Shown here: positions 1-64,000 of the stretch, one piece after another
Layout: each line of letters begins with the position of its first letter
Position numbering within the stretch: the stretch's first letter is position 1
Source of the DNA: Candidatus Omnitrophota bacterium
GTDB lineage: Bacteria; Ratteibacteria; UBA8468; B48-G9; JAFGKM01
Direction of reading: 5' to 3'
Length of the DNA: 64,000 nucleotides
Assembly: GCA_023819375.1 (NCBI GenBank)
Contig: JAMWDI010000004.1
Coordinates: 62,001-126,000 of the forward strand
Position numbers and translations under genes: made by a program
The notes under the pieces: generated by a model
Told to the model about the DNA's origin: nothing
Database searches by the model: none
The model's input: only the letters and a program-made list of their open reading frames with translations

Positions 1-2
1 TT

Positions 3-353
3 ACAGATGGACATATGGCTGATAGAGTTATAGTTGCTGTTGGAAGTAAACAGGCACAGGAAATATCTTTAAAACTGGTTGCAAAAAGAGGTTCAATCAA
101 TTTTTTTGGTGGTTTACCAAAGGAATCTCCTTATATTCAATTTGATAGTAATTTGCTTCATTATGGAGAATTTTTTGTTGTTGGAACTCATGGTTCTACT
201 CCTTTACATAATAAAATAGCCATTGAACTTTTATCAACAGGAAAGATAAACGCAGAAAAATTGATAACTCATAAATTGCCTCTTGAAAAGATAAAAGAAG
301 GTTATGAAATAGTTGAAAATAAAAAAGGACTTAAAGTTCTTATTTTGCCTTAA
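3..353 (+). CDS. Zinc-dependent medium-chain alcohol/polyol dehydrogenase, C-terminal part
   Basis: The reading frame is open to the left edge, so this is the last ~116 residues of a longer protein. The visible part holds the end of the Rossmann domain (VIVAVGSKQAQEISLKLV, then GSINFFGG) and the returning catalytic-domain strand with a G-T-H-G-S turn and the C-terminal LITHKLPLEKIKEGYEIV, which is typical of sorbitol, threonine or butanediol dehydrogenases (MDR superfamily). The zinc ligands lie outside the window. It ends 12 bases before the E1 alpha gene, so it is probably co-transcribed; butanediol dehydrogenases often accompany acetoin dehydrogenase genes, but the substrate cannot be fixed from this fragment. 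Confidence 0.8.
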   Translation, partial: TDGHMADRVIVAVGSKQAQEISLKLVAKRGSINFFGGLPKESPYIQFDSNLLHYGEFFVVGTHGSTPLHNKIAIELLSTGKINAEKLITHKLPLEKIKEGYEIVENKKGLKVLILP

Positions 354-365
354 AAAGGAGTAAAA

Positions 366-1325
366 ATGGAGATAACAAAGGAACTTGCAATTAAACTTTT
401 AAAACAAATGATGCAAATAAGACAATTTGAGGATATGATAATGGAATTGCTTGCAAAAAATATTGCAGAGGGTGGCTCCCATTTATATGCAGGAATGGAA
501 GCAGTTGCAGTTGGTGCAATTTCTGTTATAAATCCAGACGATTATATTACAAGTACACACAGAGGACATGGACATGCAATTGCAAAAGATGGTGATTTAA
601 AAGCCCTTATGGCTGAAATTCTTGGGAAAAAAACAGGTGTTTGTAAAGGTAAAGGAGGTTCTTTACATTTAGCAGATCTTTCAAAAGGAAATCTTGGTGC
701 AAATGGTATAGTTGGTGGTGGAATAGGAATTGCAACAGGAGCAGGTCTGTCAATTAAATTACAGAAACAGAATAAAGTTGTTCTATGTTTTTTTGGAGAT
801 GGTGCAACAAATAATGGAATATTTTTTGAATGCTTAAATATGGCTTCTTTATGGAAATTGCCAGTTGTTTATATATGTGAAAATAATAAATATGCAATGA
901 GTGTATCTGTTGAAAGATCCCATGCAGTTAAGGATTTGACAAAAAAAGCACTTGCATTTGATATGCCTGCTGAAAGTGTTGATGGTCAGGATGTACTTGC
1001 TGTGAGAGAAGTTGTTGGGAAATGGGTAAATTATGCAAGACAGGGAAATGGACCGAGTTTTATTGTTGCAAATACTTATAGATATTATGGACACAGTAGA
1101 AGTGACCCAAGAGTTTATAGGACAAGAGAAGAGGAAAAATTCTGGAGGGAAAGAGATCCAATAATAATTTTTTCAAATAAGATGAAAGAAATGGGGATTT
1201 TAACAGAGGAAGAAATAAATTTAATTGAAGAGGAAGTCAGAAAAGAAATAGAAGAAGCAGTTGATTTTGCCATAAAAAGTCCTTATCCTGAACCTGAAGA
1301 ACTTTATACTGATTTGTATGTTTGA
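366..1325 (+). CDS. 2-oxoacid (pyruvate/acetoin) dehydrogenase E1 component, alpha subunit
   Basis: Thiamine-diphosphate-dependent E1 alpha subunit of 319 residues, the usual length for the two-subunit E1 of pyruvate or acetoin dehydrogenase complexes. The ThDP/Mg motif GDGATNNG begins near residue 144 and continues to the ENNKYAMS element; the region HRGHGHAIAKD near residue 60 and the phosphorylation-loop-like YRYYGHSRSDP are standard for the family. A Shine-Dalgarno AAGGAG lies at 354-360. It is followed directly by the beta and E2 genes. Sequence alone does not separate a pyruvate from an acetoin enzyme; the short alpha subunit and the preceding MDR dehydrogenase mildly favour acetoin. 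Confidence 0.93.
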   Translation: MEITKELAIKLLKQMMQIRQFEDMIMELLAKNIAEGGSHLYAGMEAVAVGAISVINPDDYITSTHRGHGHAIAKDGDLKALMAEILGKKTGVCKGKGGSLHLADLSKGNLGANGIVGGGIGIATGAGLSIKLQKQNKVVLCFFGDGATNNGIFFECLNMASLWKLPVVYICENNKYAMSVSVERSHAVKDLTKKALAFDMPAESVDGQDVLAVREVVGKWVNYARQGNGPSFIVANTYRYYGHSRSDPRVYRTREEEKFWRERDPIIIFSNKMKEMGILTEEEINLIEEEVRKEIEEAVDFAIKSPYPEPEELYTDLYV

Positions 1326-1348
1326 AAAGAAATAAAAGGGAGTCAAAG

Positions 1349-2323
1349 ATGAGAATTATTACTTACAGGCAGGCATTGAATGAAGCACTTGATGAAGAAA
1401 TGGCAAGGGATGAAAGAGTTTTTTTATTGGGAGAAGATATTGCAATTTATGGTGGTGCATATGGAGTTACTGCAGGATTGTGGCAAAAATATGGAGACCA
1501 AAGGGTTATTGATACACCTATTTCAGAAAATGCTATTGTTGGAGTTGCTCTTGGTGCTGCTATAACTGGGATGCGTCCTGTTGCAGAAATTATGTATATT
1601 GACTTTATTGGACTTTGTATGGATCAATTAAATAATCAGGTCGCAAAGATAAGATATATGTTTGGAGGGAAATGTACTGTTCCACTCGTAATAAGAACAG
1701 AAGGAGGAGCAGGAAGAAGTCTTGGAGCACATCATTCACAGAGTTTGGAAGCCTGGTTAATTCATATACCTGGAATAAAAGTCGTTATGCCCTCTACTCC
1801 TTATGATGCAAAAGGACTTTTGAAATCTGCAATAAGAGATGATAATCCTGTTGTATTTATTGAACATAAAATGCTTTACAATACAAAAGGAGAAGTTCCT
1901 GAGGAAGAATATCTTGTTCCTATTGGTGTTGCAGATATAAAAAGAGAAGGGAAAGATGTTACAATTGTTACATATTCAAGAATGGTTTTGTTTTCTTTGG
2001 AAGCAGCAGAAATACTTGAAAAGGAAGGAATAAGTGTTGAGGTTGTTGATTTAAGAACTCTTTTGCCAATGGACATAGAAACAGTTGTAAAATCAGTTAA
2101 AAAAACAAATAGGGTTGTTATAGTTGAAGAAGATTGCAAAACAGGTGGAACAGGTGCTGAAATAGGTATGCAAATAATTGAAAATGCTTTTGATTATCTT
2201 GATGCTCCAATTATAAGAGTTGCTGGTGCTGATGTTCCGATGCCAAAAAGTCCTGTCCTTGAAAAACTTGCAATACCTGATGTAGAAAGAATTTGTAAAG
2301 CGGTTAAAGAAGTGTTAAAATAA
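1349..2323 (+). CDS. 2-oxoacid (pyruvate/acetoin) dehydrogenase E1 component, beta subunit
   Basis: E1 beta subunit of 324 residues, pairing with the preceding alpha subunit to form the decarboxylating active site. The protein shows the transketolase pyrimidine-binding domain (LGEDIAIYGGAYGVT, then DTPISENAIVG with the conserved Glu that activates ThDP) and the C-terminal transketolase domain (VEVVDLRTLLPMD). An in-frame TTG at 1322 also exists, but the ATG at 1349 is preceded by AAAAGGGAG at a good distance and the protein then begins with the usual MRIITYRQALNEAL, so I chose 1349. It sits 23 bases after the alpha gene. Confidence 0.93.
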   Translation: MRIITYRQALNEALDEEMARDERVFLLGEDIAIYGGAYGVTAGLWQKYGDQRVIDTPISENAIVGVALGAAITGMRPVAEIMYIDFIGLCMDQLNNQVAKIRYMFGGKCTVPLVIRTEGGAGRSLGAHHSQSLEAWLIHIPGIKVVMPSTPYDAKGLLKSAIRDDNPVVFIEHKMLYNTKGEVPEEEYLVPIGVADIKREGKDVTIVTYSRMVLFSLEAAEILEKEGISVEVVDLRTLLPMDIETVVKSVKKTNRVVIVEEDCKTGGTGAEIGMQIIENAFDYLDAPIIRVAGADVPMPKSPVLEKLAIPDVERICKAVKEVLK

Positions 2324-2347
2324 TTTTTAATTTGGGGGAATAGAAAA

Positions 2348-3523
2348 ATGAAAAGAGAGATTATTATGCCTAAACTTGGCGAAACAATGGAAGAAGGATA
2401 TATTGTAAGTTGGAGAAAAAATGAAGGAGATAGGGTTGAAAAAGGTGAGATTTTATTTGAAGTTATGAGTGATAAAACAAATTTTGAAGTTGAAAGTCCT
2501 TATTCAGGTTATTTGAGAAAAATTCTATATCAAGCAGGAGATCAGCCTATTCCTGTTACGACTGTTATTGCTTATATTACAGATACTCCCGATGAGCCAA
2601 TTGAGATAGAAAAGACAGAGGAAGAAAAGAAAGAAAAGATTAAAGAAGAATTTGAAGTTAGAGTTGAAGAAAAGGAGAAGGAAATAAAAGTTGAAGAGAA
2701 AGAGAGAATAAAGATAAGTCCATTAGCGAGAAAACTGGCAGAGGAATATAATGTTGATATTACAAAAATAAAGGGTTCAGGACCAGAAGGGAGAATTGAG
2801 AAAAGGGATATCCTTGAATATTTAGAAAAATTTAAAGAAGAATATGAAGTTTTAAAGTGGACACCTTTAAGAAGAATTATTGCAAAACGTCTTACAGAAA
2901 GTAAACAGAATATTCCTCATTACTATTTTCAAGGAAAAATTATTGTTGATAATCTTTTGAAAATAAAAGAAAATCTTGAAAAGGAAGGTGCAAAATATAC
3001 AATAACTGATTTTTTAATATTCCTTACTTCAAGAGTTATTGAGAAGTTTCCATTGATAGGAAGTAGTGTAATAAATGATGAGATAAGAATTTATAAAAAT
3101 GTTGATATTGGACTTGCAATAAGTGTTTCTGATGGGCTTGTTGTTGGTTCAATAAAAAATGCAAATAAAAAAACGATTGAAGAAATTTCAGAAGATAGGA
3201 AAAATCTTGTAGAAAAAGCAAGGGATGGGAAACTAACAGAGGATGACATAAAGGGAACAAATTTTGTTATTTCCAATCTCGGAATGTATGAAATAGAAAA
3301 TTTTTATCCTATTATAAATCCACCAGGTGTTGCAATTATGGGTGTTGGGAAAATTGATAAGGGGGTTTTTGTTGAGGATGAAAAAATTGTTGTTAGGAAT
3401 TATATGTATATTTCATTTTCCTTTGATCATAGAGTTATTGATGGTGTATATGCTGCAAATTTTTATAAGAAATTAAAAGAAGTTATTGAAAATCCTGCAA
3501 TTTTATTATTTAAAAATGTTTGA
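2348..3523 (+). CDS. Dihydrolipoamide acyltransferase (E2) of the 2-oxoacid dehydrogenase complex
   Basis: E2 core protein of 391 residues with one lipoyl domain (residues ~1-77; lipoyl-lysine K43 in SDKTN), a charged Glu/Lys linker (~85-122), a peripheral subunit-binding domain ([15 protein letters not shown]...GSGPEGRI, ~123-158) and the catalytic acyltransferase domain ending in DHRVIDG, where His361 and Asp365 are the catalytic pair. It carries acyl groups from E1 to CoA. No dihydrolipoyl dehydrogenase (E3) follows; the next gene is cysE, whose start overlaps this stop by eight bases, so E3 must be encoded elsewhere. A GGGGG ribosome-binding site precedes the ATG. Confidence 0.94.
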
Positions 3524-4229
3524 AAGAATAAAAGAAGATATTAAGGTGGTTTTTGAAAGGGATCCTGCTGCAAGGAATGTTTTTGAAGTTATTACAAGTT
3601 ATCCAGGTCTTCATGCTATATGGTTTCATAGAGTTGCTCATTTCTTCTGGAGAAAAGGGGCTAAAACACTGGCAAGAATTATATCACATATAAATAGATT
3701 TTTAACTGGGATTGAAATTCATCCTGGAGCAAAGATAGGAAGGAGATTTTTTATTGACCATGGGATGGGTGTTGTAATTGGTGAAACAGCAGAAATAGGT
3801 GATGATGTTCTGATGTATCAGGGAGTTGTTCTTGGTGGAACTTCTTTAAAAAAAGGGAAAAGACACCCCACAATTGGGAATAATGTTGTAATTGGAGCAG
3901 GAGCAATTTTACTTGGACCAATTAAGGTTGGAGATGGTGCAAAAATAGGGGCAGGAAGTGTTGTTGTAAAGGATGTCCCAGAAGGAACAACTGTTGTTGG
4001 TGTTCCGGCAAGAGTAGTTGAAAAGAGAGAAAAGAAAATAGACCTTGATCACGATAAACTTCCAGATCCGATTATTAAAATTCTCCAAATTATAATTGAA
4101 GAACAGGAAAAACTTGAAGAGAGAATAAAAAATCTTGAGACTCTTGAAGGATTAAAATTAAAGATAGACCAGTATTTTGAAGAAAAGAAAAAAGAAATTA
4201 TTGAACTTTTAGAAGGAGGTGGAAAGTGA
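3516..4229 (+). CDS. cysE: Serine O-acetyltransferase
   Basis: Makes O-acetylserine from serine and acetyl-CoA, the first step of cysteine synthesis. The start [21 protein letters not shown] and the motif [12 protein letters not shown], with the catalytic Asp-His pair, are hallmarks of the short cytosolic SAT form; left-handed hexapeptide repeats run through the C-terminal half. The chosen ATG lies inside the end of the E2 gene (8-base overlap), because translation from an upstream in-frame codon adds ten residues not found in the family. The last ~60 residues are a charged, probably coiled tail beyond the usual end. Coupling to a dehydrogenase operon is unusual but there is no cysK nearby. 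Confidence 0.93.
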
Positions 4230-5314
4230 AATTATGGAAAATTATAGCAATCTTTACATTTTCCTTTATTGTTAATTCCTATTCTGCCTATACTGTTTAT
4301 CATACTGTAAAAAAGGGTGAAACTCTTTCTTTAATTGCTAAAAAATATGGTAAAGATGTTGAAGAAATAAAAAAATTAAATAATCTTAAATCTACAAAGA
4401 TATACCCTGGCCAGAAACTTGTTGTTGATAAAAAAGAAATAAAAAAGGTAGATAGAAAAGAAACAAAAATAGAAGGCAATTTTGTGAAGGAATATTATAA
4501 GGTTAAAAGGGGAGATACTTTAAGTAAGATTTCAAAAAAATTTGGAATATCTGTTTCAGAACTTAAAAAATTAAATAATCTTAAATCTACAGTTATCTAT
4601 CCTGGACAGGAATTGATTGTCAGTATAAAGAAAGTAGAACCTGAAAGAATAAAGAGTGATATTAATATAGATGAAATAAAACCAATTGTTGATGGTTTCC
4701 AGAAAGTATATTATAAGGTTTGTGAAGGAGATACAATTGAATCAATAAGTGAAAAATTTCAAATATCTCCTGAAAAACTTTTACAGGCGAATTTAATTAG
4801 AAGAGAGGATTTAAAAGTTGGACAAGTTCTTGTTATTCCTCCGAAAGAAATACTTGATGATAAAATAGATAAAGAAACCTTTGTTGAAAAACAGGAAAAT
4901 TTAAGAACAAAACTTCTTGATGAAGCATTTAAATATCTTGGAGTTAAATATGTATATGGAGGGGAAAGCAAAAGAGGCGTTGATTGTTCTTCTTTAACCC
5001 GTCTTGTTTATAAAGCAATAAATATACTATTACCACAAAATGCTTATCTCCAATATAAAAATGGAATAGAAATTAAAAAAGAAGAAGCATTGCCAGGAGA
5101 TTTAGTTTTCTTCAAAAGAGGAAACAATATAGGACATGTTGGAATTTATATAGGAAATGATTTATTTGTTCATGCAAGTTATACACTTAAAAGAGTTGTA
5201 ATAAGTTCTCTTAATGAAAGATATTTTAAAAACAGATTTGCAGGCTTTAGGAGATATCTTTTTGATGAAGATACTTATTTTGTAAAAGGGAATGAAAATG
5301 TTGAACAGAAATAA
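4226..5314 (+). CDS. Secreted LysM-repeat NlpC/P60 peptidoglycan endopeptidase
   Basis: Exported cell-wall hydrolase of 362 residues starting at GTG (4226), whose GTGA overlaps the cysE stop; AAGGAGGT at 4213-4220 supports it. An N-terminal signal segment ([21 protein letters not shown]) is followed by three LysM repeats (about residues 24-70, 88-133 and 154-203, each beginning YHTVKKGET-like) that bind glycan strands. The C-terminal NlpC/P60 domain has catalytic Cys254 in GVDCSSL and His304 in GHVGIY, and should cut D-glutamyl-diaminopimelate linkages. The first two repeats share almost the same sequence ([16 protein letters not shown]), which suggests recent duplication. Confidence 0.93.
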
Positions 5315-6311
5315 TGGTTGCAGGTTTATGGAGTTTGTCTGGAAGGGTTATAGATGTTTATATCTTGAAAATGAAATTCTTAGAATTGAAATTCTTGTTG
5401 ATAAAGGAACAGATATAGTTGAATTTTTGTATAAAGAACTTGATATAGATTTTATGTGGAGAAGTCCTATTCCTGTGTATCCTCAATCAAAAATGATACA
5501 AACAGCACCTGCAAAACTTGGTAGTTTTATTGATTATTATCCAGGTGGTTGGCAGGAGATTTTTCCAAATGGAGGTTCTCTTTGTGAATATAAAGGAGCA
5601 ATTATCGGGCTTCATGGAGAAGTTGCACTTTTACCATGGGAATATCAAGTAATTGAAGATAGTAAGGAAAAAGTTTCAATCAAATTTTATGTCTATACCT
5701 ACAGGACTCCTTTTTATCTTGAAAAGATTATTACTGTAAAAAGTGGGGTTCCATATATAGAAATAGAAGAAGAAGTTTTTAATCTTGCAGGTGAAGAAGT
5801 TGATTTTATATGGGGCCATCATCCAGCCTTTGGTCAGCCATTTCTGTCAAAGGATTGTATTATTAATATCAAAAGTGCAAAAATTAAAGTTGTAGGTGGA
5901 GATGGAAAATCATTGACAAATTTAAAACAGGTTGAAGGAAAATGGCCTTATGTAGAAGGAATAGATGGAAAACTGGTAGATATAAGCAGAGTTCCAGACA
6001 AAGATGATAATGTTTCAGATGTTATTTTCCTTTCAGAGATTGAAGAGGGTTATTATGAAATTATAAATGAGAAATTGAAAATCGGATTTTTTATGGAATT
6101 TCCAAAAGAAGTTTTTAAATATATCTGGTTCTGGCGTATTGCGAAAGGAAGTTATAATTATCCGTGGTGGGGAAGAAATTATAATATTGCTCTTGAACCT
6201 TTTTCAAGTTTGCCAAATTTATCAGAAGCAATAAAAAGAAATGACCAGTTAAAATTAAAAGAAAAAGGTTCATTAAAAATAAAATTAAAAGCAGGAATCA
6301 AAAAAATTTAA
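5298..6311 (+). CDS. Aldose 1-epimerase-like protein (DUF4432-type galactose mutarotase fold)
   Basis: Protein of about 337 residues that resembles the galactose-mutarotase superfamily: an all-beta sequence with the motifs GGWQEIFPNGG, GLHGEVALLPW and WGHHPAFGQPFL, the last two supplying conserved histidines expected at the sugar site. Proteins of this class often accompany sugar-catabolic genes and may interconvert anomers, but the substrate is unknown. ATGs exist at 5292, 5298 and 5328; AAAGGG at 5285-5290 best serves 5298. The gene overlaps the end of the NlpC/P60 gene by 17 bases and ends immediately before gatB. Confidence 0.7.
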   Translation: MLNRNNGCRFMEFVWKGYRCLYLENEILRIEILVDKGTDIVEFLYKELDIDFMWRSPIPVYPQSKMIQTAPAKLGSFIDYYPGGWQEIFPNGGSLCEYKGAIIGLHGEVALLPWEYQVIEDSKEKVSIKFYVYTYRTPFYLEKIITVKSGVPYIEIEEEVFNLAGEEVDFIWGHHPAFGQPFLSKDCIINIKSAKIKVVGGDGKSLTNLKQVEGKWPYVEGIDGKLVDISRVPDKDDNVSDVIFLSEIEEGYYEIINEKLKIGFFMEFPKEVFKYIWFWRIAKGSYNYPWWGRNYNIALEPFSSLPNLSEAIKRNDQLKLKEKGSLKIKLKAGIKKI

Positions 6312-7739
6312 ATGGAAGATTATGAAATTGTCATAGGTCTTGAGGTTCATGTTGAACTTCTTACAAAAACAAAGATGTTTTGTTCTTGTTTAACAGAGTT
6401 TGGTGCACCACCCAATACTCACGTATGTCCAGTTTGTACCGGTATGCCAGGGGTTCTCCCTGTTATAAACAAAAGAGCAGTTGAACTTGCCTTGAAAACA
6501 GCAATTGTTTTTAATTCTGAAATTTCAAGATTTTGTAGATTTGCAAGAAAGAATTATTTTTATCCTGATTTACCTAAGAACTATCAAATATCACAGTATG
6601 AAGAACCACTGGCAAAAGGTGGATATCTTGAAATAGACGGGAAAAGAATTCGTTTTAAAAGAATTCATCTTGAAGAGGATGCAGGAAAACTTTTACATTC
6701 TGAAACAGGCTTTATTTCTTTTGTTGATTTTAATAGAAGTGGAATCCCATTACTTGAAATGGTTACTGAACCTGACATAGGAAGCCCAGAGGAAGCAGAG
6801 AAATTCCTTGAGAAATTAAAACAAATACTTGAATATCTTGAAATAAGTGATTGTAATATGGAAGAAGGATCTTTAAGATGTGATGCAAATATTTCAGTAA
6901 GAAAAAAAGGAACCAAGGAATTAGGAGTTAAAACAGAAGTTAAAAATATGAATTCATTTAAATCTGTGAGGAAGGCATTAGCATATGAGAGTAAAAGACA
7001 AATTGAAATTTTGAAGAGAGGAGAAAAAATTGTTCAGGAAACAAGATTATGGAATGAAAAAGAGGAAATTACAGAAAGTATGAGAACAAAAGAAGAGGCC
7101 CACGATTACAGGTATTTCCCTGAACCTGATTTGGTTCCTCTTGAAATCAATGATGGCTGGATTGAGGAAATAAGAAAAGAAATAAAAGAGATGCCAGATG
7201 AAAGAAAGGAGAGATTTAAAAAAGATTATGGAATTTCAGATTATGATGCAAATGTTTTAATATCTCATAAAGGAATTGCTGATTATTTTGAAGAATGTGT
7301 AAAGTTATATAATAATCCAAAAGTTATTGCCAACTGGATAATGAGTGAAATTCTTGCACAGATAAAAGGAAAAGTTTTAAAAAAAGAAGAGATTCCTTTA
7401 AAACCTGAATATCTTGTGGATATATTAAAGTTAATAGAAGAGAATAAAATTACTGTCAATACAGGGAAGGAAATACTTAAAGAAGTATACAATACCGGTC
7501 TTTCTCCTTGTGAAATAGTTGAAAAGAAAAATCTTTTGCAAATACAAGATATAGAATTGATTGGAAAATTTGTTGAAGAAGTTATAAGAGAAAATGAAAA
7601 AGCAATAAATGACTGGAAGAAAGGTAAACAGGAAGTTATAAGTTTTCTTGTCGGACAGGTTATGAGAAAGACAAAAGGTAGAGCAAATCCAAATATAGTT
7701 AGAAATATTTTGATAGAATATTTAAAAAGTTTAAAATAA
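6312..7739 (+). CDS. gatB: Aspartyl/glutamyl-tRNA(Asn/Gln) amidotransferase subunit B
   Basis: GatB of 475 residues, the normal length. It phosphorylates Glu/Asp on mischarged tRNA and transfers ammonia supplied by GatA. The signature GLEVHVELLTKTKMFCSC and a Cys-x2-Cys pair (CPVCTGMPG) sit at the N terminus, LRCDANISVR in the middle and the tRNA-binding YqeY-like helical tail (SFLVGQVMRKTKGRANP) at the end. It starts one base after the previous stop, without a strong ribosome-binding site, so translation is probably coupled. gatC lies about 54 kb away at the head of another operon and gatA is not in the window. Confidence 0.96.
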   Translation: MEDYEIVIGLEVHVELLTKTKMFCSCLTEFGAPPNTHVCPVCTGMPGVLPVINKRAVELALKTAIVFNSEISRFCRFARKNYFYPDLPKNYQISQYEEPLAKGGYLEIDGKRIRFKRIHLEEDAGKLLHSETGFISFVDFNRSGIPLLEMVTEPDIGSPEEAEKFLEKLKQILEYLEISDCNMEEGSLRCDANISVRKKGTKELGVKTEVKNMNSFKSVRKALAYESKRQIEILKRGEKIVQETRLWNEKEEITESMRTKEEAHDYRYFPEPDLVPLEINDGWIEEIRKEIKEMPDERKERFKKDYGISDYDANVLISHKGIADYFEECVKLYNNPKVIANWIMSEILAQIKGKVLKKEEIPLKPEYLVDILKLIEENKITVNTGKEILKEVYNTGLSPCEIVEKKNLLQIQDIELIGKFVEEVIRENEKAINDWKKGKQEVISFLVGQVMRKTKGRANPNIVRNILIEYLKSLK

Positions 7740-7778
7740 AAGGTAAAATTAATTTTTAAAAAAGGAGAAAAATAAAAG

Positions 7779-8945
7779 ATGAAAAGAAAAATTTTATTTA
7801 CATTTTTTGGATTTTTGTTTTTAACCGTTGTATTTGGTGGAAATGTAAATGTTGTAAAACCTGAGAAAAAACAAGAAGAGATTTATAAAAATTTGGAATT
7901 ATTTATAGATACTTTGAAAATAATTCAGGATAATTATGTAGAACCAGTTGATAATAAAAAACTCATATATGGAGCATTAAAGGGAATGTTAATGTCTCTT
8001 GATCCTTATAGTGCTTTTTTAGAACCAGATATGAAAAAGGAACTTGAAATTGAAACAAGAGGTGAGTTTGAAGGTGTAGGCATGGAAATAACCCTCAAAG
8101 ATGGAATAATAACTGTTGTAACTCCAATTGAAGATTCACCAGCATGGAGAGCAGGGATTAAAGAGGGAGATAAAATAATAGAGATAGATGGGAAATCAAC
8201 AAAGGGTATGACAACTTTTGAGGCAGCACAAAAACTGAGAGGTAAAAAAGGTACAAAAGTCTCAATAAGTATTTTAAGGGAAGGAACACCTAATCTATTA
8301 AAATTTACACTTGAAAGGGATGTTATTAAAATAAAGTCAGTTAAACCTAAAATTTATAATTCTATTGGATATATAAGATTAAGTGGATTTCAGGAAAATA
8401 CAGCAGAAGATTTAAAAAAGGCTCTTGTTGATTTTAAAAACAAGGGAATTAAAGGTTTAATACTTGATGTAAGAAATAATCCAGGTGGTTTATTAAGCGA
8501 AGTGATTGAGGTTTGTGAACTATTTTTACCACCTAACAAATTAATAGTTTATACTCAGGGAAGAAAGAAAGAAGATACTATAAGATTTTACAGCAAGAAA
8601 ACACCTGTTTGGAAAGGTCCCATTGTTTTACTTGTTAATGGTGGAAGTGCTTCTGCTTCTGAAATTTTGTTTGGTGCACTAAAGGATAATTATTCTAACT
8701 TTTTATCTATAGGGACAAAAACTTTTGGTAAAGGTTCTGTTCAGAATTTGATTAAACTTCCTGATGATTCTGCAATAAAATTAACAATAGCAAGATATTA
8801 TACACCAAAAGGAATATGTATTGAAGGAGAAGGAATAACCCCTGATATTGAGGTGAAAATGGAAGAAGAAAAACCTATAATTCCAACAAGTGAAGAAGAT
8901 ATTCAGTTTAAAAAAGCAATGGAAGAGATTAAAAAGATGATATAA
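7779..8945 (+). CDS. ctpA: C-terminal processing peptidase (S41 family, PDZ domain)
   Basis: Secreted or membrane-anchored serine protease of 388 residues. An N-terminal hydrophobic signal is followed by the tail-specific protease N domain (ILQDNYVEPVD-like), a PDZ domain (about residues 85-180; GVGMEITLKDG...SPAWRAGIKEGDKI) and the S41 catalytic domain with Ser292 in GGSASASE and Lys318 in FGKGSVQ, the Ser-Lys dyad of the family. It trims C termini of periplasmic proteins. AAGGAG lies 11 bases before the ATG. The next gene begins directly after its stop, a common arrangement with YibQ-like deacetylases. Confidence 0.94.
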   Translation: MKRKILFTFFGFLFLTVVFGGNVNVVKPEKKQEEIYKNLELFIDTLKIIQDNYVEPVDNKKLIYGALKGMLMSLDPYSAFLEPDMKKELEIETRGEFEGVGMEITLKDGIITVVTPIEDSPAWRAGIKEGDKIIEIDGKSTKGMTTFEAAQKLRGKKGTKVSISILREGTPNLLKFTLERDVIKIKSVKPKIYNSIGYIRLSGFQENTAEDLKKALVDFKNKGIKGLILDVRNNPGGLLSEVIEVCELFLPPNKLIVYTQGRKKEDTIRFYSKKTPVWKGPIVLLVNGGSASASEILFGALKDNYSNFLSIGTKTFGKGSVQNLIKLPDDSAIKLTIARYYTPKGICIEGEGITPDIEVKMEEEKPIIPTSEEDIQFKKAMEEIKKMI

Positions 8946-9797
8946 ATGGCAAAGAAAGAAAATTCTTTTTTTGTCCCTCTTCTTTTATTTTTAATTTTGT
9001 GTATTCTGATCACAGGTTTAAAAATTATCAAGGAAATTAGAAAGGAAAGTAATGTGTTTGCCAGATTATATATCCCTGAGACAAAAATAAAACCCCAATT
9101 ACCTGAAAAAATTGAAAAATTGCCTGAAAAGAAAAGAGGAGAAGTTGCAATTATTATAGATGATGTTGGTTGGAATCTTTCAATAATAAAAGAAATAGAA
9201 GAGATAAATAAACCATTAACACTTTCAATTCTTCCAAAAGCACCTTACAGTGAAAAAATTGTTAAGGAATTAAAAGGAAAAAATTATGAACTTTTCTTAC
9301 ATTTACCACTGGAACCAGAACCACCAAGTCAATGTTATGACAAAGGGTTAATTAAAGTTGATATGGATGAAGAAACAATTAAAAATTTATTTGAGGACAA
9401 TGTAAGAAATTTTCTTCCTTATATTAAAGGAGTCAATAATCATATGGGCTCATTATTTACAACAGAGGAAGAAAAAATGCAAATTCTTCTTGAAATTATA
9501 AAAGAAAAAAATCTATGTTTTGTGGATAGTTTAACAAATCCAAAAAGTTGTGGATATAAAATTGCAAAGGAAATGGGTATAAAAACAGGGAAAAGAGATA
9601 TTTTTCTTGATACTTCTACTAAGCCAGACGATATTAATAAAAAAATAGATGAACTTATAAAAATTGCAAAAGAGAAAGGAACAGCCATAGCAATAGGACA
9701 TGCAAAAGAGACTACAATAAATGTTTTAAAAGAAAGGATTGCTGATTTTGAGAAAAATGGTATAGAAATAGTTCCTGTTACCAGATTACTTCATTAA
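8946..9797 (+). CDS. Divergent polysaccharide deacetylase (YibQ/DUF610 family)
   Basis: Protein of 283 residues with one N-terminal membrane segment (residues ~8-26) and a NodB-like barrel that starts VAIIIDDVGWN, where the Asp-Asp pair matches the metal-binding DD of the family, and includes LFLHLPLEPEP, NNHMGSLFT and AIAIGHAKETT. It should act in the periplasm on a cell-wall or exopolysaccharide substrate, but catalytic activity of this divergent group is not established. It abuts ctpA (stop and start adjacent at 8945/8946), indicating co-expression with the peptidoglycan-processing protease. Confidence 0.88.
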   Translation: MAKKENSFFVPLLLFLILCILITGLKIIKEIRKESNVFARLYIPETKIKPQLPEKIEKLPEKKRGEVAIIIDDVGWNLSIIKEIEEINKPLTLSILPKAPYSEKIVKELKGKNYELFLHLPLEPEPPSQCYDKGLIKVDMDEETIKNLFEDNVRNFLPYIKGVNNHMGSLFTTEEEKMQILLEIIKEKNLCFVDSLTNPKSCGYKIAKEMGIKTGKRDIFLDTSTKPDDINKKIDELIKIAKEKGTAIAIGHAKETTINVLKERIADFEKNGIEIVPVTRLLH

Positions 9798-9827
9798 TAT
9801 ATTTTAAATTTTTTATTTGGAGGAAGA

Positions 9828-10811
9828 ATGATTGTTATTGGTATAGAAACTTCGTGTGATGAAACTGGAGTTGGAATAATTGAAGAAAGGAAAATAATGG
9901 CAAATATTGTTGCTTCTCAAGAGGATATCCACTCTGTTTATGGTGGTGTTGTTCCTGAACTTGCAAGTAGAGCACATTTACAAAGGATAGATAATCTTTT
10001 TAATTTAGCAATTAAAAGAAACAAATTAAAAATAGAAGATATTGATATAATAGGAGTTACAAATAGACCCGGACTTAAAGGCTCATTACTTGTAGGAGTA
10101 TCTTTTGCCTGTGGTCTTGCTTATAGATTGAAGAAACCAATTTATTTTATAAATCATTTACACGCTCATCTTTCTGTAAATTTCTTAAATGGCAATGTTG
10201 AATTTCCTGCTCTTGGACTTGTCATTTCTGGAGGGCATACTAGTTTTTTTTATATTGAAAATTATATAAATTTTAAAGAAGTTGGCAAAACACTTGATGA
10301 CGCCTGTGGGGAAACATTTGATAAAGTTGGAAGATTGCTTGGTTTACCTTATCCAGGGGGGCCAAATATTGAAAAAGAAGCAGAAAAAGGTAATGAAAAT
10401 AGTATAAAATTTCCAATCCCTATGATATCTTCAAATTCACTTGATTTTAGTTTTAGTGGTCTTAAAACAGCAGTCAATTATTATGTGAAAAAATATGGTA
10501 AAAAAAATATTCCAGATATTTGTGCTTCTTTTCAAAAAGTAGTTGCAGATTTTATATGTAAAAAAATAAGGATTGCCCTTAAAAAATATAATGTCAAATC
10601 CTTCCTTCTTGGAGGTGGAGTTGCCAGAAATCTGTATTTACAGAAAAGAATAAAAGAAGTTATTCCTGATAATATAAAATTATTTATTCCAGAAAAAGAA
10701 CTATGTCTTGATAATGGAGTTATGGTTGCATCTATGGCTTATTTCTTGAATATAAATAGTATTCCACCAGATCAAAATATTATAAAAGTTATTCCAACAA
10801 AGGTTAGGTAG
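9828..10811 (+). CDS. tsaD: tRNA N6-adenosine threonylcarbamoyltransferase
   Basis: TsaD (YgjD/Kae1) of 327 residues, which transfers threonylcarbamoyl from its adenylate to A37 of ANN-decoding tRNAs together with TsaB and TsaE. The opening GIETSCDETGVGI, the metal-binding HLHAHL near residue 109, SGGHTSFF, DDACGETFDKVGRLLGLPYPGGP (ATP site, shown in part) and FSFSGLKTAV are all present. GGAGG precedes the ATG by six bases. It is the last gene of the plus-strand run and faces mltG across a 216-base gap. TsaB and TsaE are not in the window. Confidence 0.96.
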   Translation: MIVIGIETSCDETGVGIIEERKIMANIVASQEDIHSVYGGVVPELASRAHLQRIDNLFNLAIKRNKLKIEDIDIIGVTNRPGLKGSLLVGVSFACGLAYRLKKPIYFINHLHAHLSVNFLNGNVEFPALGLVISGGHTSFFYIENYINFKEVGKTLDDACGETFDKVGRLLGLPYPGGPNIEKEAEKGNENSIKFPIPMISSNSLDFSFSGLKTAVNYYVKKYGKKNIPDICASFQKVVADFICKKIRIALKKYNVKSFLLGGGVARNLYLQKRIKEVIPDNIKLFIPEKELCLDNGVMVASMAYFLNINSIPPDQNIIKVIPTKVR

Positions 10812-11027
10812 AAGGTAATTAATTATATGGGAATAGTAAATGATTGTTGGATGAAGGTTTAAAGATTGGATTGGTCTTTTTTTATAAGGAAGAGAACTTG
10901 TATAATTAGAAATACAAAAATATTTTTTTGAATCTGAAAATAATTTATTAAGATATGCAAGGAGCATCCAAATTTTTTAAACAAAAAAATTCTTCTTTTC
11001 TTTAAAAGAATTGAGTTTATAAAATTT
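10812..11027. other. Intergenic gap between convergent tsaD and mltG
   Basis: This is the largest gene-free gap in the window. It is nearly all A/T. An AT-rich stem TTCTTTT/AAAAGAA (10993-10999 and 11004-11010) could be a weak terminator on either strand. A TATAAT at 10901-10906 has no good -35 partner at the right distance (TTGGTC at 10871 is 24 bases away). Short open frames across it lack start signals. I see no structured RNA. Confidence 0.4.
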
Positions 11028-12023
11028 TTATCTCTGTTTTTCTTCAACAGAAATTTCAGTTTCTGAAGAGCTCTTATTTAGGAGATATGTTTTAATTGCT
11101 GAAAGATGTTCTTCATATGTCTTTGAAAAATAATTTGTTCCATCCCCTTTTGAAAGGAAAAACATATAATCTGTATTTAAAGGGTTTAAAGCAGCAATCA
11201 AAGAATCTCTTCCCGGATTACAAATTGGAGTTGGTGGAAGTCCTTTATGGATATATGTATTGTAAGGAGATTTTATTTTCAAATCTGAATTTTTTAATCT
11301 TTTTTTTCTATATCCAAGAGCATATTCAACAGTTGAACAACTTGCAATTGGAATATTTTTTTTAAGACGTTTATATATAATTCCTGCAATAATTTTTCTT
11401 TCATAACTTAAAGATGCTTCCTTTTCAACTATTGAAGCAACAGTGACAATTTTCTTTACTTCTTCCCAGTTTTTTTCATTTATTTCTTCATCATAGAGTT
11501 GTTCAAAAACATTTTTGAAATTTTGCCACATTTTAAAACATACTCCTTCAATTGAAATATTATATGGGAAAAAATATGTGTCTGGGAATAAAAATCCCTC
11601 TAATTTTTGTTTTTTTGCATATTCAATAAATTCTTCTTTATTTTTTATAACATGTGCCTTATAAAGTATTTCTGAAATATCAAATATTGTTGAACCTTCT
11701 GGAATAGTTACTTTAATTACTGCAATTTCACCTTTAACAAGTTTTTCAATAACTTTTTTTAATGGTGTTCTTCCACTAAATTCATATATTCCTGATTTTA
11801 ATTTTTTTTGAACATTATATTTATTTGTCCAGAATAGAAACCATTTAATACTTTTAATAATATTTTCTTCTTTTAAAATTTTCGCGATTTCATAAGCATT
11901 TTTATTCTCGGGTATTTCAATAAGTTTTTTGGGAACATATGGAGGTAAGGTAATTAATTTTATCAAAAAGAAAAAGAATATTAGTGTAAAAAAAAGACAG
12001 AAAATTTTAATCTTTCCCCTCAT
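11028..12023 (-). CDS. mltG: Endolytic murein transglycosylase
   Basis: MltG (YceG-like) of 331 residues. One N-terminal transmembrane helix (residues ~6-27) anchors the enzyme, followed by the YceG fold with ASIVEKEAS, where Glu200 matches the catalytic glutamate of MltG, and the conserved YNTYIHKGLPPTPICNPG and TDYMFFLSKGDGTNYFS elements. It cleaves nascent glycan strands and is thought to set their length. Its first 17 bases overlap the end of cinA, so it is translated as the last gene of the pseudopilin-yfcE-cinA-mltG unit. Confidence 0.94.
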   Translation of the reverse strand: MRGKIKIFCLFFTLIFFFFLIKLITLPPYVPKKLIEIPENKNAYEIAKILKEENIIKSIKWFLFWTNKYNVQKKLKSGIYEFSGRTPLKKVIEKLVKGEIAVIKVTIPEGSTIFDISEILYKAHVIKNKEEFIEYAKKQKLEGFLFPDTYFFPYNISIEGVCFKMWQNFKNVFEQLYDEEINEKNWEEVKKIVTVASIVEKEASLSYERKIIAGIIYKRLKKNIPIASCSTVEYALGYRKKRLKNSDLKIKSPYNTYIHKGLPPTPICNPGRDSLIAALNPLNTDYMFFLSKGDGTNYFSKTYEEHLSAIKTYLLNKSSSETEISVEEKQR

Positions 12024-13239
12024 CCTTTAAAATCTCCTCTCTTAACAATTCAAATCCCTTGTAAACTGCTCTTTCCCTTATTGTTTTTCTATCTCCAGTA
12101 AAAATAAATTTTTTAGCATATAAATTCTTTTTTGAACATACTCCAATCCAGACGAGGCCTACAGGTTTTTCAGGCGTCCCACCAGTCGGTCCAGCAATTC
12201 CAGTAAAACTTAAAGAAATATCTGCTTTACCATATTTTTTTGCATTTTTTGCCATATAAATTGCTGTTTCTTCACTAACTGCTCCATATTTTCTCAATAT
12301 TGTTTTTGGAACTTTTAAAATTTTCTTTTTCAGAATATTGCTATATGTTACAAAACCGCCCATAAAATATTCTGAACTTCCAGGAATATCTGTAATCAAT
12401 TTACAGGCAAGCCCTCCAGAACAGGATTCTGCAATTGCAAGTTTTAATTTTTTTGTTTTTAACAATTCTCCAATTAATTCAGGAATGGAAGGGACATTTA
12501 CGCCAAGATAATTTATACCAAAAGTATTTTTCATTTTTACCTCAAATTCATAGAAAATGTCTTCTTCAGTTTCCGGTAATGTTAATACAATTTCAATCAA
12601 ATTAGGATGAGCAAGTATTATTAAGTTTTCTTTTAATTTTTCTATTGAGTCCTTTAATTTTGTTTCAACTTCAGATTCTGGAATACCAATAATAGAAAAT
12701 ATTTTTGTAATAAGTTTTGTTTTTTTTAATTTTTCCTTGATATAATTTAAACCTTCTTCAAGCATAACTTCTAATTCATTCGGTGGTCCAGGTAAAAGTA
12801 ATATTATCTTGCCATTTTCTTCTATTAACATTCCTGGAGCGGTGCCGTTTTTGTTTTCTATAATTTTACTTCCTTCAATTATATATGCCTGCCTCTTATT
12901 TATCTCAGGAACCTCTAAAATATTTCTTTTCTTAAATTTTTCCTTTATGCCTTCCCAGATTTTTTCATCAAATAGAAGTTTCCTATTTAAAACTTCAGCA
13001 ACACTTTCTCTTGTTACATCATCAAAAGTTGGTCCAAGTCCACCTGTAACTATTATTAAATCTGATTTTTTAAAAGATTCTTCAAAACTTTCTTTTATTT
13101 CCTCTTTTTTATCTCCAACAATAGTACATTTTGAAATTTTAAGTCCAGAAGAAATTAAAATTTTTGAGATAAGGTTAACATTTGTATTTATTTTATTGAA
13201 AAGAAGTTCAGAGCCAATATTTATGACTTCTACTCTCAT
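12007..13239 (-). CDS. cinA: CinA family protein (nicotinamide-nucleotide amidase)
   Basis: Protein of 410 residues with both CinA domains. The N-terminal MoCF-like domain carries VTGGLGPTFDDVTRE and LLLPGPPNE, associated in this family with ADP-ribose pyrophosphatase activity. The C-terminal PncC domain carries AESCSGGLACKLITDIPGSS and FTGIAGPTGGTPEKPVG and deamidates nicotinamide mononucleotide to recycle pyridine nucleotides. Its start overlaps the stop of the phosphodiesterase gene by four bases. The full two-domain length makes the call secure; an older link to competence does not imply a role in DNA uptake here. Confidence 0.94.
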   Translation of the reverse strand: MRVEVINIGSELLFNKINTNVNLISKILISSGLKISKCTIVGDKKEEIKESFEESFKKSDLIIVTGGLGPTFDDVTRESVAEVLNRKLLFDEKIWEGIKEKFKKRNILEVPEINKRQAYIIEGSKIIENKNGTAPGMLIEENGKIILLLPGPPNELEVMLEEGLNYIKEKLKKTKLITKIFSIIGIPESEVETKLKDSIEKLKENLIILAHPNLIEIVLTLPETEEDIFYEFEVKMKNTFGINYLGVNVPSIPELIGELLKTKKLKLAIAESCSGGLACKLITDIPGSSEYFMGGFVTYSNILKKKILKVPKTILRKYGAVSEETAIYMAKNAKKYGKADISLSFTGIAGPTGGTPEKPVGLVWIGVCSKKNLYAKKFIFTGDRKTIRERAVYKGFELLREEILKDEGKD

Positions 13240-13790
13240 TTTAAAAGTATTTTTTTCAATTCAGAAAAATTGATAAGATCAAATATTTGAATGGTTTTTT
13301 GGGAAAGATCAATTTCAGCACATGTGGGAATTTTTTCTTTTGGGATAGAGGGACTTCCAGGATTAAGAATTATAAGTTCATCTATTTTTTCAAGAACTGG
13401 GATATGGGTATGTCCTGAAATTAAAATGTTTATTTTCCATTTTTTTCCTATCTCAATCCATTCTTCTTTTTTGAAAATATGCCCGTGAGAAGCAATTATT
13501 CTTAAGTTTTCAATTTGGTAAAGAAGAAAAGGATAACATATAGGGATATTTAAAAATGTCTGATCAACTTCAGAATCGCAGTTTCCTCTGGCAATTAAAA
13601 CAGGTTTGTTTAAATTATTTAAAATATTCAAGAGTTCTCTTGGAGAATATTTTTCAGGAACTGGATTACCTGGCCCATGATTGAAAAGGTCTCCACAATG
13701 TATAATAATATCTGAATTCTCCAATATTTTCCATGCCAATTCCCAGCCAAGTAAACTTCCATGAGTATCACTTATAATTCCTATTTTCAT
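13236..13790 (-). CDS. YfcE/MJ0936-type metallophosphodiesterase
   Basis: Small calcineurin-like phosphoesterase of 184 residues. All metal-ligand motifs of the family are visible in order: GIISDTHGS, HCGDL, GNCD, ASHGH and SGHTH. Enzymes of this group hydrolyse phosphodiesters in vitro (some act on cyclic nucleotides or 2',3'-cNMP); the physiological substrate is unknown. It lies between the pseudopilin gene (2-base gap) and cinA (4-base overlap), probably just as an operon passenger. Confidence 0.9.
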   Translation of the reverse strand: MKIGIISDTHGSLLGWELAWKILENSDIIIHCGDLFNHGPGNPVPEKYSPRELLNILNNLNKPVLIARGNCDSEVDQTFLNIPICYPFLLYQIENLRIIASHGHIFKKEEWIEIGKKWKINILISGHTHIPVLEKIDELIILNPGSPSIPKEKIPTCAEIDLSQKTIQIFDLINFSELKKILLK

Positions 13791-13792
13791 TT

Positions 13793-14296
13793 TTACTCCA
13801 TTTTAGGAATATTTATCTGTGATTCTAAACTTGCATGTCCATCAGAAAAAATAACACTATATTTTCCTGTATGCGGAGGAGGAATTTTCTTACTAACAGC
13901 AGTCATTTCTGTTAAAAGCCATGTTAAATGTAAATTTTCTAATCTCTTGTTATTAACTGTATCATTCCATATATAGGTTGTTCCATATTGATTAAGTTGT
14001 TCCGGTAAAGAAGGACAGAATAAAATTTTACCTTTAATCCCATATGATTTCAAAATATTGTGTATTCCCTTCTCATCTGTTACTGAAGAAGGAAAGAACC
14101 GTGCTTCTGGAAGTCTGTCATTATCCTGTTCAAACATTACAATTGCCTGATAAATCTGTTTTAAATTATTTAAACAATCACTTGCTTTTCCTTTTTGCAT
14201 TGCTTGAGTATAAATTTCAAATCCAATAGAAGTTACTATTCCAGCAACAACTGTAATTTCAACTAATGTAAAACCTTTTTTAAAAATTCTTACCAT
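13793..14296 (-). CDS. Type II secretion pseudopilin-like protein
   Basis: Protein of 167 residues with a class III prepilin signal: a short basic leader (MVRIFKKG) cut before FTLVEITVVAGIVTSIGF, then an N-terminal helix and the small-domain features KASDCLNNLKQIYQAI and a C-terminal VIFSDGHASL. This layout matches the large family of prepilin-like proteins abundant in Planctomycetes, Lentisphaerae and Omnitrophota. Glu sits at the usual position five after the cleavage site. It heads the minus-strand unit, with a promoter so close that the mRNA should have essentially no leader. A prepilin peptidase is not in the window. Confidence 0.85.
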   Translation of the reverse strand: MVRIFKKGFTLVEITVVAGIVTSIGFEIYTQAMQKGKASDCLNNLKQIYQAIVMFEQDNDRLPEARFFPSSVTDEKGIHNILKSYGIKGKILFCPSLPEQLNQYGTTYIWNDTVNNKRLENLHLTWLLTEMTAVSKKIPPPHTGKYSVIFSDGHASLESQINIPKME

Positions 14297-14303
14297 TTTT
14301 TAT

Positions 14304-14332
14304 ATTTTATCACAATTCAAAGATAAACTCAA
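14304..14332 (-). promoter_or_regulatory. Promoter of the pseudopilin-yfcE-cinA-mltG unit, predicted leaderless
   Basis: Read on the minus strand: TTGAGT (14332-14327), 17 bases, TAAAAT (14309-14304), then only seven bases to the ATG at 14296. Transcription would start at or one base before the ATG. No Shine-Dalgarno sequence is present. Confidence 0.62.
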
Positions 14333-14452
14333 ATCTTTAAAAGAAAAAAGATTAATTTTTGTTTTCTAAAAAGAAGTATATATTCTCTCCTCAGGACATT
14401 ATAATCGTTAACTAATTATTTTTCTTCAATTTTATTTTTAAGAAAAAAAAAC

Positions 14453-14481
14453 TTGACAAAAATTTTTTTTGTGATTAAAAT
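14453..14481 (+). promoter_or_regulatory. Promoter of the lacI-type gene, predicted leaderless
   Basis: TTGACA at 14453-14458, a 17-base spacer and TAAAAT at 14476-14481. The ATG at 14490 is only eight bases further on, so the transcript should start about two bases before the start codon; no Shine-Dalgarno sequence exists. Confidence 0.7.
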
Positions 14482-14489
14482 AGAAAACG

Positions 14490-15548
14490 ATGTCAGACAA
14501 TAGGACAAAAAATAAAATTACAATTGTTGAAGTGGCAAAAAAAGCGGGTGTAAGTATTAAAACAGTTTCTCGTGTAATTAATAATATGCCATATGTCAGT
14601 GAAGAGACGAGAAAAAAGGTTTGGAAAGTTATTGAAGAATTAAATTATTTTCCAAGGATTGAGGGAAGGCAACTTGCTTTTTTGAAAAGAAATAATAATC
14701 TAAAAACAGGAAATATTGGTTGTCTTATATTTCCAACTTATAACAAATATTCAGAACCATTTTTTGCAGAACTTCTTGAAGAGGTTGATAAAGTTTTACT
14801 TGAATTTAACCTGCATAAATATTTTTTCCATACACTTTCGGAATTGAAAGATCCGTCTCTTTTTATAAAAATGATAAATCCAAATGTAATAGATGGATGT
14901 GTTATACTTGGGTCAGGAGAAAAATATAGGGAAGATATTATAAGAATATATAAAAGGATAAAAAATGTTGTAATTTTATGTGATTTTATTGATTGTGATG
15001 AAATTGCCTGTTTTTATCCAGATGGTATTAAAGGTGGATATATGGCAACAAATTATTTGATTTCTCTTGGACATAGAGTTATTGGATGTATTACTGGATA
15101 TTTAAATTGGCCTGAATATTCACAATTGAGGTTAAAAGGATATAAGAAAGCACTTGAAGACGCAGGGATATTATTTGATGTAAAACTTGTTGAGGAAGGG
15201 AAATATAGTATAGAAGGAGCTTCGCAGGCAGTAAAGAAATTAATAGAAAGAAATCCAGAAATGACAGCAATATTTGTTGTTTCAGATCCTATGGCTGTGG
15301 GTGTTTATAAAGGGCTTGCTGAAATAGGAAAAAGGATACCAGATGATATATCAGTAATAGGTTTTGACAATATTAAAATTGGAGAACATTTACATCCAAG
15401 TTTGACAACAATATCTGTAGATAAATATAGTTTGGCCAAAGAGGGAATAAAAGTATTAATTGACGAAATAAATACTGGCAATAAAACAGGAATGAAAGTG
15501 GCTTTTCCCGTTACATTGGTTGAAAGAGATTCTGTAAGAAAGATATAA
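14490..15548 (+). CDS. LacI/GalR family transcriptional regulator
   Basis: Regulator of 352 residues. The N-terminal helix-turn-helix (ITIVEVAKKAGVSIKTVSRVIN, seen in part) is followed by the hinge (GRQLAFLKRNN, with a leucine where LacI inserts one into the minor groove) and a periplasmic-binding-protein-like effector domain: SEPFFAELLEEVDK, HRVIGCITGY and ISVIGFDNIKIGEHLHPSLTTI. It should bind a sugar and control genes nearby; the glycan operon beginning 127 bases downstream is the obvious candidate, and the divergent pseudopilin unit a second one. It has its own strong promoter with almost no 5' leader. Confidence 0.92.
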   Translation: MSDNRTKNKITIVEVAKKAGVSIKTVSRVINNMPYVSEETRKKVWKVIEELNYFPRIEGRQLAFLKRNNNLKTGNIGCLIFPTYNKYSEPFFAELLEEVDKVLLEFNLHKYFFHTLSELKDPSLFIKMINPNVIDGCVILGSGEKYREDIIRIYKRIKNVVILCDFIDCDEIACFYPDGIKGGYMATNYLISLGHRVIGCITGYLNWPEYSQLRLKGYKKALEDAGILFDVKLVEEGKYSIEGASQAVKKLIERNPEMTAIFVVSDPMAVGVYKGLAEIGKRIPDDISVIGFDNIKIGEHLHPSLTTISVDKYSLAKEGIKVLIDEINTGNKTGMKVAFPVTLVERDSVRKI

Positions 15549-15611
15549 AAATGAAAAAATTTATTTTATTTAGTGAAACCAAACTTTTAGAGATTATATT
15601 ACCCTTTTTCC

Positions 15612-15638
15612 CACTCCCTTGCCAATTACAAGGGAGTG
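15612..15638 (+). promoter_or_regulatory. 10-base inverted repeat over the glycan-operon promoter (operator or RNA hairpin)
   Basis: CACTCCCTTG at 15612-15621 is repeated inverted as CAAGGGAGTG at 15629-15638, with a 7-base centre. It is GC-rich in an AT-rich gap and overlaps the -35 and spacer of the promoter at 15619-15646. No T run follows, so a classical terminator is unlikely. The spacing differs from the usual LacI operator with a central CG, so the cognate factor is uncertain. Confidence 0.55.
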
Positions 15639-15646
15639 ATTATATA
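15619..15646 (+). promoter_or_regulatory. Promoter of the glycan operon
   Basis: TTGCCA at 15619-15624, 16 bases, TATATA at 15641-15646. The start would lie near 15653, giving a ~22-base leader that contains AAGGAGG at 15662-15668 before the ATG at 15675. It is embedded in the inverted repeat described separately. Confidence 0.5.
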
Positions 15647-15674
15647 GAGATTAAATTTTATAAGGAGGTGCATT

Positions 15675-16379
15675 ATGAAAAATAAATTTTCAAAGAGGGC
15701 TTTTTCAAAACTATATGGTTTTACTTTAATAGAATTGTTGGTGGTTGTGGCAATCATTGCTATTTTGGCAGCAATGCTATTGCCAGCACTTAGTAAAGCA
15801 AGAGAAAAAGCAAGACAAATTTCATGTATAAATACTCTTAAACAGTGGGGTAATGCTTTGCAAATGTATGCACAAGATTATGATGAATTCTTACCCTTTT
15901 GGATAGATTACAGCCCTGGACCGACTCATTTTTGGTTTTATTGGGCATATCCTTACATCCAAGGAAAAAGAACGGGATATGCAGAATGGCAGACAAATAT
16001 ATGTAAGTATATAAACTGTCCTTCAAGATTGTACAGATTGACTCCACCAGATATGGCGGATTCCAACAAAATTTCAACATATATTAGTTATGGTTTTAAT
16101 TATGGTATATTAAGAAGGAAAGGTGGCTGGCCAAATCCTGGATTTTCAAGAAAAATAACAGATATTATGCGACTTGAAAGAGTTATTATTGGAGATTCAG
16201 GAAATAAAACTACCAGGGGTTATTATGGTTTCAGTGCTACCAATTATACTCGGGTTGCTTATGATATTCATATGAATGGAGGAAATTATCTTTTTGGTGA
16301 CAATAGTGTTAGGTTTTTCACTTATCAACAAATGGTAAATCAAAGGAATAAATTGCTTGGCGACATTTATGATTACTAA
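15675..16379 (+). CDS. Prepilin-type protein with H-x9-DG-like C terminus
   Basis: Protein of 234 residues with a 15-residue basic leader cut at G/F, then [59 protein letters not shown] and a C-terminal [18 protein letters not shown] that resembles the H-x9-DG signature. This is the prepilin-like (DUF1559-related) family expanded in Planctomycetes, Lentisphaerae and related lineages, where members sit beside polysaccharide-degradation genes. It heads the LacI-linked operon with a strong AAGGAGGTG site. Its role may be a surface or periplasmic fibre component; function is unproven for the family. Confidence 0.88.
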
Positions 16380-16414
16380 TTTATCTATAATTTTATATTA
16401 AAGGTTCTTCAGAA

Positions 16415-17962
16415 ATGATGAAAAGTTTAGTTTTTTTGGTAATTTGTGTGACTTTTTTGGATTTTTCATTTGGGGAAACAATATCTGTTGAATGGACAGG
16501 AAAAGATAATACTTCTCGTATTTTAGAAATTGAAACAGATCAACCTTTTAATGGAACATTAAAATCCTTATATTATGGAGAGAACAAATTAATTCGTGGT
16601 AGTAAGATTATTTTTGAAGAGAAAAAACTTTGGGAAAGTGAGGCTGATGATGCTATAAAAAATGTCAAATTTCAAAAATTAGAAAAATTTTTTTCTGAAT
16701 ATGCAAAAGTAATAATGACTGAATCTATAATTCAATGGGAAGAGAAGAAGATAAAAGTAAAACATTTCTTTTATGTCTTTGATGGAGATGATGGGCTTTA
16801 TTGTAGATATGTTCTTGAACCTGAAGGAAGTTTTGAATTAATAAGAATATGGAGAGTTGACCATTTTGATCATTTAGGAGAAGGATTGGTTAAAAAGAAT
16901 CATTTTAAAGATAAAAATCTTCAGGGATGGTCAGAATGGTCTTTTGAAGGAGCACCTTTTAGTTTATCTCAGATTTATATTAGTGTTCCTGGTTGGTATT
17001 CACCTTCTTATTGGAAGAATTGGACTGACTGGGATATAGACATCAGATATAAGGCAACACAACATAATATTCTTTATAATGAAAAAAAATTTCTCTTTGA
17101 TAATCCCATAAGATTTGATTTTGCATTTTTCCCTTCAAGTGATGATGACCCTTCTTCATCAGAAGCAAAAGGCAGTACATATTATGAGCAAGTAATTAAA
17201 AAGACAGGATATGGCCTGGATGCAATTAAAGGAAAAAATATAAAAGATATAATTTTTAGCAAAGGACATATAAAGATAACTGCACAAGATTTACCTTTTG
17301 AATTTGAAATAAAGTGTTTACCAGAAAATCAAGGGGTTTTTCTTTTTATTATAAGTGAGATGAGTAAAAAGCCAGAAGCAATATATATATTAAAAAATGG
17401 AAAAAAGGAAATGGTTTATAATTCCAGTGTTTTGGATATATGGAAAGATGAGAAAGGATATAATACTGCTTTCTTTTTAAAGACAGGAAGTTATAAGATA
17501 GTTGTAGAACCGGAAAAACCAGATGTTCAGATAAAACAAAATCCTAAGTATGTTGTTTTTTGTGGCAGTAATAATGATAAAGAATGGGATGAAGGAGAAA
17601 AATATGGTTGTGTAAAAGGCAAAGTTTATCTTGGATGGGCAACAAGTGCTCCTGGTGTAGTTGATTTTGAAAAAATTATAAGAGAAGATAGCGAGAAAGT
17701 AATTTATAGATTTACAGGATTTGATGAAAATAAGAATTACAAAGTTAGATTGGGGTTTTATAATGAAAATGATGAAAAGAGATTAAGAATAACAATTGGA
17801 AAGGTTTCTTTAGGAGATGTGGTTTTACCTGTGGAAAAGATAACATATTTTGAGAAAGAAATACCAAAAGAAGGGATTATAAATGGCATTATTGATCTCG
17901 TTATTGAAGTAATAAACGGAGCAAAAGCTCTTATCTCTAAAATATGGATTTTTGAAGAATGA
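16415..17962 (+). CDS. Secreted protein of unknown function, probable carbohydrate-binding beta domains
   Basis: A 515-residue protein I do not recognise. An N-terminal signal peptide (MMKSLVFLVICVTFLDFSFG) is clear. The body is rich in aromatic residues and predicted beta strands (HFDHLGEGL, GWSEWSFEG, WYSPSYWKNWTDWDIDIRY). Residues ~380-515 (CGSNNDKEWDEGEKYGCVKG, KNYKVRLGFYNENDEKRLRI, LVIEVINGAKALISKIWI) look like a galactose-binding/malectin-like sandwich, as found in sugar-binding modules. It lies between the prepilin gene and the giant glycosidase, so a role in binding or cleaving a glycan is plausible. No catalytic motif is identifiable. Confidence 0.7.
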   Translation: MMKSLVFLVICVTFLDFSFGETISVEWTGKDNTSRILEIETDQPFNGTLKSLYYGENKLIRGSKIIFEEKKLWESEADDAIKNVKFQKLEKFFSEYAKVIMTESIIQWEEKKIKVKHFFYVFDGDDGLYCRYVLEPEGSFELIRIWRVDHFDHLGEGLVKKNHFKDKNLQGWSEWSFEGAPFSLSQIYISVPGWYSPSYWKNWTDWDIDIRYKATQHNILYNEKKFLFDNPIRFDFAFFPSSDDDPSSSEAKGSTYYEQVIKKTGYGLDAIKGKNIKDIIFSKGHIKITAQDLPFEFEIKCLPENQGVFLFIISEMSKKPEAIYILKNGKKEMVYNSSVLDIWKDEKGYNTAFFLKTGSYKIVVEPEKPDVQIKQNPKYVVFCGSNNDKEWDEGEKYGCVKGKVYLGWATSAPGVVDFEKIIREDSEKVIYRFTGFDENKNYKVRLGFYNENDEKRLRITIGKVSLGDVVLPVEKITYFEKEIPKEGIINGIIDLVIEVINGAKALISKIWIFEE

Positions 17963-17975
17963 AAAGGAGACCCTA

Positions 17976-20900
17976 ATGAATAAAATAATGGTAAGTATAT
18001 ATTGTTTTTTCTCAATACTATACAATGTATGTTCCTATGGGGAAATAAGCATAAAAGAGGAATATGTTCTTACTTTCAATCCTTTAGAAAAAACACTCAA
18101 CCACTATGGGATAGAAATTCCATATGAAGAAACAAAAATTTCTTTTCCTGTAGAATATATGAAAATTGTTAATTTAGAAAATGGAGAAGAGTGTGATTTT
18201 CAGATTGAAGATAGGAATGTCAATGGTATTTTTGATGCAGGAGATATCCTTTACTTTATCTCTGACTTAAAACCTGGATATTCTCTTTTTAAAATATTAA
18301 GTTCGCCTGAAAAAAGAAATGTAAAGGAACTGTTATTTGCAAAATTAGAAGGAGAAAAGATTATAATTTCTGGAAATGGTTTTTCTGTTGTATTTTCCGG
18401 GAAAAGCGGTCTACCTGAAAAATATATAATGTATGACAAGGAAATATCTTTTTCTTCTGTGATTCGTGTATATGGGGTTACATCTGGAAGGATAAAAGGA
18501 ATAAACTTTAATGAGTTTAAAGGAGAAATAAATCAATTATCTGATTGTATAGTAAAAGTTGAAAAATATCCATTGCGTTCCAGAATAAATTTTAAAAAAG
18601 GAGAAATATCTGGTTATTTCTATGTTTATCCTGATGGAAAAATAGAAGGAAATATAAATGGTGATAAGAACATAATTACAGGAGTTATTGTTTTAAATAA
18701 TATTCCTCTTGAAAGAATAGAAGAAACACTTCTTGGTATGAATTCTGGTAGTATTTTTTCAAAACCAGCAAGATATATCTGTGGAGGAAGGTTTTTCTTT
18801 GGAGGAGTGAAGGGTAAAGGGGAAACTTTAGGCATAGGAATTGCACAGCCACATAAGGAGTTGGATAGACCCTATCCATGGATATGGATTCCTCATAAAG
18901 ACAGAGGTTTTGTTAATAATTCTACTTCTATTTGGTTGAACCATCTTCCTGGTGACAGATTTGTTATAATTCCTTTTACATCAAAAGAAGAAGTTAATAA
19001 AAAAGTTGAAGATTTAAGAGTAAATGTAAATGTATGGGTAGGAGAAAAACTTTCTACTATGTGGAATGAAGAAAAGGACTTCTTTAAAAAAGGGTTTGAT
19101 TACCTAAATAAAATAGGAAGCAATTTTACTCCACCTGATTTAAGTTCCTATTTCAATTTTAAGAATATAATTTCAGGATATAAAGAAATAGATAGATTGA
19201 TAGAAAAGTATATAGAAGAAGGCAAAAAAGAAACAACAAAGTTAGAAAAAGAAGGATGGGAAACAGTTGGAATAAAAATAGCGCTTGAATATGCAAAAAT
19301 TCTTTCCGGTATTGCAAAATTAGATAGATCTCTTGGAAGGATAGATAGGTATCATAAAAGGACACTTGAAGGTCTTAAAGAATTAACCTTTGCTTTTGAA
19401 AGAATAAAAAAGCAGATTCCAAAACAATTATTTGGAAAGAAAGCAGAGTATTTTCATGGGATGAATATATTTACTGCTTGTTATGCCAGACCTGATGGTT
19501 CTGATTATGGATATTGTGCGAATATTTATGAACCACTTCTTGAAGATGATTTTTGGAAAGCATTTGATATTGCTGATATAGAATATGTCCATTTAAATTT
19601 CACCTGGGACCGGCTTGAGCCAGAAGAAGGTATATATAATTTTTCTGAATTAGATAAATTTATGGAAATTTTAGCCAAACATAATAAAAAGGTTTATTTT
19701 CAAATAGGAGATAATATTTCTATAGGAATGGCACCAAAATGGGCAGTGAAGAAGTATCCAGAGTGGGTATATCGCGATGATAAAGGCAATTGGAGAGAAA
19801 GAGATGCTTTTGTTTGGGTATCTCCTGAATTGTTTGGAGAAACACCTGGATGGATGACGCATCTTCAAAAATTAGTTAATAAAATAGTGGAAAGATACAA
19901 GCCATATGAAAAAAATATTGCTGCCTGGGGTATATGGAATGAACCTGGTTTTAGGAATTATGGAAAAGATTTTTTATTTCAACAGGAACTTTTTTTAACT
20001 TGTTTCCGTAACTTCCTGAAAAAAAGATACAATTCAATTGAAGAATTAAATAGATACTGGGGTACTTCTTATAAATCTTTTGATGAAATAAAAAAACCAG
20101 AGTTTATTAAGGCGGAAATAAAAGATTCACTTTCTTTAAATGGAAAATGGTTATTTAAAATAGATCCAAAAGATGAAGGTGTATCTCAGAAATGGTATAC
20201 AGATAAGGTTAAAAAAGATAATTGGAGAACTATTGAAGTCCCTGGATTTTGGGAAACACAGATTTCTGAATATAAGAATTATGACGGTGTCGCCTGGTAT
20301 TGGAAAGAGATAAATATCCCAGAAAATCTTAAAAGATATTTTCTTGTGCTTAAGTTTGGTGGTGTAGATGATGATTGCACTGTTTATATTAATGGTGAAA
20401 AGGTATATGAAAATAAAGGTTACAATATACCCTTTGAAATACCAATCAGTAATTTTATTAAAGATGGGAAATTACAAATTGCTGTGAGAGTAGTAGACAC
20501 ATTCCAATTAGGTGGGATATGGAGAGATGTATTGATTGTTCCTGTAGGAATTGCTATTTCTTATTATGCATTTCCTGCACAAGCTACCGATTGGAATGAT
20601 TTTATAAATGAACAATTGGTTGGCTTCCTTGGTTTTTTCAATTCTGGTGTGCGAAAAATATCTTCTCTTCCTGTGGCTGAAAAAACAGGACAAGAAATAG
20701 ATAGGTTTTGTATGCTTTACAGTGCCGCAGATGAATTTTCAAAAGACAGTATATACTATGATATGGCTGCGTTTGATTTTTATAATCCTGTTAAAGAAAT
20801 AAATTGGCATGCAGATCTGTCAAGATGTGCACATAACAATAAAAAACCTATATGGATAGGAGAATATGGTGGATATACAGAGGACCATAAAGGACATTTA

Positions 20901-22001
20901 CGTATTTATGCAAAGGACATTCCACATACATCTTGGAGCGCTTTCTTACATGGTGTTAAAGGATTTTACCATTGGCTATGGACAGGTTATGGTGGGATGT
21001 CAGACCATATGGGTTCTCCAGAAGATGAGTTTATAGAGGCAGCAAAATTAAATGTATGGGGTAAAGTAGCAGGTGAACTCTTTTCAGCACAACCAGAAAG
21101 AAAAATTGCTATATTCTTTCCACATCTTTCTACACTTCTTGGAGATGAAGACACAATACGTTTAAGGTGGCAATCGCTTTATTATATGCTTAATGATATG
21201 AATGTTCCTATTGATTTTATTGATTGGAAACAAATTAGAGATGGTAAACTTTCTCAATATAAACTTTTGATCATTCCTTCAAGTCCATTTATAAGACAGG
21301 AAATTGTAGAAAAAATAAAAGAGTATGTAAAAAATGGTGGCAAAATTATTGCCTATTCTGATTTTGGTATATGGAATGAAAAAGGAACCATTTCAACACC
21401 ACCTTATCCTGGTTTTAACCTTTATGAAATTTTTGGGGCAATACTGAATATCAATACTTCTATGCTTGAAGAAGATACTGTAATTAAAAATACAGAAATA
21501 CCTGTTAAAAGTCGCCATATAATCGTCCCTATAGAAACAACACATGCAAATGTTTTTTGCGAAACAGAAAAAGGGTTACCATTAATTACTAAAGCCAAAT
21601 ATGGACAGGGAATTGCTTATCTATGTAGCTTAGATTTGGGCAAGTTATATGAAAATCTTTTATCAAATGATTCCAAAAAAGCAAAAGAATTTGTAGAATT
21701 TATATGGAAAATTTTGGACGAAAATAATGTTTCTCCCGAGATTAAATTATGGAGCCCTGGCATAGAAGCACAAGTTATAAAAAATGATCAGGCCTTATAT
21801 CTGGTAATAAATAATCGTCTTTCTTTTAGTTTTAATGTGAATTTAATGTTAAAGAGAAATATTATAGAAAGTGAATTTATTTATGATTTAATTTCTTGTG
21901 AAAAACATACTTTAACAAAAACAGGAGAAAATTATCTTTTGAAAACCACAGTTGCGGCAGGTAATGTCAGAATATTTTTTCTAAAGAAAATTAAAAAATG
22001 A
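17976..22001 (+). CDS. Giant secreted GH42-type beta-galactosidase-like glycosidase with inserted GH2-like sandwich domain
   Basis: A 1341-residue exported enzyme (signal peptide ~1-23). Residues ~25-330 form a beta-rich N-terminal region, ~360-480 a helical linker, and ~490-1035 a GH42-type barrel: FHGMNIF, HLNFTWDRLEPEEG, the acid/base Glu656 in WGIWNEPGF and the probable nucleophile Glu963 in PIWIGEYGG. Between them, at ~716-858, lies an extra sandwich like the GH2 sugar-binding domain (LNGKWLF, VPGFWETQ, VAWYWKEINIP, GGVDDDCTVYINGEKVYEN). Residues ~1042-1240 resemble the GH42 flavodoxin-like trimerisation domain (LLIIPSSPFIRQEIVEKI). ATG 17976 has AAAAGGAGA upstream; an in-frame TTG at 17952 lies inside the previous gene. 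Confidence 0.82.
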   Translation: MNKIMVSIYCFFSILYNVCSYGEISIKEEYVLTFNPLEKTLNHYGIEIPYEETKISFPVEYMKIVNLENGEECDFQIEDRNVNGIFDAGDILYFISDLKPGYSLFKILSSPEKRNVKELLFAKLEGEKIIISGNGFSVVFSGKSGLPEKYIMYDKEISFSSVIRVYGVTSGRIKGINFNEFKGEINQLSDCIVKVEKYPLRSRINFKKGEISGYFYVYPDGKIEGNINGDKNIITGVIVLNNIPLERIEETLLGMNSGSIFSKPARYICGGRFFFGGVKGKGETLGIGIAQPHKELDRPYPWIWIPHKDRGFVNNSTSIWLNHLPGDRFVIIPFTSKEEVNKKVEDLRVNVNVWVGEKLSTMWNEEKDFFKKGFDYLNKIGSNFTPPDLSSYFNFKNIISGYKEIDRLIEKYIEEGKKETTKLEKEGWETVGIKIALEYAKILSGIAKLDRSLGRIDRYHKRTLEGLKELTFAFERIKKQIPKQLFGKKAEYFHGMNIFTACYARPDGSDYGYCANIYEPLLEDDFWKAFDIADIEYVHLNFTWDRLEPEEGIYNFSELDKFMEILAKHNKKVYFQIGDNISIGMAPKWAVKKYPEWVYRDDKGNWRERDAFVWVSPELFGETPGWMTHLQKLVNKIVERYKPYEKNIAAWGIWNEPGFRNYGKDFLFQQELFLTCFRNFLKKRYNSIEELNRYWGTSYKSFDEIKKPEFIKAEIKDSLSLNGKWLFKIDPKDEGVSQKWYTDKVKKDNWRTIEVPGFWETQISEYKNYDGVAWYWKEINIPENLKRYFLVLKFGGVDDDCTVYINGEKVYENKGYNIPFEIPISNFIKDGKLQIAVRVVDTFQLGGIWRDVLIVPVGIAISYYAFPAQATDWNDFINEQLVGFLGFFNSGVRKISSLPVAEKTGQEIDRFCMLYSAADEFSKDSIYYDMAAFDFYNPVKEINWHADLSRCAHNNKKPIWIGEYGGYTEDHKGHLRIYAKDIPHTSWSAFLHGVKGFYHWLWTGYGGMSDHMGSPEDEFIEAAKLNVWGKVAGELFSAQPERKIAIFFPHLSTLLGDEDTIRLRWQSLYYMLNDMNVPIDFIDWKQIRDGKLSQYKLLIIPSSPFIRQEIVEKIKEYVKNGGKIIAYSDFGIWNEKGTISTPPYPGFNLYEIFGAILNINTSMLEEDTVIKNTEIPVKSRHIIVPIETTHANVFCETEKGLPLITKAKYGQGIAYLCSLDLGKLYENLLSNDSKKAKEFVEFIWKILDENNVSPEIKLWSPGIEAQVIKNDQALYLVINNRLSFSFNVNLMLKRNIIESEFIYDLISCEKHTLTKTGENYLLKTTVAAGNVRIFFLKKIKK

Positions 22002-23134
22002 ATAGTAAATTGGAGATAACAACTATTTTTGAATCCGGTAATGGGAAGAATATAAAGAAGATAGGAGAAAATCATTTCTACCTTGAGACAGAGGGAGAAA
22101 GCAGTAGTTATGCAGGTTATTTTTGTTTTAAGGTTATTAATTCAGGAGAAAAAGATGTTAGATTGAAAGTTGATATAAAATTAGATCCAGAAATTAAGTT
22201 CACAGTAGATGATAAAATCTCTTTTTTAAGAAGCCAACCACCTATTTGGATAAGTAATAAGAAAAGGTGGTGGAAAATAACAGAATACAAAAAGGCAGAT
22301 TTTACATTATATCTTGATTTTAAAGTTCCTGCTAAAAAAACATTATTTGTAAGTAATATGGTGCCTCTTTTCTATACTGATTTTACTAATTGGCTTCAAA
22401 ATAAATTTTTAAAAAAAGATAAGGGGAAATTATATAAAATTGGAGAATCATTTGAAGGGAAAGACATATTCCTTATCTCTTTTGGTGATATTTTTTCAAA
22501 TAAAAGAATTCTTATAATCTCAGGTTTACATGGAACAGAATTTCCTGGGATTTGGGCATCTAAAGGAATAATTGAATTTTTACTTTCAGATTCTCAAGAG
22601 GCAGAAAAAATAAAGAAAAATTTTGCAGTAGATATTATTCCTTATGGTAACCCTGATGGAACAGTGGCAGGAAAACAAAAAACAAACGCAGAGGGAATAG
22701 ATCTTCACAGAGAAGCAAATCCAGAAAAAGAACCAGTAGCAGTAGAAGTGAAGGCATTTTGGAAATGGATTAAAGAGCATCCCCCCTTTCTTTATATCAA
22801 TTTACATGGTTGGACTGCTTGTGAAAAAGGGAAGGAACCATTTGAGGGAGCAATAAGACCTGACATTTCTATTTATAAAAAATGGAATAACGAAGAGAAA
22901 GTATTAGAATGCGATAGAGCCTTAATAAAAAATGCAAATCCTATTTCCCGTTATGAAAAGATTGTAGAATTAGGTATTTCTTATGGAGAGGAACCAGATA
23001 GTTTACTTGCATTGCTTCCAAAAAAATATGGAACTATTGCTTATAGTTATGAACCAAATATGAGAACAGGTCCTTATGGTTGTATGAAAAAAGGAATAAA
23101 AGTATTGAAAGCACTTGTAAGTCCATTCTTATAA
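21998..23134 (+). CDS. M14-family zinc carboxypeptidase-like protein
   Basis: A 378-residue protein with an N-terminal beta domain (~1-125) and an M14 peptidase domain. The zinc site HxxE is His178-Glu181 in GLHGTE, with the third ligand His270 in INLHGW; GNPDG and GIDLHREAN match the substrate-carboxylate-binding region, and Glu352 in SYEPNMR is in the position of the general base. The two-domain layout recalls cytosolic carboxypeptidases. No signal peptide is visible, so it should act in the cytoplasm, perhaps on peptides or amidated glycan fragments imported by this system. Its start overlaps the glycosidase stop by four bases. Confidence 0.78.
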   Translation: MNSKLEITTIFESGNGKNIKKIGENHFYLETEGESSSYAGYFCFKVINSGEKDVRLKVDIKLDPEIKFTVDDKISFLRSQPPIWISNKKRWWKITEYKKADFTLYLDFKVPAKKTLFVSNMVPLFYTDFTNWLQNKFLKKDKGKLYKIGESFEGKDIFLISFGDIFSNKRILIISGLHGTEFPGIWASKGIIEFLLSDSQEAEKIKKNFAVDIIPYGNPDGTVAGKQKTNAEGIDLHREANPEKEPVAVEVKAFWKWIKEHPPFLYINLHGWTACEKGKEPFEGAIRPDISIYKKWNNEEKVLECDRALIKNANPISRYEKIVELGISYGEEPDSLLALLPKKYGTIAYSYEPNMRTGPYGCMKKGIKVLKALVSPFL

Positions 23135-23146
23135 TAAGGAGAAAAA

Positions 23147-24409
23147 ATGGATAAAATTGAAGTAAGAGCAGCAAGTGTGAAAGATATAGATGCAATAATA
23201 ACGGTCTTAGACAAAGCATTTAAGAGAAATATTTCAGAAGTTAGGGAAATATATGATAAAAAATATGAAGAAATAGAGAAAAACATAGATCAGTGGCTGG
23301 TTTTGGAAGTAGAAGGAAATATTATAGGAACAGTTAGAATACATAAACATTGGATGAAAATAGGTAAAAGTAATATATTAAAAGGAGACGTAGGAGATGT
23401 GGCTATTTTGCCTGAACATCAAGGTAAAGGATATGGGCACAAGTTGATGGAAGAGGCGGTTAAGTGGATGAAAGAGAATAATTTTGATATATCGCGACTT
23501 GGGGGTTTGTGTAGATTTTATAAAAGATTTGGATATATAAGATTTCCGAGAAGATATATAGAGATAGAAATAGGTAGAAAGGCAAGAGCAGGTGCTTCTT
23601 TTGTAGAAGAGGGTGAATTACCAATAGATGAAGAAATGTTAAAAAAAATAGATATATTTAGGGAAACAGACAGAGATGCTTGCATAAAATTAAGAGAAGA
23701 GTTTTACTCAAGATATAATGGTGTATTAATAGATGAAGACTTTGGTGTTTCTCAAATATTTTATGTATTTAGAGAAGGGAATGAGATATTAGGTTATATA
23801 GGCGGGGTAAAATATGAAGAGGAATTTTCTGAATTTGAGGCAAAAATTACTATTTACAATCTTGCCTATAAGTGGAATAAACCTTATGTATTACAGACAT
23901 TACTAAAATATATAAATAATTTTGCTTATAAAAATGGTATCAATCGCATTACTCTGAGAATTCCTTTTGATCCTGAAATAATTGAGCCTTTATTAGAGAT
24001 ACCATTTAGATTTAAAGCAATAGAAACATATGGAGGTGCCACAGCAAATATGCTTCAAATAATTAATATAATGTCATTATTTAACAGATTAGTACCAGAG
24101 TTAGAAGAAAGATTAAGAAAGCAGGGTCTTTCATCATACAGTAAAGTAATAAAGATTTCAACTGAAAAAGATATTGTGATTTTAGATATAAATAAAGGCA
24201 AAATAAAAATATTAAAAGATAAAAAAGCAGATACAGAGTTAAAAATAAAAGAATTTTATCTTCTTCATCTTATATTAGGTCTTTTATCTTTTTCAGAAGT
24301 AGAAGAAGTCTTAAAAGAAAAAGAAAAAATAAAAATTATCCCTGAGGAGAGAAATTTATTAAATGTTCTTTTTCCAAGATTTCTTGTTTTTTCTGGTATA
24401 TGGGGATAA
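23147..24409 (+). CDS. Eis-like GNAT N-acetyltransferase
   Basis: A 420-residue protein with an N-terminal GNAT domain (VRAASVKDIDAIITVLDKAF; acetyl-CoA-binding ILPEHQGKGYGHKLMEEA; RLGGLCRFYKRFGYIRFP, shown in part), a second GNAT-like half (~170-300) and a C-terminal SCP2-like domain (~320-420; VILDINKGKIKILKDKKADTELKI). This is the three-part layout of Eis-type acetyltransferases, which acetylate amines on diverse small molecules. TAAGGAGA precedes the ATG. Position inside a glycan operon suggests an amino-sugar or amine derived from the substrate, but this is inference. Confidence 0.82.
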   Translation: MDKIEVRAASVKDIDAIITVLDKAFKRNISEVREIYDKKYEEIEKNIDQWLVLEVEGNIIGTVRIHKHWMKIGKSNILKGDVGDVAILPEHQGKGYGHKLMEEAVKWMKENNFDISRLGGLCRFYKRFGYIRFPRRYIEIEIGRKARAGASFVEEGELPIDEEMLKKIDIFRETDRDACIKLREEFYSRYNGVLIDEDFGVSQIFYVFREGNEILGYIGGVKYEEEFSEFEAKITIYNLAYKWNKPYVLQTLLKYINNFAYKNGINRITLRIPFDPEIIEPLLEIPFRFKAIETYGGATANMLQIINIMSLFNRLVPELEERLRKQGLSSYSKVIKISTEKDIVILDINKGKIKILKDKKADTELKIKEFYLLHLILGLLSFSEVEEVLKEKEKIKIIPEERNLLNVLFPRFLVFSGIWG

Positions 24410-24424
24410 AAAAGGAGAAATAAG

Positions 24425-26548
24425 ATGAATAAAGTTAGATATCATATCCCAGAGAAAATTTACTTTCCTTTTGTCTTAGGCAATGGCACTGATTCTGTTA
24501 TGGTAGATTATTCTGGTAGTATGCATTGTGATTCAGGGCATTTACATATAGAACAACATGAAGGAGCTATATGTTGTTGGGAGAAGACTACACATAGAAC
24601 AAGAGCAAGATTTATGGTTCCTTTAGTTCAATTTCCATATAGGATAGCTACTTTTGATGGTGAACTGTATGAGGTGGGTAATTTTAATCAAATTTTTGAC
24701 CCTTATACTGCAACACTTATTACAGAAATTGAAACAACAATTATTCGTATGCAAATAAAAACATTCCTTACAGATGAGGGACTTTATGTAGAAAGATATA
24801 AAATTTTATGGCTGGATGGAAAAAGAAAACCAGTTATTATTTTTATTTCTCGTAAACCACGATATACCCTTTGTAATTTAGTCATAAAATTTCCAGATAC
24901 ATATAAAATAATTTTCTCAAAATTTAAGGAAGATTTTATTGAGGGAGAATATTCTTTTGACGAAGTGAAAGGAAAGATATGTATGGCAGTGAAAGCCCCT
25001 GGTAAGAAGAAAAGAGTTGAGGTTTTTTCGGATGAAGGACATATAAAAATAGAAGGATTAGAAAAAAATGATTTTATTGAACGATATATTTCTGTTAAAG
25101 ACAATACTGAAACAGAAGAATATGAGAGAATCTGTAGAGAAAATATAGACAAAGCACTTTCAAAAAATTTTGAAGAAATATATAAAAAACATTCAAATAA
25201 TTGGATAAGATTTCATAGTCAAATAAAAGTAAAATTGCCTGATAGAGAAATTGAAGATATATATAGAAAAAGTTTATATCTTATTCGTGCTTCACAACAT
25301 CCAAACGGGTTCATTACAGAAGGACTTTCAAGTGAGTTTAAAGGTGGTGGATATATGTGTCAATGGGACATGCTTTTTGCTTGTCGAGCACTTATTACAT
25401 CAAATCAAAGAGAATGTGCTTTGAAATTGCTTGATTTTTATCATTATTCAGCCAATTATGCAAGAATATATGCCAGTCAATTAGGAAGATCAGGTGTATA
25501 TTTCCCTTGGATGACTAATTATAAGGGTGAAAGTTTATATTTTGAAAATGCCAAAGAACTAAGAAATATAGAAAAGTTTAATAATGGATGTATAGCAATG
25601 CAACTTTTTGATGTTTATAGATTTTGGGGTGACAAGGAATCTTTAAAAAAGAATTTACCTTTAATAAAAGAGATAGTGGATTTTTTAATTGAAGAAATGG
25701 TAATAGAAAAAGAAGGGGCATTAATAATAAAACCAAATGAAGGAGCAGATGAGAATATTGATAGAATTAATGATACAGCACATCTTCTTACACTTATTGA
25801 AGCACTAAAAGGTTATATAGAAGGATGTAAAGTGTTAAATATAGAATTGAATGAAAATTATGTGAGGATTTTGGAAAACTTGAAAAAAGGGCTAAGAAGA
25901 AACTATAAAGATGGAATTTTACTTCAGTATGAAGGAGATATGCTAAGACCAGTTTCTTCAGCAGAATTTACTTTTCAAATATTTTCTTTACCTGAAGGAA
26001 TAACTATTAAAAGCATAAAAAAAGCGTTGAAAGATAATCAGAGTGAATGGGGACTTACAAATTCAGGGACATATAGAAATCTTATATGGCCTTGGACAGA
26101 AAATCGTGCTGCAATTGCTTTTTCTATTGTTGATCCAAATATAACATATCAAAGGATAAAACATGTAATTAATTTTACAAGTAAGCATGGCATTTTCCCT
26201 GAAAAGATTAGACCTGATGGATACTGGATACTTTTTGGTTATTTAACAGCCCATTCTTCTTTTATATATGCTGTTAATTCTCTTCTTGTATCTGATAATG
26301 GAAAAAGGTTATTTATTGGAGTAGGATTTCCAGAAGAATGGAAAAATATAGCCTTTGAAAATATTTATACAACATCAGGTTATGGTGTAAGTTTTTCTTT
26401 GAAAAATGGAAGAATTAAGAAACTTGTAATAGAAAACTGCCGAGAGGATGAGAGAGAAATAACAATATATCTCCTTAATAAACATTTTGGTAAAGAACAT
26501 ATTATTTTTACACAGAGATTAAAACCCGGCAAAAATAAAATTTTTTAA
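24425..26548 (+). CDS. Putative six-hairpin (alpha/alpha)6 glycoside hydrolase
   Basis: A 707-residue protein without a signal peptide. The N-terminal ~250 residues are beta-rich; the rest is helical with elements typical of (alpha/alpha)6-barrel glycosidases of the GH65/GH95/GH63 type: NGFITEGLSSEFKGGGYMCQ followed by WDMLFACRALI, RSGVYFPWMTNYKGE, INDTAHLLTLIEALKGYIEG and FGYLTAHSSFIYAVNSLL, and a short C-terminal beta domain. Candidate acids are Glu in the TEGLSSEF stretch and in ALIIKPNEGADEN. I cannot assign a family. An AAAAAGGAG site precedes the ATG. It is the last gene of the operon and probably finishes degradation of imported oligosaccharides in the cytoplasm. Confidence 0.65.
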   Translation: MNKVRYHIPEKIYFPFVLGNGTDSVMVDYSGSMHCDSGHLHIEQHEGAICCWEKTTHRTRARFMVPLVQFPYRIATFDGELYEVGNFNQIFDPYTATLITEIETTIIRMQIKTFLTDEGLYVERYKILWLDGKRKPVIIFISRKPRYTLCNLVIKFPDTYKIIFSKFKEDFIEGEYSFDEVKGKICMAVKAPGKKKRVEVFSDEGHIKIEGLEKNDFIERYISVKDNTETEEYERICRENIDKALSKNFEEIYKKHSNNWIRFHSQIKVKLPDREIEDIYRKSLYLIRASQHPNGFITEGLSSEFKGGGYMCQWDMLFACRALITSNQRECALKLLDFYHYSANYARIYASQLGRSGVYFPWMTNYKGESLYFENAKELRNIEKFNNGCIAMQLFDVYRFWGDKESLKKNLPLIKEIVDFLIEEMVIEKEGALIIKPNEGADENIDRINDTAHLLTLIEALKGYIEGCKVLNIELNENYVRILENLKKGLRRNYKDGILLQYEGDMLRPVSSAEFTFQIFSLPEGITIKSIKKALKDNQSEWGLTNSGTYRNLIWPWTENRAAIAFSIVDPNITYQRIKHVINFTSKHGIFPEKIRPDGYWILFGYLTAHSSFIYAVNSLLVSDNGKRLFIGVGFPEEWKNIAFENIYTTSGYGVSFSLKNGRIKKLVIENCREDEREITIYLLNKHFGKEHIIFTQRLKPGKNKIF

Positions 26549-26554
26549 AGATTA

Positions 26555-26579
26555 CTCTTTTCAACATAAATAAAAAGAG
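26555..26579 (+). terminator. Weak intrinsic terminator-like stem after the glycan operon
   Basis: CTCTTTT at 26555-26561 pairs with AAAAGAG at 26573-26579 across an 11-base loop, followed by ATTT. The stem is short and AT-rich, and the downstream T run is minimal, so termination would be inefficient. It lies between the operon end and the next promoter. Confidence 0.3.
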
Positions 26580-26581
26580 AT

Positions 26582-26610
26582 TTGACTTGGAAGATAGAGT
26601 GTGATTTAAT
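26582..26610 (+). promoter_or_regulatory. Promoter of the MEMO-family gene, predicted near-leaderless
   Basis: TTGACT at 26582-26587, 17 bases, TTTAAT at 26605-26610, with the ATG at 26620 nine bases later. The transcript would have about three bases of leader, and no Shine-Dalgarno sequence is present. Confidence 0.55.
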
Positions 26611-26619
26611 AACTTTAAA

Positions 26620-27432
26620 ATGGAAAAAATAAGAGAGCCTGTTGTAAGCGGTTATTTTTATCCATCTGGAAAAGCCCATCTTTTAAGAATGCTTGAATCA
26701 TTTATTGACAGAAATGCTTCTAAAGAAAAAGTGATAGGTGCTGTTTGTCCTCATGCAGGATATATCTATTCAGGAAAAACTGCAGGATTGACTTATTCAA
26801 AAATTGAAATTCCTGAAATTGTGATAATTTTAGGACCCAATCATACTGGATATGGTGAGCCATATTCTGTTAGTAATCATGATAAATGGTTGACTCCTCT
26901 TGGGGAAGTTCCAGTGGATAAAGATTTAGCAGAAAAATTTGTTAAAAAAAGTAGATATTTACAGTTTGATGAAATAGCCCATTTAAGAGAACATTCTATA
27001 GAAGTTCAGGTTCCCTTTTTACAAGTTTTAAAAAGTAATTTTAAAATAGTACCGATTACATTACTTGGATATGTTGATAATCCTGCTTGGTATGAAATTG
27101 GGGAAATAATTGCAGAGGTTATCAAAGAGAGTAAAAAAGAGTGTTTGATAATTGCAAGTTCAGATATGACCCATTATGAACCTTATAAAATTGCTGAAGA
27201 AAAGGATAAATATGTTATAGAAGCAATATGCCAACTTGATGAGGATGAGGTAATAAAAAGAATAGAAGAGAGAGATGTAAGTATGTGTGGATATGCTCCT
27301 GTTATTGTTTTAATTGTTGCTTCAAAACTTTTAGGTGGGGAAAAAGGGGAACTTATTTACTATACAACAAGTGCTGAAACTTCAAAAGATTATTCTGAAG
27401 TTGTTGGTTATGCAGGAATAGTAATAAAATAA
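26620..27432 (+). CDS. MEMO-family protein (AmmeMemoRadiSam system protein B)
   Basis: A 270-residue MEMO1 homologue. Conserved positions are visible in CPHAGYIYSGKTAG, GPNHTGYGE, LREHSIEVQVPFL, SSDMTHYEPY and MCGYAPVIVL, which supply the His/His/Cys set of the putative active site that resembles extradiol dioxygenases. In many genomes the protein is encoded with an AMMECR1 protein and a radical SAM enzyme; neither is adjacent here. The biochemical role is unknown in bacteria. It has its own promoter and is followed four bases later by a membrane protein gene. Confidence 0.9.
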   Translation: MEKIREPVVSGYFYPSGKAHLLRMLESFIDRNASKEKVIGAVCPHAGYIYSGKTAGLTYSKIEIPEIVIILGPNHTGYGEPYSVSNHDKWLTPLGEVPVDKDLAEKFVKKSRYLQFDEIAHLREHSIEVQVPFLQVLKSNFKIVPITLLGYVDNPAWYEIGEIIAEVIKESKKECLIIASSDMTHYEPYKIAEEKDKYVIEAICQLDEDEVIKRIEERDVSMCGYAPVIVLIVASKLLGGEKGELIYYTTSAETSKDYSEVVGYAGIVIK

Positions 27433-27435
27433 AAA

Positions 27436-29337
27436 GTGTTTATTTTAAATTTACTTTTTTTCCTTTTAAATAGTTTTCTTCTTGCTGGAATTTTTGGAAT
27501 ATCTTCTTTCATAGAATTTATTTGTTCTTTCATAATATTTTTTTATTCACAAATTCTTACTTTTTCTATAATTCTTGGACTTTTAAAACTTCTTTATCCT
27601 CAATATCTTTTAATTTTTTCTGTTCTTTTATTTTTTTTAATTTTGCCTCATATTAAAAAATTTAAATTACCAGAAATAAAAATAATTCCCAAAAAAATTG
27701 CAATTGCTCTTTCATTTGTTATATCTTGCCATATTTTAAGGATAATAATCGGCCTTCCATTGCCTCCTTTAGAAACAGATGGACTTTTATATCATTTACC
27801 TTTTGCTGTTCATTATTACAAAACACATTCAGTTTCTTTGCCAAATCTTTATTTCACAGATATTGCAATGACCTATTATCCGATAGGAGGAGAAATTTTT
27901 TATTTTTTTTCACTTCTTTCAAATAAAGAATTTTTACTAAAATATACACAATTTCCTTTTCTAATTCTTGGTTCTTTTTCTTTGTTTTTGCTTTCAAAAT
28001 CTTTTGGTTTTTCTGATTTCCTTTCATTTTTTATTTCTTCCTGTTTTTCTCTTCTGAAACCTGTTTTATTTGAATCTTCTATGTGTTTTGTTGATTTGAT
28101 TATGGCTGCAACTTTTATTTCGACATTATATTTTTTAAGAAAAAATGAAAAAAAATATTTATCCTTTGCAATTTTGTCTTTATCTATTTTATTTTCAGTG
28201 AAAACATTATCTATTATTTTTGGGCTTTTAACAATACCATTCTTAATTCAAAAAAGAAAGGGTAAATACTCAAAATTTTTTTATGTTTCAATATTTCACT
28301 TTTTATTTTTCGGTCTATTCTCATATTGGAGAAACTTAATTTTAACAGGAAATCCTTTTTATCCAGCAGAAATAAAAATTGGGAAATTTATTTTATTTAA
28401 AGGAGCATATGAATATCCTGAAATTTCAATTTTGACAAAAATAAAAATGTTATCAAAAATTCTTGCTTTTTCTTCACTTCATATTGATCCATCTTTTAAT
28501 TTAAAAATAATTCTTCTGTTATTTTTTCTGATTTCTTTTGCCTTATCATTCAATAAAAAAGATATTTTTTTGTTTTATCTTATTTTTCCAGTTTCTATTT
28601 TTCTATATTGTTTTCTTATTCCACCACATTATTATCAAATAAGACATCTTTTGCCTGTTTATTGCATATTATCTATTTCTCTATTTCATCCATTTAAAAA
28701 GTGGGAATATTTCTGTATTCCTGTATTTCTGTATATATTTTTCTCATCTTTTAAAAATATATTTATTCCTAAAATTTTCATTGTATTTTTCATTTTTGTC
28801 ATTCCTGTTTATGTTGTATCACATTTTAAAAAAACTCTTCTTTATTTTATCTTGCTTTTAATAAGCCTTTCTTTTTTCATTTTTGAAATAGAAAAAACAA
28901 AATTCATCTATGAAAAAATAAAGTTTGAGTTTTGGAAAGTATTTTATGCAGAAGAGGGAAGAATTTGGGAGTTTATTCAAAGAAATTCAGGTAAAGGTAA
29001 GAATATTGCTTATGTTGGAAGTTTTTTTATATATCCTATTTATGGAGATAAAATTCAAAATAATCTTTTTTATCAGTCAATAAATTCAATTGATACACTT
29101 CCCATTTTTAAATATAGGAAAAAAATAAAATTTCCAGATGAGAATGTTGAAAATCTGTACAGGAATAATCCTAATTTCAATCTCTGGCTTTATGGTTTGA
29201 AAAAGAAGAAAGTTGAATGGATACTTGTTAAAAAGGATAAAGATTATATTGAGAAAAGATGGATTGAGGAAAATCCAGAATTATTTAGATGTATTTTTTC
29301 CAATAGTTATGCTGAAATTTATGAATTTCTTTTTTAA
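27436..29337 (+). CDS. Polytopic membrane protein resembling GT39/ArnT-type glycosyltransferases
   Basis: A 633-residue, very hydrophobic protein with about a dozen membrane segments and a C-terminal soluble domain (~500-633). The first loop contains PPLETDGLLYHLPFAVHYYKTH, shown in part, reminiscent of the Asp-containing catalytic loop of dolichyl/undecaprenyl-phosphate-dependent glycosyltransferases, followed by YPIGGEIFYFF. It should transfer a sugar from a lipid carrier on the outer face of the membrane, but the acceptor is unknown. Start is GTG at 27436 with no ribosome-binding site, so expression probably depends on coupling. Its stop codon overlaps the stop of apt on the other strand. 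Confidence 0.6.
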   Translation: MFILNLLFFLLNSFLLAGIFGISSFIEFICSFIIFFYSQILTFSIILGLLKLLYPQYLLIFSVLLFFLILPHIKKFKLPEIKIIPKKIAIALSFVISCHILRIIIGLPLPPLETDGLLYHLPFAVHYYKTHSVSLPNLYFTDIAMTYYPIGGEIFYFFSLLSNKEFLLKYTQFPFLILGSFSLFLLSKSFGFSDFLSFFISSCFSLLKPVLFESSMCFVDLIMAATFISTLYFLRKNEKKYLSFAILSLSILFSVKTLSIIFGLLTIPFLIQKRKGKYSKFFYVSIFHFLFFGLFSYWRNLILTGNPFYPAEIKIGKFILFKGAYEYPEISILTKIKMLSKILAFSSLHIDPSFNLKIILLLFFLISFALSFNKKDIFLFYLIFPVSIFLYCFLIPPHYYQIRHLLPVYCILSISLFHPFKKWEYFCIPVFLYIFFSSFKNIFIPKIFIVFFIFVIPVYVVSHFKKTLLYFILLLISLSFFIFEIEKTKFIYEKIKFEFWKVFYAEEGRIWEFIQRNSGKGKNIAYVGSFFIYPIYGDKIQNNLFYQSINSIDTLPIFKYRKKIKFPDENVENLYRNNPNFNLWLYGLKKKKVEWILVKKDKDYIEKRWIEENPELFRCIFSNSYAEIYEFLF

Positions 29338-29846
29338 AATTTAATCAAAGAAAAAACATCATAATCCTTTAATTTTTCTCTTCCTTTAAGTTCTTCAAGT
29401 TCTACAAGAAATAATATTTTCTTTACAATTCCTCCACATTTTTCAATAAGTTTACATGATGCTAATGCAGTTCCTCCTGTAGCAAGAAGATCGTCAACAA
29501 GTACAACTTTTTCCCCTTTTGTAATTGCATCTTCATGAATTTCAATAGAATCAGTTCCATATTCAAGGTCATATTCAATTTTTACTTTTTTCCATGGAAG
29601 TTTTCCAGATTTTCTTATAGGCACAAAGCCAACACCAATTAAATAAGCAAGAGCAGACCCAAATATAAAGCCACGTGATTCAATAGCAACAATTTTTTCA
29701 ACATCTTTGGGAGTTTCTTCCTTGAAAATTTCTATAACTTTTCTGAAAGCATCTTTGTTCTGTAAAACAGGTGTGATATCTCTAAAAAGTATACCTTTTT
29801 TAGGAAAATCAGGAATCGTTCGGATCAAATTCTTTAACTCCTTCAT
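29334..29846 (-). CDS. apt: Adenine phosphoribosyltransferase
   Basis: Apt of 170 residues; converts adenine and PRPP to AMP. IRTIPDFPKKGILFRDITPVL is the family N terminus, IVAIESRGFIFG the adenine-binding region and VVLVDDLLATGGTA the PRPP-binding loop. The ATG at 29846 lies 38 bases inside the sigma-factor gene, with GGGAGG upstream. The stop codon overlaps that of the facing membrane-protein gene. In Firmicutes and others apt is often near relA, which is not the case here. Confidence 0.95.
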   Translation of the reverse strand: MKELKNLIRTIPDFPKKGILFRDITPVLQNKDAFRKVIEIFKEETPKDVEKIVAIESRGFIFGSALAYLIGVGFVPIRKSGKLPWKKVKIEYDLEYGTDSIEIHEDAITKGEKVVLVDDLLATGGTALASCKLIEKCGGIVKKILFLVELEELKGREKLKDYDVFSLIKF

Positions 29847-30645
29847 TTTTCATTTCCTCCCATTCTTCTTTTAATTTTTTCAAACATATTTTTTTTATCT
29901 GATGTATTCTTTGTCTTGTAACTCCAAGTTTTTCCGCTATTTCTTTATAACTATACTGGACACCATCTTCAAGGCCATAATATAATCTTAAGACTTTAAA
30001 CCATATATCAACATTTGCCCTCTTTTCTTTTTTCTTTATTCTCTCAAAAATTTTGTTAAGTATATCTTTATTTCTCAAAACTTCCCACATTTTTTCAGTT
30101 TTTTTATTATTCAGATTTATAATATCAAATAGGTCAACATCCTTTTCTCCATCATAAAAATCAGATGAAATTATCTTAAATTCATCAGAATATTTTTTTA
30201 GTTTTTTAACAATATTGAGAGGAACCTTTAATTCTTTTGCAAGTTCTTCATCTGTTGCATCTCTACCATATTTTAAATTATAGATATTATTAATTTCATC
30301 TATTTTTTCTTTAAACTCATGATATCTTTCAGGTACTTTTAAAATTTCAAATTCTTTCATTATTGCTCTTAAAATAAATCTTTTAATCCAAAAATAAGCA
30401 TAAGTTCCAAATTTTACCTTTTTTCTAAAATCAAATTTTTCTATTGCTTTCATTAAACCAACATTTCCCTCTGCAATCAAATCAGGTAGTATTTCAGGAG
30501 AGAAAGCATATTTTCTTGCAATATGATAAACAAGTCCCTGATTTTTTTTGATAAATTCTTCTTTTAAAGTTTTATCCCCTTTCCTTATTCTCATTATAAT
30601 TTCTTTTTCATCCTCTAAAATTGATTTTTTTGTTGCTTTATTCAT
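29809..30645 (-). CDS. Sigma-70 family RNA polymerase sigma factor (alternative type)
   Basis: A 278-residue sigma factor with region 2 (HIARKYAFSPEILPDLIAEG, shown in part, then GLMKAIEKFDF and FGTYAYFWIKRFILRAI), a region-3-like helix (GRDATDEELAKELKVP) and region 4 (YSYKEIAEKLGVTRQRIHQIKK). It lacks regions 1.1 and 1.2 of a primary sigma. In region 2.4 the housekeeping WIRQAITRAI is replaced by WIKRFILRAI, altering positions that read the -10 base pairs, so it probably directs a special regulon. ATG 30645 has AAAGG upstream and overlaps the alaS stop by eight bases; a TTG at 30672 is less likely. The apt start lies inside its 3' end. Confidence 0.85.
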   Translation of the reverse strand: MNKATKKSILEDEKEIIMRIRKGDKTLKEEFIKKNQGLVYHIARKYAFSPEILPDLIAEGNVGLMKAIEKFDFRKKVKFGTYAYFWIKRFILRAIMKEFEILKVPERYHEFKEKIDEINNIYNLKYGRDATDEELAKELKVPLNIVKKLKKYSDEFKIISSDFYDGEKDVDLFDIINLNNKKTEKMWEVLRNKDILNKIFERIKKKEKRANVDIWFKVLRLYYGLEDGVQYSYKEIAEKLGVTRQRIHQIKKICLKKLKEEWEEMKNEGVKEFDPNDS

Positions 30646-33235
30646 TTTTGACAATCCTTTTAACTTCTTCAATTATAAAATCACCATTTATATTTTTTTC
30701 CAAAACCCCACTTACAAATTTTTCGTTACCCCCTCCTCTTATATATTTAGATAAATTTTTTATAATTTTGATTGCAGAGAAATTTTTAATTAAATTATTT
30801 GAAATTTTAAAAACAAAAAAGTTCTCTTTATCTGCTTCTGAAATAAGAAAAACAAGACTATTTTTTTCTCTTTCAACAATCTTATCAGCAATTTTCCCAA
30901 CGTTTTCTTTATCAATTATTTTAATTTTACCGACAAAAAACTTTATTTCTTCATTTTCCTTTAAAATTATCTCTGGAGTTTTAAGAATCTGTTCTGTTAT
31001 TCTTTCAATTTCTAAATTTAAATACTTCTCAATCTCTTTCTTTTTATTTTCTAATTCTTCTATTAATTTTTCAATCCTATTGTAAACTTTTTCACTTTCA
31101 GATTTTAAAAGTTTTGAAATGTTTTTTAGATTATTTTCACTCTGCAAAAAATATTCAAGACAATTTTTATAAGTTATTGCCTCAATCCTTTTTAAATTTT
31201 TACCAATCGTTGAAAAAGAAGTTATATGAAACAGAAATATATCTCCTGTATTTTTTAAATGAGTTCCACCACATACTTCTTTATGAAAATCACCTGTAGA
31301 AACAACTCTAACTTTTTCACCATATTTTTCTGTAAATAAAGCAATCGCACCTTTTTCAATTGCTTCATTTATAGTCATTATTTCTGTTCTAACGTCTACT
31401 TTTTCAAAAATTTTTTTATATATAAGTTCCTCAATCTTCTTTATCACTCCCTCATCAAGTTCTGAAAAACAGACAAAATCAAATCTTAATTTGTCATCTC
31501 CTACATATGATCCTGCCTGTCTTACTTCTTTTCCAATAATTTCTCTTAATGCATAATGTAAAAGATGGGTTGAGGTGTGATTTATAGAGATCTTTTTTCT
31601 AAATTCACTATCAACTTCAAGGAAAAATTTCTCTCCAATTTTTAGTTTTTCTATTTTGCCATCCTTTATTTTTCCTATATGATAGATTAATCCATTTTCA
31701 TCAATTTGAGTGTCAATTACTTCAAACTTAAATCCTTCTTCATTATAAATTATTCCTTTATCTCCTATTTGTCCTCCTTTTTCTGGATAAAAAGGTGTTT
31801 TTTCAAAAACAAGTAAGTAAGTGTTTCCTTCTCCTTCAAAGACTCCTGAAAGTTTTGATATTTCAGATAATTTTTCATAACCTGTAAATTCAGTTTCAAT
31901 TATTCTATCCGAGATTAAAATTTCCTTCTTTTTTATTCCAATTTTTGACTTGATTTTTGAAATTTCTTTCTGTTTTTCCATAAATTTTTCAAATTCAGCC
32001 CAATCAATTTTTTTATTATTCTGGAATGCCAGTTCTTCTATCAAATCCTTTGGTATTCCATAAGTATCATAAAGTTTAAATACTATTTCTCCTTTTAATT
32101 TTTCCTCTTTTTCTTTTCTTGTAATCTCAAGGAATATTTTTCTTGAAGAGGAAATTAAATAATAAAATCTTTCCTCTTCTTCCTGAATTACCTTTTCTAT
32201 TATATTTCTATTTTCATATAATTCAGGATAAAATTCGCTCATCATATTTATTACAATCTCTGAAAGTCTAAAAAGAAATGGTTCTTTTACGTTAAGGTCA
32301 AGTCCACTTAAACATCCTCTTCTTATAATCCTTCTTAACACATATCCTCTGCCTTCATTTGATGGAAAAACTCCATCAGCAATCGCAAAAACAATACCTC
32401 TTATATGGTCAGAAATAATTCTAAAATTTCTTTTATTTTCCCTATATGAAAATCCGGTTATTTCTTCAATCTTTTTTATTATTGGAATAAAAAGATCTGT
32501 ATCATAATTGGTTTCTACTTTTTGCATAATTCTTGCTATTCTTTCAAGCCCCATTCCTGTATCAACACCTCTCCTTTTCAAAGGTAATAAAGAACCATCA
32601 GATTGTTTATCATATTGAGGAAAAACAAGATTCCAGAATTCAAGGAATCTTTCGCAATTACATCCTGGTTTACAATCTGGTTTTCCACAGCCCTTTTCTT
32701 TCCCGAAATCATAATAAATTTCTGTGCAAGGGCCACAGGGGCCTGTATCGCCTGCGGGTCCCCAGAAATTATCCTTTTCTCCGAGGGGAACAAGTTTTTC
32801 TTCTGGTAAAAATTTTTTCCATATTTCTTTTGTTTCTAAATCTTCTTTAAAATATGAAATCCATAATTTATCTTCTGGAATTTTGAGTTTTTCAACTACA
32901 AATTCAAAAGCCCATTCAATTGCTTCTTTTTTAAAATAATCTCCAAAAGAAAAATTACCAAGCATTTCAAAAAAAGTATGGTGTTTTCCACTTTCTCCTA
33001 TTTTTTCAAGATCGCTATCTTTCCCGCCTGCTCTTAAACATTTTTGACAACTTGTTGCTCTTGTATAGGGTAATGGTATATCTGTTGCCCAGAATTTTTT
33101 AAACTGAACCATTCCAGCATTTGTAAAAAGTAAAGTTGGGTCATCAAAAGGAATTAAACTACTACTTTTAACTATTTTATGGCCCTTACCTTCAAAAAAT
33201 TTTAAAAAATCTTCACGTATTTTTTTGCTTTCCAT
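30638..33235 (-). CDS. alaS: Alanyl-tRNA synthetase
   Basis: AlaRS of 865 residues with the full layout: class II catalytic core (MESKKIREDFLKFFEGKGH, TLLFTNAGMVQFK, VDTGMGLERIA), tRNA-recognition domain, editing domain with the zinc/His motif HTSTHLLHYAL and CGGTHL, and a C-Ala domain ending at the stop. It charges tRNA-Ala and clears Ser/Gly misacylation. I chose ATG 33235; a TTG three codons earlier gives an atypical N terminus. There is a 69-base gap from recX, an order (recA-recX-alaS) widely conserved in bacteria, here with an oxidoreductase and htrA in between. Confidence 0.97.
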   Translation of the reverse strand: MESKKIREDFLKFFEGKGHKIVKSSSLIPFDDPTLLFTNAGMVQFKKFWATDIPLPYTRATSCQKCLRAGGKDSDLEKIGESGKHHTFFEMLGNFSFGDYFKKEAIEWAFEFVVEKLKIPEDKLWISYFKEDLETKEIWKKFLPEEKLVPLGEKDNFWGPAGDTGPCGPCTEIYYDFGKEKGCGKPDCKPGCNCERFLEFWNLVFPQYDKQSDGSLLPLKRRGVDTGMGLERIARIMQKVETNYDTDLFIPIIKKIEEITGFSYRENKRNFRIISDHIRGIVFAIADGVFPSNEGRGYVLRRIIRRGCLSGLDLNVKEPFLFRLSEIVINMMSEFYPELYENRNIIEKVIQEEEERFYYLISSSRKIFLEITRKEKEEKLKGEIVFKLYDTYGIPKDLIEELAFQNNKKIDWAEFEKFMEKQKEISKIKSKIGIKKKEILISDRIIETEFTGYEKLSEISKLSGVFEGEGNTYLLVFEKTPFYPEKGGQIGDKGIIYNEEGFKFEVIDTQIDENGLIYHIGKIKDGKIEKLKIGEKFFLEVDSEFRKKISINHTSTHLLHYALREIIGKEVRQAGSYVGDDKLRFDFVCFSELDEGVIKKIEELIYKKIFEKVDVRTEIMTINEAIEKGAIALFTEKYGEKVRVVSTGDFHKEVCGGTHLKNTGDIFLFHITSFSTIGKNLKRIEAITYKNCLEYFLQSENNLKNISKLLKSESEKVYNRIEKLIEELENKKKEIEKYLNLEIERITEQILKTPEIILKENEEIKFFVGKIKIIDKENVGKIADKIVEREKNSLVFLISEADKENFFVFKISNNLIKNFSAIKIIKNLSKYIRGGGNEKFVSGVLEKNINGDFIIEEVKRIVKNE

Positions 33236-33304
33236 AGAATTCAAACTTAAATTAAACTTCTGACCTTAAAAATTCTATCATTTTTTTAAAAGAAATTCCA
33301 AATT

Positions 33305-33706
33305 TTAGAACATCAATTTTTCTATAATATCGTCAGGGAATCCTCTATTTTTGAGATTCAATAAAATAGATGATTTATTCTTGCCTTTTAATTTTGATAA
33401 AATATTCTTACATCTTTCAAGTTCTTCTTTAAAATCATAATTTTTTTTAAATTTTTCTAAAACTTTTTCATCAATTTTTCTTCTTTCAAGTTCTCTTAAA
33501 ATATAATAATAACCTTTACCTTTCTTTTTCAACTTTTCTACAATTTTCTGAGAAAGGGAAAAATCATCTATTAGTTTTTTTTCCTTTAAAAAATTCAAAA
33601 TTGAAGAATTTATTTCCGGAAATTTTTCTATTATTTCTTTTTCTGAATAATCCCTTTTCCCTAAGATTTTGAGAATTTTCTTTAAAATTTCTTTATCTCT
33701 GGAAAT
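33305..33706 (-). CDS. recX: Regulatory protein RecX with a non-canonical start codon
   Basis: RecX modulates RecA filaments. The frame contains a three-helix-repeat protein: RDYSEKEIIEKF, INSSILNFLKEKKLIDDFSL, KGYYYILRELERRKID and KNKSSILLNLKNRGFPDDII (each given in part). The only standard start, TTG at 33598, has no ribosome-binding site and removes the first helical repeat. The frame stays open upstream to ATT at 33706 (or ATA at 33712), just behind GAGGAG in the last codons of htrA, which is the likely start and gives about 133 residues, closer to usual RecX length. Initiation at ATT is inferred, not shown. It lies between htrA and alaS. Confidence 0.72.
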   Translation of the reverse strand: MSRDKEILKKILKILGKRDYSEKEIIEKFPEINSSILNFLKEKKLIDDFSLSQKIVEKLKKKGKGYYYILRELERRKIDEKVLEKFKKNYDFKEELERCKNILSKLKGKNKSSILLNLKNRGFPDDIIEKLMF

Positions 33707-33708
33707 TT

Positions 33709-35187
33709 TTATTTTTCTCCTCTTAAAATGACAAAACTATTCATTCCTTTATATCTGATAAGAAGCCTGACATCTGCATTTTTTGGAATACTTTTGATTG
33801 CCTTTCTATAATCAGATATGTTTGAAATTTTATAATCTCCTATTTTTTTTATTACACTTCCAACTTTAATTTTGCTTTCGTCAGCAGGGGAACCACTTTC
33901 AACATATATTACCACAACTCCTTCATTATCTTCAATTTCATACTGTGATTTTATTTCTTCTGTAAGTGAAGCAACTTTCATACCTCTCCATAATTTTTCT
34001 TCTTCATAAGCAACTTGTGTTTCTTCTCGCATTTCTCCAACAACAACAGGGATTGTAATTCTTTTTTTATCTCTCCAGACAACAATATCAACTTTTTTTC
34101 CTGGTGGTGTATTTGCTACTTTCATTTGCAAATCTCTCATATTTTCAACTGGAACTCCATCATATTCAAGTATTATATCTTCTTCTTTTATTCCATATTT
34201 TTCTGCAGGAGAATCCTTTTCAACCTGACGAACAAGAACTCCCTGAACTTTTGAAAGTCCAAAAGATTTTGCCAAATTTTCATCAAGTTCTTGTAACCAT
34301 ATGCCAAGATATCCTCTTACTACACGACCTTTTTCTTTCAATTGTGTAAAAACCCTCTTTGCAAGATTTATAGGAATAGCAAAACCAATTCCCTGTGCTG
34401 CATATGGAGCAATTATAAATGTATTTATTCCTATAACTTCTCCTCTTAAATTAACAAGAGGACCTCCTGAATTCCCAGGATTAATTGCTGCATCTGTTTG
34501 GATAAAATCTTCATACTGTGTTATACCAAAACCACTTCTTCCTTTTGCACTAACAACACCAACTGTAACTGTTTCTTCAAGTCCATATGGATTTCCTATT
34601 GCAATTACCCATTCCCCAACCTCTATTTTGTCTGAATCCCCAAGTTTAACAGGTGGTAAAGGTCTTCCAGCATTTATTTTAATAAGTGCAAGGTCCGTTT
34701 TTGGATCAGTTCCAACAACTTTTGCTTCATATTTTCTTTCATCTCCTAATAATTTAACAAGAATTTTATCAACACCTTCTATTACATGGTTATTTGTTAA
34801 AATATATCCTTCTTCATCAACTATAAAACCAGAACCAAGTCCTTCTTGTTTTCTCTTATATGTTTTTGGTTCCCTTCTTCTTGGAAAACCAAAAAATTCA
34901 TCAAAAGGAGATCTGAAAAACTCTTCTATGTCACCAAATGGATCCCAATATCTATAAGTTATAATTTTTTCTGTAGTAATCTGAACAACTGAAGGTTTTA
35001 CAGTTTTTGCTACCTGAACAAAAGCACTTTGTAAGGTTAAGGGCTCATCAAGAGAGGTTGGAGTTATAATTTGTGAATAAATCTTCTTTCCTCCTTTGAT
35101 TTTACCTACTGCACTATACCCTGTAAAAACTATTGATGAAAATACCAGACCCAAAATAAAACCTATTACAACATTTCTTCCCCTCAT
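33709..35187 (-). CDS. HtrA/DegP-type periplasmic serine protease with two PDZ domains
   Basis: A 492-residue DegP-family protease and chaperone. A signal/anchor segment (residues ~5-27) precedes the trypsin-like domain with the catalytic triad His (LTNNHVIEG), Asp (TDPKTDLALIKI) and Ser (NPGNSGGPLV), then two PDZ domains (about 290-380 and 400-490; GYLGIWLQELDENLAKSFGL and GVVVIYVESGSPADESKI, each in part). It degrades misfolded envelope proteins. AGAGGAGGG precedes the ATG by four bases. Fifty bases separate it from the oxidoreductase gene, with no convincing promoter in the gap. Confidence 0.94.
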   Translation of the reverse strand: MRGRNVVIGFILGLVFSSIVFTGYSAVGKIKGGKKIYSQIITPTSLDEPLTLQSAFVQVAKTVKPSVVQITTEKIITYRYWDPFGDIEEFFRSPFDEFFGFPRRREPKTYKRKQEGLGSGFIVDEEGYILTNNHVIEGVDKILVKLLGDERKYEAKVVGTDPKTDLALIKINAGRPLPPVKLGDSDKIEVGEWVIAIGNPYGLEETVTVGVVSAKGRSGFGITQYEDFIQTDAAINPGNSGGPLVNLRGEVIGINTFIIAPYAAQGIGFAIPINLAKRVFTQLKEKGRVVRGYLGIWLQELDENLAKSFGLSKVQGVLVRQVEKDSPAEKYGIKEEDIILEYDGVPVENMRDLQMKVANTPPGKKVDIVVWRDKKRITIPVVVGEMREETQVAYEEEKLWRGMKVASLTEEIKSQYEIEDNEGVVVIYVESGSPADESKIKVGSVIKKIGDYKISNISDYRKAIKSIPKNADVRLLIRYKGMNSFVILRGEK

Positions 35188-35237
35188 TCTTCCCTCCTCT
35201 TTATTTTATTTTTAGATGATTTTTTATTAAAAAAGGT

Positions 35238-36401
35238 TTATTTTACCTTAACCCATCTTTTTTCTTTTATTGAAATTTCAACACTTTCAAGAACTTCCTG
35301 GCATTTGACACCATCGTAAAAATTAGGCACAGGATTTTCATCTTTTGCTATTGAATTTAAAATATCAGCAACCATATTAACAAAACTTTCTCCATAACCA
35401 ATTATGTGCCCTGCTGGCCACCAGTTACCTGCATAAGGATGGGATGCATCTGTTGCTATAATTGTTCTAAATCCCTGACTATATGCTGGATCTTCTAAAC
35501 TATAAAATTTAAGTTCGTTTAATCTTTCAAGATTAAATATTATACTTCCTTTGCTACCATTAATTTCAAAAAACTGATAATTTTTTCTTCCAAGAGCAAA
35601 TCTTGTTGCTTCAAAAGAACCTATTGCTCCATTTTTGAATTTTACCAGAAAAATTGTTGCGTCATCTACATCAACAATTCCTTTTTCCTCCCCTTTTTCT
35701 GTATAAACAAGGCCTGTTTCAAGTTCTTCCTTTTCTTTTAAAACTGGCCTTTCCTTTATAAATGTTTCGCTCATTCCTATCACTTCATCAAATTCTCCTA
35801 TAAGATATCTTGCCATATCAATAAGATGAGCATTCAAATCTCCATGAGCACCACTGCCTGCAATGGATTTCTGGAGACGCCAAACAAGTGGAAAATCAGG
35901 ATCTACTATCCAATCCTGTAAATATACTGCTCTCATATGATAAATTTTTCCAATTTTGCCTTCATCAATCAATTTTTTTGCAAGTCCAATTGCAGGGAGT
36001 TTCCTGTAATTGAAACATATTGCATGTTTAACTTTATATTTTTCAACAATCTCAAGCATTTCATAGGCATCTTTTAAATTTGTAGTAAGTGGTTTTTCAC
36101 AAAAGACAATTTTACCATTTTTTGCTGCTTCAATTGCTATTTCTTTATGAGTATTTGGTGGTGTTGCAATATCTATCATATCTATATCTTCTCTTTCAAC
36201 AACCTTTCTCCAGTCCGTTTCATATTCTAACCATCCAAATTTTTCTTTTGCCTGAATTACTGCTTTTTCTGTTCTACCACAGATGACTTTCATAACAGGT
36301 TTAATAGGAAGATCAAAAAATAAAGATACATTCTTATAAGCAAAAGAATGGGCTTTACCCATAAATTTGTACCCGATAAGGCCTATTTTAATTTCCTTCA
36401 T
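35238..36401 (-). CDS. Gfo/Idh/MocA family oxidoreductase
   Basis: A 387-residue NAD(P)-dependent sugar dehydrogenase-like protein. The Rossmann N domain starts IGLIGYKFMGKAHS and has the family motif FCEKPL with the conserved Lys; GSGAHGDLNAHLIDMARYL carries the catalytic Asp and His of the C domain. Such enzymes oxidise inositols or sugars such as myo-inositol or keto-sugars; the substrate cannot be told from sequence. A very strong GGGAGGGGGG site precedes the ATG. It sits 20 bases after recA, an unusual neighbour, so its position probably reflects operon drift and not a DNA-repair role. Confidence 0.88.
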   Translation of the reverse strand: MKEIKIGLIGYKFMGKAHSFAYKNVSLFFDLPIKPVMKVICGRTEKAVIQAKEKFGWLEYETDWRKVVEREDIDMIDIATPPNTHKEIAIEAAKNGKIVFCEKPLTTNLKDAYEMLEIVEKYKVKHAICFNYRKLPAIGLAKKLIDEGKIGKIYHMRAVYLQDWIVDPDFPLVWRLQKSIAGSGAHGDLNAHLIDMARYLIGEFDEVIGMSETFIKERPVLKEKEELETGLVYTEKGEEKGIVDVDDATIFLVKFKNGAIGSFEATRFALGRKNYQFFEINGSKGSIIFNLERLNELKFYSLEDPAYSQGFRTIIATDASHPYAGNWWPAGHIIGYGESFVNMVADILNSIAKDENPVPNFYDGVKCQEVLESVEISIKEKRWVKVK

Positions 36402-36421
36402 CCCCCCTCCCTTTTAAAAAT

Positions 36422-37459
36422 TTATTTTTTTGATTTTTCACTAATAAGAGTCCCTGTTTCTTCCTTCTTTTCAGTTTTAAGTATTCCTGTTTTTTCTCTT
36501 ATTTTTCTTTCAATTTCCTGGTATAATTGGGGATTTTTTTGTAATGTTTCAATTATATTTTCCATACCCTGACCAAGCACTTTGCCACCATAAGAAAAAT
36601 AACTTCCTTTTTTTTCAAGAATTCCATAAGTAAGACCTGCTTCAATAAGAGATGATTCTTTACATATTCCTTTCCCATAATAAATATCAAGTTCTGTTTC
36701 TTTAAATGGGGGGGCAACCTTATTTTTCACAACCTTAACTTTTATTCTATTTCCTATTACTTCATCTCCTTTTTTAATACTTTCTATTTTTCTTACCTCA
36801 AGACGAACAGAAGCATAAAATTTTAAGGCTCTACCCCCAGGTGTTGTTTCAGGATTGCCAAAAAATACCCCTATTTTTTCTCTAACTTGATTTATAAAAA
36901 TTGCTGCAGTTTTTGATTTACTTATATATCCTGTAAGTTTTCTCAATGCTTGAGACATTAATCTTGCCTGAAGTCCCATTACACTATCTCCCATTTCACC
37001 TTCAAGTTCTGCTCTTGGAACAAGTGCTGCAACTGAATCAATAACAATAACGTCTACTGCATTACTTCTTATCAGTGTTTCTGCTATTTCAAGAGCCTGT
37101 TCACCTGTATCAGGTTGACTTATAAGTAATTCTTCAATATTTACTCCAAGAGCCTTTGCGTAATTAGGATCAAGAGCATGTTCTGCATCTATAAAAGCAG
37201 CAGTTCCGCCTTGTTTTTGTGCCTGTGCAAGAATTTCAAGAGCAAGGGTTGTTTTGCCACTTGCTTCCTGACCAAAAATTTCTGTTATTCTTCCTCTTGG
37301 AATTCCTCCAACTCCGAGAGCAATATCAAGAGAAATAGCGCCTGTTGGTATAACATCAACTTCAATTAATTTTTTTTCTCCAAGTTTCATTATAGCGCCT
37401 TTCCCAAATTCTTTTTCTATTTGGCTTATTGCCATTTCAAGTGCTTTTTCCTTATCCAT
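36422..37459 (-). CDS. recA: Recombinase RecA
   Basis: RecA of 345 residues: Walker A GQEASGKT (residues ~63-70), the second nucleotide motif [10 protein letters not shown], and the L2-loop [20 protein letters not shown], shown in part. It forms ATP-dependent filaments on single-stranded DNA for recombination and the SOS response. GGAGGTG lies before the ATG. A possible -10 TACAAT is at 37487-37492 (minus strand) but its -35 is weak, and I see no Gram-positive (GAAC-N4-GTTC) or proteobacterial (CTGT-N8-ACAG) LexA box in the 64-base gap to thpR. Confidence 0.98.
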
Positions 37460-37523
37460 TTCTTTTCACCTCCATTTTTAAAAAGGATTGTATGCCTTTT
37501 TTCTTTTATTTTACCTGAAATTT

Positions 37524-38072
37524 TTATAAAAATTCAAATTTTTCAATTTTTTTGTAAATTGGCCCCTCCGGTGTTAATTTACTTTCATAAAGATGAAAAT
37601 CTTTAACAAGAAATTTACCAAAAGAGAAATCTTTATATTTTTCTTTTATTTCTCTTATAAAATTTAGATTGGGGACACTTTTAAATCTTGCGATTGTTAT
37701 ATGAGAAATAAATTCCTTTTCTTCTTCAAATCCAAACTCTTTTAATTCTTCTTCAATTTTATTTTTCAATTTCTTTAATAATCCATCATCTTCAACACCT
37801 ATCCATAATACTCTTAAATTTTTTTCTGAAGGAAAACTTCCAAGTCCTTTTATTTCAACATTAAAACTTTTGAAATTTGAAGAGCAGATTTTAAGTTTTT
37901 CTTTTATTAAATTAATTTTTTTTTCTTCAATTTCACCTAAAAATTTTAAAGTTATATGGAGATTTTCTATTTTTACTGGTTTAGATTCTCTTATTTTTTT
38001 TATTTTTTCAATAATTTCCTTTAGATTTTCTCTTAAATTTTCTGGTATTTCAATCCCTATAAAAATTCTCAT
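37524..38072 (-). CDS. thpR: RNA 2',3'-cyclic phosphodiesterase (2'-5' RNA ligase family)
   Basis: ThpR/LigT of 182 residues. The two HxTx motifs of the 2H phosphoesterase superfamily are present ([11 protein letters not shown] and SHITIARFK). It opens 2',3'-cyclic phosphates on RNA ends. Its start overlaps the ilvC stop by four bases, so it is translationally coupled to the branched-chain amino-acid genes; it is often found beside cinA/recA in other bacteria, and here recA follows after 64 bases. Confidence 0.93.
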
Positions 38073-39061
38073 TTTTTAAGCCAAGGCATCATTTCTCTCA
38101 TTTTTTTCCCTATCTCTTCAATTAGATGTTTTTCCTCCTGTCTTCTTAAAGCATTAAAGACAGGGCGTCCAACTCTATTTTCCAGTATCCATTCTCTTGC
38201 AAAAATACCGTCTTGTATTTCTTTCAATATTTTTTTCATTTCTTCCCTAACGCTTTCATTTATAACCCTTGGTCCTCTCGTCATGTCACCATATTCAGCA
38301 GTATCACTTATAACTTTTCTCATTCCTTGAATTCCTCTTTCAATTATAAGATCAACTATCAATTTCAATTCATGGCATGTTTCATAATAAGCAACTTCAG
38401 GTTGATAACCTGCAGAAACAAGGGTTTCAAATGCTGCTTTGATAAGGGATGTAACTCCACCACATAAAATAACTTGTTCTCCAAAAAGATCAGTTTCAGT
38501 TTCTTCTTTAAATGTTGTTTCAACTACTCCACATCTTGTTCCACCAAGACCTTTTGCATAAGCAAGAGCAATATTCAAAGTATCACCACTTGGATCTTGA
38601 TAGACTGCTACAAGACACGGTACTCCCTGTCCTTTGGTAAATTGGTCTCTTACAAGGTCGCCTGGTCCTTTTGGAGCAACCATAAAAACATTTACATCTT
38701 GTGGTGGAACTATTTGGTTGTAATGGATTGAAAAACCATGAGCAAAACCAATATATTTCCCTTTTTTTAAATTAGGTCCAATTTGTTTTTCATAAACAGA
38801 TGGTTGAACATTATCCTGAACGAGAATCATTATAACATCTGCTTTTTTTGTCAATTCATCTGCAGAAATAGGGTTAAATCCATCCTTTTTTGCTTTTTCG
38901 TAATTATCTGTTCCTTCAAGTTCACTTACAATTACATTTAAACCAGAATCTCTTAAGTTTAAAGAATGAGCCCTGCCTTGACTTCCATATCCAATAATTC
39001 CAACGACTTTATCTTTTAAATATTTTAAATCGGCATCCTTATCATAATAAATTTTTGCCAT
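38069..39061 (-). CDS. ilvC: Ketol-acid reductoisomerase
   Basis: Class I KARI of 330 residues: Rossmann motif [28 protein letters not shown], and the helical knotted domain with metal-binding Asp/Glu in [13 protein letters not shown] and [16 protein letters not shown]. It converts acetolactate to dihydroxyisovalerate in valine/leucine/isoleucine synthesis. The ATG at 39061 follows AAAGGAGG and lies two bases after the ilvN stop; an in-frame upstream codon would add 13 residues inside ilvN. The loop after the first motif ([12 protein letters not shown]) differs from the usual NADPH-binding Arg-rich loop, so cofactor preference may be altered. Confidence 0.97.
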
Positions 39062-39062
39062 T

Positions 39063-39587
39063 TCAGCCTCCTTTTTTATCAAATTCTCTTGCAATTGCAA
39101 TTCTTCCAGTTCTCATAATTTCTTTAATTCCAAAACTTTTCAACAATTCAAGCATCGCATTTATTTTAGAAGCACTTCCAGAAATTTCAATTGTTAAGGT
39201 CTTCTTCCCTACATCAACAATTTTCCCTCTGAAAATATTTGTTAATTGCATAACTTCCTGCCTTTCAGTAAAAGAAGGGGTATTTACTTTAATAAGTGCA
39301 AGTTCTCTTTCAACATGTTCTTCTTTTGTTAAATCTTGAACCTTAATTACGTCAATTAACTTATTAAGTTGCTTATAAATTTGTTCAAGAATTTTTTCGT
39401 CTCCTTTAACGACTATTGTCATTCGTGAAATTGAAGGATCTTCTGTTTCTGCAACACATAAACTATCTATATTATAACCGCGAGCAGAAAAAAGACCTGC
39501 TATTCTTGCAAGAACTCCAAATCTATTCTCCACAGTGACAGAGATTATATGTGTTTCAAATTTGTTTTCATTATTATTTTTTCCCAT
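39063..39587 (-). CDS. ilvN: Acetolactate synthase small (regulatory) subunit
   Basis: A 174-residue small subunit with the ACT domain ([40 protein letters not shown]) that binds valine and gives feedback inhibition, followed by the C-terminal domain ([31 protein letters not shown]). It binds and activates the IlvB catalytic subunit. It lies 12 bases after ilvB and directly before ilvC. The symbol ilvH would be equally valid. Confidence 0.96.
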
Positions 39588-39599
39588 TTTTTTCCTTTT

Positions 39600-41267
39600 T
39601 TAAGCAAGTCCATCAAGAATTTGTTTTAAAGAAGCCCCAGCAGGAACCATAGGAAATACATTTTCTTCTGGCGAAATTTTGCAGTCAACAATTACAACTT
39701 TTTCTTTTTCCTCTAAAACTTTTGGTAAAATTTCATCAAATTCTTTCTCAGTAGAAACTCGGTATCCAATTGCTCCATAACTCTCAGCAAGTTTTACAAA
39801 ATCAGGTTGGGCACCTTCAAGACAAGTAAAAGCATATCTTCTATTATAAAAAAGTTGCTGCCATTGTCTTACCATTCCAAGATAACAATTATTCAAAATG
39901 AAAACTTTGACTGCTATTTTATTATATACAGCAGTTGCAAGTTCTTGAATATTCATTTGAATACTTCCATCTCCTGCAATATCTATAACTATCTTCTCAG
40001 GATTTGCAACTTTTGCTCCAATTGAAGCCGGAAAACCAAATCCCATTGTCCCAAGACCACCAGATGTAATTAAAGTTCTTGGTTTTTTAAATTTGTAATA
40101 CTGGGCAGTCCACATTTGATTTTGACCAACTTCTGTACATATTATTGCTTCTCCTTTTGTATATTCAGAAATTTTTTCAATTATATATTGTGGTTTCAGA
40201 CCATTTTTTTCATATCTCAAAGGATACATTTCCTTCCATTCCTTTATTTTCTTTAACCAATCATCTATATCTAATTTTTCAGCCATTTCATTTAGTTTTT
40301 TTAATACATTTTTCGCATCTCCAACTATTGGAACATCAACTTCAACATTTTTACTTATTGCAGAAGGATCTATATCAATATGGATAATTTTTGCATTTGG
40401 AGCAAATTCATCTATTTTTCCAGTCACTCTATCGTCAAATCGGCAACCAACTGAGATTAAAACATCTGACTCAGAAACTGCATAATTTGCATATTTTGTT
40501 CCATGCATTCCAAGCATTCCAAGTGAATATTCCCCTTCAACATCAAGTGAGCCAAGGCCAAGTAGAGTAAAAGCAACAGGGATTTCTGTTTTTTCAACAA
40601 ATTTCTTTAATTCTTCACAGGCATTTGAAATTATAACACCTCCTCCTGCTATTAAAACTGGCCTTTTTGAATTCTTTATTAATTCCCAAGCCCTTTTTAT
40701 CTGTAAAGGATGACCCTCATATTTGGGTTTATAACTTCTCAATTCAATCTTTTCAGGCCAATAAAATTCTCCTTCTTTTCTTTGAATATCAACAGGAAGA
40801 TCAATTAAAACAGGGCCAGGACGTCCAGTTCTTGCTATATAAAATGCTTCTCTTACAATTCTTGGGATATCATTTACATCCTTTACAAGATAATTATGTT
40901 TTGTAATAGGTCTTGTTATTCCAGTGGTATCAACTTCTTGAAAGGCGTCATTCCCTATTAAATGTGTTGCAACCTGACCTGTTATTGCAATTATTGGGAC
41001 TGAATCCATATAAGCGGTAGCAATACCTGTAACAAGATTTGTTGCTCCAGGCCCACTTGTTGCCAAACAAACTCCTACTTTACCAGATGAACGAGCATAA
41101 CCATCAGCAGCATGTGCAGCCCCTTGTTCATGTCTTGTTAAAATAAATCTAATACCACTATCATATAAAGCATCACATAAAGGTAAAACTGCACCACCAG
41201 GATAACCAAAAATAACTTCAACTTTTTCTCTCTTTAAACATTCAACAAAAATTTCTGCTCCTTTCAT
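39600..41267 (-). CDS. ilvB: Acetolactate synthase large (catalytic) subunit
   Basis: Biosynthetic acetohydroxyacid synthase of 555 residues. N-terminal ThDP pyrimidine domain ([36 protein letters not shown] with the catalytic Glu), FAD/central domain ([15 protein letters not shown]) and C-terminal ThDP motif [16 protein letters not shown] with [12 protein letters not shown]. It condenses two pyruvates, or pyruvate and 2-oxobutyrate. GGAG lies eight bases before the ATG, and a promoter is at 41287-41314. There is no room for a leader-peptide attenuator or T-box in the 49-base gap to proC. Confidence 0.97.
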
Positions 41268-41286
41268 AGAATTCTCCGATTTATAA

Positions 41287-41314
41287 ATGATAAAACATAC
41301 GTTAAAAAAGTCAA
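41287..41314 (-). promoter_or_regulatory. Promoter of the ilvB operon
   Basis: On the minus strand TTGACT (41314-41309), 16 bases, TATCAT (41292-41287), then 19 bases to the ATG at 41267. The leader would be about 13 bases and contains GGAG, so this promoter, unlike others in the window, keeps a Shine-Dalgarno sequence. Confidence 0.5.
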
Positions 41315-41316
41315 AT

Positions 41317-42105
41317 CTAACTTTGGGATAATTCTTTACTTCTTTTTTCAGCCATATTTATGACTTTTTTCAGAATATCAGGAAATTTTTCTTCTTCAAA
41401 TACATTTAATCCAGCGAGAGTAGTTCCGCCTGGAGAACAAACCATTCTTTTTAAATCTTCAGGTTTCATTTTTGTTTCAAAAAGCATTTTACCAGTTCCA
41501 TAAAAAAGATATGAAATAAGTTCTCTTGAATTTTTAGCAGGAATACCTTTCTCTATACCAATTTTTTCCATTAATTCTGCAATGTAAAATAAAAAACCAG
41601 GTCCACTTCCACTTATAGCAGTTATTGTATCAAATTTGTTTTCAGGCATTTTCATTATAATTCCTATTGGAGAAAAAATTCTTTTAAAAATTTTTTCATA
41701 CTTTTTTCCTTCCTTATTTGAACAATAAATAATTATTCCTGCTTTTACTTTCACATTTATATTAGGCATTACTCTTATGATAGGGATTTTTTTATCTAAA
41801 AATTCTTCCAATTTTTTGATTGAAATACCAGCCATTACAGAGATTAAAAGTTTTTTGTTGGAAAGAGAGTTTTTTATTTCATCAATTACATTTTTAGCAT
41901 CTTTTGGTTTTACAGCAAGAATTATTATGTTTGAATTTTTAACAAGGTCACAGTTATTTTTTTCAATTTTCAGTTTTAAATTTTTTGTTTTATTTTTGTC
42001 AATGTCAAAAATAAGTATATCTTTTTTTTTAAGAACTTTTTTCTCAAGAATACCGTCAATTATTGCAGAACCAATGTTCCCATATCCTATTATTCCTAAT
42101 TTCAA
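41317..42105 (-). CDS. proC: Pyrroline-5-carboxylate reductase
   Basis: P5C reductase of 262 residues, last step of proline synthesis. The N terminus [18 protein letters not shown] is the NAD(P)H Rossmann motif; [16 protein letters not shown] and [15 protein letters not shown] plus the C-terminal [18 protein letters not shown] are family signatures. It follows the ABC ATPase gene after 14 bases, so it belongs to the permease-ATPase-proC unit. Proline and envelope transport have no clear link, so the grouping may be incidental. Confidence 0.95.
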
Positions 42106-42119
42106 ACTACCCCCATTTT

Positions 42120-42860
42120 TTATCCTGCCTCTTCACCTTCAACATGACCCACTCTGATATCAAGATTTTCTCTATCTTCAATTCTTTCTATCATTCCATC
42201 CCTTATCCATATAACTCTATCAGAAACATCAAGCATTTTTAAATCATGAGTTGCGGTTATAATACTTACCTGTTTTTCTTTATTCATCTGTCTCAAAAGA
42301 TTAATTATTTCTTTTCCAGTTCTTAAGTCAAGATTCCCTGTTGGCTCATCTGCAAGAATAATTGCAGGGTCATTTGCGAGTGCTCTTGCAATTGCTACTC
42401 TTTGCTGCTGTCCTCCTGATAATTCAAATGGTTTATGATGTAGTCTATCACCAAGTCCAACTGTTTCAAGAAGTTGTTTTGCTTTTTCTCTTGCATCATC
42501 TGTAGACATACCTGCAAAAATCATTGGTAACATAACATTTTCAAGTGCAGTCATAACAGGTATTAAATTAAAGGTCTGGAATATATAACCGATTTTTCTA
42601 CACCTTAACCAAGCAAGTTCATAAGCATCAAGTTGAGCAATGTCAACTTCATCAATGTAAACTTTACCTTCTGTTGGTTTATCAAGTCCTCCTATCATAT
42701 TAAAAAGTGTAGTTTTCCCGCTTCCAGAAGGCCCCATAATTGAGATATATTCTCCTCTTAAAATTTCAAGATCAATACCTTTTAAAACAGGAAGAGGTAT
42801 CTTTCCAAGCATATAAGTTTTTTTTAGATTAATTGTTCTAACTATTACTTCTCTTGGCAT
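42120..42860 (-). CDS. ABC transporter ATP-binding protein (LolD/MacB type)
   Basis: ATPase of 246 residues. Walker [14 protein letters not shown]-loop [10 protein letters not shown], signature [15 protein letters not shown], Walker [13 protein letters not shown] and the H-loop ATHD are all intact. The sequence resembles the LolD/FtsE/MacB class that powers mechanotransmission, not bulk transport. The partner is the permease gene 12 bases upstream. AAGGAGG precedes the ATG. The substrate cannot be inferred; a lipoprotein or envelope function is typical for the class. Confidence 0.92.
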
Positions 42861-42872
42861 ATTTTCCTCCTT

Positions 42873-43508
42873 TTAGACTTCTCTTCTTATTGCTTCTGCT
42901 GGTTCCATTCTTGCAGATACAATTGCAGGATAAATAGAACCGAATATTGCAAGTCCTGTTCCAAGTATAATTGAAATACCTATATATTTTAAGATTTGTA
43001 AAACAGGGAAAATTGATATAATAATTTTTTTATACTGAAAAATATAAACAACAGTCATAATTAAAACTCCCAGAAAACTTCCAACAATTGAACCGCCTAT
43101 CCCATGAATCATTGCTTCAAGTAAAAAAAGTTCCATTATAAATCTGTCAAGTGCTCCAAGACATTTCATTGTTCCTATTTCTCTTGACCTTTCAGTAACA
43201 GCCATAAGCATAGAATTTATAATGCCTACTGTACATACAAGAAGAGAAAGAGAAACAAGCCATTTTTGTCTTACTTTGATTTCTTCAAGATTTTCAATAA
43301 GTATTGTTTTTATATTCTCAGGGCCTTTTTCTATCAATGCCATAGTAAAAGAATTAGAAGTCATAACAGACATAAAAAAAGCAATTCCGAGTAAGATTGA
43401 CATAGTCACAATTATAGCCCTTCCAAATCTTATCCTGAAATTTCTCAAACTCATTTGGAAAGCATTCTTTAAAGGCAAACTTAACTGTCTTTCTATTTTT
43501 TTGTCCAT
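42873..43508 (-). CDS. Short FtsX/MacB-type ABC permease
   Basis: Permease of 211 residues. One membrane helix near the N terminus (FGRAIIVTMSILLGIAFFMSV) is followed by only ~55 residues before the second helix (WLVSLSLLVCTVGIINSMLM), the coupling loop TERSREIGTMKCLGA, two more helices and the terminal PAIVSARMEPAEAIRRE. This is the four-helix FtsX core, but the external domain between helices 1 and 2, normally 100-200 residues in MacB/LolC-type permeases, is almost missing. It may need a separate external partner. It probably has its own promoter (extended -10) and precedes its ATPase. Confidence 0.85.
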   Translation of the reverse strand: MDKKIERQLSLPLKNAFQMSLRNFRIRFGRAIIVTMSILLGIAFFMSVMTSNSFTMALIEKGPENIKTILIENLEEIKVRQKWLVSLSLLVCTVGIINSMLMAVTERSREIGTMKCLGALDRFIMELFLLEAMIHGIGGSIVGSFLGVLIMTVVYIFQYKKIIISIFPVLQILKYIGISIILGTGLAIFGSIYPAIVSARMEPAEAIRREV

Positions 43509-43522
43509 TTTTTTCTTGAAAA

Positions 43523-43551
43523 ATTATACCATTTTTAAAAAACTTTATAAA
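43523..43551 (-). promoter_or_regulatory. Extended -10 promoter of the ABC permease gene
   Basis: On the minus strand TGGTATAAT gives a consensus TATAAT (43528-43523) with an upstream TG; the -35 TTTATA (43551-43546, 17-base spacing) is poor. Fourteen bases separate it from the ATG at 43508, so the leader would be about eight bases, with no Shine-Dalgarno sequence. Confidence 0.5.
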
Positions 43552-43554
43552 CTT

Positions 43555-45375
43555 TTATTTTTTGGCAATCCATACAATCATTTTACTTTTTCCTCTGTTT
43601 GCCCATAAAAAATAGGGTATTGCTTTAAACTTTTTCCTTTTATAATTTATTTTAAAATCTTTTGATTTCTCATAAAGTGGAAGTTTATTAGTCCCAGCAA
43701 AAATTTCACCATTTAAAGTAATAATTCCTCCAAAAATATTTTCAAATTTTTCTTTCAATTTTTGTTCCCATATTAAAGAATTAAATAAATCTATTTCAGG
43801 ATTATCTACACTTTCAAGACAATAAACAAGAGGTCCTCTTTTAATTGAAAGACAGTTTCTACAACTTTCAATTGATGGATTTGCAGAGTAAAAATCTCCT
43901 TTTATATTCAAATCCATTAAAATTTCTTCCTTTCCTTTAATTTTAACTTTAAAATATTTTCCACTGATTACTTTATAAATTTTTTCCCCAAGTTTTATTT
44001 CTCCATTTTTACACCATTTAGGGATTCTCAAATATAAATTAAATTCCTCTTCCGGCTCAACAATTAAAAGAACTCTCCCTTTCCATGGATAATCTGTTTT
44101 TTGGATTATTTTGACTTTTTTGCCAGATAAAAGAGTAATTAAACTTTCAGAACTGTCATACAAATTCAAGTAAATCCCATCTTTACTTATCGCATAAAAA
44201 TACCCTGGTAGGGAAGCAATAAATCTCTGAATATTTGGTGGACAACAGGTACAGTCATACCATTCCTTCCTTTCATAAGTCCCAATAGAAGCAAGTGGAT
44301 TTACATAAAAATATTTTTTCCCATCATAAGAAATAGAAGAAAGAAAAGAGTTATATAAAGTTGTTTCAAAAATATCAAAATATTCACATTCTCCTTCAAT
44401 TAAAAACATTCTATACGCCCACATCATTAAGGCAACAGAAGCACAACTTTCACAGTAACTTCTTAAATTTGGCAATTCATAGGGAAATCCAAAACTTTCA
44501 CCTTCATATCTTGAGCCAATGCCACCTGTGATATATATTTTTCTTAACACAAGGTCTTCCCATAAATTTTTTAAAACTTTTAAATACTTTTTATTTCCAG
44601 TTTCTATATAATAATCAGTCGCTCCAGAACATAAATAAATCATTCTAACAGCGTGACCAGTGAGTTCATTGAATTTCAAAAATGGAATATTAGGAAGTCC
44701 CCAATAATCTGGATTTTCAATCTCAAGGAAAAAACCACTTTTTTCTAAATATTTTTCCTTTCCTGTTGTTCTATATAATTCAACCAGTGCCATTTCAATT
44801 TCAGGATGTCCATCTGTTTTTTCTATTTTCCCTTTACCAAATTTTTCACATATTAAATCTGCCCATTTGATGGCAATATTTAATAAATTCTCCTTACCTG
44901 TTGTTCTGTAGTGAGCAATACCTGCCTGAATTAAATGACCCCCACAGTAAAGTTCATGGGAATATTTTAAATTTTCAAATTTTTTTTCTGATCTATATGG
45001 ATTTGTATTTAAATAGCCATCTTCTTTTTGTGCTTTTCCTATTAAATCAATCAATTTATCAAGTAAATTTAAATTTTTCTCATCCCATTCATTTTGTAAA
45101 TCCCAACTTACTCCTTCTATCCATTTATATAAATCTGAATCAGTAGCAATTCTTTTTGTCTTTTCTCCTTCTTTTATACCACTTTCTATTTCAAAATTTT
45201 CAATAGTTTTATGTTTTAAAAAGAGTTTATAAAGCAATGGAATACTAACTCTTCTATTTCTTTCAAGGGCATATTTCCAGAAACCATTAATTTTTACATC
45301 CTCAATGTTTACCGGAAAACACTTTATATTTTCTTTTTTTAAAGGAGAAATTACACTTTTTATATTTTTTTCCAT
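43555..45375 (-). CDS. GH127-type beta-L-arabinofuranosidase-like glycosidase
   Basis: A 606-residue protein of the DUF1680/GH127 family. The (alpha/alpha)6 barrel region contains YCGGHLIQAGIAHY, HAVRMIYL and YITGGIGSRYEGESFG. The zinc/nucleophile set of this family is visible: Glu and Cys in YCESCASV (near residue 309) and the vicinal pair in DCTCCPPN (near 376), whose first Cys is the catalytic nucleophile in characterised members. Beta-sandwich domains follow. No signal peptide, so it acts on imported arabinose-containing oligosaccharides. It is transcribed alone, divergent from ftsK, from a promoter sharing its -35 with that of ftsK. Confidence 0.9.
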   Translation of the reverse strand: MEKNIKSVISPLKKENIKCFPVNIEDVKINGFWKYALERNRRVSIPLLYKLFLKHKTIENFEIESGIKEGEKTKRIATDSDLYKWIEGVSWDLQNEWDEKNLNLLDKLIDLIGKAQKEDGYLNTNPYRSEKKFENLKYSHELYCGGHLIQAGIAHYRTTGKENLLNIAIKWADLICEKFGKGKIEKTDGHPEIEMALVELYRTTGKEKYLEKSGFFLEIENPDYWGLPNIPFLKFNELTGHAVRMIYLCSGATDYYIETGNKKYLKVLKNLWEDLVLRKIYITGGIGSRYEGESFGFPYELPNLRSYCESCASVALMMWAYRMFLIEGECEYFDIFETTLYNSFLSSISYDGKKYFYVNPLASIGTYERKEWYDCTCCPPNIQRFIASLPGYFYAISKDGIYLNLYDSSESLITLLSGKKVKIIQKTDYPWKGRVLLIVEPEEEFNLYLRIPKWCKNGEIKLGEKIYKVISGKYFKVKIKGKEEILMDLNIKGDFYSANPSIESCRNCLSIKRGPLVYCLESVDNPEIDLFNSLIWEQKLKEKFENIFGGIITLNGEIFAGTNKLPLYEKSKDFKINYKRKKFKAIPYFLWANRGKSKMIVWIAKK

Positions 45376-45402
45376 TTTTAAAATTCTTTTTAAATTTTCT
45401 TT

Positions 45403-45431
45403 ATTTTATCACAACTACTTTAATTTGTCAG
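45403..45431 (-). promoter_or_regulatory. Promoter of the GH127 gene, sharing its -35 with the ftsK promoter
   Basis: On the minus strand CTGACA (45431-45426), 17 bases, TAAAAT (45408-45403), and 27 bases to the ATG at 45375. The -35 overlaps the opposite ftsK -35 (45425-45430), so the two polymerases cannot bind at once. Confidence 0.55.
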
Positions 45432-45454
45432 GAATTATTAAGGTATGGTAAATT
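45425..45454 (+). promoter_or_regulatory. Promoter of ftsK, predicted near-leaderless
   Basis: TTGTCA at 45425-45430, 18 bases, TAAATT at 45449-45454 with a TG three bases before it (extended -10). The ATG at 45464 is nine bases on, so the leader would be about three bases. No Shine-Dalgarno sequence. Confidence 0.5.
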
Positions 45455-45463
45455 ATTAATAGT

Positions 45464-47611
45464 ATGAGATGGAAGAATTTAGAAAACTGGGTTAAAGGAA
45501 TTTTAATTTTTGGCTTTACTTTATATTTGTTTTTTTCTTTCATTTCTTATGATCCTTTTGATCCAACGTTTAAATTCTGTCAGACAGGATTTCCGATAAA
45601 TAAAGAAATTAAAAATTTTGGTGGGAAATTTGGATCTTATATTACAGGGCTTTTATTTTTTTTATTTGGGAAATTTAGTTCTTATATTTTAATAATTCTT
45701 CTTTTTTTCGCTGGATATAATATCATCTGGGGAGAAAAAGAAAAAGTTTGGAAGAGAATTTTAAGTATTTTTGGATTTATTTTTGTTGTTTCACTTTTAT
45801 CTTCACTTGGTTCTGATATTTTTAATGGTGGTCTTATAGGAACCATGTTTAGTCCTTTATTAAAAGAATATTTTGGTGAAAAAGGAATATTTTTTATTCT
45901 CCTTTTTCTTGGTTTTGCTTTCCTTGGAGTGGCAAATAAAATGTATCTTGAACCATTTAAAGTTGTTTTTCACGATTATTTTGTAAAAGAAGAAAAACCC
46001 TCTATACCTGAAAAAGTAAGAAAACGTAGAATATCAAAAGAGAAAATAGAAATTCCTGTGGTTCCTGAAATAAAAGAAAAAGAAACCGTTAAAGTAGTTG
46101 AAGTTGAAAAAGAGAAAAAGAAAGAGAAGAAAGAAAAAATTTTAAAGCAGAAGGGAATTGAATATCATTTACCTCCTGTTGATTTGCTTAAAATTGGAAG
46201 TCCAACTCAAAAAGAAACAAAAGAAGACCTTGAAATTTATGCACAGGTTATAGAAGAAACACTTTCTGAATTTGACATAGAAGGTGAGGTTGTTCAGATA
46301 AATCAGGGCCCAAGAGTGACAATGTTTGAGGTTCAACTTGCTCCTGGAATACAGGTTCAGAAAATTTTTAAAATACAGGATAATATAGCAATGAACTTAA
46401 AAACCACAACTATAAGAGTAGTTGCTCCTTTACCTAATAAATCAACTGTTGGGATTGAAGTTCCAAATAGAGAAATTTCAATAGTTTATCTTAGGGAAAT
46501 AATTGAAAGCAAAGAATTCCAGCGTTCTATATCAAAATTAACCCTTGCGGTTGGTAAAGATATTATGGGTAGACCAATTGTAACTGACTTAAAATTGATG
46601 CCACATCTTTTAATTGCAGGTGCTACAGGTTCTGGGAAAACTGTCTGTCTTAATTCTTTAATTACATCAATTTTATATAAAGCAACACCTGATGAAGTAA
46701 AATTTATAATGATAGATCCCAAAATGGTTGAATTAACTTTATATAATGATCTTCCACATTTACTCTGTCCTGTCATAGTTGATATTAAAAAAGCGGTAAA
46801 TGCTTTAAAATGGCTTATAGGTGAAATGAGTAGAAGGTATAAGCTTTTTTCTGAAAAGAAAGTAAGAAATCTTGAAAGTTATAATATTTTATTTAAAGAA
46901 GAGCCTCTTCCATATATAGTTGTTGTAATTGATGAACTTGCTGATTTAATGGCTGTTGCAAAAAATGAGATTGAACATAGTATTATTCGTCTTGCTCAGT
47001 TATCGAGAGCAGCAGGTATACATCTTTTACTTGCTACACAAAGACCATCAGTAAATGTTATAACTGGTGTTATAAAGGCAAATCTTCCATGTAGAATCTC
47101 TTTTCAGGTGACTTCAAAGTTTGATTCAAGAACAATACTTGATAGAATAGGAGCAGAAAAATTGCTTGGAAGAGGGGATATGTTATTCTTACCACCACAG
47201 AGTTCAACATTATTGAGAATACAGGGAAGTTATATATCTGATGAAGAAATAGAAAGAGTTTGTGAATTCATTAAAAAACAGAGAATTCCTGAATATAATA
47301 TGGAAATAGTTGAAAGAAAAGAAATACCTGAAGGTGAAATACCTGAAATAATGAAAACAGAATATGACGATGAAGAAATATTATATGAACAAGCAAAAAG
47401 GATAGTTCTTACAACAAAAATTGCTTCAATTTCTATGTTACAAAGGAGATTAAGGATAGGTTTTAATAAAGCAGCAAGGTTGATAGAAAGAATGGAAGAG
47501 GAAGGAATTGTTGGACCCTATCAAGAAGGAAAGCCAAGGAAGGTTTTAATAAATATGGAAGAAAATCAGGAGAATATGGAAGATAATAATGGACTGGAAG
47601 GATTTAAGTAA
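45464..47611 (+). CDS. ftsK: DNA translocase FtsK/SpoIIIE
   Basis: A 715-residue DNA pump for chromosome segregation at the septum. The N-terminal ~170 residues hold about four membrane helices, a Lys/Glu-rich linker follows (~185-235), then the motor with Walker A GATGSGKTVC (near residue 386), Walker B VVIDELADLMA (near 490), LLATQRPSVNVITG and the C-terminal gamma winged helix (SISMLQRRLRIGFNKAARLI) that reads orienting DNA sequences. It is shorter in the linker than enterobacterial FtsK. It starts a unit with rodZ-like and rimO; the end overlaps the rodZ-like gene by 23 bases. Confidence 0.96.
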   Translation: MRWKNLENWVKGILIFGFTLYLFFSFISYDPFDPTFKFCQTGFPINKEIKNFGGKFGSYITGLLFFLFGKFSSYILIILLFFAGYNIIWGEKEKVWKRILSIFGFIFVVSLLSSLGSDIFNGGLIGTMFSPLLKEYFGEKGIFFILLFLGFAFLGVANKMYLEPFKVVFHDYFVKEEKPSIPEKVRKRRISKEKIEIPVVPEIKEKETVKVVEVEKEKKKEKKEKILKQKGIEYHLPPVDLLKIGSPTQKETKEDLEIYAQVIEETLSEFDIEGEVVQINQGPRVTMFEVQLAPGIQVQKIFKIQDNIAMNLKTTTIRVVAPLPNKSTVGIEVPNREISIVYLREIIESKEFQRSISKLTLAVGKDIMGRPIVTDLKLMPHLLIAGATGSGKTVCLNSLITSILYKATPDEVKFIMIDPKMVELTLYNDLPHLLCPVIVDIKKAVNALKWLIGEMSRRYKLFSEKKVRNLESYNILFKEEPLPYIVVVIDELADLMAVAKNEIEHSIIRLAQLSRAAGIHLLLATQRPSVNVITGVIKANLPCRISFQVTSKFDSRTILDRIGAEKLLGRGDMLFLPPQSSTLLRIQGSYISDEEIERVCEFIKKQRIPEYNMEIVERKEIPEGEIPEIMKTEYDDEEILYEQAKRIVLTTKIASISMLQRRLRIGFNKAARLIERMEEEGIVGPYQEGKPRKVLINMEENQENMEDNNGLEGFK

Positions 47612-47942
47612 ACTCATAAAAGAAGAAAGGAGAAAGAGAAATCTTACATTAGAAAAGATAAATGAAGAAATAAAAATACCTGTAAAATTTTTAAAATCAA
47701 TAGAAGAAGGGGAATGGGAAAAATTACCAAGCAAAATTCATATGAAAGCAATCCTTACAAAATATTTGAAGTATCTTGAACTTGATTTAAACATAGAAGA
47801 ATTATTTAAAGAAAATAAAAAGGAAGAAATAATTGAGGGGAAAAAAGTTGACAGAAGGATATTTCTTATTTTAATTCTTTTCTTTGTCTTTTTAATTCTT
47901 TTTCTTTTTAATAATTACTTGCTTAATCGCTTATTGAAATGA
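47589..47942 (+). CDS. RodZ-like helix-turn-helix membrane protein without periplasmic domain
   Basis: A 117-residue protein with an N-terminal HTH_25-type domain (LIKEERRKRNLTLEKINEEI, VKFLKSIEEGEWEKLP, MKAILTKYLKYLELD), a charged linker and one C-terminal membrane helix (IFLILILFFVFLILFLF). RodZ anchors MreB to the membrane for rod-shape growth; typical RodZ has a further periplasmic domain, which is absent here. It overlaps the end of ftsK and its stop overlaps the rimO start (ATGA), so all three are translated together. Confidence 0.8.
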   Translation: MDWKDLSKLIKEERRKRNLTLEKINEEIKIPVKFLKSIEEGEWEKLPSKIHMKAILTKYLKYLELDLNIEELFKENKKEEIIEGKKVDRRIFLILILFFVFLILFLFNNYLLNRLLK

Positions 47943-49210
47943 AGATTGCTTTTATTTCTCTTGGATGTCCTAAAAATCTTGTTGATACAGAAAAATTGAT
48001 TGCCATTGTCGGTGAAAATGGTTTTGTAATCACAGATTCAATTGATTCAGCAGATTTTGTAATTATAAATACCTGTGGATTTATAAAGGAAGCAGTTGTT
48101 GAATCAGAAGAAACTATTGAGGAAGTTGTTAAAAAAAATAAAAAAGTAATAATATGTGGATGTCTGGCCCAGAGAGAAAAAGAAAAACTTTTAAAATTTA
48201 AAAATATAAAAGGGATTATTGGGGTTGGAAATCTTGAAGATGTAATAAAAATCATAAAAGATAGGAAAGAAGGGATTTTAAAAATAAAAAATTGTTTCAA
48301 AAATTTGGAAGAATTTCCTCGTGTGATTACAACATTCCCTTATGCATATATTAAAATATCAGATGGTTGTATAAATTTTTGTAGTTATTGTTTAATTCCG
48401 AAATTAAGGGGTCCTTTAAGAAGTAGAAAATTAAAGGATATTTTAAGAGAAGCAGAAAATATTGAAAAGATGGGATATAAAGAGATAATTTTAATTGCTC
48501 AAGATACGACAAATTACGGTATAGATTTAAAAGATAATAGAACAGATTTAATAAAACTTTTAAAAGAACTTGAAAAATTTGATTTTGAATGGATAAGAAT
48601 AATGTATATGCATCCAGGACATTTAAAGGATGAATTAATTGAGAAAATAGCCGAGAGCAAAAAAATATGTAAATATTTTGATATCCCTTTTCAACATGTT
48701 TCCTTTAAAATTCTTGAAAAAATGAACAGACCTGTTTTTGATTATAGAAAACTTGTTGAAAAAATAAGGAATAAAATTCCGAATTGCGCAATAAGAACAA
48801 ATTTTATAGTAGGTTTCCCTGGTGAAACAGAAGAAGATTTTAAAGAACTTTTGAATTTTATTGAGGATATGAAGATTGATAGAGTAGGGTTTTTTAAATA
48901 TAGTAATGAGAAAGGAACTTTAGCATTCAAATTTAAAGATCAAATTAATGAAAGGATAAAAGAAGAAAGGTTAAAAATACTTATAAAAAAACAGGAAGAA
49001 ATTTCAAAAGAGAATTTAGAAAAATATGTAGGGAAAAAGCTTAAAATACTAATTGAAAAAAAAGAAAATGGATATTTTACTGGAAGAACAGAATTTGATG
49101 CACCTGAAATAGATGGAGTCGTTTATATTAAAAGGGAAAATTTAAAGTTAGGGAATTTTTATTACTTTAAGATAACATCTTCTGATATTCACGATTTATA
49201 TGTTTCATAA
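47939..49210 (+). CDS. rimO: Ribosomal protein uS12 methylthiotransferase
   Basis: Radical SAM methylthiotransferase of 423 residues. The N-terminal UPF0004 domain has the auxiliary-cluster cysteines (LGCPKNLVDTE, NTCGF, CGCLAQRE); the radical SAM cluster is DGCINFCSYCLIPKLRGPLR; a TRAM domain is at the C terminus. RimO modifies Asp of ribosomal protein uS12; the related MiaB acts on tRNA, but GPLRSR after the cluster and the SLGCPKNLVD start fit RimO. It ends six bases before the end of the convergent PAS/HD-GYP gene, without a terminator. Confidence 0.94.
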   Translation: MKIAFISLGCPKNLVDTEKLIAIVGENGFVITDSIDSADFVIINTCGFIKEAVVESEETIEEVVKKNKKVIICGCLAQREKEKLLKFKNIKGIIGVGNLEDVIKIIKDRKEGILKIKNCFKNLEEFPRVITTFPYAYIKISDGCINFCSYCLIPKLRGPLRSRKLKDILREAENIEKMGYKEIILIAQDTTNYGIDLKDNRTDLIKLLKELEKFDFEWIRIMYMHPGHLKDELIEKIAESKKICKYFDIPFQHVSFKILEKMNRPVFDYRKLVEKIRNKIPNCAIRTNFIVGFPGETEEDFKELLNFIEDMKIDRVGFFKYSNEKGTLAFKFKDQINERIKEERLKILIKKQEEISKENLEKYVGKKLKILIEKKENGYFTGRTEFDAPEIDGVVYIKRENLKLGNFYYFKITSSDIHDLYVS

Positions 49211-49216
49211 TACTGA

Positions 49217-50167
49217 CTAAAATTTTATTTTGCTTTCGGTAAGAAGATTTATACATATATCAACAACCCTTTTATCATATTTGATTCCCCCATTTGTGTA
49301 AAGTTCTTCAATTACATCTTCAATTTTAAGTGCAGGTCTATAAGGTCTGTGATTACTCATTGCTTCAACTACATCTGCAACACCAATTATTCTTGCACCC
49401 AGAAGTATTTCATTATCTTTTAAACCAGAGGGATAACCACTTCCATCAAGTCTTTCGTGATGCTGTAAAACAATTAATGCAATATTTTCAAAATTTGGTA
49501 TTTCTATAAGAATATCATAGGCAATTTTAGGATGGCATTCAACTATTTTTCTTTCAATAGGATTAAGTTTTCTAGGAAGAGCAAGTATTTCTGGTGGGAT
49601 AGTAATTTTCCCTATATCATGCAATAATGCTGCTATTTTTATATCATTTATTTCTTTTTCTTTTAATTTCAATTTTTTGGCTATTTCTACAGATAGATTT
49701 GAAACTCTTAATTGGTGTCCCATTGTATATGGATCTTTTATTTCAACTATTTTGGAAAGAGTATTTATTACTCCTTGTAATGACTTTTGAAGTTCTTCCT
49801 GATAGAGAATTTTATCTGTAATATCAATAAGTGTACCTATTATACAATTTTTGTTGTTAATTTTTGTTGATTGTCCTGAGGCTAAACAATATTTTATTTT
49901 TTTACTTTTGCTTACAAAACGAACAAGATAATTTTCTATTTGACTTTCTCCTTTTAACCTTCTTTCTATTCTTTTTTTAACTTCTTTTTTATCTTTTTCA
50001 TAAACCCAGTCAAGGGCTTTTATTTTTCCGATAATTTCCTCTTTTGTATATTCAAATATCTTACAAAATGCAGGATTTACATATAAAAAATCTAAGTTAT
50101 AATCAAAAATATAAAAAGCGACCGTGCAATTTTCTGCAAAATTAATAAAAAAATCTAAATTTTCCAT
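49217..50167 (-). CDS. PAS domain HD-GYP phosphodiesterase
   Basis: A 316-residue regulatory protein: an N-terminal PAS domain (residues ~1-120; FYIFDYNLDFLYVNPAFCKI, GTLIDITDKIL) linked by a helix to an HD-GYP domain (~130-310) with LLHDIGKITIPPE, HHERLDGSGYPSGL and GVADVVEAM. The HD and GYP signatures are intact, so it should hydrolyse cyclic-di-GMP in response to a signal sensed by the PAS domain. No membrane segment. It is transcribed alone from a consensus promoter that shares its -35 with the divergent gene. Confidence 0.9.
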   Translation of the reverse strand: MENLDFFINFAENCTVAFYIFDYNLDFLYVNPAFCKIFEYTKEEIIGKIKALDWVYEKDKKEVKKRIERRLKGESQIENYLVRFVSKSKKIKYCLASGQSTKINNKNCIIGTLIDITDKILYQEELQKSLQGVINTLSKIVEIKDPYTMGHQLRVSNLSVEIAKKLKLKEKEINDIKIAALLHDIGKITIPPEILALPRKLNPIERKIVECHPKIAYDILIEIPNFENIALIVLQHHERLDGSGYPSGLKDNEILLGARIIGVADVVEAMSNHRPYRPALKIEDVIEELYTNGGIKYDKRVVDICINLLTESKIKF

Positions 50168-50183
50168 AAAAACAATAAATATA

Positions 50184-50212
50184 ATTATACTTTCTTTTTA
50201 AGATATTGCCAA
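50184..50212 (-). promoter_or_regulatory. Promoter of the PAS/HD-GYP gene, sharing its -35 with the divergent gene
   Basis: On the minus strand TTGGCA (50212-50207), 17 bases and a perfect TATAAT (50189-50184); 16 bases separate it from the ATG at 50167, so the leader is about ten bases. No Shine-Dalgarno sequence. Confidence 0.65.
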
Positions 50213-50234
50213 CTTTAAAATTTTTAAATAAAAT
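50206..50234 (+). promoter_or_regulatory. Promoter of the secreted TIM-barrel-like gene, predicted near-leaderless
   Basis: TTGCCA at 50206-50211, 17 bases, TAAAAT at 50229-50234, then nine bases to the ATG at 50244. A TATACT at 50235-50240 is too far from the -35. No Shine-Dalgarno sequence. Confidence 0.6.
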
Positions 50235-50243
50235 TATACTTTG

Positions 50244-51359
50244 ATGAAAAACAAAATTTTTTTGATATTGCTTTTTTCATTCAATATTTATTCAGAAAAA
50301 CTTATAATATATGCAGGTTCACCAATAAGAAGTTTAAAAAATTCTAAACTTTTTGAATTTATTGAACTTATTAAAGATTCTGGTTTTAATGCTGTCCATT
50401 TAAATTATGGTTTTGAAAAAATCAATTTTGAAACATATAAAAAGGCATCAGATATAGGGCTTAAAATATTCATTCATATTGGTTCACCGAAGAAAATAGG
50501 AGAAAGAAATGCTGTTGATTCTCAAGGCAGAAATTTAAATATTGAGTGTCCATTAAATGAAAAAATATGGAAAAGTTTAATTTTAGATAGGATTACAGAA
50601 TTTTTTAATAAATATAAAGGGGAAAAGTTTTTAGATTCAGTTATTGGGATTCATTTCGATATTGAGAGTTATGTAGATCCTGATATATGTTACTGTGATT
50701 ATTGCTTTTACAAATATATGGAAATGAAAAAATTGAAAAGTAATGTAAGAAAAGAAGAAAGAAAAGAATATCTTTTTGAAAAGGGACTTTTACTGGATTA
50801 TAAAAATTTTCTGAAAAATAATCTTGAAAACATTTTTAAAGAGATAAAGAAAAAAATTAACTCTTTTAATGATGCTCTTTTGATTTCCTATTATCCATTT
50901 TCTTATAAAGGAATTGTTTTTCCATTTAAAATTTTTTTCACTTTTCTTTTGCCTTCCAAATTTCCTCCTCCATTATGGTGGTATGTCTACAGAAAGTCAG
51001 AATGGATTTCTCATGCTCTTTTGAAAGGTATGGCAGATGAAAAAAATTCTGTTATTTTATGGGATGATTATTATTACTGGAGTGGATATATACCCGGTTA
51101 TGATAAATTAGTTAATAAAAAATTGAAAAAGGTTCTTAATTACAAGGTAAGATGGATGGGGAGTATTGATTACTTATCTGATTGTTTTGGAAAAGCAGAT
51201 TATACTCCGGAAAGAGCAGGAAGAGAATTTTATGAATTGCTGAAAAATAATGAATATGGAGCGATTTTATATGGTGAAATTAAAAAAGATACAGATATCT
51301 ATGAATCCCATCTTCCCTATCTTCAAAAGATTAAGCAATATTTAATTTTGCAAAAATGA
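50244..51359 (+). CDS. Secreted putative glycosidase-like TIM-barrel protein with a Cys cluster
   Basis: A 371-residue protein beginning with a signal peptide (MKNKIFLILLFSFNIYS). The body reads like an alpha/beta barrel: SGFNAVHLNYGFEKI, IGLKIFIHIGSP, VIGIHFDIESYVDPD, ALLISYYPFSYKG and GAILYGEIKKDTDIYE. The segment ICYCDYCFYKY matches the C-x-C-x2-C zinc-type cluster seen in GH42-like and related barrel glycosidases, and the Glu of DIESY is a candidate catalytic acid. I cannot name a family. It stands alone, with a promoter opposing that of the HD-GYP gene, and ends four bases from the convergent radC. Confidence 0.6.
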   Translation: MKNKIFLILLFSFNIYSEKLIIYAGSPIRSLKNSKLFEFIELIKDSGFNAVHLNYGFEKINFETYKKASDIGLKIFIHIGSPKKIGERNAVDSQGRNLNIECPLNEKIWKSLILDRITEFFNKYKGEKFLDSVIGIHFDIESYVDPDICYCDYCFYKYMEMKKLKSNVRKEERKEYLFEKGLLLDYKNFLKNNLENIFKEIKKKINSFNDALLISYYPFSYKGIVFPFKIFFTFLLPSKFPPPLWWYVYRKSEWISHALLKGMADEKNSVILWDDYYYWSGYIPGYDKLVNKKLKKVLNYKVRWMGSIDYLSDCFGKADYTPERAGREFYELLKNNEYGAILYGEIKKDTDIYESHLPYLQKIKQYLILQK

Positions 51360-51363
51360 AAAC

Positions 51364-52056
51364 TCAAATATGGCCAATTCTACCTGATGCAAAACTGTAA
51401 AAAATATTGTCACCAATGATTATATGATCTAAAACATTGATTCCTAATATTTCACCACCTTCTTTTAATCTTTTTGTAAATTCTATATCTTCTTTACTTG
51501 GGGTTGGATCTCCTGATGGATGATTATGAACACAAATTATTGATGGTATAAAATTTTCAATTGCTTTACAAAATATTTCTCTTATTATTGGATTTGCTTG
51601 ATTTACTGTCCCTTCCTCAATCTCTATTATTCCAATTATCCTATTTTTAGAATCGAGATGAATAACTTTAAAAACTTCTTTTTTTAAATCTCTCATCCTT
51701 GGCATAATAAACTTTACAACTTCAAATGGGTTTTTTATCTGAATTTTCTTATCTTTTATTTCTTGTTCTACCATTCTTCTTCCTATTTCAATTGCTGCCT
51801 TTATCTGGCAAATTTTTGCTATTCCAAGTCCTTTTATCTCTTTAAAATTTTTTAAACTTGTATGACTCATATTCCTAAAAGAACCAAATTTATCAAGTAA
51901 TTTTCTTGCAAGATCTAATGCCGTTTGCCCTTTTATTCCGCTTCTTATTAAAATCGCAAGAAGTTCGGTATCGGTTAAATTATGTTCTCCATATTTTATA
52001 AGTTTTTCTCTTGGTTTTTCTTCCTCTTTCCAGTATTTTAATGGTTTATTTTTCAT
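51364..52056 (-). CDS. radC: RadC/DUF2466 family JAB-domain protein
   Basis: A 230-residue RadC protein: N-terminal helix-hairpin-helix region (LLAILIRSGIKGQTALDLAR, LKNFKEIKGLGIAKICQIKA) and a JAB1/MPN-type metalloprotease-like domain with VHNHPSGDPTPSKEDIEFT, where the HxH and Asp would bind zinc. The family was once linked to repair; its true role is unknown. It follows the DUF1614 gene with one base between, and is the last gene of the long gatC-to-radC run. Confidence 0.93.
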   Translation of the reverse strand: MKNKPLKYWKEEEKPREKLIKYGEHNLTDTELLAILIRSGIKGQTALDLARKLLDKFGSFRNMSHTSLKNFKEIKGLGIAKICQIKAAIEIGRRMVEQEIKDKKIQIKNPFEVVKFIMPRMRDLKKEVFKVIHLDSKNRIIGIIEIEEGTVNQANPIIREIFCKAIENFIPSIICVHNHPSGDPTPSKEDIEFTKRLKEGGEILGINVLDHIIIGDNIFYSFASGRIGHI

Positions 52057-52057
52057 T

Positions 52058-52717
52058 TTAAGCCAGAAGTACAGAGATTATTCCAACAAGAAAAATACCA
52101 TCATAAACACCTGCTCCTCCAATGCTCATAACTCCTGGATAAGAAGGTAAATTTGGAAGATTTAATAAATCAGCACCTATTAAAACTCCAAGGACACCTG
52201 AAATATAGGCGACAGGTATTTTATTTTGAGGGGCAAAGATAAATGCAAGTAAAACAGCAATAATTGGTGGAATTAAAGCAGGAATAGTAATACCTATTCC
52301 AGGTATAATTTTTGATAGTTTAAAACATATAATTGTTGAAATAATTGTTGAGAAAAATGTTGGAAGTAAAGGAGCCTTTGGAAGTAAATAAATACATAAC
52401 AATATTGGAATTATTGCTCCTCCAACATTTATAGCGATTATTTGTTTGGTTTCTATTTCTGGTAATCCAAATGGTTGGAAAAGAAAAAATAATTCTCTAT
52501 ATGGATGAAAAATTGTTGCCTCTCTACTGTAAATAGGGATATTTATTCCACTTCCGATTAAAGATGCAAGTAAAACAAGAAAAGCAAAAAATGGAGATAA
52601 TCCAAGTTTTCCAAGAGCAATTCTTATGATTTCAATTTGAAGTAAAAAAAATAAAAATGGAAGTAAAAGAATCAGAAATATAAGCAATAAAATTAGAGAA
52701 AATGGCAGAAAGAACAT
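52058..52717 (-). CDS. DUF1614 family membrane protein
   Basis: A 219-residue integral membrane protein with about six to seven hydrophobic segments, few charges, and the DUF1614 pattern of GSGINIPIYSREA near residue 55, ETKQIIAINVGGAIIPILLC and the C-terminal GADLLNLPNLPSYPGVMSIG, GAGVYDGIFLVG (in part). Function is unknown for the family. It lies between the BamE-like and radC genes with one-base gaps, so it is co-translated with them. Confidence 0.85.
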   Translation of the reverse strand: MFFLPFSLILLLIFLILLLPFLFFLLQIEIIRIALGKLGLSPFFAFLVLLASLIGSGINIPIYSREATIFHPYRELFFLFQPFGLPEIETKQIIAINVGGAIIPILLCIYLLPKAPLLPTFFSTIISTIICFKLSKIIPGIGITIPALIPPIIAVLLAFIFAPQNKIPVAYISGVLGVLIGADLLNLPNLPSYPGVMSIGGAGVYDGIFLVGIISVLLA

Positions 52718-52718
52718 T

Positions 52719-53189
52719 TTATCTTATCCTTGTAGAAGGTGTAAGAATATCATTTTCTATTTTCATAACCTCCCCATTTATGTCAAAAATAATTCTTCCT
52801 AGACCAAAATAGAACCATACTTCTGTTTTATCTCTCATTAATTTTACTTCCTCTGGACTTCCAAGTATTTCTCTAACCTCTTCTTTTGTCATCCCTCTCT
52901 TTATAGAATTCCATTCATCTGAAGTTGGTTTAATTGTTGCCTGTGGTTGAACATATATCTGAAAATTTCTGATTGTTTTTCTTAACTCATTAAATTTTCC
53001 TTCAATATTTTTTATGCTCTCTTCAATTGTTTTAATTTTTTTCTCAATTTCATCTACTCTTCTTTCAACATCATCAAGTTTTTCAATTATTTCTTCAACC
53101 GCAAATTCTTTCTTTTTTTCATTTTTTACTTCATCTTCACAAAACAAAAAGAATGTGAAAATTAAAAATAAAAAGAGAAATTTTTTCAT
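52719..53189 (-). CDS. Envelope protein with coiled coil and BamE/SmpA-like domain
   Basis: A 156-residue exported protein. A signal-like hydrophobic segment (residues ~4-16) ends at a cysteine in FLFCED; the residue before Cys is Phe, not Gly/Ala/Ser, so lipidation is uncertain. Residues ~25-75 form a heptad-rich coiled coil (LDDVERRVDEIEKKIKTIEE), and residues ~95-156 resemble the BamE/SmpA fold (WNSIKRGMTKEEVREILGSP, WFYFGLGRIIFDINGEV). BamE assists outer-membrane protein assembly. The ATG overlaps the preceding stop (ATGA); a TTG three codons upstream is less likely. Confidence 0.7.
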   Translation of the reverse strand: MKKFLFLFLIFTFFLFCEDEVKNEKKKEFAVEEIIEKLDDVERRVDEIEKKIKTIEESIKNIEGKFNELRKTIRNFQIYVQPQATIKPTSDEWNSIKRGMTKEEVREILGSPEEVKLMRDKTEVWFYFGLGRIIFDINGEVMKIENDILTPSTRIR

Positions 53190-54007
53190 TTTATCCAAAT
53201 TTCCCTTTCAAGTTTTCTTAAGAAATCTCTTGCGTGAATGATATCAAGTTCTGGATTTTCTCCAACTTCCCTTTCGATTGTAAAAAATCCATTATATCCT
53301 ATTTCTTTCATCGCTTTTAAATATTCAGGCCAGTTGACATTTCCTTCTCCGAGGGGTAACTCTTTCCATCTTTTCTTTCCGTTTTCATCAGGAAGTTTAA
53401 TTCCGTCTTTTGCGTGTGTATGAACTATATAATTTGCAAGAGTGTAAACTCCTTTAACAGGATCATCTCCTGCAACCATAACAAGATTTGCAGGATCATA
53501 ATTTACTTTAAGTCCTGGATTTCCTATTTTATCAAGAAGTTTTTTGAGCAAGGTTGCAGGTTCAGGTCCTGTTTCAGTTGCAAGGACAATGCCTTTATTA
53601 TATGCATAAGTTCCCACTTCTGGTAGAGATTCTTCCATTGTCTTCCAAGCAATATCATTTTCATCTTCTGGAACAACCCCTATATGGGTTGTAACTATTT
53701 TTACACCAAGATCAAAAGCAAGATCTATAACTTCTTTTGTTCTTTCTATTCTCCATTCAACAGTTTTTGGATCTGCAAACCCATGTCCTCCAAAATCTCC
53801 TACAAGAGCACTTATTTCAAGACCAAGAGATTCAACAAAATGTTTTAAATCTTCTCTTCCTGTTTTTGATAGATTTCTTGGATCTAAATCTCCAGTTGTT
53901 GCGTACGGTTGAATTCCATCAAGTCCAAGTTCTGCCGCTTTTCTAATACCTTCTTTAATAGGTAATCTAAAACAATCTGGAATTACTCCAATCTTCATTT
54001 TTTTCAT
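53186..54007 (-). CDS. Sugar phosphate isomerase/epimerase (AP endonuclease 2 family TIM barrel)
   Basis: A 273-residue TIM-barrel protein. KIGVIPDCFRLPIKEGIRKA, LGLDGIQPYATTGDL, VTTHIGVVPED, ATETGPEPATLL, VNYDPANLVMV, VHTHAKDG and FFTIEREVGE mark the Glu/Asp/His metal ligands of the Xylose isomerase-like superfamily. Such proteins isomerise or epimerise sugars or act on inositol derivatives; the substrate is unknown. Together with the Gfo/Idh/MocA gene elsewhere in the window it could serve a shared sugar route, but they are not adjacent. AGGAGG precedes the ATG. Confidence 0.86.
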   Translation of the reverse strand: MKKMKIGVIPDCFRLPIKEGIRKAAELGLDGIQPYATTGDLDPRNLSKTGREDLKHFVESLGLEISALVGDFGGHGFADPKTVEWRIERTKEVIDLAFDLGVKIVTTHIGVVPEDENDIAWKTMEESLPEVGTYAYNKGIVLATETGPEPATLLKKLLDKIGNPGLKVNYDPANLVMVAGDDPVKGVYTLANYIVHTHAKDGIKLPDENGKKRWKELPLGEGNVNWPEYLKAMKEIGYNGFFTIEREVGENPELDIIHARDFLRKLEREIWIK

Positions 54008-54019
54008 AACTTCCTCCTT

Positions 54020-54232
54020 TTATTTTTCTTTATAAATTTCAATTGCAACATCAGGACAAATTATAACACATCTTTTACAACCTGTGCAATTTTTCCCGTT
54101 AACAACTTCTACATAATGATAACCAATTTTGTTAAATTTATCAGAAACTTTAAAAATTCCATTTGGACAAACTTCTAAACATAATTTACAACTTTTACAT
54201 CTTTCTTTATCAATTTTTATAATATATTTCAT
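54020..54232 (-). CDS. 2[4Fe-4S] ferredoxin
   Basis: A 70-residue ferredoxin with two Cys motifs, CKSCKLCLEVCPNG and CTGCKRCVIICPD, spaced for two [4Fe-4S] clusters. The form resembles the delta subunit of 2-oxoacid:ferredoxin oxidoreductases, but no alpha, beta or gamma subunits are adjacent. Its ATG overlaps the nadK stop (ATGA). It may donate electrons to iron-sulfur enzymes, for instance those of the isoprenoid route started by dxs, encoded upstream; that is inference. Confidence 0.9.
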   Translation of the reverse strand: MKYIIKIDKERCKSCKLCLEVCPNGIFKVSDKFNKIGYHYVEVVNGKNCTGCKRCVIICPDVAIEIYKEK

Positions 54233-55005
54233 TTTCCAAAATTAAATTTTGTTTTAAGTTTTTTGAAAAAATCCTCTTCAAGAATTAAATTGACTTTAAT
54301 TCTACTTTTTCTTATTTCACATATTTCTTCACCTTCAAAATTATATTCTCTCTGTCCATCTGCAATTATTTTCCCTCCCTGTAAAACTTTTATTTTTATT
54401 GATTTTTCAGATGATAAAATAACAGGTCTTATAGAAAGAGTATATGGACAAATAGGTATTATTAAAAGACATTCCAGATTTGGTTCTATAATTGGTCCTC
54501 CTGCAGATAAGGAATGAGCAGTAGAACCTGTTGAAGTTGAAATTATTACTCCATCTCCTCTAAATTCCATAATTTTTTCTTCATTACAGAAGATTTCTAT
54601 GTCAACAATTCTTATTCCTCTTCTATATATCAAAAAATCATTTAGTACTCTATCAACAAATAAGTCTCCATTTTTTTTAATGTAAAGTTCAAATAAGGTT
54701 TTCCTTTCAACTCTATATTTACCAGACAAAATATTTTTAATTTTTGTTTCAACATTTTCAGGAGAATTTGTTAAAAATCCAATTTTACCATATTTTATTC
54801 CATAAATCAGTGTTTTTTCATTTTTTAAAAGATGAATTGCTTTTAAAATAGTCCCATCTCCGCCAAGAGTAATAATAAGATCTGCATTTTCAGGGGAGTT
54901 TTCAACTATTTTTCCACAACTTTTTAACAATTCTTCTATTTTTTTCTTTTCATTTTCTATGCCTTCAATTTTAGGATTTTCAAGTATAAAAATTTTTTCA
55001 ATCAT
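54229..55005 (-). CDS. nadK: NAD kinase
   Basis: NAD kinase of 258 residues, making NADP from NAD. The catalytic GGDGTILKA, the NE/D-region equivalent (VLNDFLIYR) and STSTGSTAHSLSAGGPI are clear. It overlaps the end of dxs by eight bases, so it is translated with the isoprenoid gene. The dxs-nadK pairing recurs in other bacteria, where NADPH feeds DXP reductoisomerase. Confidence 0.95.
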   Translation of the reverse strand: MIEKIFILENPKIEGIENEKKKIEELLKSCGKIVENSPENADLIITLGGDGTILKAIHLLKNEKTLIYGIKYGKIGFLTNSPENVETKIKNILSGKYRVERKTLFELYIKKNGDLFVDRVLNDFLIYRRGIRIVDIEIFCNEEKIMEFRGDGVIISTSTGSTAHSLSAGGPIIEPNLECLLIIPICPYTLSIRPVILSSEKSIKIKVLQGGKIIADGQREYNFEGEEICEIRKSRIKVNLILEEDFFKKLKTKFNFGK

Positions 55006-56818
55006 TAATAAACTCCTTAATTCTCAGGTAAATTTTCTCAGGAGAAAGTCCATATTCATCAAGAAGTAAATCTCTATCTCCATGTTCTATAAAAACACAA
55101 GGTAACCCAATCCTTAAAACATCTTTTTTAATTCTCATATCAGATAGTATTTCAAGAATATAACTTCCAAATCCACAGGATAAAACATTCTCTTCAATAG
55201 TTATAATTTTATCGGATGTTAAAATTTTGCCAAGTTGAGTTTTTTCTATAGGTAAAATTTGGGAAACAGGAATAAAATTAGCCTTGTAATTTTCTTTTTT
55301 TAATTTTTCATATGCAAAATAAGAATTAAAGGATAGACTTCCAACAGGGACAATTGAAATTTTATTTTCTTCATCATATTCTTCTTTTAAACTTTCTGGA
55401 AGTATGTCTCTTGGATATCTTATAAAAACAGGCATTTTTTCAAAAATTGAATTTTCAATTATTTTTTTTAAATTTTCTAAACTATAGGGAGCATAAATTT
55501 TCAAATTAGGAATACTTCTCAAAAATGAAATATCAAAAATACCGTGATGGGTTGGACCATCTTCACCAACTATACCACTTCTATCAATAAGAAAAATAAC
55601 AGGTAAATTTTGAAGACATATATCATGTAATATTTGATCATATGCTCTCTGTAAAAATGTGCTGTAAATTGCAACAAAAACATTTATCCCTGTTTTTGCA
55701 ATTCCAGAAGCAACAACAACTGCATTACTTTCTGCAATACCTACATCAAAAAATCTGTCTGGGTATTTTTGGGCAAAATTTTCAAGTCCTAAGCCTTTTT
55801 CCATTGCCGCAGTTATGACAAAAAATTCATATTTTTCTGCAAGTTCTTCAAGGATCTGACCAACAAATTTTGAATTTGTTCTTTTCTCTTCTTTTATTTC
55901 TCCTGTTTCTATCTTAAATGGAAAAACTGAATGAAATTTTTCGGGATTTTCTTCGGCAAATCTATATCCCTTTCCCTTTTTTGTTATTATATGTAAAATT
56001 ACCGGCTCTTCAATATTTTTAATATTTTCAAGAATTTCAATTAATTGTTCAATATCATGACCATCTATTGGGCCGAAATATCTTATACCAAGTTTTTCAA
56101 AAAAAACACCAGGTATTATTAAAAATTTGGCCTTTTTTTCAATCTCCTTTGTTAACTTTAAGATGTCATCTCCTATTGTTGGTATTTTTTTTAAAATTTC
56201 AACAAATTCCTTTCTTGGTTTATTTATAACTGGAGAAGTAATTAATTTTGTAAGATAATATGAAAGAGCGCCTTTGGTTGGAGAAATTGACATTTTATTA
56301 TCATTAAGAATAATCTTTACATTTTTTTTAATACTTCCAAGAAAATTAAGTCCTTCAAAGGTTAAACCATTTGTTAAAGAGCCATCTCCAATAAATGCAA
56401 TTATTTTCTCATTTTCTTTTTTATAATCTTTACCAATTTTAAGTCCAACAGCAGAAGAAATAGAAGTTCCAGCGTGTCCAACTAAAAAAATATCATTTGG
56501 ATTTTCTGATGGATTTGGGAAACCACTTATGCCTTTATATTTTCTTAAACTTTCAAATTTCTGGTATCTTGTTAAAATCTTATGTGTATAGCATTGATGT
56601 CCAACATCCCATATTATTTTGTCAGGGGGGATATCAAAAACTCTATGAATTGCAACTGTTATTTCAACAGTTCCAAGATTTGAGGAGAGATGTCCTCCAT
56701 TTTTAGAAACAACCTTAATAATTAGATTTCTTATTTCTTCGCATAATTGATTTAACTCATCTATAGAAAGATTTTTTAAGAGAGAATAATTATCTTTTAT
56801 CTGCTCCAGAATCTTCAT
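54998..56818 (-). CDS. dxs: 1-deoxy-D-xylulose-5-phosphate synthase
   Basis: DXS of 606 residues, first enzyme of the MEP isoprenoid pathway. The ThDP motif GDGSLTNGLTFEGLNFLG and NDNKMSISPTKGALS, the interdomain KGKGYRFAEENPEKFHS and the Glu-containing DRSGIVGEDGPTHHGIFDIS are characteristic. N-terminal HVGHQCYTHKILT also fits. The start overlaps the TPR gene's stop (ATGA). Other MEP genes are not in this window. Confidence 0.97.
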   Translation of the reverse strand: MKILEQIKDNYSLLKNLSIDELNQLCEEIRNLIIKVVSKNGGHLSSNLGTVEITVAIHRVFDIPPDKIIWDVGHQCYTHKILTRYQKFESLRKYKGISGFPNPSENPNDIFLVGHAGTSISSAVGLKIGKDYKKENEKIIAFIGDGSLTNGLTFEGLNFLGSIKKNVKIILNDNKMSISPTKGALSYYLTKLITSPVINKPRKEFVEILKKIPTIGDDILKLTKEIEKKAKFLIIPGVFFEKLGIRYFGPIDGHDIEQLIEILENIKNIEEPVILHIITKKGKGYRFAEENPEKFHSVFPFKIETGEIKEEKRTNSKFVGQILEELAEKYEFFVITAAMEKGLGLENFAQKYPDRFFDVGIAESNAVVVASGIAKTGINVFVAIYSTFLQRAYDQILHDICLQNLPVIFLIDRSGIVGEDGPTHHGIFDISFLRSIPNLKIYAPYSLENLKKIIENSIFEKMPVFIRYPRDILPESLKEEYDEENKISIVPVGSLSFNSYFAYEKLKKENYKANFIPVSQILPIEKTQLGKILTSDKIITIEENVLSCGFGSYILEILSDMRIKKDVLRIGLPCVFIEHGDRDLLLDEYGLSPEKIYLRIKEFIND

Positions 56819-58167
56819 TTTTTAATCAAATTTTTAAGTTCTTCAATTTTTTCTGCAATCTCTTTTTTGTTTAATTTTTCGTAAGCCTTTATAAAATAAT
56901 AAAGAGATTTGAAATAATCTTTCAACTGATAATAAAGGTAACCAAGATGTTCATAAATTTCAGGGTCTTCTTCAAGTTTTACTGCTTTTTCAAGATATAT
57001 CTTTGCTTTTTTATAATCTCCCATTTTATAATAAGCCCAACCCAGACTGTCAAGATAAGCCCCATTATTAGGTTCTATTTTACAGGCCTTTTTAATCATT
57101 TCATATGCTTCTTTAATATTTTTGTCCTTTAAAAGATATGTATAGCCAAGGTAATTCAAAGCAAGTGAATTTTCAGAGTCAAGTTCTATTGCTTTTTTTA
57201 AATTTTCCTCCATCTTTTCAAAATTTCCAATTTTATCATATAATACCCCAAGTTTAAATCTTGTTAACGATGAGTCCTTTATGTTTATGCTTTCAATAAA
57301 ATATTTTTCTGCCATTTGATAATTTTTCTCCTCAAAATATAATGAACCAAGAAAATCAAAAAATTCTTTTTCTTTAAGACCAGTTTCAATTGCTTTTGTA
57401 AGTAATTCTTTAACCTTATCATCATTTTTTTCACTATAATAAATTGTGGCAAGAAGAGAATATGAGATTTTATCTAAAGGGTTTATTTCAATACTTTTTT
57501 CGTAAAATTTTTTTGCTTCTTCAATTTTTCCTTGTTTTTGATATAACATTCCAAGTGATAGATATGCTTGCCAGAAATCAGGTAAAATTTTTATACTTTC
57601 AAGATACTCCATTTCGCTTTCTTTATATTTATTTTGAAGTTCATAAATTTTTGCCAGATTATAATGTAAGAGATAATTTGAAGGATAATCTTCCAGTAAA
57701 ATTTTATAATGTTTTTCGGCAGATTTATAATCTTTCAAATAATTTGAATAGATTTCACATAGAAGTAATCTAAATGAGTCTTTTTTGGGTTCTAATTTTA
57801 AGCCTTTTTCAAAAGTCCTTGAAGCATCTTTGTATTTTTTCTCAAATAAATATGTAACTCCAAGGCCAAAATAAGCATCAGGAAGAGAAGGATTAATATT
57901 TAATGCTTTTTGGTAATTCTCTCTTGCTTTTATAAATTCTTTTCTTTTTAAATAATTCTCTGCAATCTTAACATAAAGATAAGCATCTTCACCACCAACT
58001 TTAATGGTTTCTTTAAATTTCTTTATTGCTTCTTCATTTTCTTTATCGTCTTTCTCTAAAAGAAGGCCAGATACATATATTTTTAAAGCATCAGTTTTTC
58101 TTTTAGAAGAAACAGCACATCCATTTAAAACAATCAAAATCACCAATAAAATTAAAAATTTTTTCAT
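56815..58167 (-). CDS. TPR-repeat lipoprotein
   Basis: A 450-residue exported protein: signal peptide with a good lipobox (ILIVLNGC, Cys17), then about ten tetratricopeptide repeats, e.g. PDAYFGLGVTYLFEKKYKDA, NYLLHYNLAKIYELQNKYKE, ALNYLGYTYLLKDKNIKEAY, AYLDSLGWAYYKMGDYKKAK. TPRs make protein-binding superhelices, so it probably serves as an envelope scaffold. Its ATG overlaps the stop of the tiny ribosomal gene by one base, and its stop overlaps dxs. Confidence 0.9.
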   Translation of the reverse strand: MKKFLILLVILIVLNGCAVSSKRKTDALKIYVSGLLLEKDDKENEEAIKKFKETIKVGGEDAYLYVKIAENYLKRKEFIKARENYQKALNINPSLPDAYFGLGVTYLFEKKYKDASRTFEKGLKLEPKKDSFRLLLCEIYSNYLKDYKSAEKHYKILLEDYPSNYLLHYNLAKIYELQNKYKESEMEYLESIKILPDFWQAYLSLGMLYQKQGKIEEAKKFYEKSIEINPLDKISYSLLATIYYSEKNDDKVKELLTKAIETGLKEKEFFDFLGSLYFEEKNYQMAEKYFIESINIKDSSLTRFKLGVLYDKIGNFEKMEENLKKAIELDSENSLALNYLGYTYLLKDKNIKEAYEMIKKACKIEPNNGAYLDSLGWAYYKMGDYKKAKIYLEKAVKLEEDPEIYEHLGYLYYQLKDYFKSLYYFIKAYEKLNKKEIAEKIEELKNLIKK

Positions 58168-58259
58168 TATTTTCTTTTCTTATGTCTCATTGCCTTTCTT
58201 CTTTTTTTGTATTTATGCCTTTTTACCTTTTTAATCTTTCTCTTCCTTCCACATGGCAT
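58167..58259 (-). CDS. Tiny basic ribosomal-type protein (AURKAIP1/COX24 domain, bS22-like)
   Basis: A 30-residue protein read MPCGRKRKIKKVKRHKYKKR and ending RRKAMRHKKRK. Over half the residues are Lys/Arg. It matches the AURKAIP1/COX24 (mS38/bS22-type) proteins, small components of the small ribosomal subunit in several bacterial lineages. A strong AAAAGGAGG lies six bases before the ATG, which supports real translation. The stop TAA overlaps the ATG of the TPR gene (TAATG). It sits between hisG and the TPR lipoprotein, too short for routine gene calling. Confidence 0.85.
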   Translation of the reverse strand: MPCGRKRKIKKVKRHKYKKRRKAMRHKKRK

Positions 58260-58271
58260 AACATCCTCCTT

Positions 58272-59141
58272 TTATATAACCTTATTCAAAGGATATTCAA
58301 CTATTCCATTTGCACCAAGTTTTTTAAGTTTTGGTATTAATTCTTTTGCTTTATTTTTATCTATTATTGTTTCAACTGCATACCAGTTTTCATCGGTGAG
58401 GTGAGAGATAGTTGGTTTCTTTATTGCAGGTAAAATTTTTAAAATTTTTTCAAGATTTTTCTTTTCTACATTCATTTTTAAGCCAACTTTTCCTTCTGCA
58501 GTTAAAGCACCTTTAAGTAATAAGGCAATGTTTTCAATCTTTTCTCTTTTCCATTTGTCTTTCCAGGATTCTTTATTTGCAATTAATCTTGGTGTTGACT
58601 CCATTATAACGTCAATTATTTTTAAATTATGGGAAAGAAGAGTTGAGCCAGTTTCAGTAATTTCCACAATAGCATCAACCAGATTGCCTGCTTTAATTTC
58701 AGTTGCACCATATGAAAATTCAACATTTGCTTTAACATTATGTTTTTTTAAATATTCTTTTGTTAAATTCACAAGTTCTGTTGAAATCGTTTTCCCTTCA
58801 AGATCTTTAACGCTTTTAATGTTTGATTTTTCAGGAACTGCAAGAACTATTTTTACTGGTTTAAAACCTGTTTTTGAATAAGTAAGTTCACAAACTTCAA
58901 CAATTTTTGCCTTATTTTCTTCAATCCAGTCTTTTCCTGCAATGCCTGCATCAAAGGCACCAGATTCAACATATCTTGGTATTTCCTGGGTTCTTAACAA
59001 AACACATTCTATTTCTGGATCATCAATTGAAAGATAATAGCTTTTTGAATTAGCATAAATTTCAAATCCAGCCCTTTTAAAAATTAATAAGGTTGTTTCT
59101 TGTAAAGAACCTTTCGGTAAAGCAAGTTTAACCTTATTCAC
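58272..59141 (-). CDS. hisG: ATP phosphoribosyltransferase (long form)
   Basis: HisG of 289 residues, first step of histidine synthesis. It has the catalytic domain (KLALPKGSLQETTLLIFKRA, ESGAFDAGIAGKDWIEE, DAIVEITETGSTLLSHNL, with the PRPP-binding loop) and the C-terminal ferredoxin-like regulatory domain of the long form (LKMNVEKKNLEKILKILPAI) that senses histidine. I place the start at GTG 59141, which follows AAGGAG at six bases and overlaps the accA stop by eight; an ATG nine codons upstream adds residues atypical for HisG. No other his genes are nearby. Confidence 0.95.
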   Translation of the reverse strand: MNKVKLALPKGSLQETTLLIFKRAGFEIYANSKSYYLSIDDPEIECVLLRTQEIPRYVESGAFDAGIAGKDWIEENKAKIVEVCELTYSKTGFKPVKIVLAVPEKSNIKSVKDLEGKTISTELVNLTKEYLKKHNVKANVEFSYGATEIKAGNLVDAIVEITETGSTLLSHNLKIIDVIMESTPRLIANKESWKDKWKREKIENIALLLKGALTAEGKVGLKMNVEKKNLEKILKILPAIKKPTISHLTDENWYAVETIIDKNKAKELIPKLKKLGANGIVEYPLNKVI

Positions 59142-60105
59142 TTTCTTCTCCTTCTTTGAATACTCCAATTTTTCTATATTTTTTATACCTTAACTCAATA
59201 AGTTCATCAATTTTTATCATTTTTAATTCTTTTAAATTCTTTTCAATTGCACTTTTCATATATTCAAAAGTTTTCTCCCAATCACTATGAGCACCCCCAA
59301 GTGGTTCAGGAATTATTTCATCAATAATGCCGAGTTCTAATAAATCTCGTGATGTTAATTTTAGTGCTTTTGCTGCTTCTTCAACTGCATTTTGAGATTT
59401 CCACAAAATAGATGCACAACCTTCTGGAGAGATTACAGAATAAATTGAAAATTCCTGCATTAAAACTCTATCTCCGAGTCCAATACCAAGAGCACCACCA
59501 CTTCCGCCTTCTCCAATTATTATACATAAAATAGGGGTTCTTAAAAGTGACATTTCCAGTAAATTTATTGCTATGGATAATGCTTGTCCTCTTTCTTCTG
59601 CTTCAATATCAGGATGTGCTCCAGGAGTATCAATAAAAGTAACAACAGGGAATGTAAATTTTTCAGCAAGTTTCATTATTCTTAATGCTTTTCTATACCC
59701 TTCTGGATGGGCCATCCCAAATTTTCTATCTATATTTTCTTTTGTTTCTCTCCCTTTTTGATGTCCAACAAAGGCAACTGTCATACCAAGAAATTTACCA
59801 AATCCACTTACAATTGCAGGATCATCTTTAAAAGCTCTATCTCCATGCAATTCTATATATTCATCAAAAATATTATCAAGATAATCAAGAGTATGAGGCC
59901 TGTTTGGATGTCTTGCAATTTGAACAATTTGCCAAGGAGTAAGATTGGAGTATATTTCCTTTTTCTTTTCAATTAATAATTGTTTAAGTTTTACAATTTC
60001 TGTATTTTTCACTATAGGGTCAATCTTTTTATTTTTTTCAATCTCTTCAATTTTTCTCTCAATCTCTTCAATTGGTTTTTCAAAAGGAAGGTATTTTTTT
60101 TCCAT
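59134..60105 (-). CDS. accA: Acetyl-CoA carboxylase carboxyltransferase subunit alpha
   Basis: AccA of 323 residues. TPWQIVQIARHPNRPHTLDY, FMTVAFVGHQKG-like GMTVAFVGHQKGRETKE, VTFIDTPGAHPDIEAEERGQ, IIGEGGSGGALGIGLGDRVL and SPEGCASILWK are all family signatures. It transfers carboxyl from biotin-BCCP to acetyl-CoA together with AccD, which is not in the window. It starts one base after gatC and overlaps hisG at its end. Confidence 0.97.
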   Translation of the reverse strand: MEKKYLPFEKPIEEIERKIEEIEKNKKIDPIVKNTEIVKLKQLLIEKKKEIYSNLTPWQIVQIARHPNRPHTLDYLDNIFDEYIELHGDRAFKDDPAIVSGFGKFLGMTVAFVGHQKGRETKENIDRKFGMAHPEGYRKALRIMKLAEKFTFPVVTFIDTPGAHPDIEAEERGQALSIAINLLEMSLLRTPILCIIIGEGGSGGALGIGLGDRVLMQEFSIYSVISPEGCASILWKSQNAVEEAAKALKLTSRDLLELGIIDEIIPEPLGGAHSDWEKTFEYMKSAIEKNLKELKMIKIDELIELRYKKYRKIGVFKEGEESE

Positions 60106-60399
60106 TTAGATTATCCTTGGGACTTTAAAAAAATCATCATCTTTGTCAGGTGCATTTTTAAGTATTTCTTCTTTTGAAGTAGAACTTTCTGGTATATCAT
60201 CTCTAAAGACATTTTTTAAAGGGAGAACGTGATAAGTTGGCTCAATATTTTCTGTATTTACTTCATTCAATTTTGATATATATTCAAGAATTTTTCCTAA
60301 TTCTTTTTCAAATTTTTTCTTTTCTTCCTCTGTTAATTCAATCCTTGCCAATCTACCTAAATATTCAACATCTTCTTTTTTGATTATTTTCTCTTTCAT
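60106..60399 (-). CDS. gatC: Aspartyl/glutamyl-tRNA(Asn/Gln) amidotransferase subunit C
   Basis: GatC of 97 residues: IIKKEDVEYLGRLARIELTE, KFEKELGKILEYISKL and the NTENIEPTYHVLPLKNVFRDD belt that wraps GatA and GatB. It heads the long minus-strand operon and is separated from gatB. Its ATG lies six bases from a -10 box, so the mRNA should start exactly at the start codon. Confidence 0.93.
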   Translation of the reverse strand: MKEKIIKKEDVEYLGRLARIELTEEEKKKFEKELGKILEYISKLNEVNTENIEPTYHVLPLKNVFRDDIPESSTSKEEILKNAPDKDDDFFKVPRII

Positions 60400-60405
60400 A
60401 TTTTC

Positions 60406-60434
60406 ATTTTATAATTTATTTTCGGAAAGGTCAA
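60406..60434 (-). promoter_or_regulatory. Promoter of the gatC-accA-hisG-... operon, predicted leaderless
   Basis: On the minus strand TTGACC (60434-60429), 17 bases, TAAAAT (60411-60406), then six bases to the ATG at 60399. With a normal -10-to-start distance the A of ATG is the first transcribed base. No Shine-Dalgarno sequence. Confidence 0.7.
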
Positions 60435-60465
60435 GCAAAGTCAAAGGATTTAAAAAAGTGAAAAT

Positions 60466-60493
60466 TTGACAGAAAATTTTAAAAAAATAAAAT
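60466..60493 (+). promoter_or_regulatory. Promoter of the rhamnulokinase-fchA-folD-hydrogenase unit, near-leaderless
   Basis: TTGACA at 60466-60471, 16 bases, TAAAAT at 60488-60493, with the ATG at 60504 ten bases on. A second TAAAAT at 60495-60500 is too far from the -35. No Shine-Dalgarno sequence; the leader would be about four bases. Confidence 0.6.
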
Positions 60494-60503
60494 TTAAAAT
60501 AAA

Positions 60504-62009
60504 ATGGGGAAAATCTATATAGCCATAGATCTGGGGGCTGAAACAGGAAGGGGGATAATTGGAGAATTTGATGGAGAAAAGTTAAAAATAAAGGAAATTT
60601 ACAGATTTCCGACACACCATTCAAAAATTTTAAATCATAGATTCTGGGATGTTCTCTCAATATTTGAAGAAATAAAAAAAATTTTAATCATTGCAAAAAA
60701 TGAAGGAGAAATAACAGGAATTGGTATAACTACTTGGGGAGTTGACTGTGGATTTATCGGGGAAAATGATATTTTACTTTCCAATCCTTTTCATTATAGG
60801 GATGAAAGAACAAATAATATAATGGAAGAGGTTTTCAATATTGTTCCAAAGGAAAGAATTTTTAGAGAAACAGGAATTCAGTTCATGCCAATTAATACTC
60901 TTTTCCAGCTTTACGCAACAAAAAAAGAATTTCCATTTTTAATAGAAAATTGTAAATATCTTTTGTTTATGCCTGATTTATTTAATTTCTTCTTAACAGG
61001 AGAAAAATTTTGTGAATATACAATAACAAGTACTTCTCAAATGTATAACTCATTAGTTTCAGGACAAAATAAAGCACCAAGAGGAAACTGGTGTTATGGG
61101 TTACTTGAAGAACTTGGAATTAAAACAGATTTTCTACAAATGGTTATTTCACCAGGTACACAAATAGGATATCTTGCTAAAACATTACAGGAAGAACTTT
61201 CTTTACCATCTATCCCTGTTTTTGCTGTTTGCTGTCATGATACTGCATCTGCTGTTGTTGCTACACCTGCAAAAGAAGAAAAATGGGCTTATTTATCTTC
61301 AGGAACATGGTCATTATTAGGAATTGAAATTGAAGATCCAATAATAAATGAGAAAGTTTTAGAATATAATTTTACAAATGAAGGTGGTTTTGGTGGTTCT
61401 ATAAGATTTTTAAAAAATATAATGGGATTATGGATTTTACAGGAGTGTAAAAGAGAATGGGATAAAAATGGAAAAAAATACACCTATGAAGAACTTGTTG
61501 AAATGGCTAAAAATTCAATTCCATTTTATTCATTCATTGATGTTAATAGTTCAGATTTTATTTATCCTGGAAATATGGTTGAGAAAATTAAGAATTACTG
61601 TAAAAAAACAGGCCAAAAAGTTCCAGAAGATATACCCCAAATAACAAGAATTATTTTGGAAAGTTTAGCAATGGAATATAGGTATGTCATAGAAAGACTT
61701 GAAGAGATCGTTGGATATGATATTGAAACTATTTATATAGTTGGTGGTGGCAGTAAAAATTACTTACTTTCTCAATTTACCGCATCTTCAACTAAAAAAT
61801 TGGTTATTACAGGTCCAACTGAAGCGACTTCAATTGGAAATATTCTTGTTCAGGCATTTGCAAAAAGAGAAGTAAGGGACATAAAAAATATAAGAGAAGT
61901 AATAAGAAACTCTTTCCCATTAATTATTTATAGACCAGATGAAATCACAAGATGGGATGAAAATTATGATAGATATTTAAAATTAAAGGAATTTCATTAT
62001 GGACTTTGA
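60504..62009 (+). CDS. rhaB: Rhamnulokinase-type FGGY carbohydrate kinase
   Basis: A 501-residue FGGY kinase. IAIDLGAETGRGIIGEFDGE opens the first actin-fold domain; GITTWGVDCGFIGENDI, YRDERTN and HDTASAVVATPA follow; the second domain has EYNFTNEGGFGG and YIVGGGSKN-like VGGGSKNYLLSQFTA for ATP binding. These match rhamnulokinase, which phosphorylates rhamnulose, though other sugars are possible. Rhamnose isomerase and aldolase genes are not in the window. It overlaps the next gene by 11 bases. Confidence 0.85.
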   Translation: MGKIYIAIDLGAETGRGIIGEFDGEKLKIKEIYRFPTHHSKILNHRFWDVLSIFEEIKKILIIAKNEGEITGIGITTWGVDCGFIGENDILLSNPFHYRDERTNNIMEEVFNIVPKERIFRETGIQFMPINTLFQLYATKKEFPFLIENCKYLLFMPDLFNFFLTGEKFCEYTITSTSQMYNSLVSGQNKAPRGNWCYGLLEELGIKTDFLQMVISPGTQIGYLAKTLQEELSLPSIPVFAVCCHDTASAVVATPAKEEKWAYLSSGTWSLLGIEIEDPIINEKVLEYNFTNEGGFGGSIRFLKNIMGLWILQECKREWDKNGKKYTYEELVEMAKNSIPFYSFIDVNSSDFIYPGNMVEKIKNYCKKTGQKVPEDIPQITRIILESLAMEYRYVIERLEEIVGYDIETIYIVGGGSKNYLLSQFTASSTKKLVITGPTEATSIGNILVQAFAKREVRDIKNIREVIRNSFPLIIYRPDEITRWDENYDRYLKLKEFHYGL

Positions 62010-62604
62010 TTTTCTTGAAAATCCTTTGAAAAATTATATTGAAAACTTATCTGAAAAAACTCCTGTTCCTGGCGGCGGGAGTGCCTCTGCTTTGCTTTCA
62101 TGTCTCTCTTCTTCTCTTTTAAATATGGTTTTAAATTATACAATAGGCAAAAAAGGATATGAAAAATATGAAGATGAGATGAAAAAGTTGAGAGAGGAAA
62201 ATGAAAAAATTATGAAAGAATGTTTAAATTTTATAGAAGAGGACAGCAAGATTTATTTAAAAATTGATAAAAATTTAAGAGAAAAAAAGGATTGTGAAGA
62301 GTTTTTGAGAGAATCTGTTTTTCTTCATCTTAAAATATGTGAAAATATGTTAAAAGTGGTTAATTTCTGTGAAATTGTTGCTGAAAAAGGAAATAAGAAT
62401 TTGATTTCAGATACTGCTATTTCAAATATTTTTGCTTATTCCTCATTTCTTAGTTCAAAAATAAATATACTTATTAATCTTAAATTTCTGAAGGACAAAA
62501 ATTTTAAGAGTGAAATAAAAGAAAAACTGAAAAAAATTGAGGAAGAAATTAGAATAAAAAGTCAGGAAAATCACGAAAAAATGGTTAAAAAAATGGAGGA
62601 ATAA
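61999..62604 (+). CDS. Cyclodeaminase/cyclohydrolase family protein (FchA-like)
   Basis: A 201-residue mostly helical protein with the family start FLENPLKNYIENLSEKTPVP followed by GGGSASALLSCLSSSLLNMV. The family includes formiminotetrahydrofolate cyclodeaminase and methenyl-tetrahydrofolate cyclohydrolase of clostridia. Since folD follows with one base between, it probably handles 5,10-methenyl-THF in C1 metabolism, but whether it deaminates or hydrolyses is undetermined. Confidence 0.85.
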   Translation: MDFDFLENPLKNYIENLSEKTPVPGGGSASALLSCLSSSLLNMVLNYTIGKKGYEKYEDEMKKLREENEKIMKECLNFIEEDSKIYLKIDKNLREKKDCEEFLRESVFLHLKICENMLKVVNFCEIVAEKGNKNLISDTAISNIFAYSSFLSSKINILINLKFLKDKNFKSEIKEKLKKIEEEIRIKSQENHEKMVKKMEE

Positions 62605-62605
62605 A

Positions 62606-63463
62606 ATGGGAAATTTAATTGATGGGAAAATTATAAGTGAAAAAATAAAGGAGGAAGTAAAAAAGGAAATAGAATTTTTAAGATCAAAAGGTATAGTCCC
62701 GAAACTTGTTAGTATTTCCGTTGGAGAAAATCCAGCAAGTTCTGTTTACATAAATCAGCAGAAAAAAAATTGTGAGAAAATAGGAATTGATTATGAGGTT
62801 TTAAATCTCCCTGAAAATTTAACTGAAGATGAAATATGTGAAAATATTGAGAAATTAAATCGTGATGAGAATATTACAGGAATAATTTTGCAACTACCTT
62901 TACCAAAAGGAATAGATACAAGAAAAGTTCAGTCAAAAATTTCTTATTTGAAAGATGTTGAAGGAGTTAATCCATCAAATATGGGATGGATTGTTTATGG
63001 CAGACCATATGTTGGTCCTTGTACTGCTCTTGCAGTTAAAGAAATTATTGAATATCTTAATATTGACCTTTATGGAAAAGAGGTTGTTATGGTTGGACAT
63101 TCTGATATTGTTGGTAAACCTGTTGCTTTACTTTTAGTTGATAAATTCGCAACTGTTACGATATGTCATATAGGAACTTATGATGCTGGTAAACTTGAAG
63201 AACATGTGAGAAGAGCAGAGATTTTAATTGTCGCTGTTGGAAAAGCAAATTTAATACCAGGTGAATGGATTAAAGAGAAAGCAATAGTTATAGATGTAGG
63301 AATAAATAGAGTTGGTGATAAAATTGTAGGAGATGTAGAATTTGAAAAAGCAAAAGAAAAAGCAAGTTGGATTACACCTGTTCCAGGAGGTGTAGGTCCA
63401 GTTACAACCTCAATTTTATTGAGAAATACAGTTTTACTTGCGAAATTGCAGAAGGGAGTATAA
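62606..63463 (+). CDS. folD: Methylenetetrahydrofolate dehydrogenase/methenyltetrahydrofolate cyclohydrolase
   Basis: FolD of 285 residues. SISVGENPASSVYINQQKKN with the catalytic Tyr and Lys, GIILQLPLPKGID, DVEGVNPSNMG and the NAD(P)-binding VMVGHSDIVGKPVALLL, VDVGINRVGD and TPVPGGVGPVTTSILLRNT are all present. It interconverts methylene-, methenyl- and formyl-tetrahydrofolate. The usual SxxVGKP here reads SDIVGKP. It follows the FchA-like gene and precedes a hydrogenase subunit by two bases. Confidence 0.97.
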   Translation: MGNLIDGKIISEKIKEEVKKEIEFLRSKGIVPKLVSISVGENPASSVYINQQKKNCEKIGIDYEVLNLPENLTEDEICENIEKLNRDENITGIILQLPLPKGIDTRKVQSKISYLKDVEGVNPSNMGWIVYGRPYVGPCTALAVKEIIEYLNIDLYGKEVVMVGHSDIVGKPVALLLVDKFATVTICHIGTYDAGKLEEHVRRAEILIVAVGKANLIPGEWIKEKAIVIDVGINRVGDKIVGDVEFEKAKEKASWITPVPGGVGPVTTSILLRNTVLLAKLQKGV

Positions 63464-63465
63464 AA

Positions 63466-64000
63466 ATGGAAAAATTAAAGGTTATATGGTTTCAAGCAGG
63501 AACTTGTACAGGTTGTACTATTTCTCTTTTGAATTCATCCTCTATAAAAGTAAAAAATCTACTTCTTGATGAAATAGTTCCTGGTAAAATTATTTCTCTA
63601 ATTTTTCAATCAACAATTATGGCTGGTAGTGGAGAAAAAGTAATTGAAATTGTGAAAGAGGAATCTGAAAAGGGGAATTTTTTTCTTGTTGTTGAGGGTG
63701 CAATTTCAACAAAGGATGAAGGGATTTACGGGAAAATTGGAGAGAAAACATTTTGTGAGGTTATTTTTGATCTTGCAAAAAAAGCAGATGGAATAATATG
63801 TCTTGGAAGTTGTTCTTCTTTTGGTGGAATACCTAAGGCAAGTCCGAATCCCACAGGATGTAAATCAGTTAATGAAATTCTGGAAGAAAAAAATATTAAA
63901 AAGATGCTAATAAACATTCCAGGCTGTCCACCACATCCTGATTGGTTCATTGGAACAATCTCAAAAATTATGACTTTAAACAGAATAGAATTAGATGAAT
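63466..64000 (+). CDS. [NiFe] hydrogenase small subunit, N-terminal part
   Basis: The frame runs off the right edge after 178 residues. It begins MEKLKVIWFQAGTCTGCTIS with the CxxC ligands of the proximal [4Fe-4S] cluster, then VEGAISTKDEG, LGSCSSFGGIPKASPNPTG with the third ligand and INIPGCPPHPDWFIGTI with the fourth. No Tat signal or leader is present, so the enzyme should be cytoplasmic. GAAGGGAG precedes the ATG, and the gene is two bases after the folD stop, in one unit with the folate genes. The group cannot be fixed from this part; the large subunit should follow beyond the window. Confidence 0.9.
   Translation, partial: MEKLKVIWFQAGTCTGCTISLLNSSSIKVKNLLLDEIVPGKIISLIFQSTIMAGSGEKVIEIVKEESEKGNFFLVVEGAISTKDEGIYGKIGEKTFCEVIFDLAKKADGIICLGSCSSFGGIPKASPNPTGCKSVNEILEEKNIKKMLINIPGCPPHPDWFIGTISKIMTLNRIELDE

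Follow-up and report, generated by a model that had tools for sequence, protein, structure and literature searches.

The window analysed here is a 64,000-nucleotide stretch of contig JAMWDI010000004.1, from a bacterium labelled Candidatus Omnitrophota. It contains a series of transcription units whose first genes are preceded by a -35/-10 pair lying almost against the start codon. In what follows, the gap is the number of bases from the end of the -10 element to the ATG, and the posteriors are those of the promoter model described below. On the left side of the window, a pilin-like gene (14296, reverse strand) and a LacI-family regulator gene (14490, forward strand) are preceded by TTGAGT-17-TAAAAT (14297..14332, - strand; gap 7, posterior 0.67) and by TTGACA-17-TAAAAT (14453..14489, + strand; gap 8, posterior 0.99), respectively. 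Further along come a gene of the MEMO1 / AmmeMemoRadiSam B family (26620+; TTGACT-17-TTTAAT, 26582..26619, + strand, gap 9, posterior 0.57), an FtsK-like translocase gene (45464+; TTGTCA-18-TAAATT, 45425..45463, + strand, gap 9, posterior 0.37) and a gene with no family match (50244+; TTGCCA-17-TAAAAT, 50206..50243, + strand, gap 9, posterior 0.99). The last two are gatC (60399-; TTGACC-17-TAAAAT, 60400..60434, - strand, gap 6, posterior 0.97) and a rhamnulokinase-like gene (60504+; TTGACA-16-TAAAAT, 60466..60503, + strand, gap 10, posterior 0.94). The rescored gaps of 7, 8, 9, 9, 9, 6 and 10, with spacers of 16-18, agree with an initial annotation that had placed -35/-10 pairs 6-10 nt before the ATG at these seven heads. 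The sites of 26620+ and 45464+ are individually weak, the other five scoring 0.67-0.99; 26620+ moreover starts 71 nt behind a gene on the same strand and is a weaker "head".

Two additional reverse-strand genes had been described with the -10 element 14-16 bases from the start, and rescoring returned gaps of 16 and 14. A PAS/HD domain protein gene (50167-) has TTGGCA-17-TATAAT (50168..50212, - strand; gap 16, posterior 0.88), which implies a short leader with no Shine-Dalgarno (SD) sequence, and an ABC permease-like gene (43508-) has a possible promoter, TTTATA-17-TATAAT (43509..43551, - strand; gap 14, posterior 0.70), also with no SD. SD matches of at least 4 nt are absent from all nine heads, whereas all five internal genes cited for comparison (4226, 9828, 15675, 36401 and 58259) have SD cores of 5-8 nt, as the initial annotation had stated. 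For the FtsK protein, the nearest relatives lie on contigs bearing the labels Candidatus Ratteibacteria (71%, in a match that spans part of the protein) and Candidatus Omnitrophota (65%). The Omnitrophota contig (L022) coincides in its coordinates with G008, a genome of the same family. Ratteibacteria is a candidate phylum in the NCBI listing. An Rfam search of the window returned no match.

The analysis was extended to the genome (1.73 Mb, 28% GC, 13 contigs, 94% complete), assembled from fetched stretches. Genes were called by codon usage, upstream signals playing no part in the calling, which gave 1587 genes; 370 heads were scored, comprising 232 divergent heads and 138 same-strand heads with more than 120 nt upstream. 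The promoter model consisted of two blocks with a uniform position prior, was seeded with the sigma-70 consensus (TTGACA/TATAAT) and was trained genome-wide. The fitted model kept TTGACA and TATAAT, with spacers of 16, 17 and 18 at 0.29, 0.59 and 0.11, and thus has the features of a sigma-70 type promoter. At a posterior threshold of 0.5, heads were classed as abutting (-10 at gap 5-11) or distal (-10 at gap 18-35).

The genome-wide alignment of -10 motifs to start codons that had been proposed as a check revealed that the motifs pile up sharply 6-10 nt ahead of the start codon. Over the 370 heads the modelled positions are bimodal: beyond this sharp peak comes a trough at about 15-19 nt, and then a second maximum, broad in shape, at about 20-30 nt. 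When TATAAT-like words at divergent heads are simply counted, the same picture emerges: 11, 15, 20, 7 and 12 at gaps 6 to 10, and 2 each at gaps 5 and 11. The modal gap is 8 and the range 6-10. This is the type of signal (Pribnow-like, about 10 nt upstream, at a fixed position and above background) by which Zheng et al. 2011 recognised TA-led genes. Since upstream DNA at 28% GC is AT-rich, TATAAT-like words might be found near any ATG by chance, and the background is indeed high. Yet the promoters expected at gaps 6-10 of the 232 divergent heads amount to 42.3, compared with 6.8±1.4 (maximum 9.8) in 60 local dinucleotide shuffles. Also at odds with chance is the coupling to the upstream element: of the 65 abutting -10-like hexamers, 30 are paired with a -35-like hexamer across a spacer of 16-17 nt, each other spacing accounting for 0-2. 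Real starts have a promoter mass of 0.182 each, whereas in-frame ATGs within genes have 0.021 and intergenic ATGs that are not starts have 0.042. Start positions are those of our own codon-based caller, and an earlier in-frame start is present in 17 of the 53 abutting-promoter genes; restricting the count to heads with no such start leaves the excess in place (16.0% of divergent heads).

After background correction, the abutting type makes up 11.0% of the 370 heads, corresponding to 16.5% of the 232 divergent heads and 1.6% of the 138 same-strand heads. The abutting class numbers 53 of the 1587 called genes (about 3%) and is outnumbered by heads with a -10 at 18-35 nt (86). These proportions lie below the figure of about 20% or more of genes that would denote a genome with leaderless initiation as a major mode. 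Judged from promoter geometry, leaderless-type heads are a minority mode, not the rule. A special bias toward divergent heads was rejected: abutting and distal promoters stand at 47:70 in divergent heads and 6:16 in same-strand heads, not a significant difference (p = 0.34), same-strand heads simply having fewer nearby promoters. The abutting-promoter genes are a mixture of housekeeping and regulatory functions, including L27, TyrRS, GatC, TsaE, DnaJ, FtsK, a V/A-type ATP synthase subunit, DAP epimerase, a prepilin peptidase, Fur, and AraC- and LacI-type regulators; we claim no functional enrichment.

The abutting class is sharply set apart by its SD content. SD sequences precede 2 of the 53 abutting heads, as against 54 of the 86 distal heads, and the start codon is ATG in 52 of the 53. 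Absence of an upstream SD, the further feature used by Zheng et al. 2011, therefore characterises this class. Another gene lies close behind in 33/53 abutting and 56/86 distal heads (about two thirds each), indicating that both classes head operons. Physical overlap with the -10 element was considered as the sole cause of the SD deficit and rejected, as SD sequences occur in 16 of 70 internal genes carrying a chance -10-like hexamer at that place, against 2/53 (p = 0.004). A single piece was searched for the 16S tail, which would show the anti-SD, and gave no hit.

These counts bear on the interpretation originally put forward, namely that leaderless initiation is general at operon heads, with internal genes being SD-led. 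Most divergent heads in the window conform to it, and the genome-wide peak is real; nevertheless, we regard it as highly improbable, given the abutting share of heads and the frequency of SD sequences among distal heads. When all divergent heads are scored by the same criterion as internal genes, SD sequences are found in 95/232 (41%) and 471/964 (49%), respectively. Of the two initiation modes initially attributed to first and internal genes, what stands is a distinct, SD-less abutting class, whereas heads and internal genes differ little overall. The window itself is atypical: its 64-kb block has abutting promoters at 5 of 8 divergent heads, the highest count of all, compared with 47/232 genome-wide. 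The impression of a systematic rule arose because the window sits in the most enriched block.

The same promoters would yield normal, short SD-containing leaders if the true start codons lay downstream from those called. Start calls are mechanical, and errors of this kind are conceivable. However, only 3 of the 53 abutting genes have, within 90 nt downstream, an alternative in-frame start preceded by an SD of at least 5 nt. None of these starts is ATG, and the frequency is comparable to that in distal heads (4/86). Furthermore, the GatC and rhamnulokinase N-termini align from residue 1 in relatives. We thus consider downstream starts very unlikely as a general explanation.

Abutting promoters recur throughout the class. 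The motif TTGAC-N17-19-TAWAMT-N6-8-ATG was matched 483 times in 35 genomes, compared with 141 matches when GTA replaced ATG and 204 when the ATG was placed at N12-14; it exceeded the GTA control in 35/35 genomes and the N12-14 control in 33/35. Some few of the 483 matches are repeated elements. A peak at about 6-8 nt was obtained in three independently analysed partial genomes, G010 (35% GC), G008 (47%) and G017 (52%), where SD sequences precede 1/29 abutting and 33/49 distal heads. Individual promoters are likewise kept. As read by eye, gatC retains TTGAC.-17-TA...T-6/7-ATG in relatives of the same genus and in several genomes of the family and order, and loci with a GC content of 49-53%, belonging to a different family within the order, have the abutting architecture too. 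In several genomes of a family of the order designated f2, the gatC -10 element, again read by eye, lies further off and some copies have an SD-like site. The ftsK gene of a same-family relative (L022) has TTGCCT-17-TAAATT-8-ATG, in relative G001 (L180) the same ATG of the rhamnulokinase gene is preceded, at 10 nt, by TTGACA...TAAAAT, and a pilin homologue in G010 has TTGACA-17-TAAAAT-6-ATG. Persistence of the peak at 47 and 52% GC, and of the gatC promoter at 53% GC, goes against AT-richness as its source. Together with the shuffles, the ATGs that are not starts and the -35 coupling, this refutes chance at the genome level, leaving it extremely improbable as an account of the peak; individual weak sites such as 45464 (0.37) and 26620 (0.57), taken singly, may be fortuitous.

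Applied to other bacteria, the same model found 1.5 abutting promoters in 85 heads from Firmicutes-like loci and 2.4 in 316 heads that were mostly from Proteobacteria, with no such peak. IF3 was identified in 29 of the 35 class genomes, and most of the 35 encode an S1-like protein (about 450 aa) whose score falls short of the NCBIfam rpsA cut-off. The idea of an unusual translation machinery was rejected, both the S1-like protein and IF3 having been found.

The position of the abutting promoters, their -35/-10 coupling, their lack of SD sequences and their conservation are observed features. The reading we favour, with a probability of about 0.88, is that a minority of transcription units, served by ordinary sigma-70 type promoters set at the start codon, produce mRNAs with no leader or almost none. 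On established promoter geometry, when a sigma-70 -10 element is placed 6-10 nt before a start codon, the RNA would be expected to start at that codon or no more than about 4 nt away. Under the mechanism we propose, a promoter for the housekeeping sigma factor in this position would direct RNA synthesis from a point 6-9 nt after the -10, which puts the 5' end at the start codon or some 0-4 nt from it. The ribosome would then start on the 5'-terminal AUG without SD pairing, as work in other bacteria suggests, and many other units, as well as internal genes, would rely on SD sites, with GGAG/AGGAGG located some 5-9 nt upstream of the start codon. The leaders of 0-4 nt predicted initially fit this promoter geometry, from which the position of the mRNA 5' end is itself deduced. 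Because the gap mode of 8 is 1-2 nt above the 6-7 of Deinococcus, some of the mRNAs may carry 1-4 nt. Any single gene may also have an additional, more distant promoter. On a broader scale, a phylum-level uncultured lineage (Ratteibacteria, or Omnitrophota-labelled) might keep a stable leaderless minority, with certain genes, gatC among them, leaderless across families and SD-led in another; we hold this tentatively, at slightly less than even odds. If true, such a lineage would be a natural series for studying how initiation modes switch. Within the lineage, gatC provides a series from predicted leaderless to SD-led promoters. As a practical corollary, roughly one operon in nine in this genome may have its start misplaced by gene-start callers that rely on SD sequences only.

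Leaderless genes were detected in 207 of 953 bacterial genomes and described as "widespread, although not dominant" (Zheng et al. 2011, PMC3160421); the general picture of minority leaderless use as already widespread is unchanged by our data. GeneMarkS-2 results give leaderless transcription as predicted for 21.6% of bacterial species, and the GeneMarkS-2 class of genomes with mixed leaderless and SD signals resembles the present one (PMC9581028). Omnitrophota and Ratteibacteria are absent from the groups with leaderless genes listed in the 2011 survey (PMC3160421), and we found no report of leaderless genes in either in the open-licence literature. The evidence from sequence for leaderless initiation is here extended to a deep, uncultured bacterial lineage, which, on this evidence, is a new lineage for a known kind of initiation, at the low-frequency end. 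In Deinococcus-Thermus, 39.4% of genes are leaderless as a phylum average (PMC3160421), and in D. radiodurans nearly one third are, with a -10 motif 6-7 nt before the ORF (PMC12340547). The genome studied here is like these in that such genes lack an SD and have a TANNNT-type -10 element a few nt ahead of the ORF, with RBS-led genes present in the same genome (PMC12340547; PMC3160421). It is unlike them in that the predicted leaderless type comprises about 3% of genes and 11% of heads, with a gap mode of 8 and a clear -35 element. In its low percentage, its TA-like signal some 10 nt upstream of the start codon and its mixture with SD-led genes, it resembles the minority use seen in Firmicutes, beta- and gamma-Proteobacteria and Chloroflexi, where leaderless genes, when detected, average about 4-7% of the total (PMC3160421).

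Within the window, a strong leaderless-type promoter precedes the gene for a 371-aa protein (50244-51359, + strand). The protein has no match in Pfam or NCBIfam, and its relatives elsewhere in the family are only distant and partial. On the opposite strand, the ATG at 58259 (-) is preceded by a 7-nt Shine-Dalgarno match, AAGGAGG. No ORF of at least 80 aa in the window starts at this ATG, which probably marks the beginning of a short gene.

Elsewhere in the same genome, two tandem copies of TTGACAAAATTTAAAAATAGTAATATAATGTAAACGTTTACAATG (contig C2, 350126-350237) lie immediately upstream of a LacI-family gene at 350238. Adjoining the -10 on its downstream side is a perfect palindrome of the LacI-operator type, TGTAAACGTTTACA, an arrangement which suggests that the gene is autoregulated. 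The LacI-family regulator has 21 matches across this 1.7-Mb genome, against 0-12 in same-genus relatives. Together with the presence of rhamnulokinase and glycoside hydrolase genes, this number suggests a sugar-degrading lifestyle.

A near-identical abutting promoter, TTGACTAACGATA(G/C)GTTAAGTTGTAAAATACCCGACATG, recurs close to the ends of contigs in two genomes that belong to different families, G017 (for example, C29:101-139, C51:100-138, C58:101-139, C85:100-138, C91:96-134 and C32:28322-28360) and G024 (contigs C20, C59 and C60). These copies, which slightly inflate the class-wide counts of the abutting pattern, probably belong to a multi-copy mobile element whose own first gene is of the leaderless type.

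Follow-up and report, generated by a model that had tools for sequence, protein, structure and literature searches.

Within the window (the whole 64,000-nucleotide stretch of DNA from a Candidatus Omnitrophota bacterium that was analysed), a gene was identified in which a GH42-like barrel is interrupted, in frame and without loss of the barrel, by an insert between the two presumed catalytic glutamates. The split is not a product of chance. Sequence matches and predicted structures support the view that the insert is a complete GH2-type beta-sandwich and no part of the barrel.

Layout of the gene and the split in the barrel

The features of the gene are listed in Table 1. Residue numbers are counted from the TTG codon, and those of an earlier note on this DNA, counted from the ATG at 17976, are eight lower. 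This ATG (codon 9) is the likelier start and is followed by a stretch that resembles a signal peptide as judged by eye, and the encoded enzyme is probably secreted. For residues 31-495, about 465 amino acids after the signal-like stretch, no Pfam match was obtained, and nothing similar was found among the ORFs of fetched relatives.

Table 1. Features of the gene encoding the split barrel, with positions in the window.
Feature	Residues	Position	Strand	Basis or remark
Gene	1-1349	17952-22001	+	One uninterrupted ORF, 1349 codons counted from TTG
N-terminal region	31-495	18042..19436	+	Without assigned family
GH42-like barrel, first half, with acid/base Glu	496-720	19437..20111	+	PF02449, profile, alignment, fold
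Presumed acid/base, WNE motif	E664	19941..19943	+	E in 58/58 aligned GH42; equivalent to E160 of BiBga42A
Insert (149 residues), complete GH2 sugar-binding-type beta-sandwich as supported by modelling	721-869	20112..20558	+	Alignment gap, PF02837, PDB matches, model
GH42-like barrel, second half, with nucleophile	870-1073	20559..21170	+	GH42 profile resumes at residue 873
Presumed nucleophile	E971	20862..20864	+	E in 58/58 aligned GH42
GH42 trimerisation-type domain (Glyco_hydro_42M)	1074-1237	21171..21662	+	PF08532, E=3.3e-18

In the Pfam analysis, Glyco_hydro_42 (PF02449) was matched at residues 536-729 (profile 17-203, E=6.6e-31) in two stretches, the best of which ended at residue 729, and the barrel scored 108.4 bits against the curated cut-off of 21, a sequence match to GH42. 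Residues 495-1349 were aligned with 58 GH42 proteins from named genomes of many phyla of other bacteria (alignment A6). MAFFT misplaced the second half-barrel when few rows, added GH2N rows or half-barrels were supplied, and alignments A1, A3, A4 and A5 were dropped; A6, which holds GH42 rows only, gave a clean placement and was used. The columns of N663, E664 and E971 were matched in 58 of the 58 proteins, and the two glutamates correspond to the catalytic pair that had been named Glu656 and Glu963 in the earlier note. They are separated by 306 residues, compared with 149-166 (median 156) in the 58 GH42 proteins. The excess that had been reported from the sequence was thereby recovered, whereas the spacing of roughly 170 given for known GH42 enzymes was slightly too high. 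Residues 721-869 form a clean gap in all 58 proteins, and no nested case was found among these loci. The previously estimated borders, 20120-20550, were correct to within 8 bases.

When a GH42 profile built without this protein was run against it, the match was divided over residues 528-725 and 873-1230, and only three profile positions fell unmatched between the two pieces. After removal of the insert in silico, a single continuous match of 395.5 bits was obtained, compared with 142.4 and 232.5 bits for the two pieces. Since the match becomes continuous once the insert is taken out, a complete barrel was interrupted and almost nothing was lost at the site. The insert follows barrel strand 4, some 60 residues downstream of E664, and, counted along the printed alignment, it falls between the equivalents of P212 and F221 of BiBga42A.

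A model of the 855-residue core, for which 59 aligned sequences were used, reached a mean pLDDT of 69.5 and a pTM of 0.71. The barrel blocks were mostly of high confidence, and the insert region, which had no aligned relatives in this model, was of low confidence. In the structure search GH42 structures ranked first (best Z 32.8 over 588 residues, 2.9 A to 5e9a), and the glutamates lie on strands 4 and 7 of this GH42-fold barrel. The insert with its flanks was modelled separately with eight GH2N rows, which yielded a mostly beta structure (pLDDT 80.2, pTM 0.79) matching the N-domains of GH2 beta-glucuronidases with a Z of 19.8 over 147 residues. Its sequence matched Glyco_hydro_2_N (PF02837) at 728-848 (E=1.4e-19; 71.1 bits against a cut-off of 28) and PDB sequences at E=3e-15, and further matches were obtained to the ancillary-domain region of CE20-type esterases (chains 9ega, 7kmm and 9h4u). 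Both sequence and predicted fold identify the insert as a PF02837-type domain. Pfam, the gap in the alignment and the predicted fold are in agreement with the GH2-type jelly roll nested in the barrel that had been described before. The model revealed neither an insert belonging to the barrel, as far as the low confidence in this region allows, nor another pair of catalytic glutamates. The Ig-like domain (PF00703) and the barrel domain (PF02836) of GH2 were both absent from the Pfam results for the protein, which does not have the make-up of a GH2 enzyme.

Kinship of the module and rarity of the arrangement

A tree built from 59 GH2N-type domains placed the insert in a group of 16 members (15 accessory modules and the insert itself; support 89/91), and none of the examined hosts in this group uses the domain as a GH2 N-domain. 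The hosts comprise a metallophosphatase, DUF4838 proteins, a beta-helix protein, an MGH1-like glycosidase, a glucoamylase-like protein, a GH13 amylase, a GH2-like protein with an extra C-terminal copy, a tandem pair and two SASA/CE20-type esterases, on one of which Pfam was run. The C-terminal module of another protein from the same genome (L060) also belongs to the group. True GH2 N-domains of the same phylum fell elsewhere in the tree. As read from the sequences, most accessory copies have a short last loop ending in GGIW or similar, and this loop is longer in GH2 N-domains. Judged by the module tree, the insert is kin to mobile accessory modules rather than to the N-domains of GH2 enzymes. 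An origin from a GH2 enzyme is not favoured by the tree, even though the fold search ranked GH2 N-domains first; they would be expected to lead that ranking because they are the solved structures and because the same kind of rows was used in the modelling. The 'sugar-binding domain' of GH2 thus behaves as a mobile accessory module, and the accessory GH2N-type group, which stands apart from the GH2 N-domains, could merit a CBM family of its own.

The protein of the same genome that carries the related module (L060, 1486-3171; G000:C9:201959-202423) is 562 amino acids long, and its sole Pfam matches are to this C-terminal GH2N-type module. GH2N-type modules on unrelated hosts were further observed at loci L006, L008, L026, L048, L051, L077, L151, L153, L154, L156 and L162.

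In GC, GC3 and codon fit, the insert resembles the rest of the gene. Given this lack of compositional contrast, it was not recently acquired from a genome whose composition differs. A recent foreign insertion was considered and rejected on these grounds, and no flanking direct repeat of more than 8 bases was present.

No match spanning barrel and insert in nested order was found in 35 genomes of the same phylum or in 386 genomes sampled across bacteria, and a whole-protein pattern scan of genome contigs yielded no close relative. About 60 matches resulted when these 386 genomes were searched with a GH42 profile. Spans were computed for 22 of them, including the present protein, and the other 21 exceed their model length by at most 53 residues, compared with 144 here. 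By inspection of spans, no nested case was detected on plasmids or in three further phyla, two with GH42 matches and one without. A GH42-like barrel with a nested GH2N domain is a rarity within cultured and binned genomes, which falls short of uniqueness; splitting of matches by HMMER and BLAST could hide rare nested ones.

It is extremely improbable that two genes were falsely joined during assembly or annotation. The lack of a close full-length relative in the 386 genomes and in the contig scan would be in line with such an artefact, but the frame is intact on both sides of the insert, the GH42 profile restarts almost exactly at its stopping point and the insert has the composition of the rest of the gene. 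Moreover, a false join would have had to occur twice, independently and each time precisely at a domain border. This explanation was rejected based on profile continuity and composition.

Active site and family placement of the barrel

The catalytic core of GH42 is retained (R617, N663, E664, D942, Y944 and E971), and the enzyme would be a retaining GH42-like glycoside hydrolase that acts through the two glutamates. In BiBga42A, galactose is bound by W326, E366 and H369 (PMC10688820), and conservation at these positions was not found. The Glu after strand 8 (E in 58/58 GH42 proteins; E366 of BiBga42A by motif) and the Trp after the nucleophile (W in 51/58; W326 by motif) are gapped here. The region of H369 is deleted and no E..H motif is present after strand 8, where the alignment may shift locally. 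An Arg of 57/58 GH42 proteins is replaced by T1011, and a loop Trp that occurs in 58/58 (W200 by motif) is deleted together with four neighbours.

In the barrel tree the protein was placed outside the 25-row canonical GH42 clade (support 99), on a long branch beside divergent copies of its own phylum, and long branches make its exact place unsure. By sequence, the barrel is a divergent GH42-like one outside canonical GH42. Since the galactose-binding positions are lost and the barrel lies outside the canonical clade, a label as beta-galactosidase is unsafe, and the enzyme is probably not a beta-galactosidase. This bears on annotation, as domain tools tend to label such proteins GH2 or beta-galactosidase. 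The barrel may be related to GH148, whose founding member EngU is known here by its published description.

The gene is part of a same-strand run that follows a LacI-type regulator (14490-15548) and also comprises a pilin-like gene (by eye), a 515-aa protein of unassigned family, an M14-type peptidase, a likely GNAT acetyltransferase (by eye) and a GH65/GH95-like protein. These surroundings fit a sugar-regulated catabolic operon and name no substrate. The GH65/GH95-like protein (24425-26548) scored only weakly against known families (E=1e-12 with the kojibiose hydrolase model, far short of its cut-off) and is probably a divergent member encoded in the same operon. A 633-aa protein without Pfam match is encoded at 27436-29337. 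Another GH42-like protein of the genome (L002, G000:C3:97024-97452) carries a CBM9-type domain at its N-terminus and matches GH42 only in part (24 bits). At L033-L041 and other loci of the phylum, many large proteins (1100-1600 aa) with weak barrel and GH42M similarity were observed, which constitute an expanded group that is apparently little described.

Possible roles of the module and comparison with known systems

We propose that the loop following barrel strand 4 received, in frame, a mobile accessory module of the GH2N type, which stands just before the Phe position (F221 of BiBga42A) and would take over from the lost Trp as wall or lid of an active site. In the BiBga42A trimer, W200 and F221 are contributed by the neighbouring subunit and lie in the loop that is split here, and it is through this loop that GH42 subunits complete each other's active sites (PMC10688820). 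The module could cover the active site of its own or of the neighbouring subunit and might add sugar contacts beyond subsite -1. Specificity would then shift away from terminal galactose, towards a glycan that is larger or branched, comparable to the CE20 esterases, in which a GH2N-type domain forms part of the cleft. A wall or lid would be the most likely role because the Trp of the canonical loop is deleted and the module adjoins the Phe position; module and barrel were modelled separately, and their mutual placement is not given by the models. The proposal as a whole, in which a captured module serves as lid or wall and the enzyme is redirected to a larger or branched glycan, has in our view about an even chance of being correct. 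The position in the loop and the precedents make it plausible that the module sits at the rim of the active site and holds a branched or polymeric substrate, as was suggested in the earlier note. It is unlikely that the captured module has taken the place of the GH42 inter-subunit loop and remodelled the active site, so that a trimeric scaffold of galactosidase type gave rise to a new GH-A subfamily with a new specificity, possibly independent of the trimer.

Alternatively, the module might be an ordinary carbohydrate-binding tether, which binds polysaccharide or positions the enzyme on a surface, faces away from the cleft and does not shape the active site. We consider this somewhat unlikely, although there is a precedent in the GH26 beta-mannanase BcWH2_GH26. 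There, too, a binding module is intercalated in a clan GH-A catalytic domain, albeit of another GH family and another CBM family; the internal CBM112 appears to point away from the cleft of the catalytic domain, and its deletion led to no significant change in kinetic parameters (PMC13357471). Close kin of the present module are N- or C-terminal on GH13, metallophosphatase, DUF4838 and glucoamylase-like proteins, where they can hardly complete an active site. However, the loop that took up the module extends to an active site in trimers of GH42, and the lost conserved loop and substrate-binding positions suggest a rebuilt site and not a simple add-on.

We regard it as quite unlikely that the module is mainly structural, replacing the trimer-contact loop and altering or blocking trimerisation without binding sugar. 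GH2 N-domains often serve as scaffold, which would be in line with such a role. The replaced loop holds the trimer contacts W200 and F221 of BiBga42A (PMC10688820), and the Trp is deleted here; but the GH42M trimerisation domain is kept with a good score, and kin of the module are spread as separate accessories on carbohydrate-active proteins.

The preferred reading, a module serving as wall or lid, has its nearest counterparts in two systems. In EngU, a GH148 beta-glucanase, a CBM4 that binds the substrate of the enzyme is nested in the same loop at the same barrel position (PMC5725463). In both proteins a clan GH-A barrel (with local GH42 similarity in EngU) is interrupted by a sugar-binding beta-sandwich, which follows strand 4 and separates the catalytic glutamates. 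The nested module is a CBM4 there and a GH2N domain (PF02837) here, where no CBM4 match was found in the protein among Pfam hits up to E=1. Further, the C-terminus of EngU is described as without known similarity (PMC5725463), whereas GH42M follows the barrel here. GH148 is defined in CAZy by the catalytic domain alone, and the nested CBM4 is a trait of its founding member. In CE20 acetylesterases (Fl8CE20_II 9H4U, PpCE20_II 9EGA, XacXaeA 7KMM), a PF02837-type sandwich is likewise nested in the catalytic domain and helps to form the active-site cleft (PMC12313940). Direct matches link the insert to these chains, and its clade includes two CE20-type copies, but the host there is an SGNH esterase and here a GH42-like TIM-barrel glycosidase without an SGNH domain.

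Canonical GH42 enzymes (BiBga42A, 8ibr-8ibt; T. thermophilus A4, 1kwg) share with the protein the barrel, the trimerisation domain, both catalytic glutamates and the equivalents of R121, N159, D285 and Y287. In contrast, they contain no nested domain and keep W200, W326, E366 and H369, which are absent here. The N-domains of GH2 beta-glucuronidases (4jkm, 3k46) resemble the insert in fold (Z 19-20), but in GH2 they precede an Ig-like domain and a GH2 barrel, and the insert is not among them in the module tree.

The enzyme offers a clean test case for the role of internal modules, which have been proposed to shape specificity in CE20 but seem only to tether in GH26. Nested sugar-binding modules have already been published, and the protein is a new combination of known elements: a GH42-like barrel hosting GH2N is a third pairing of host and module for nested sandwiches of this sort, besides GH148 with CBM4 and CE20 with GH2N.
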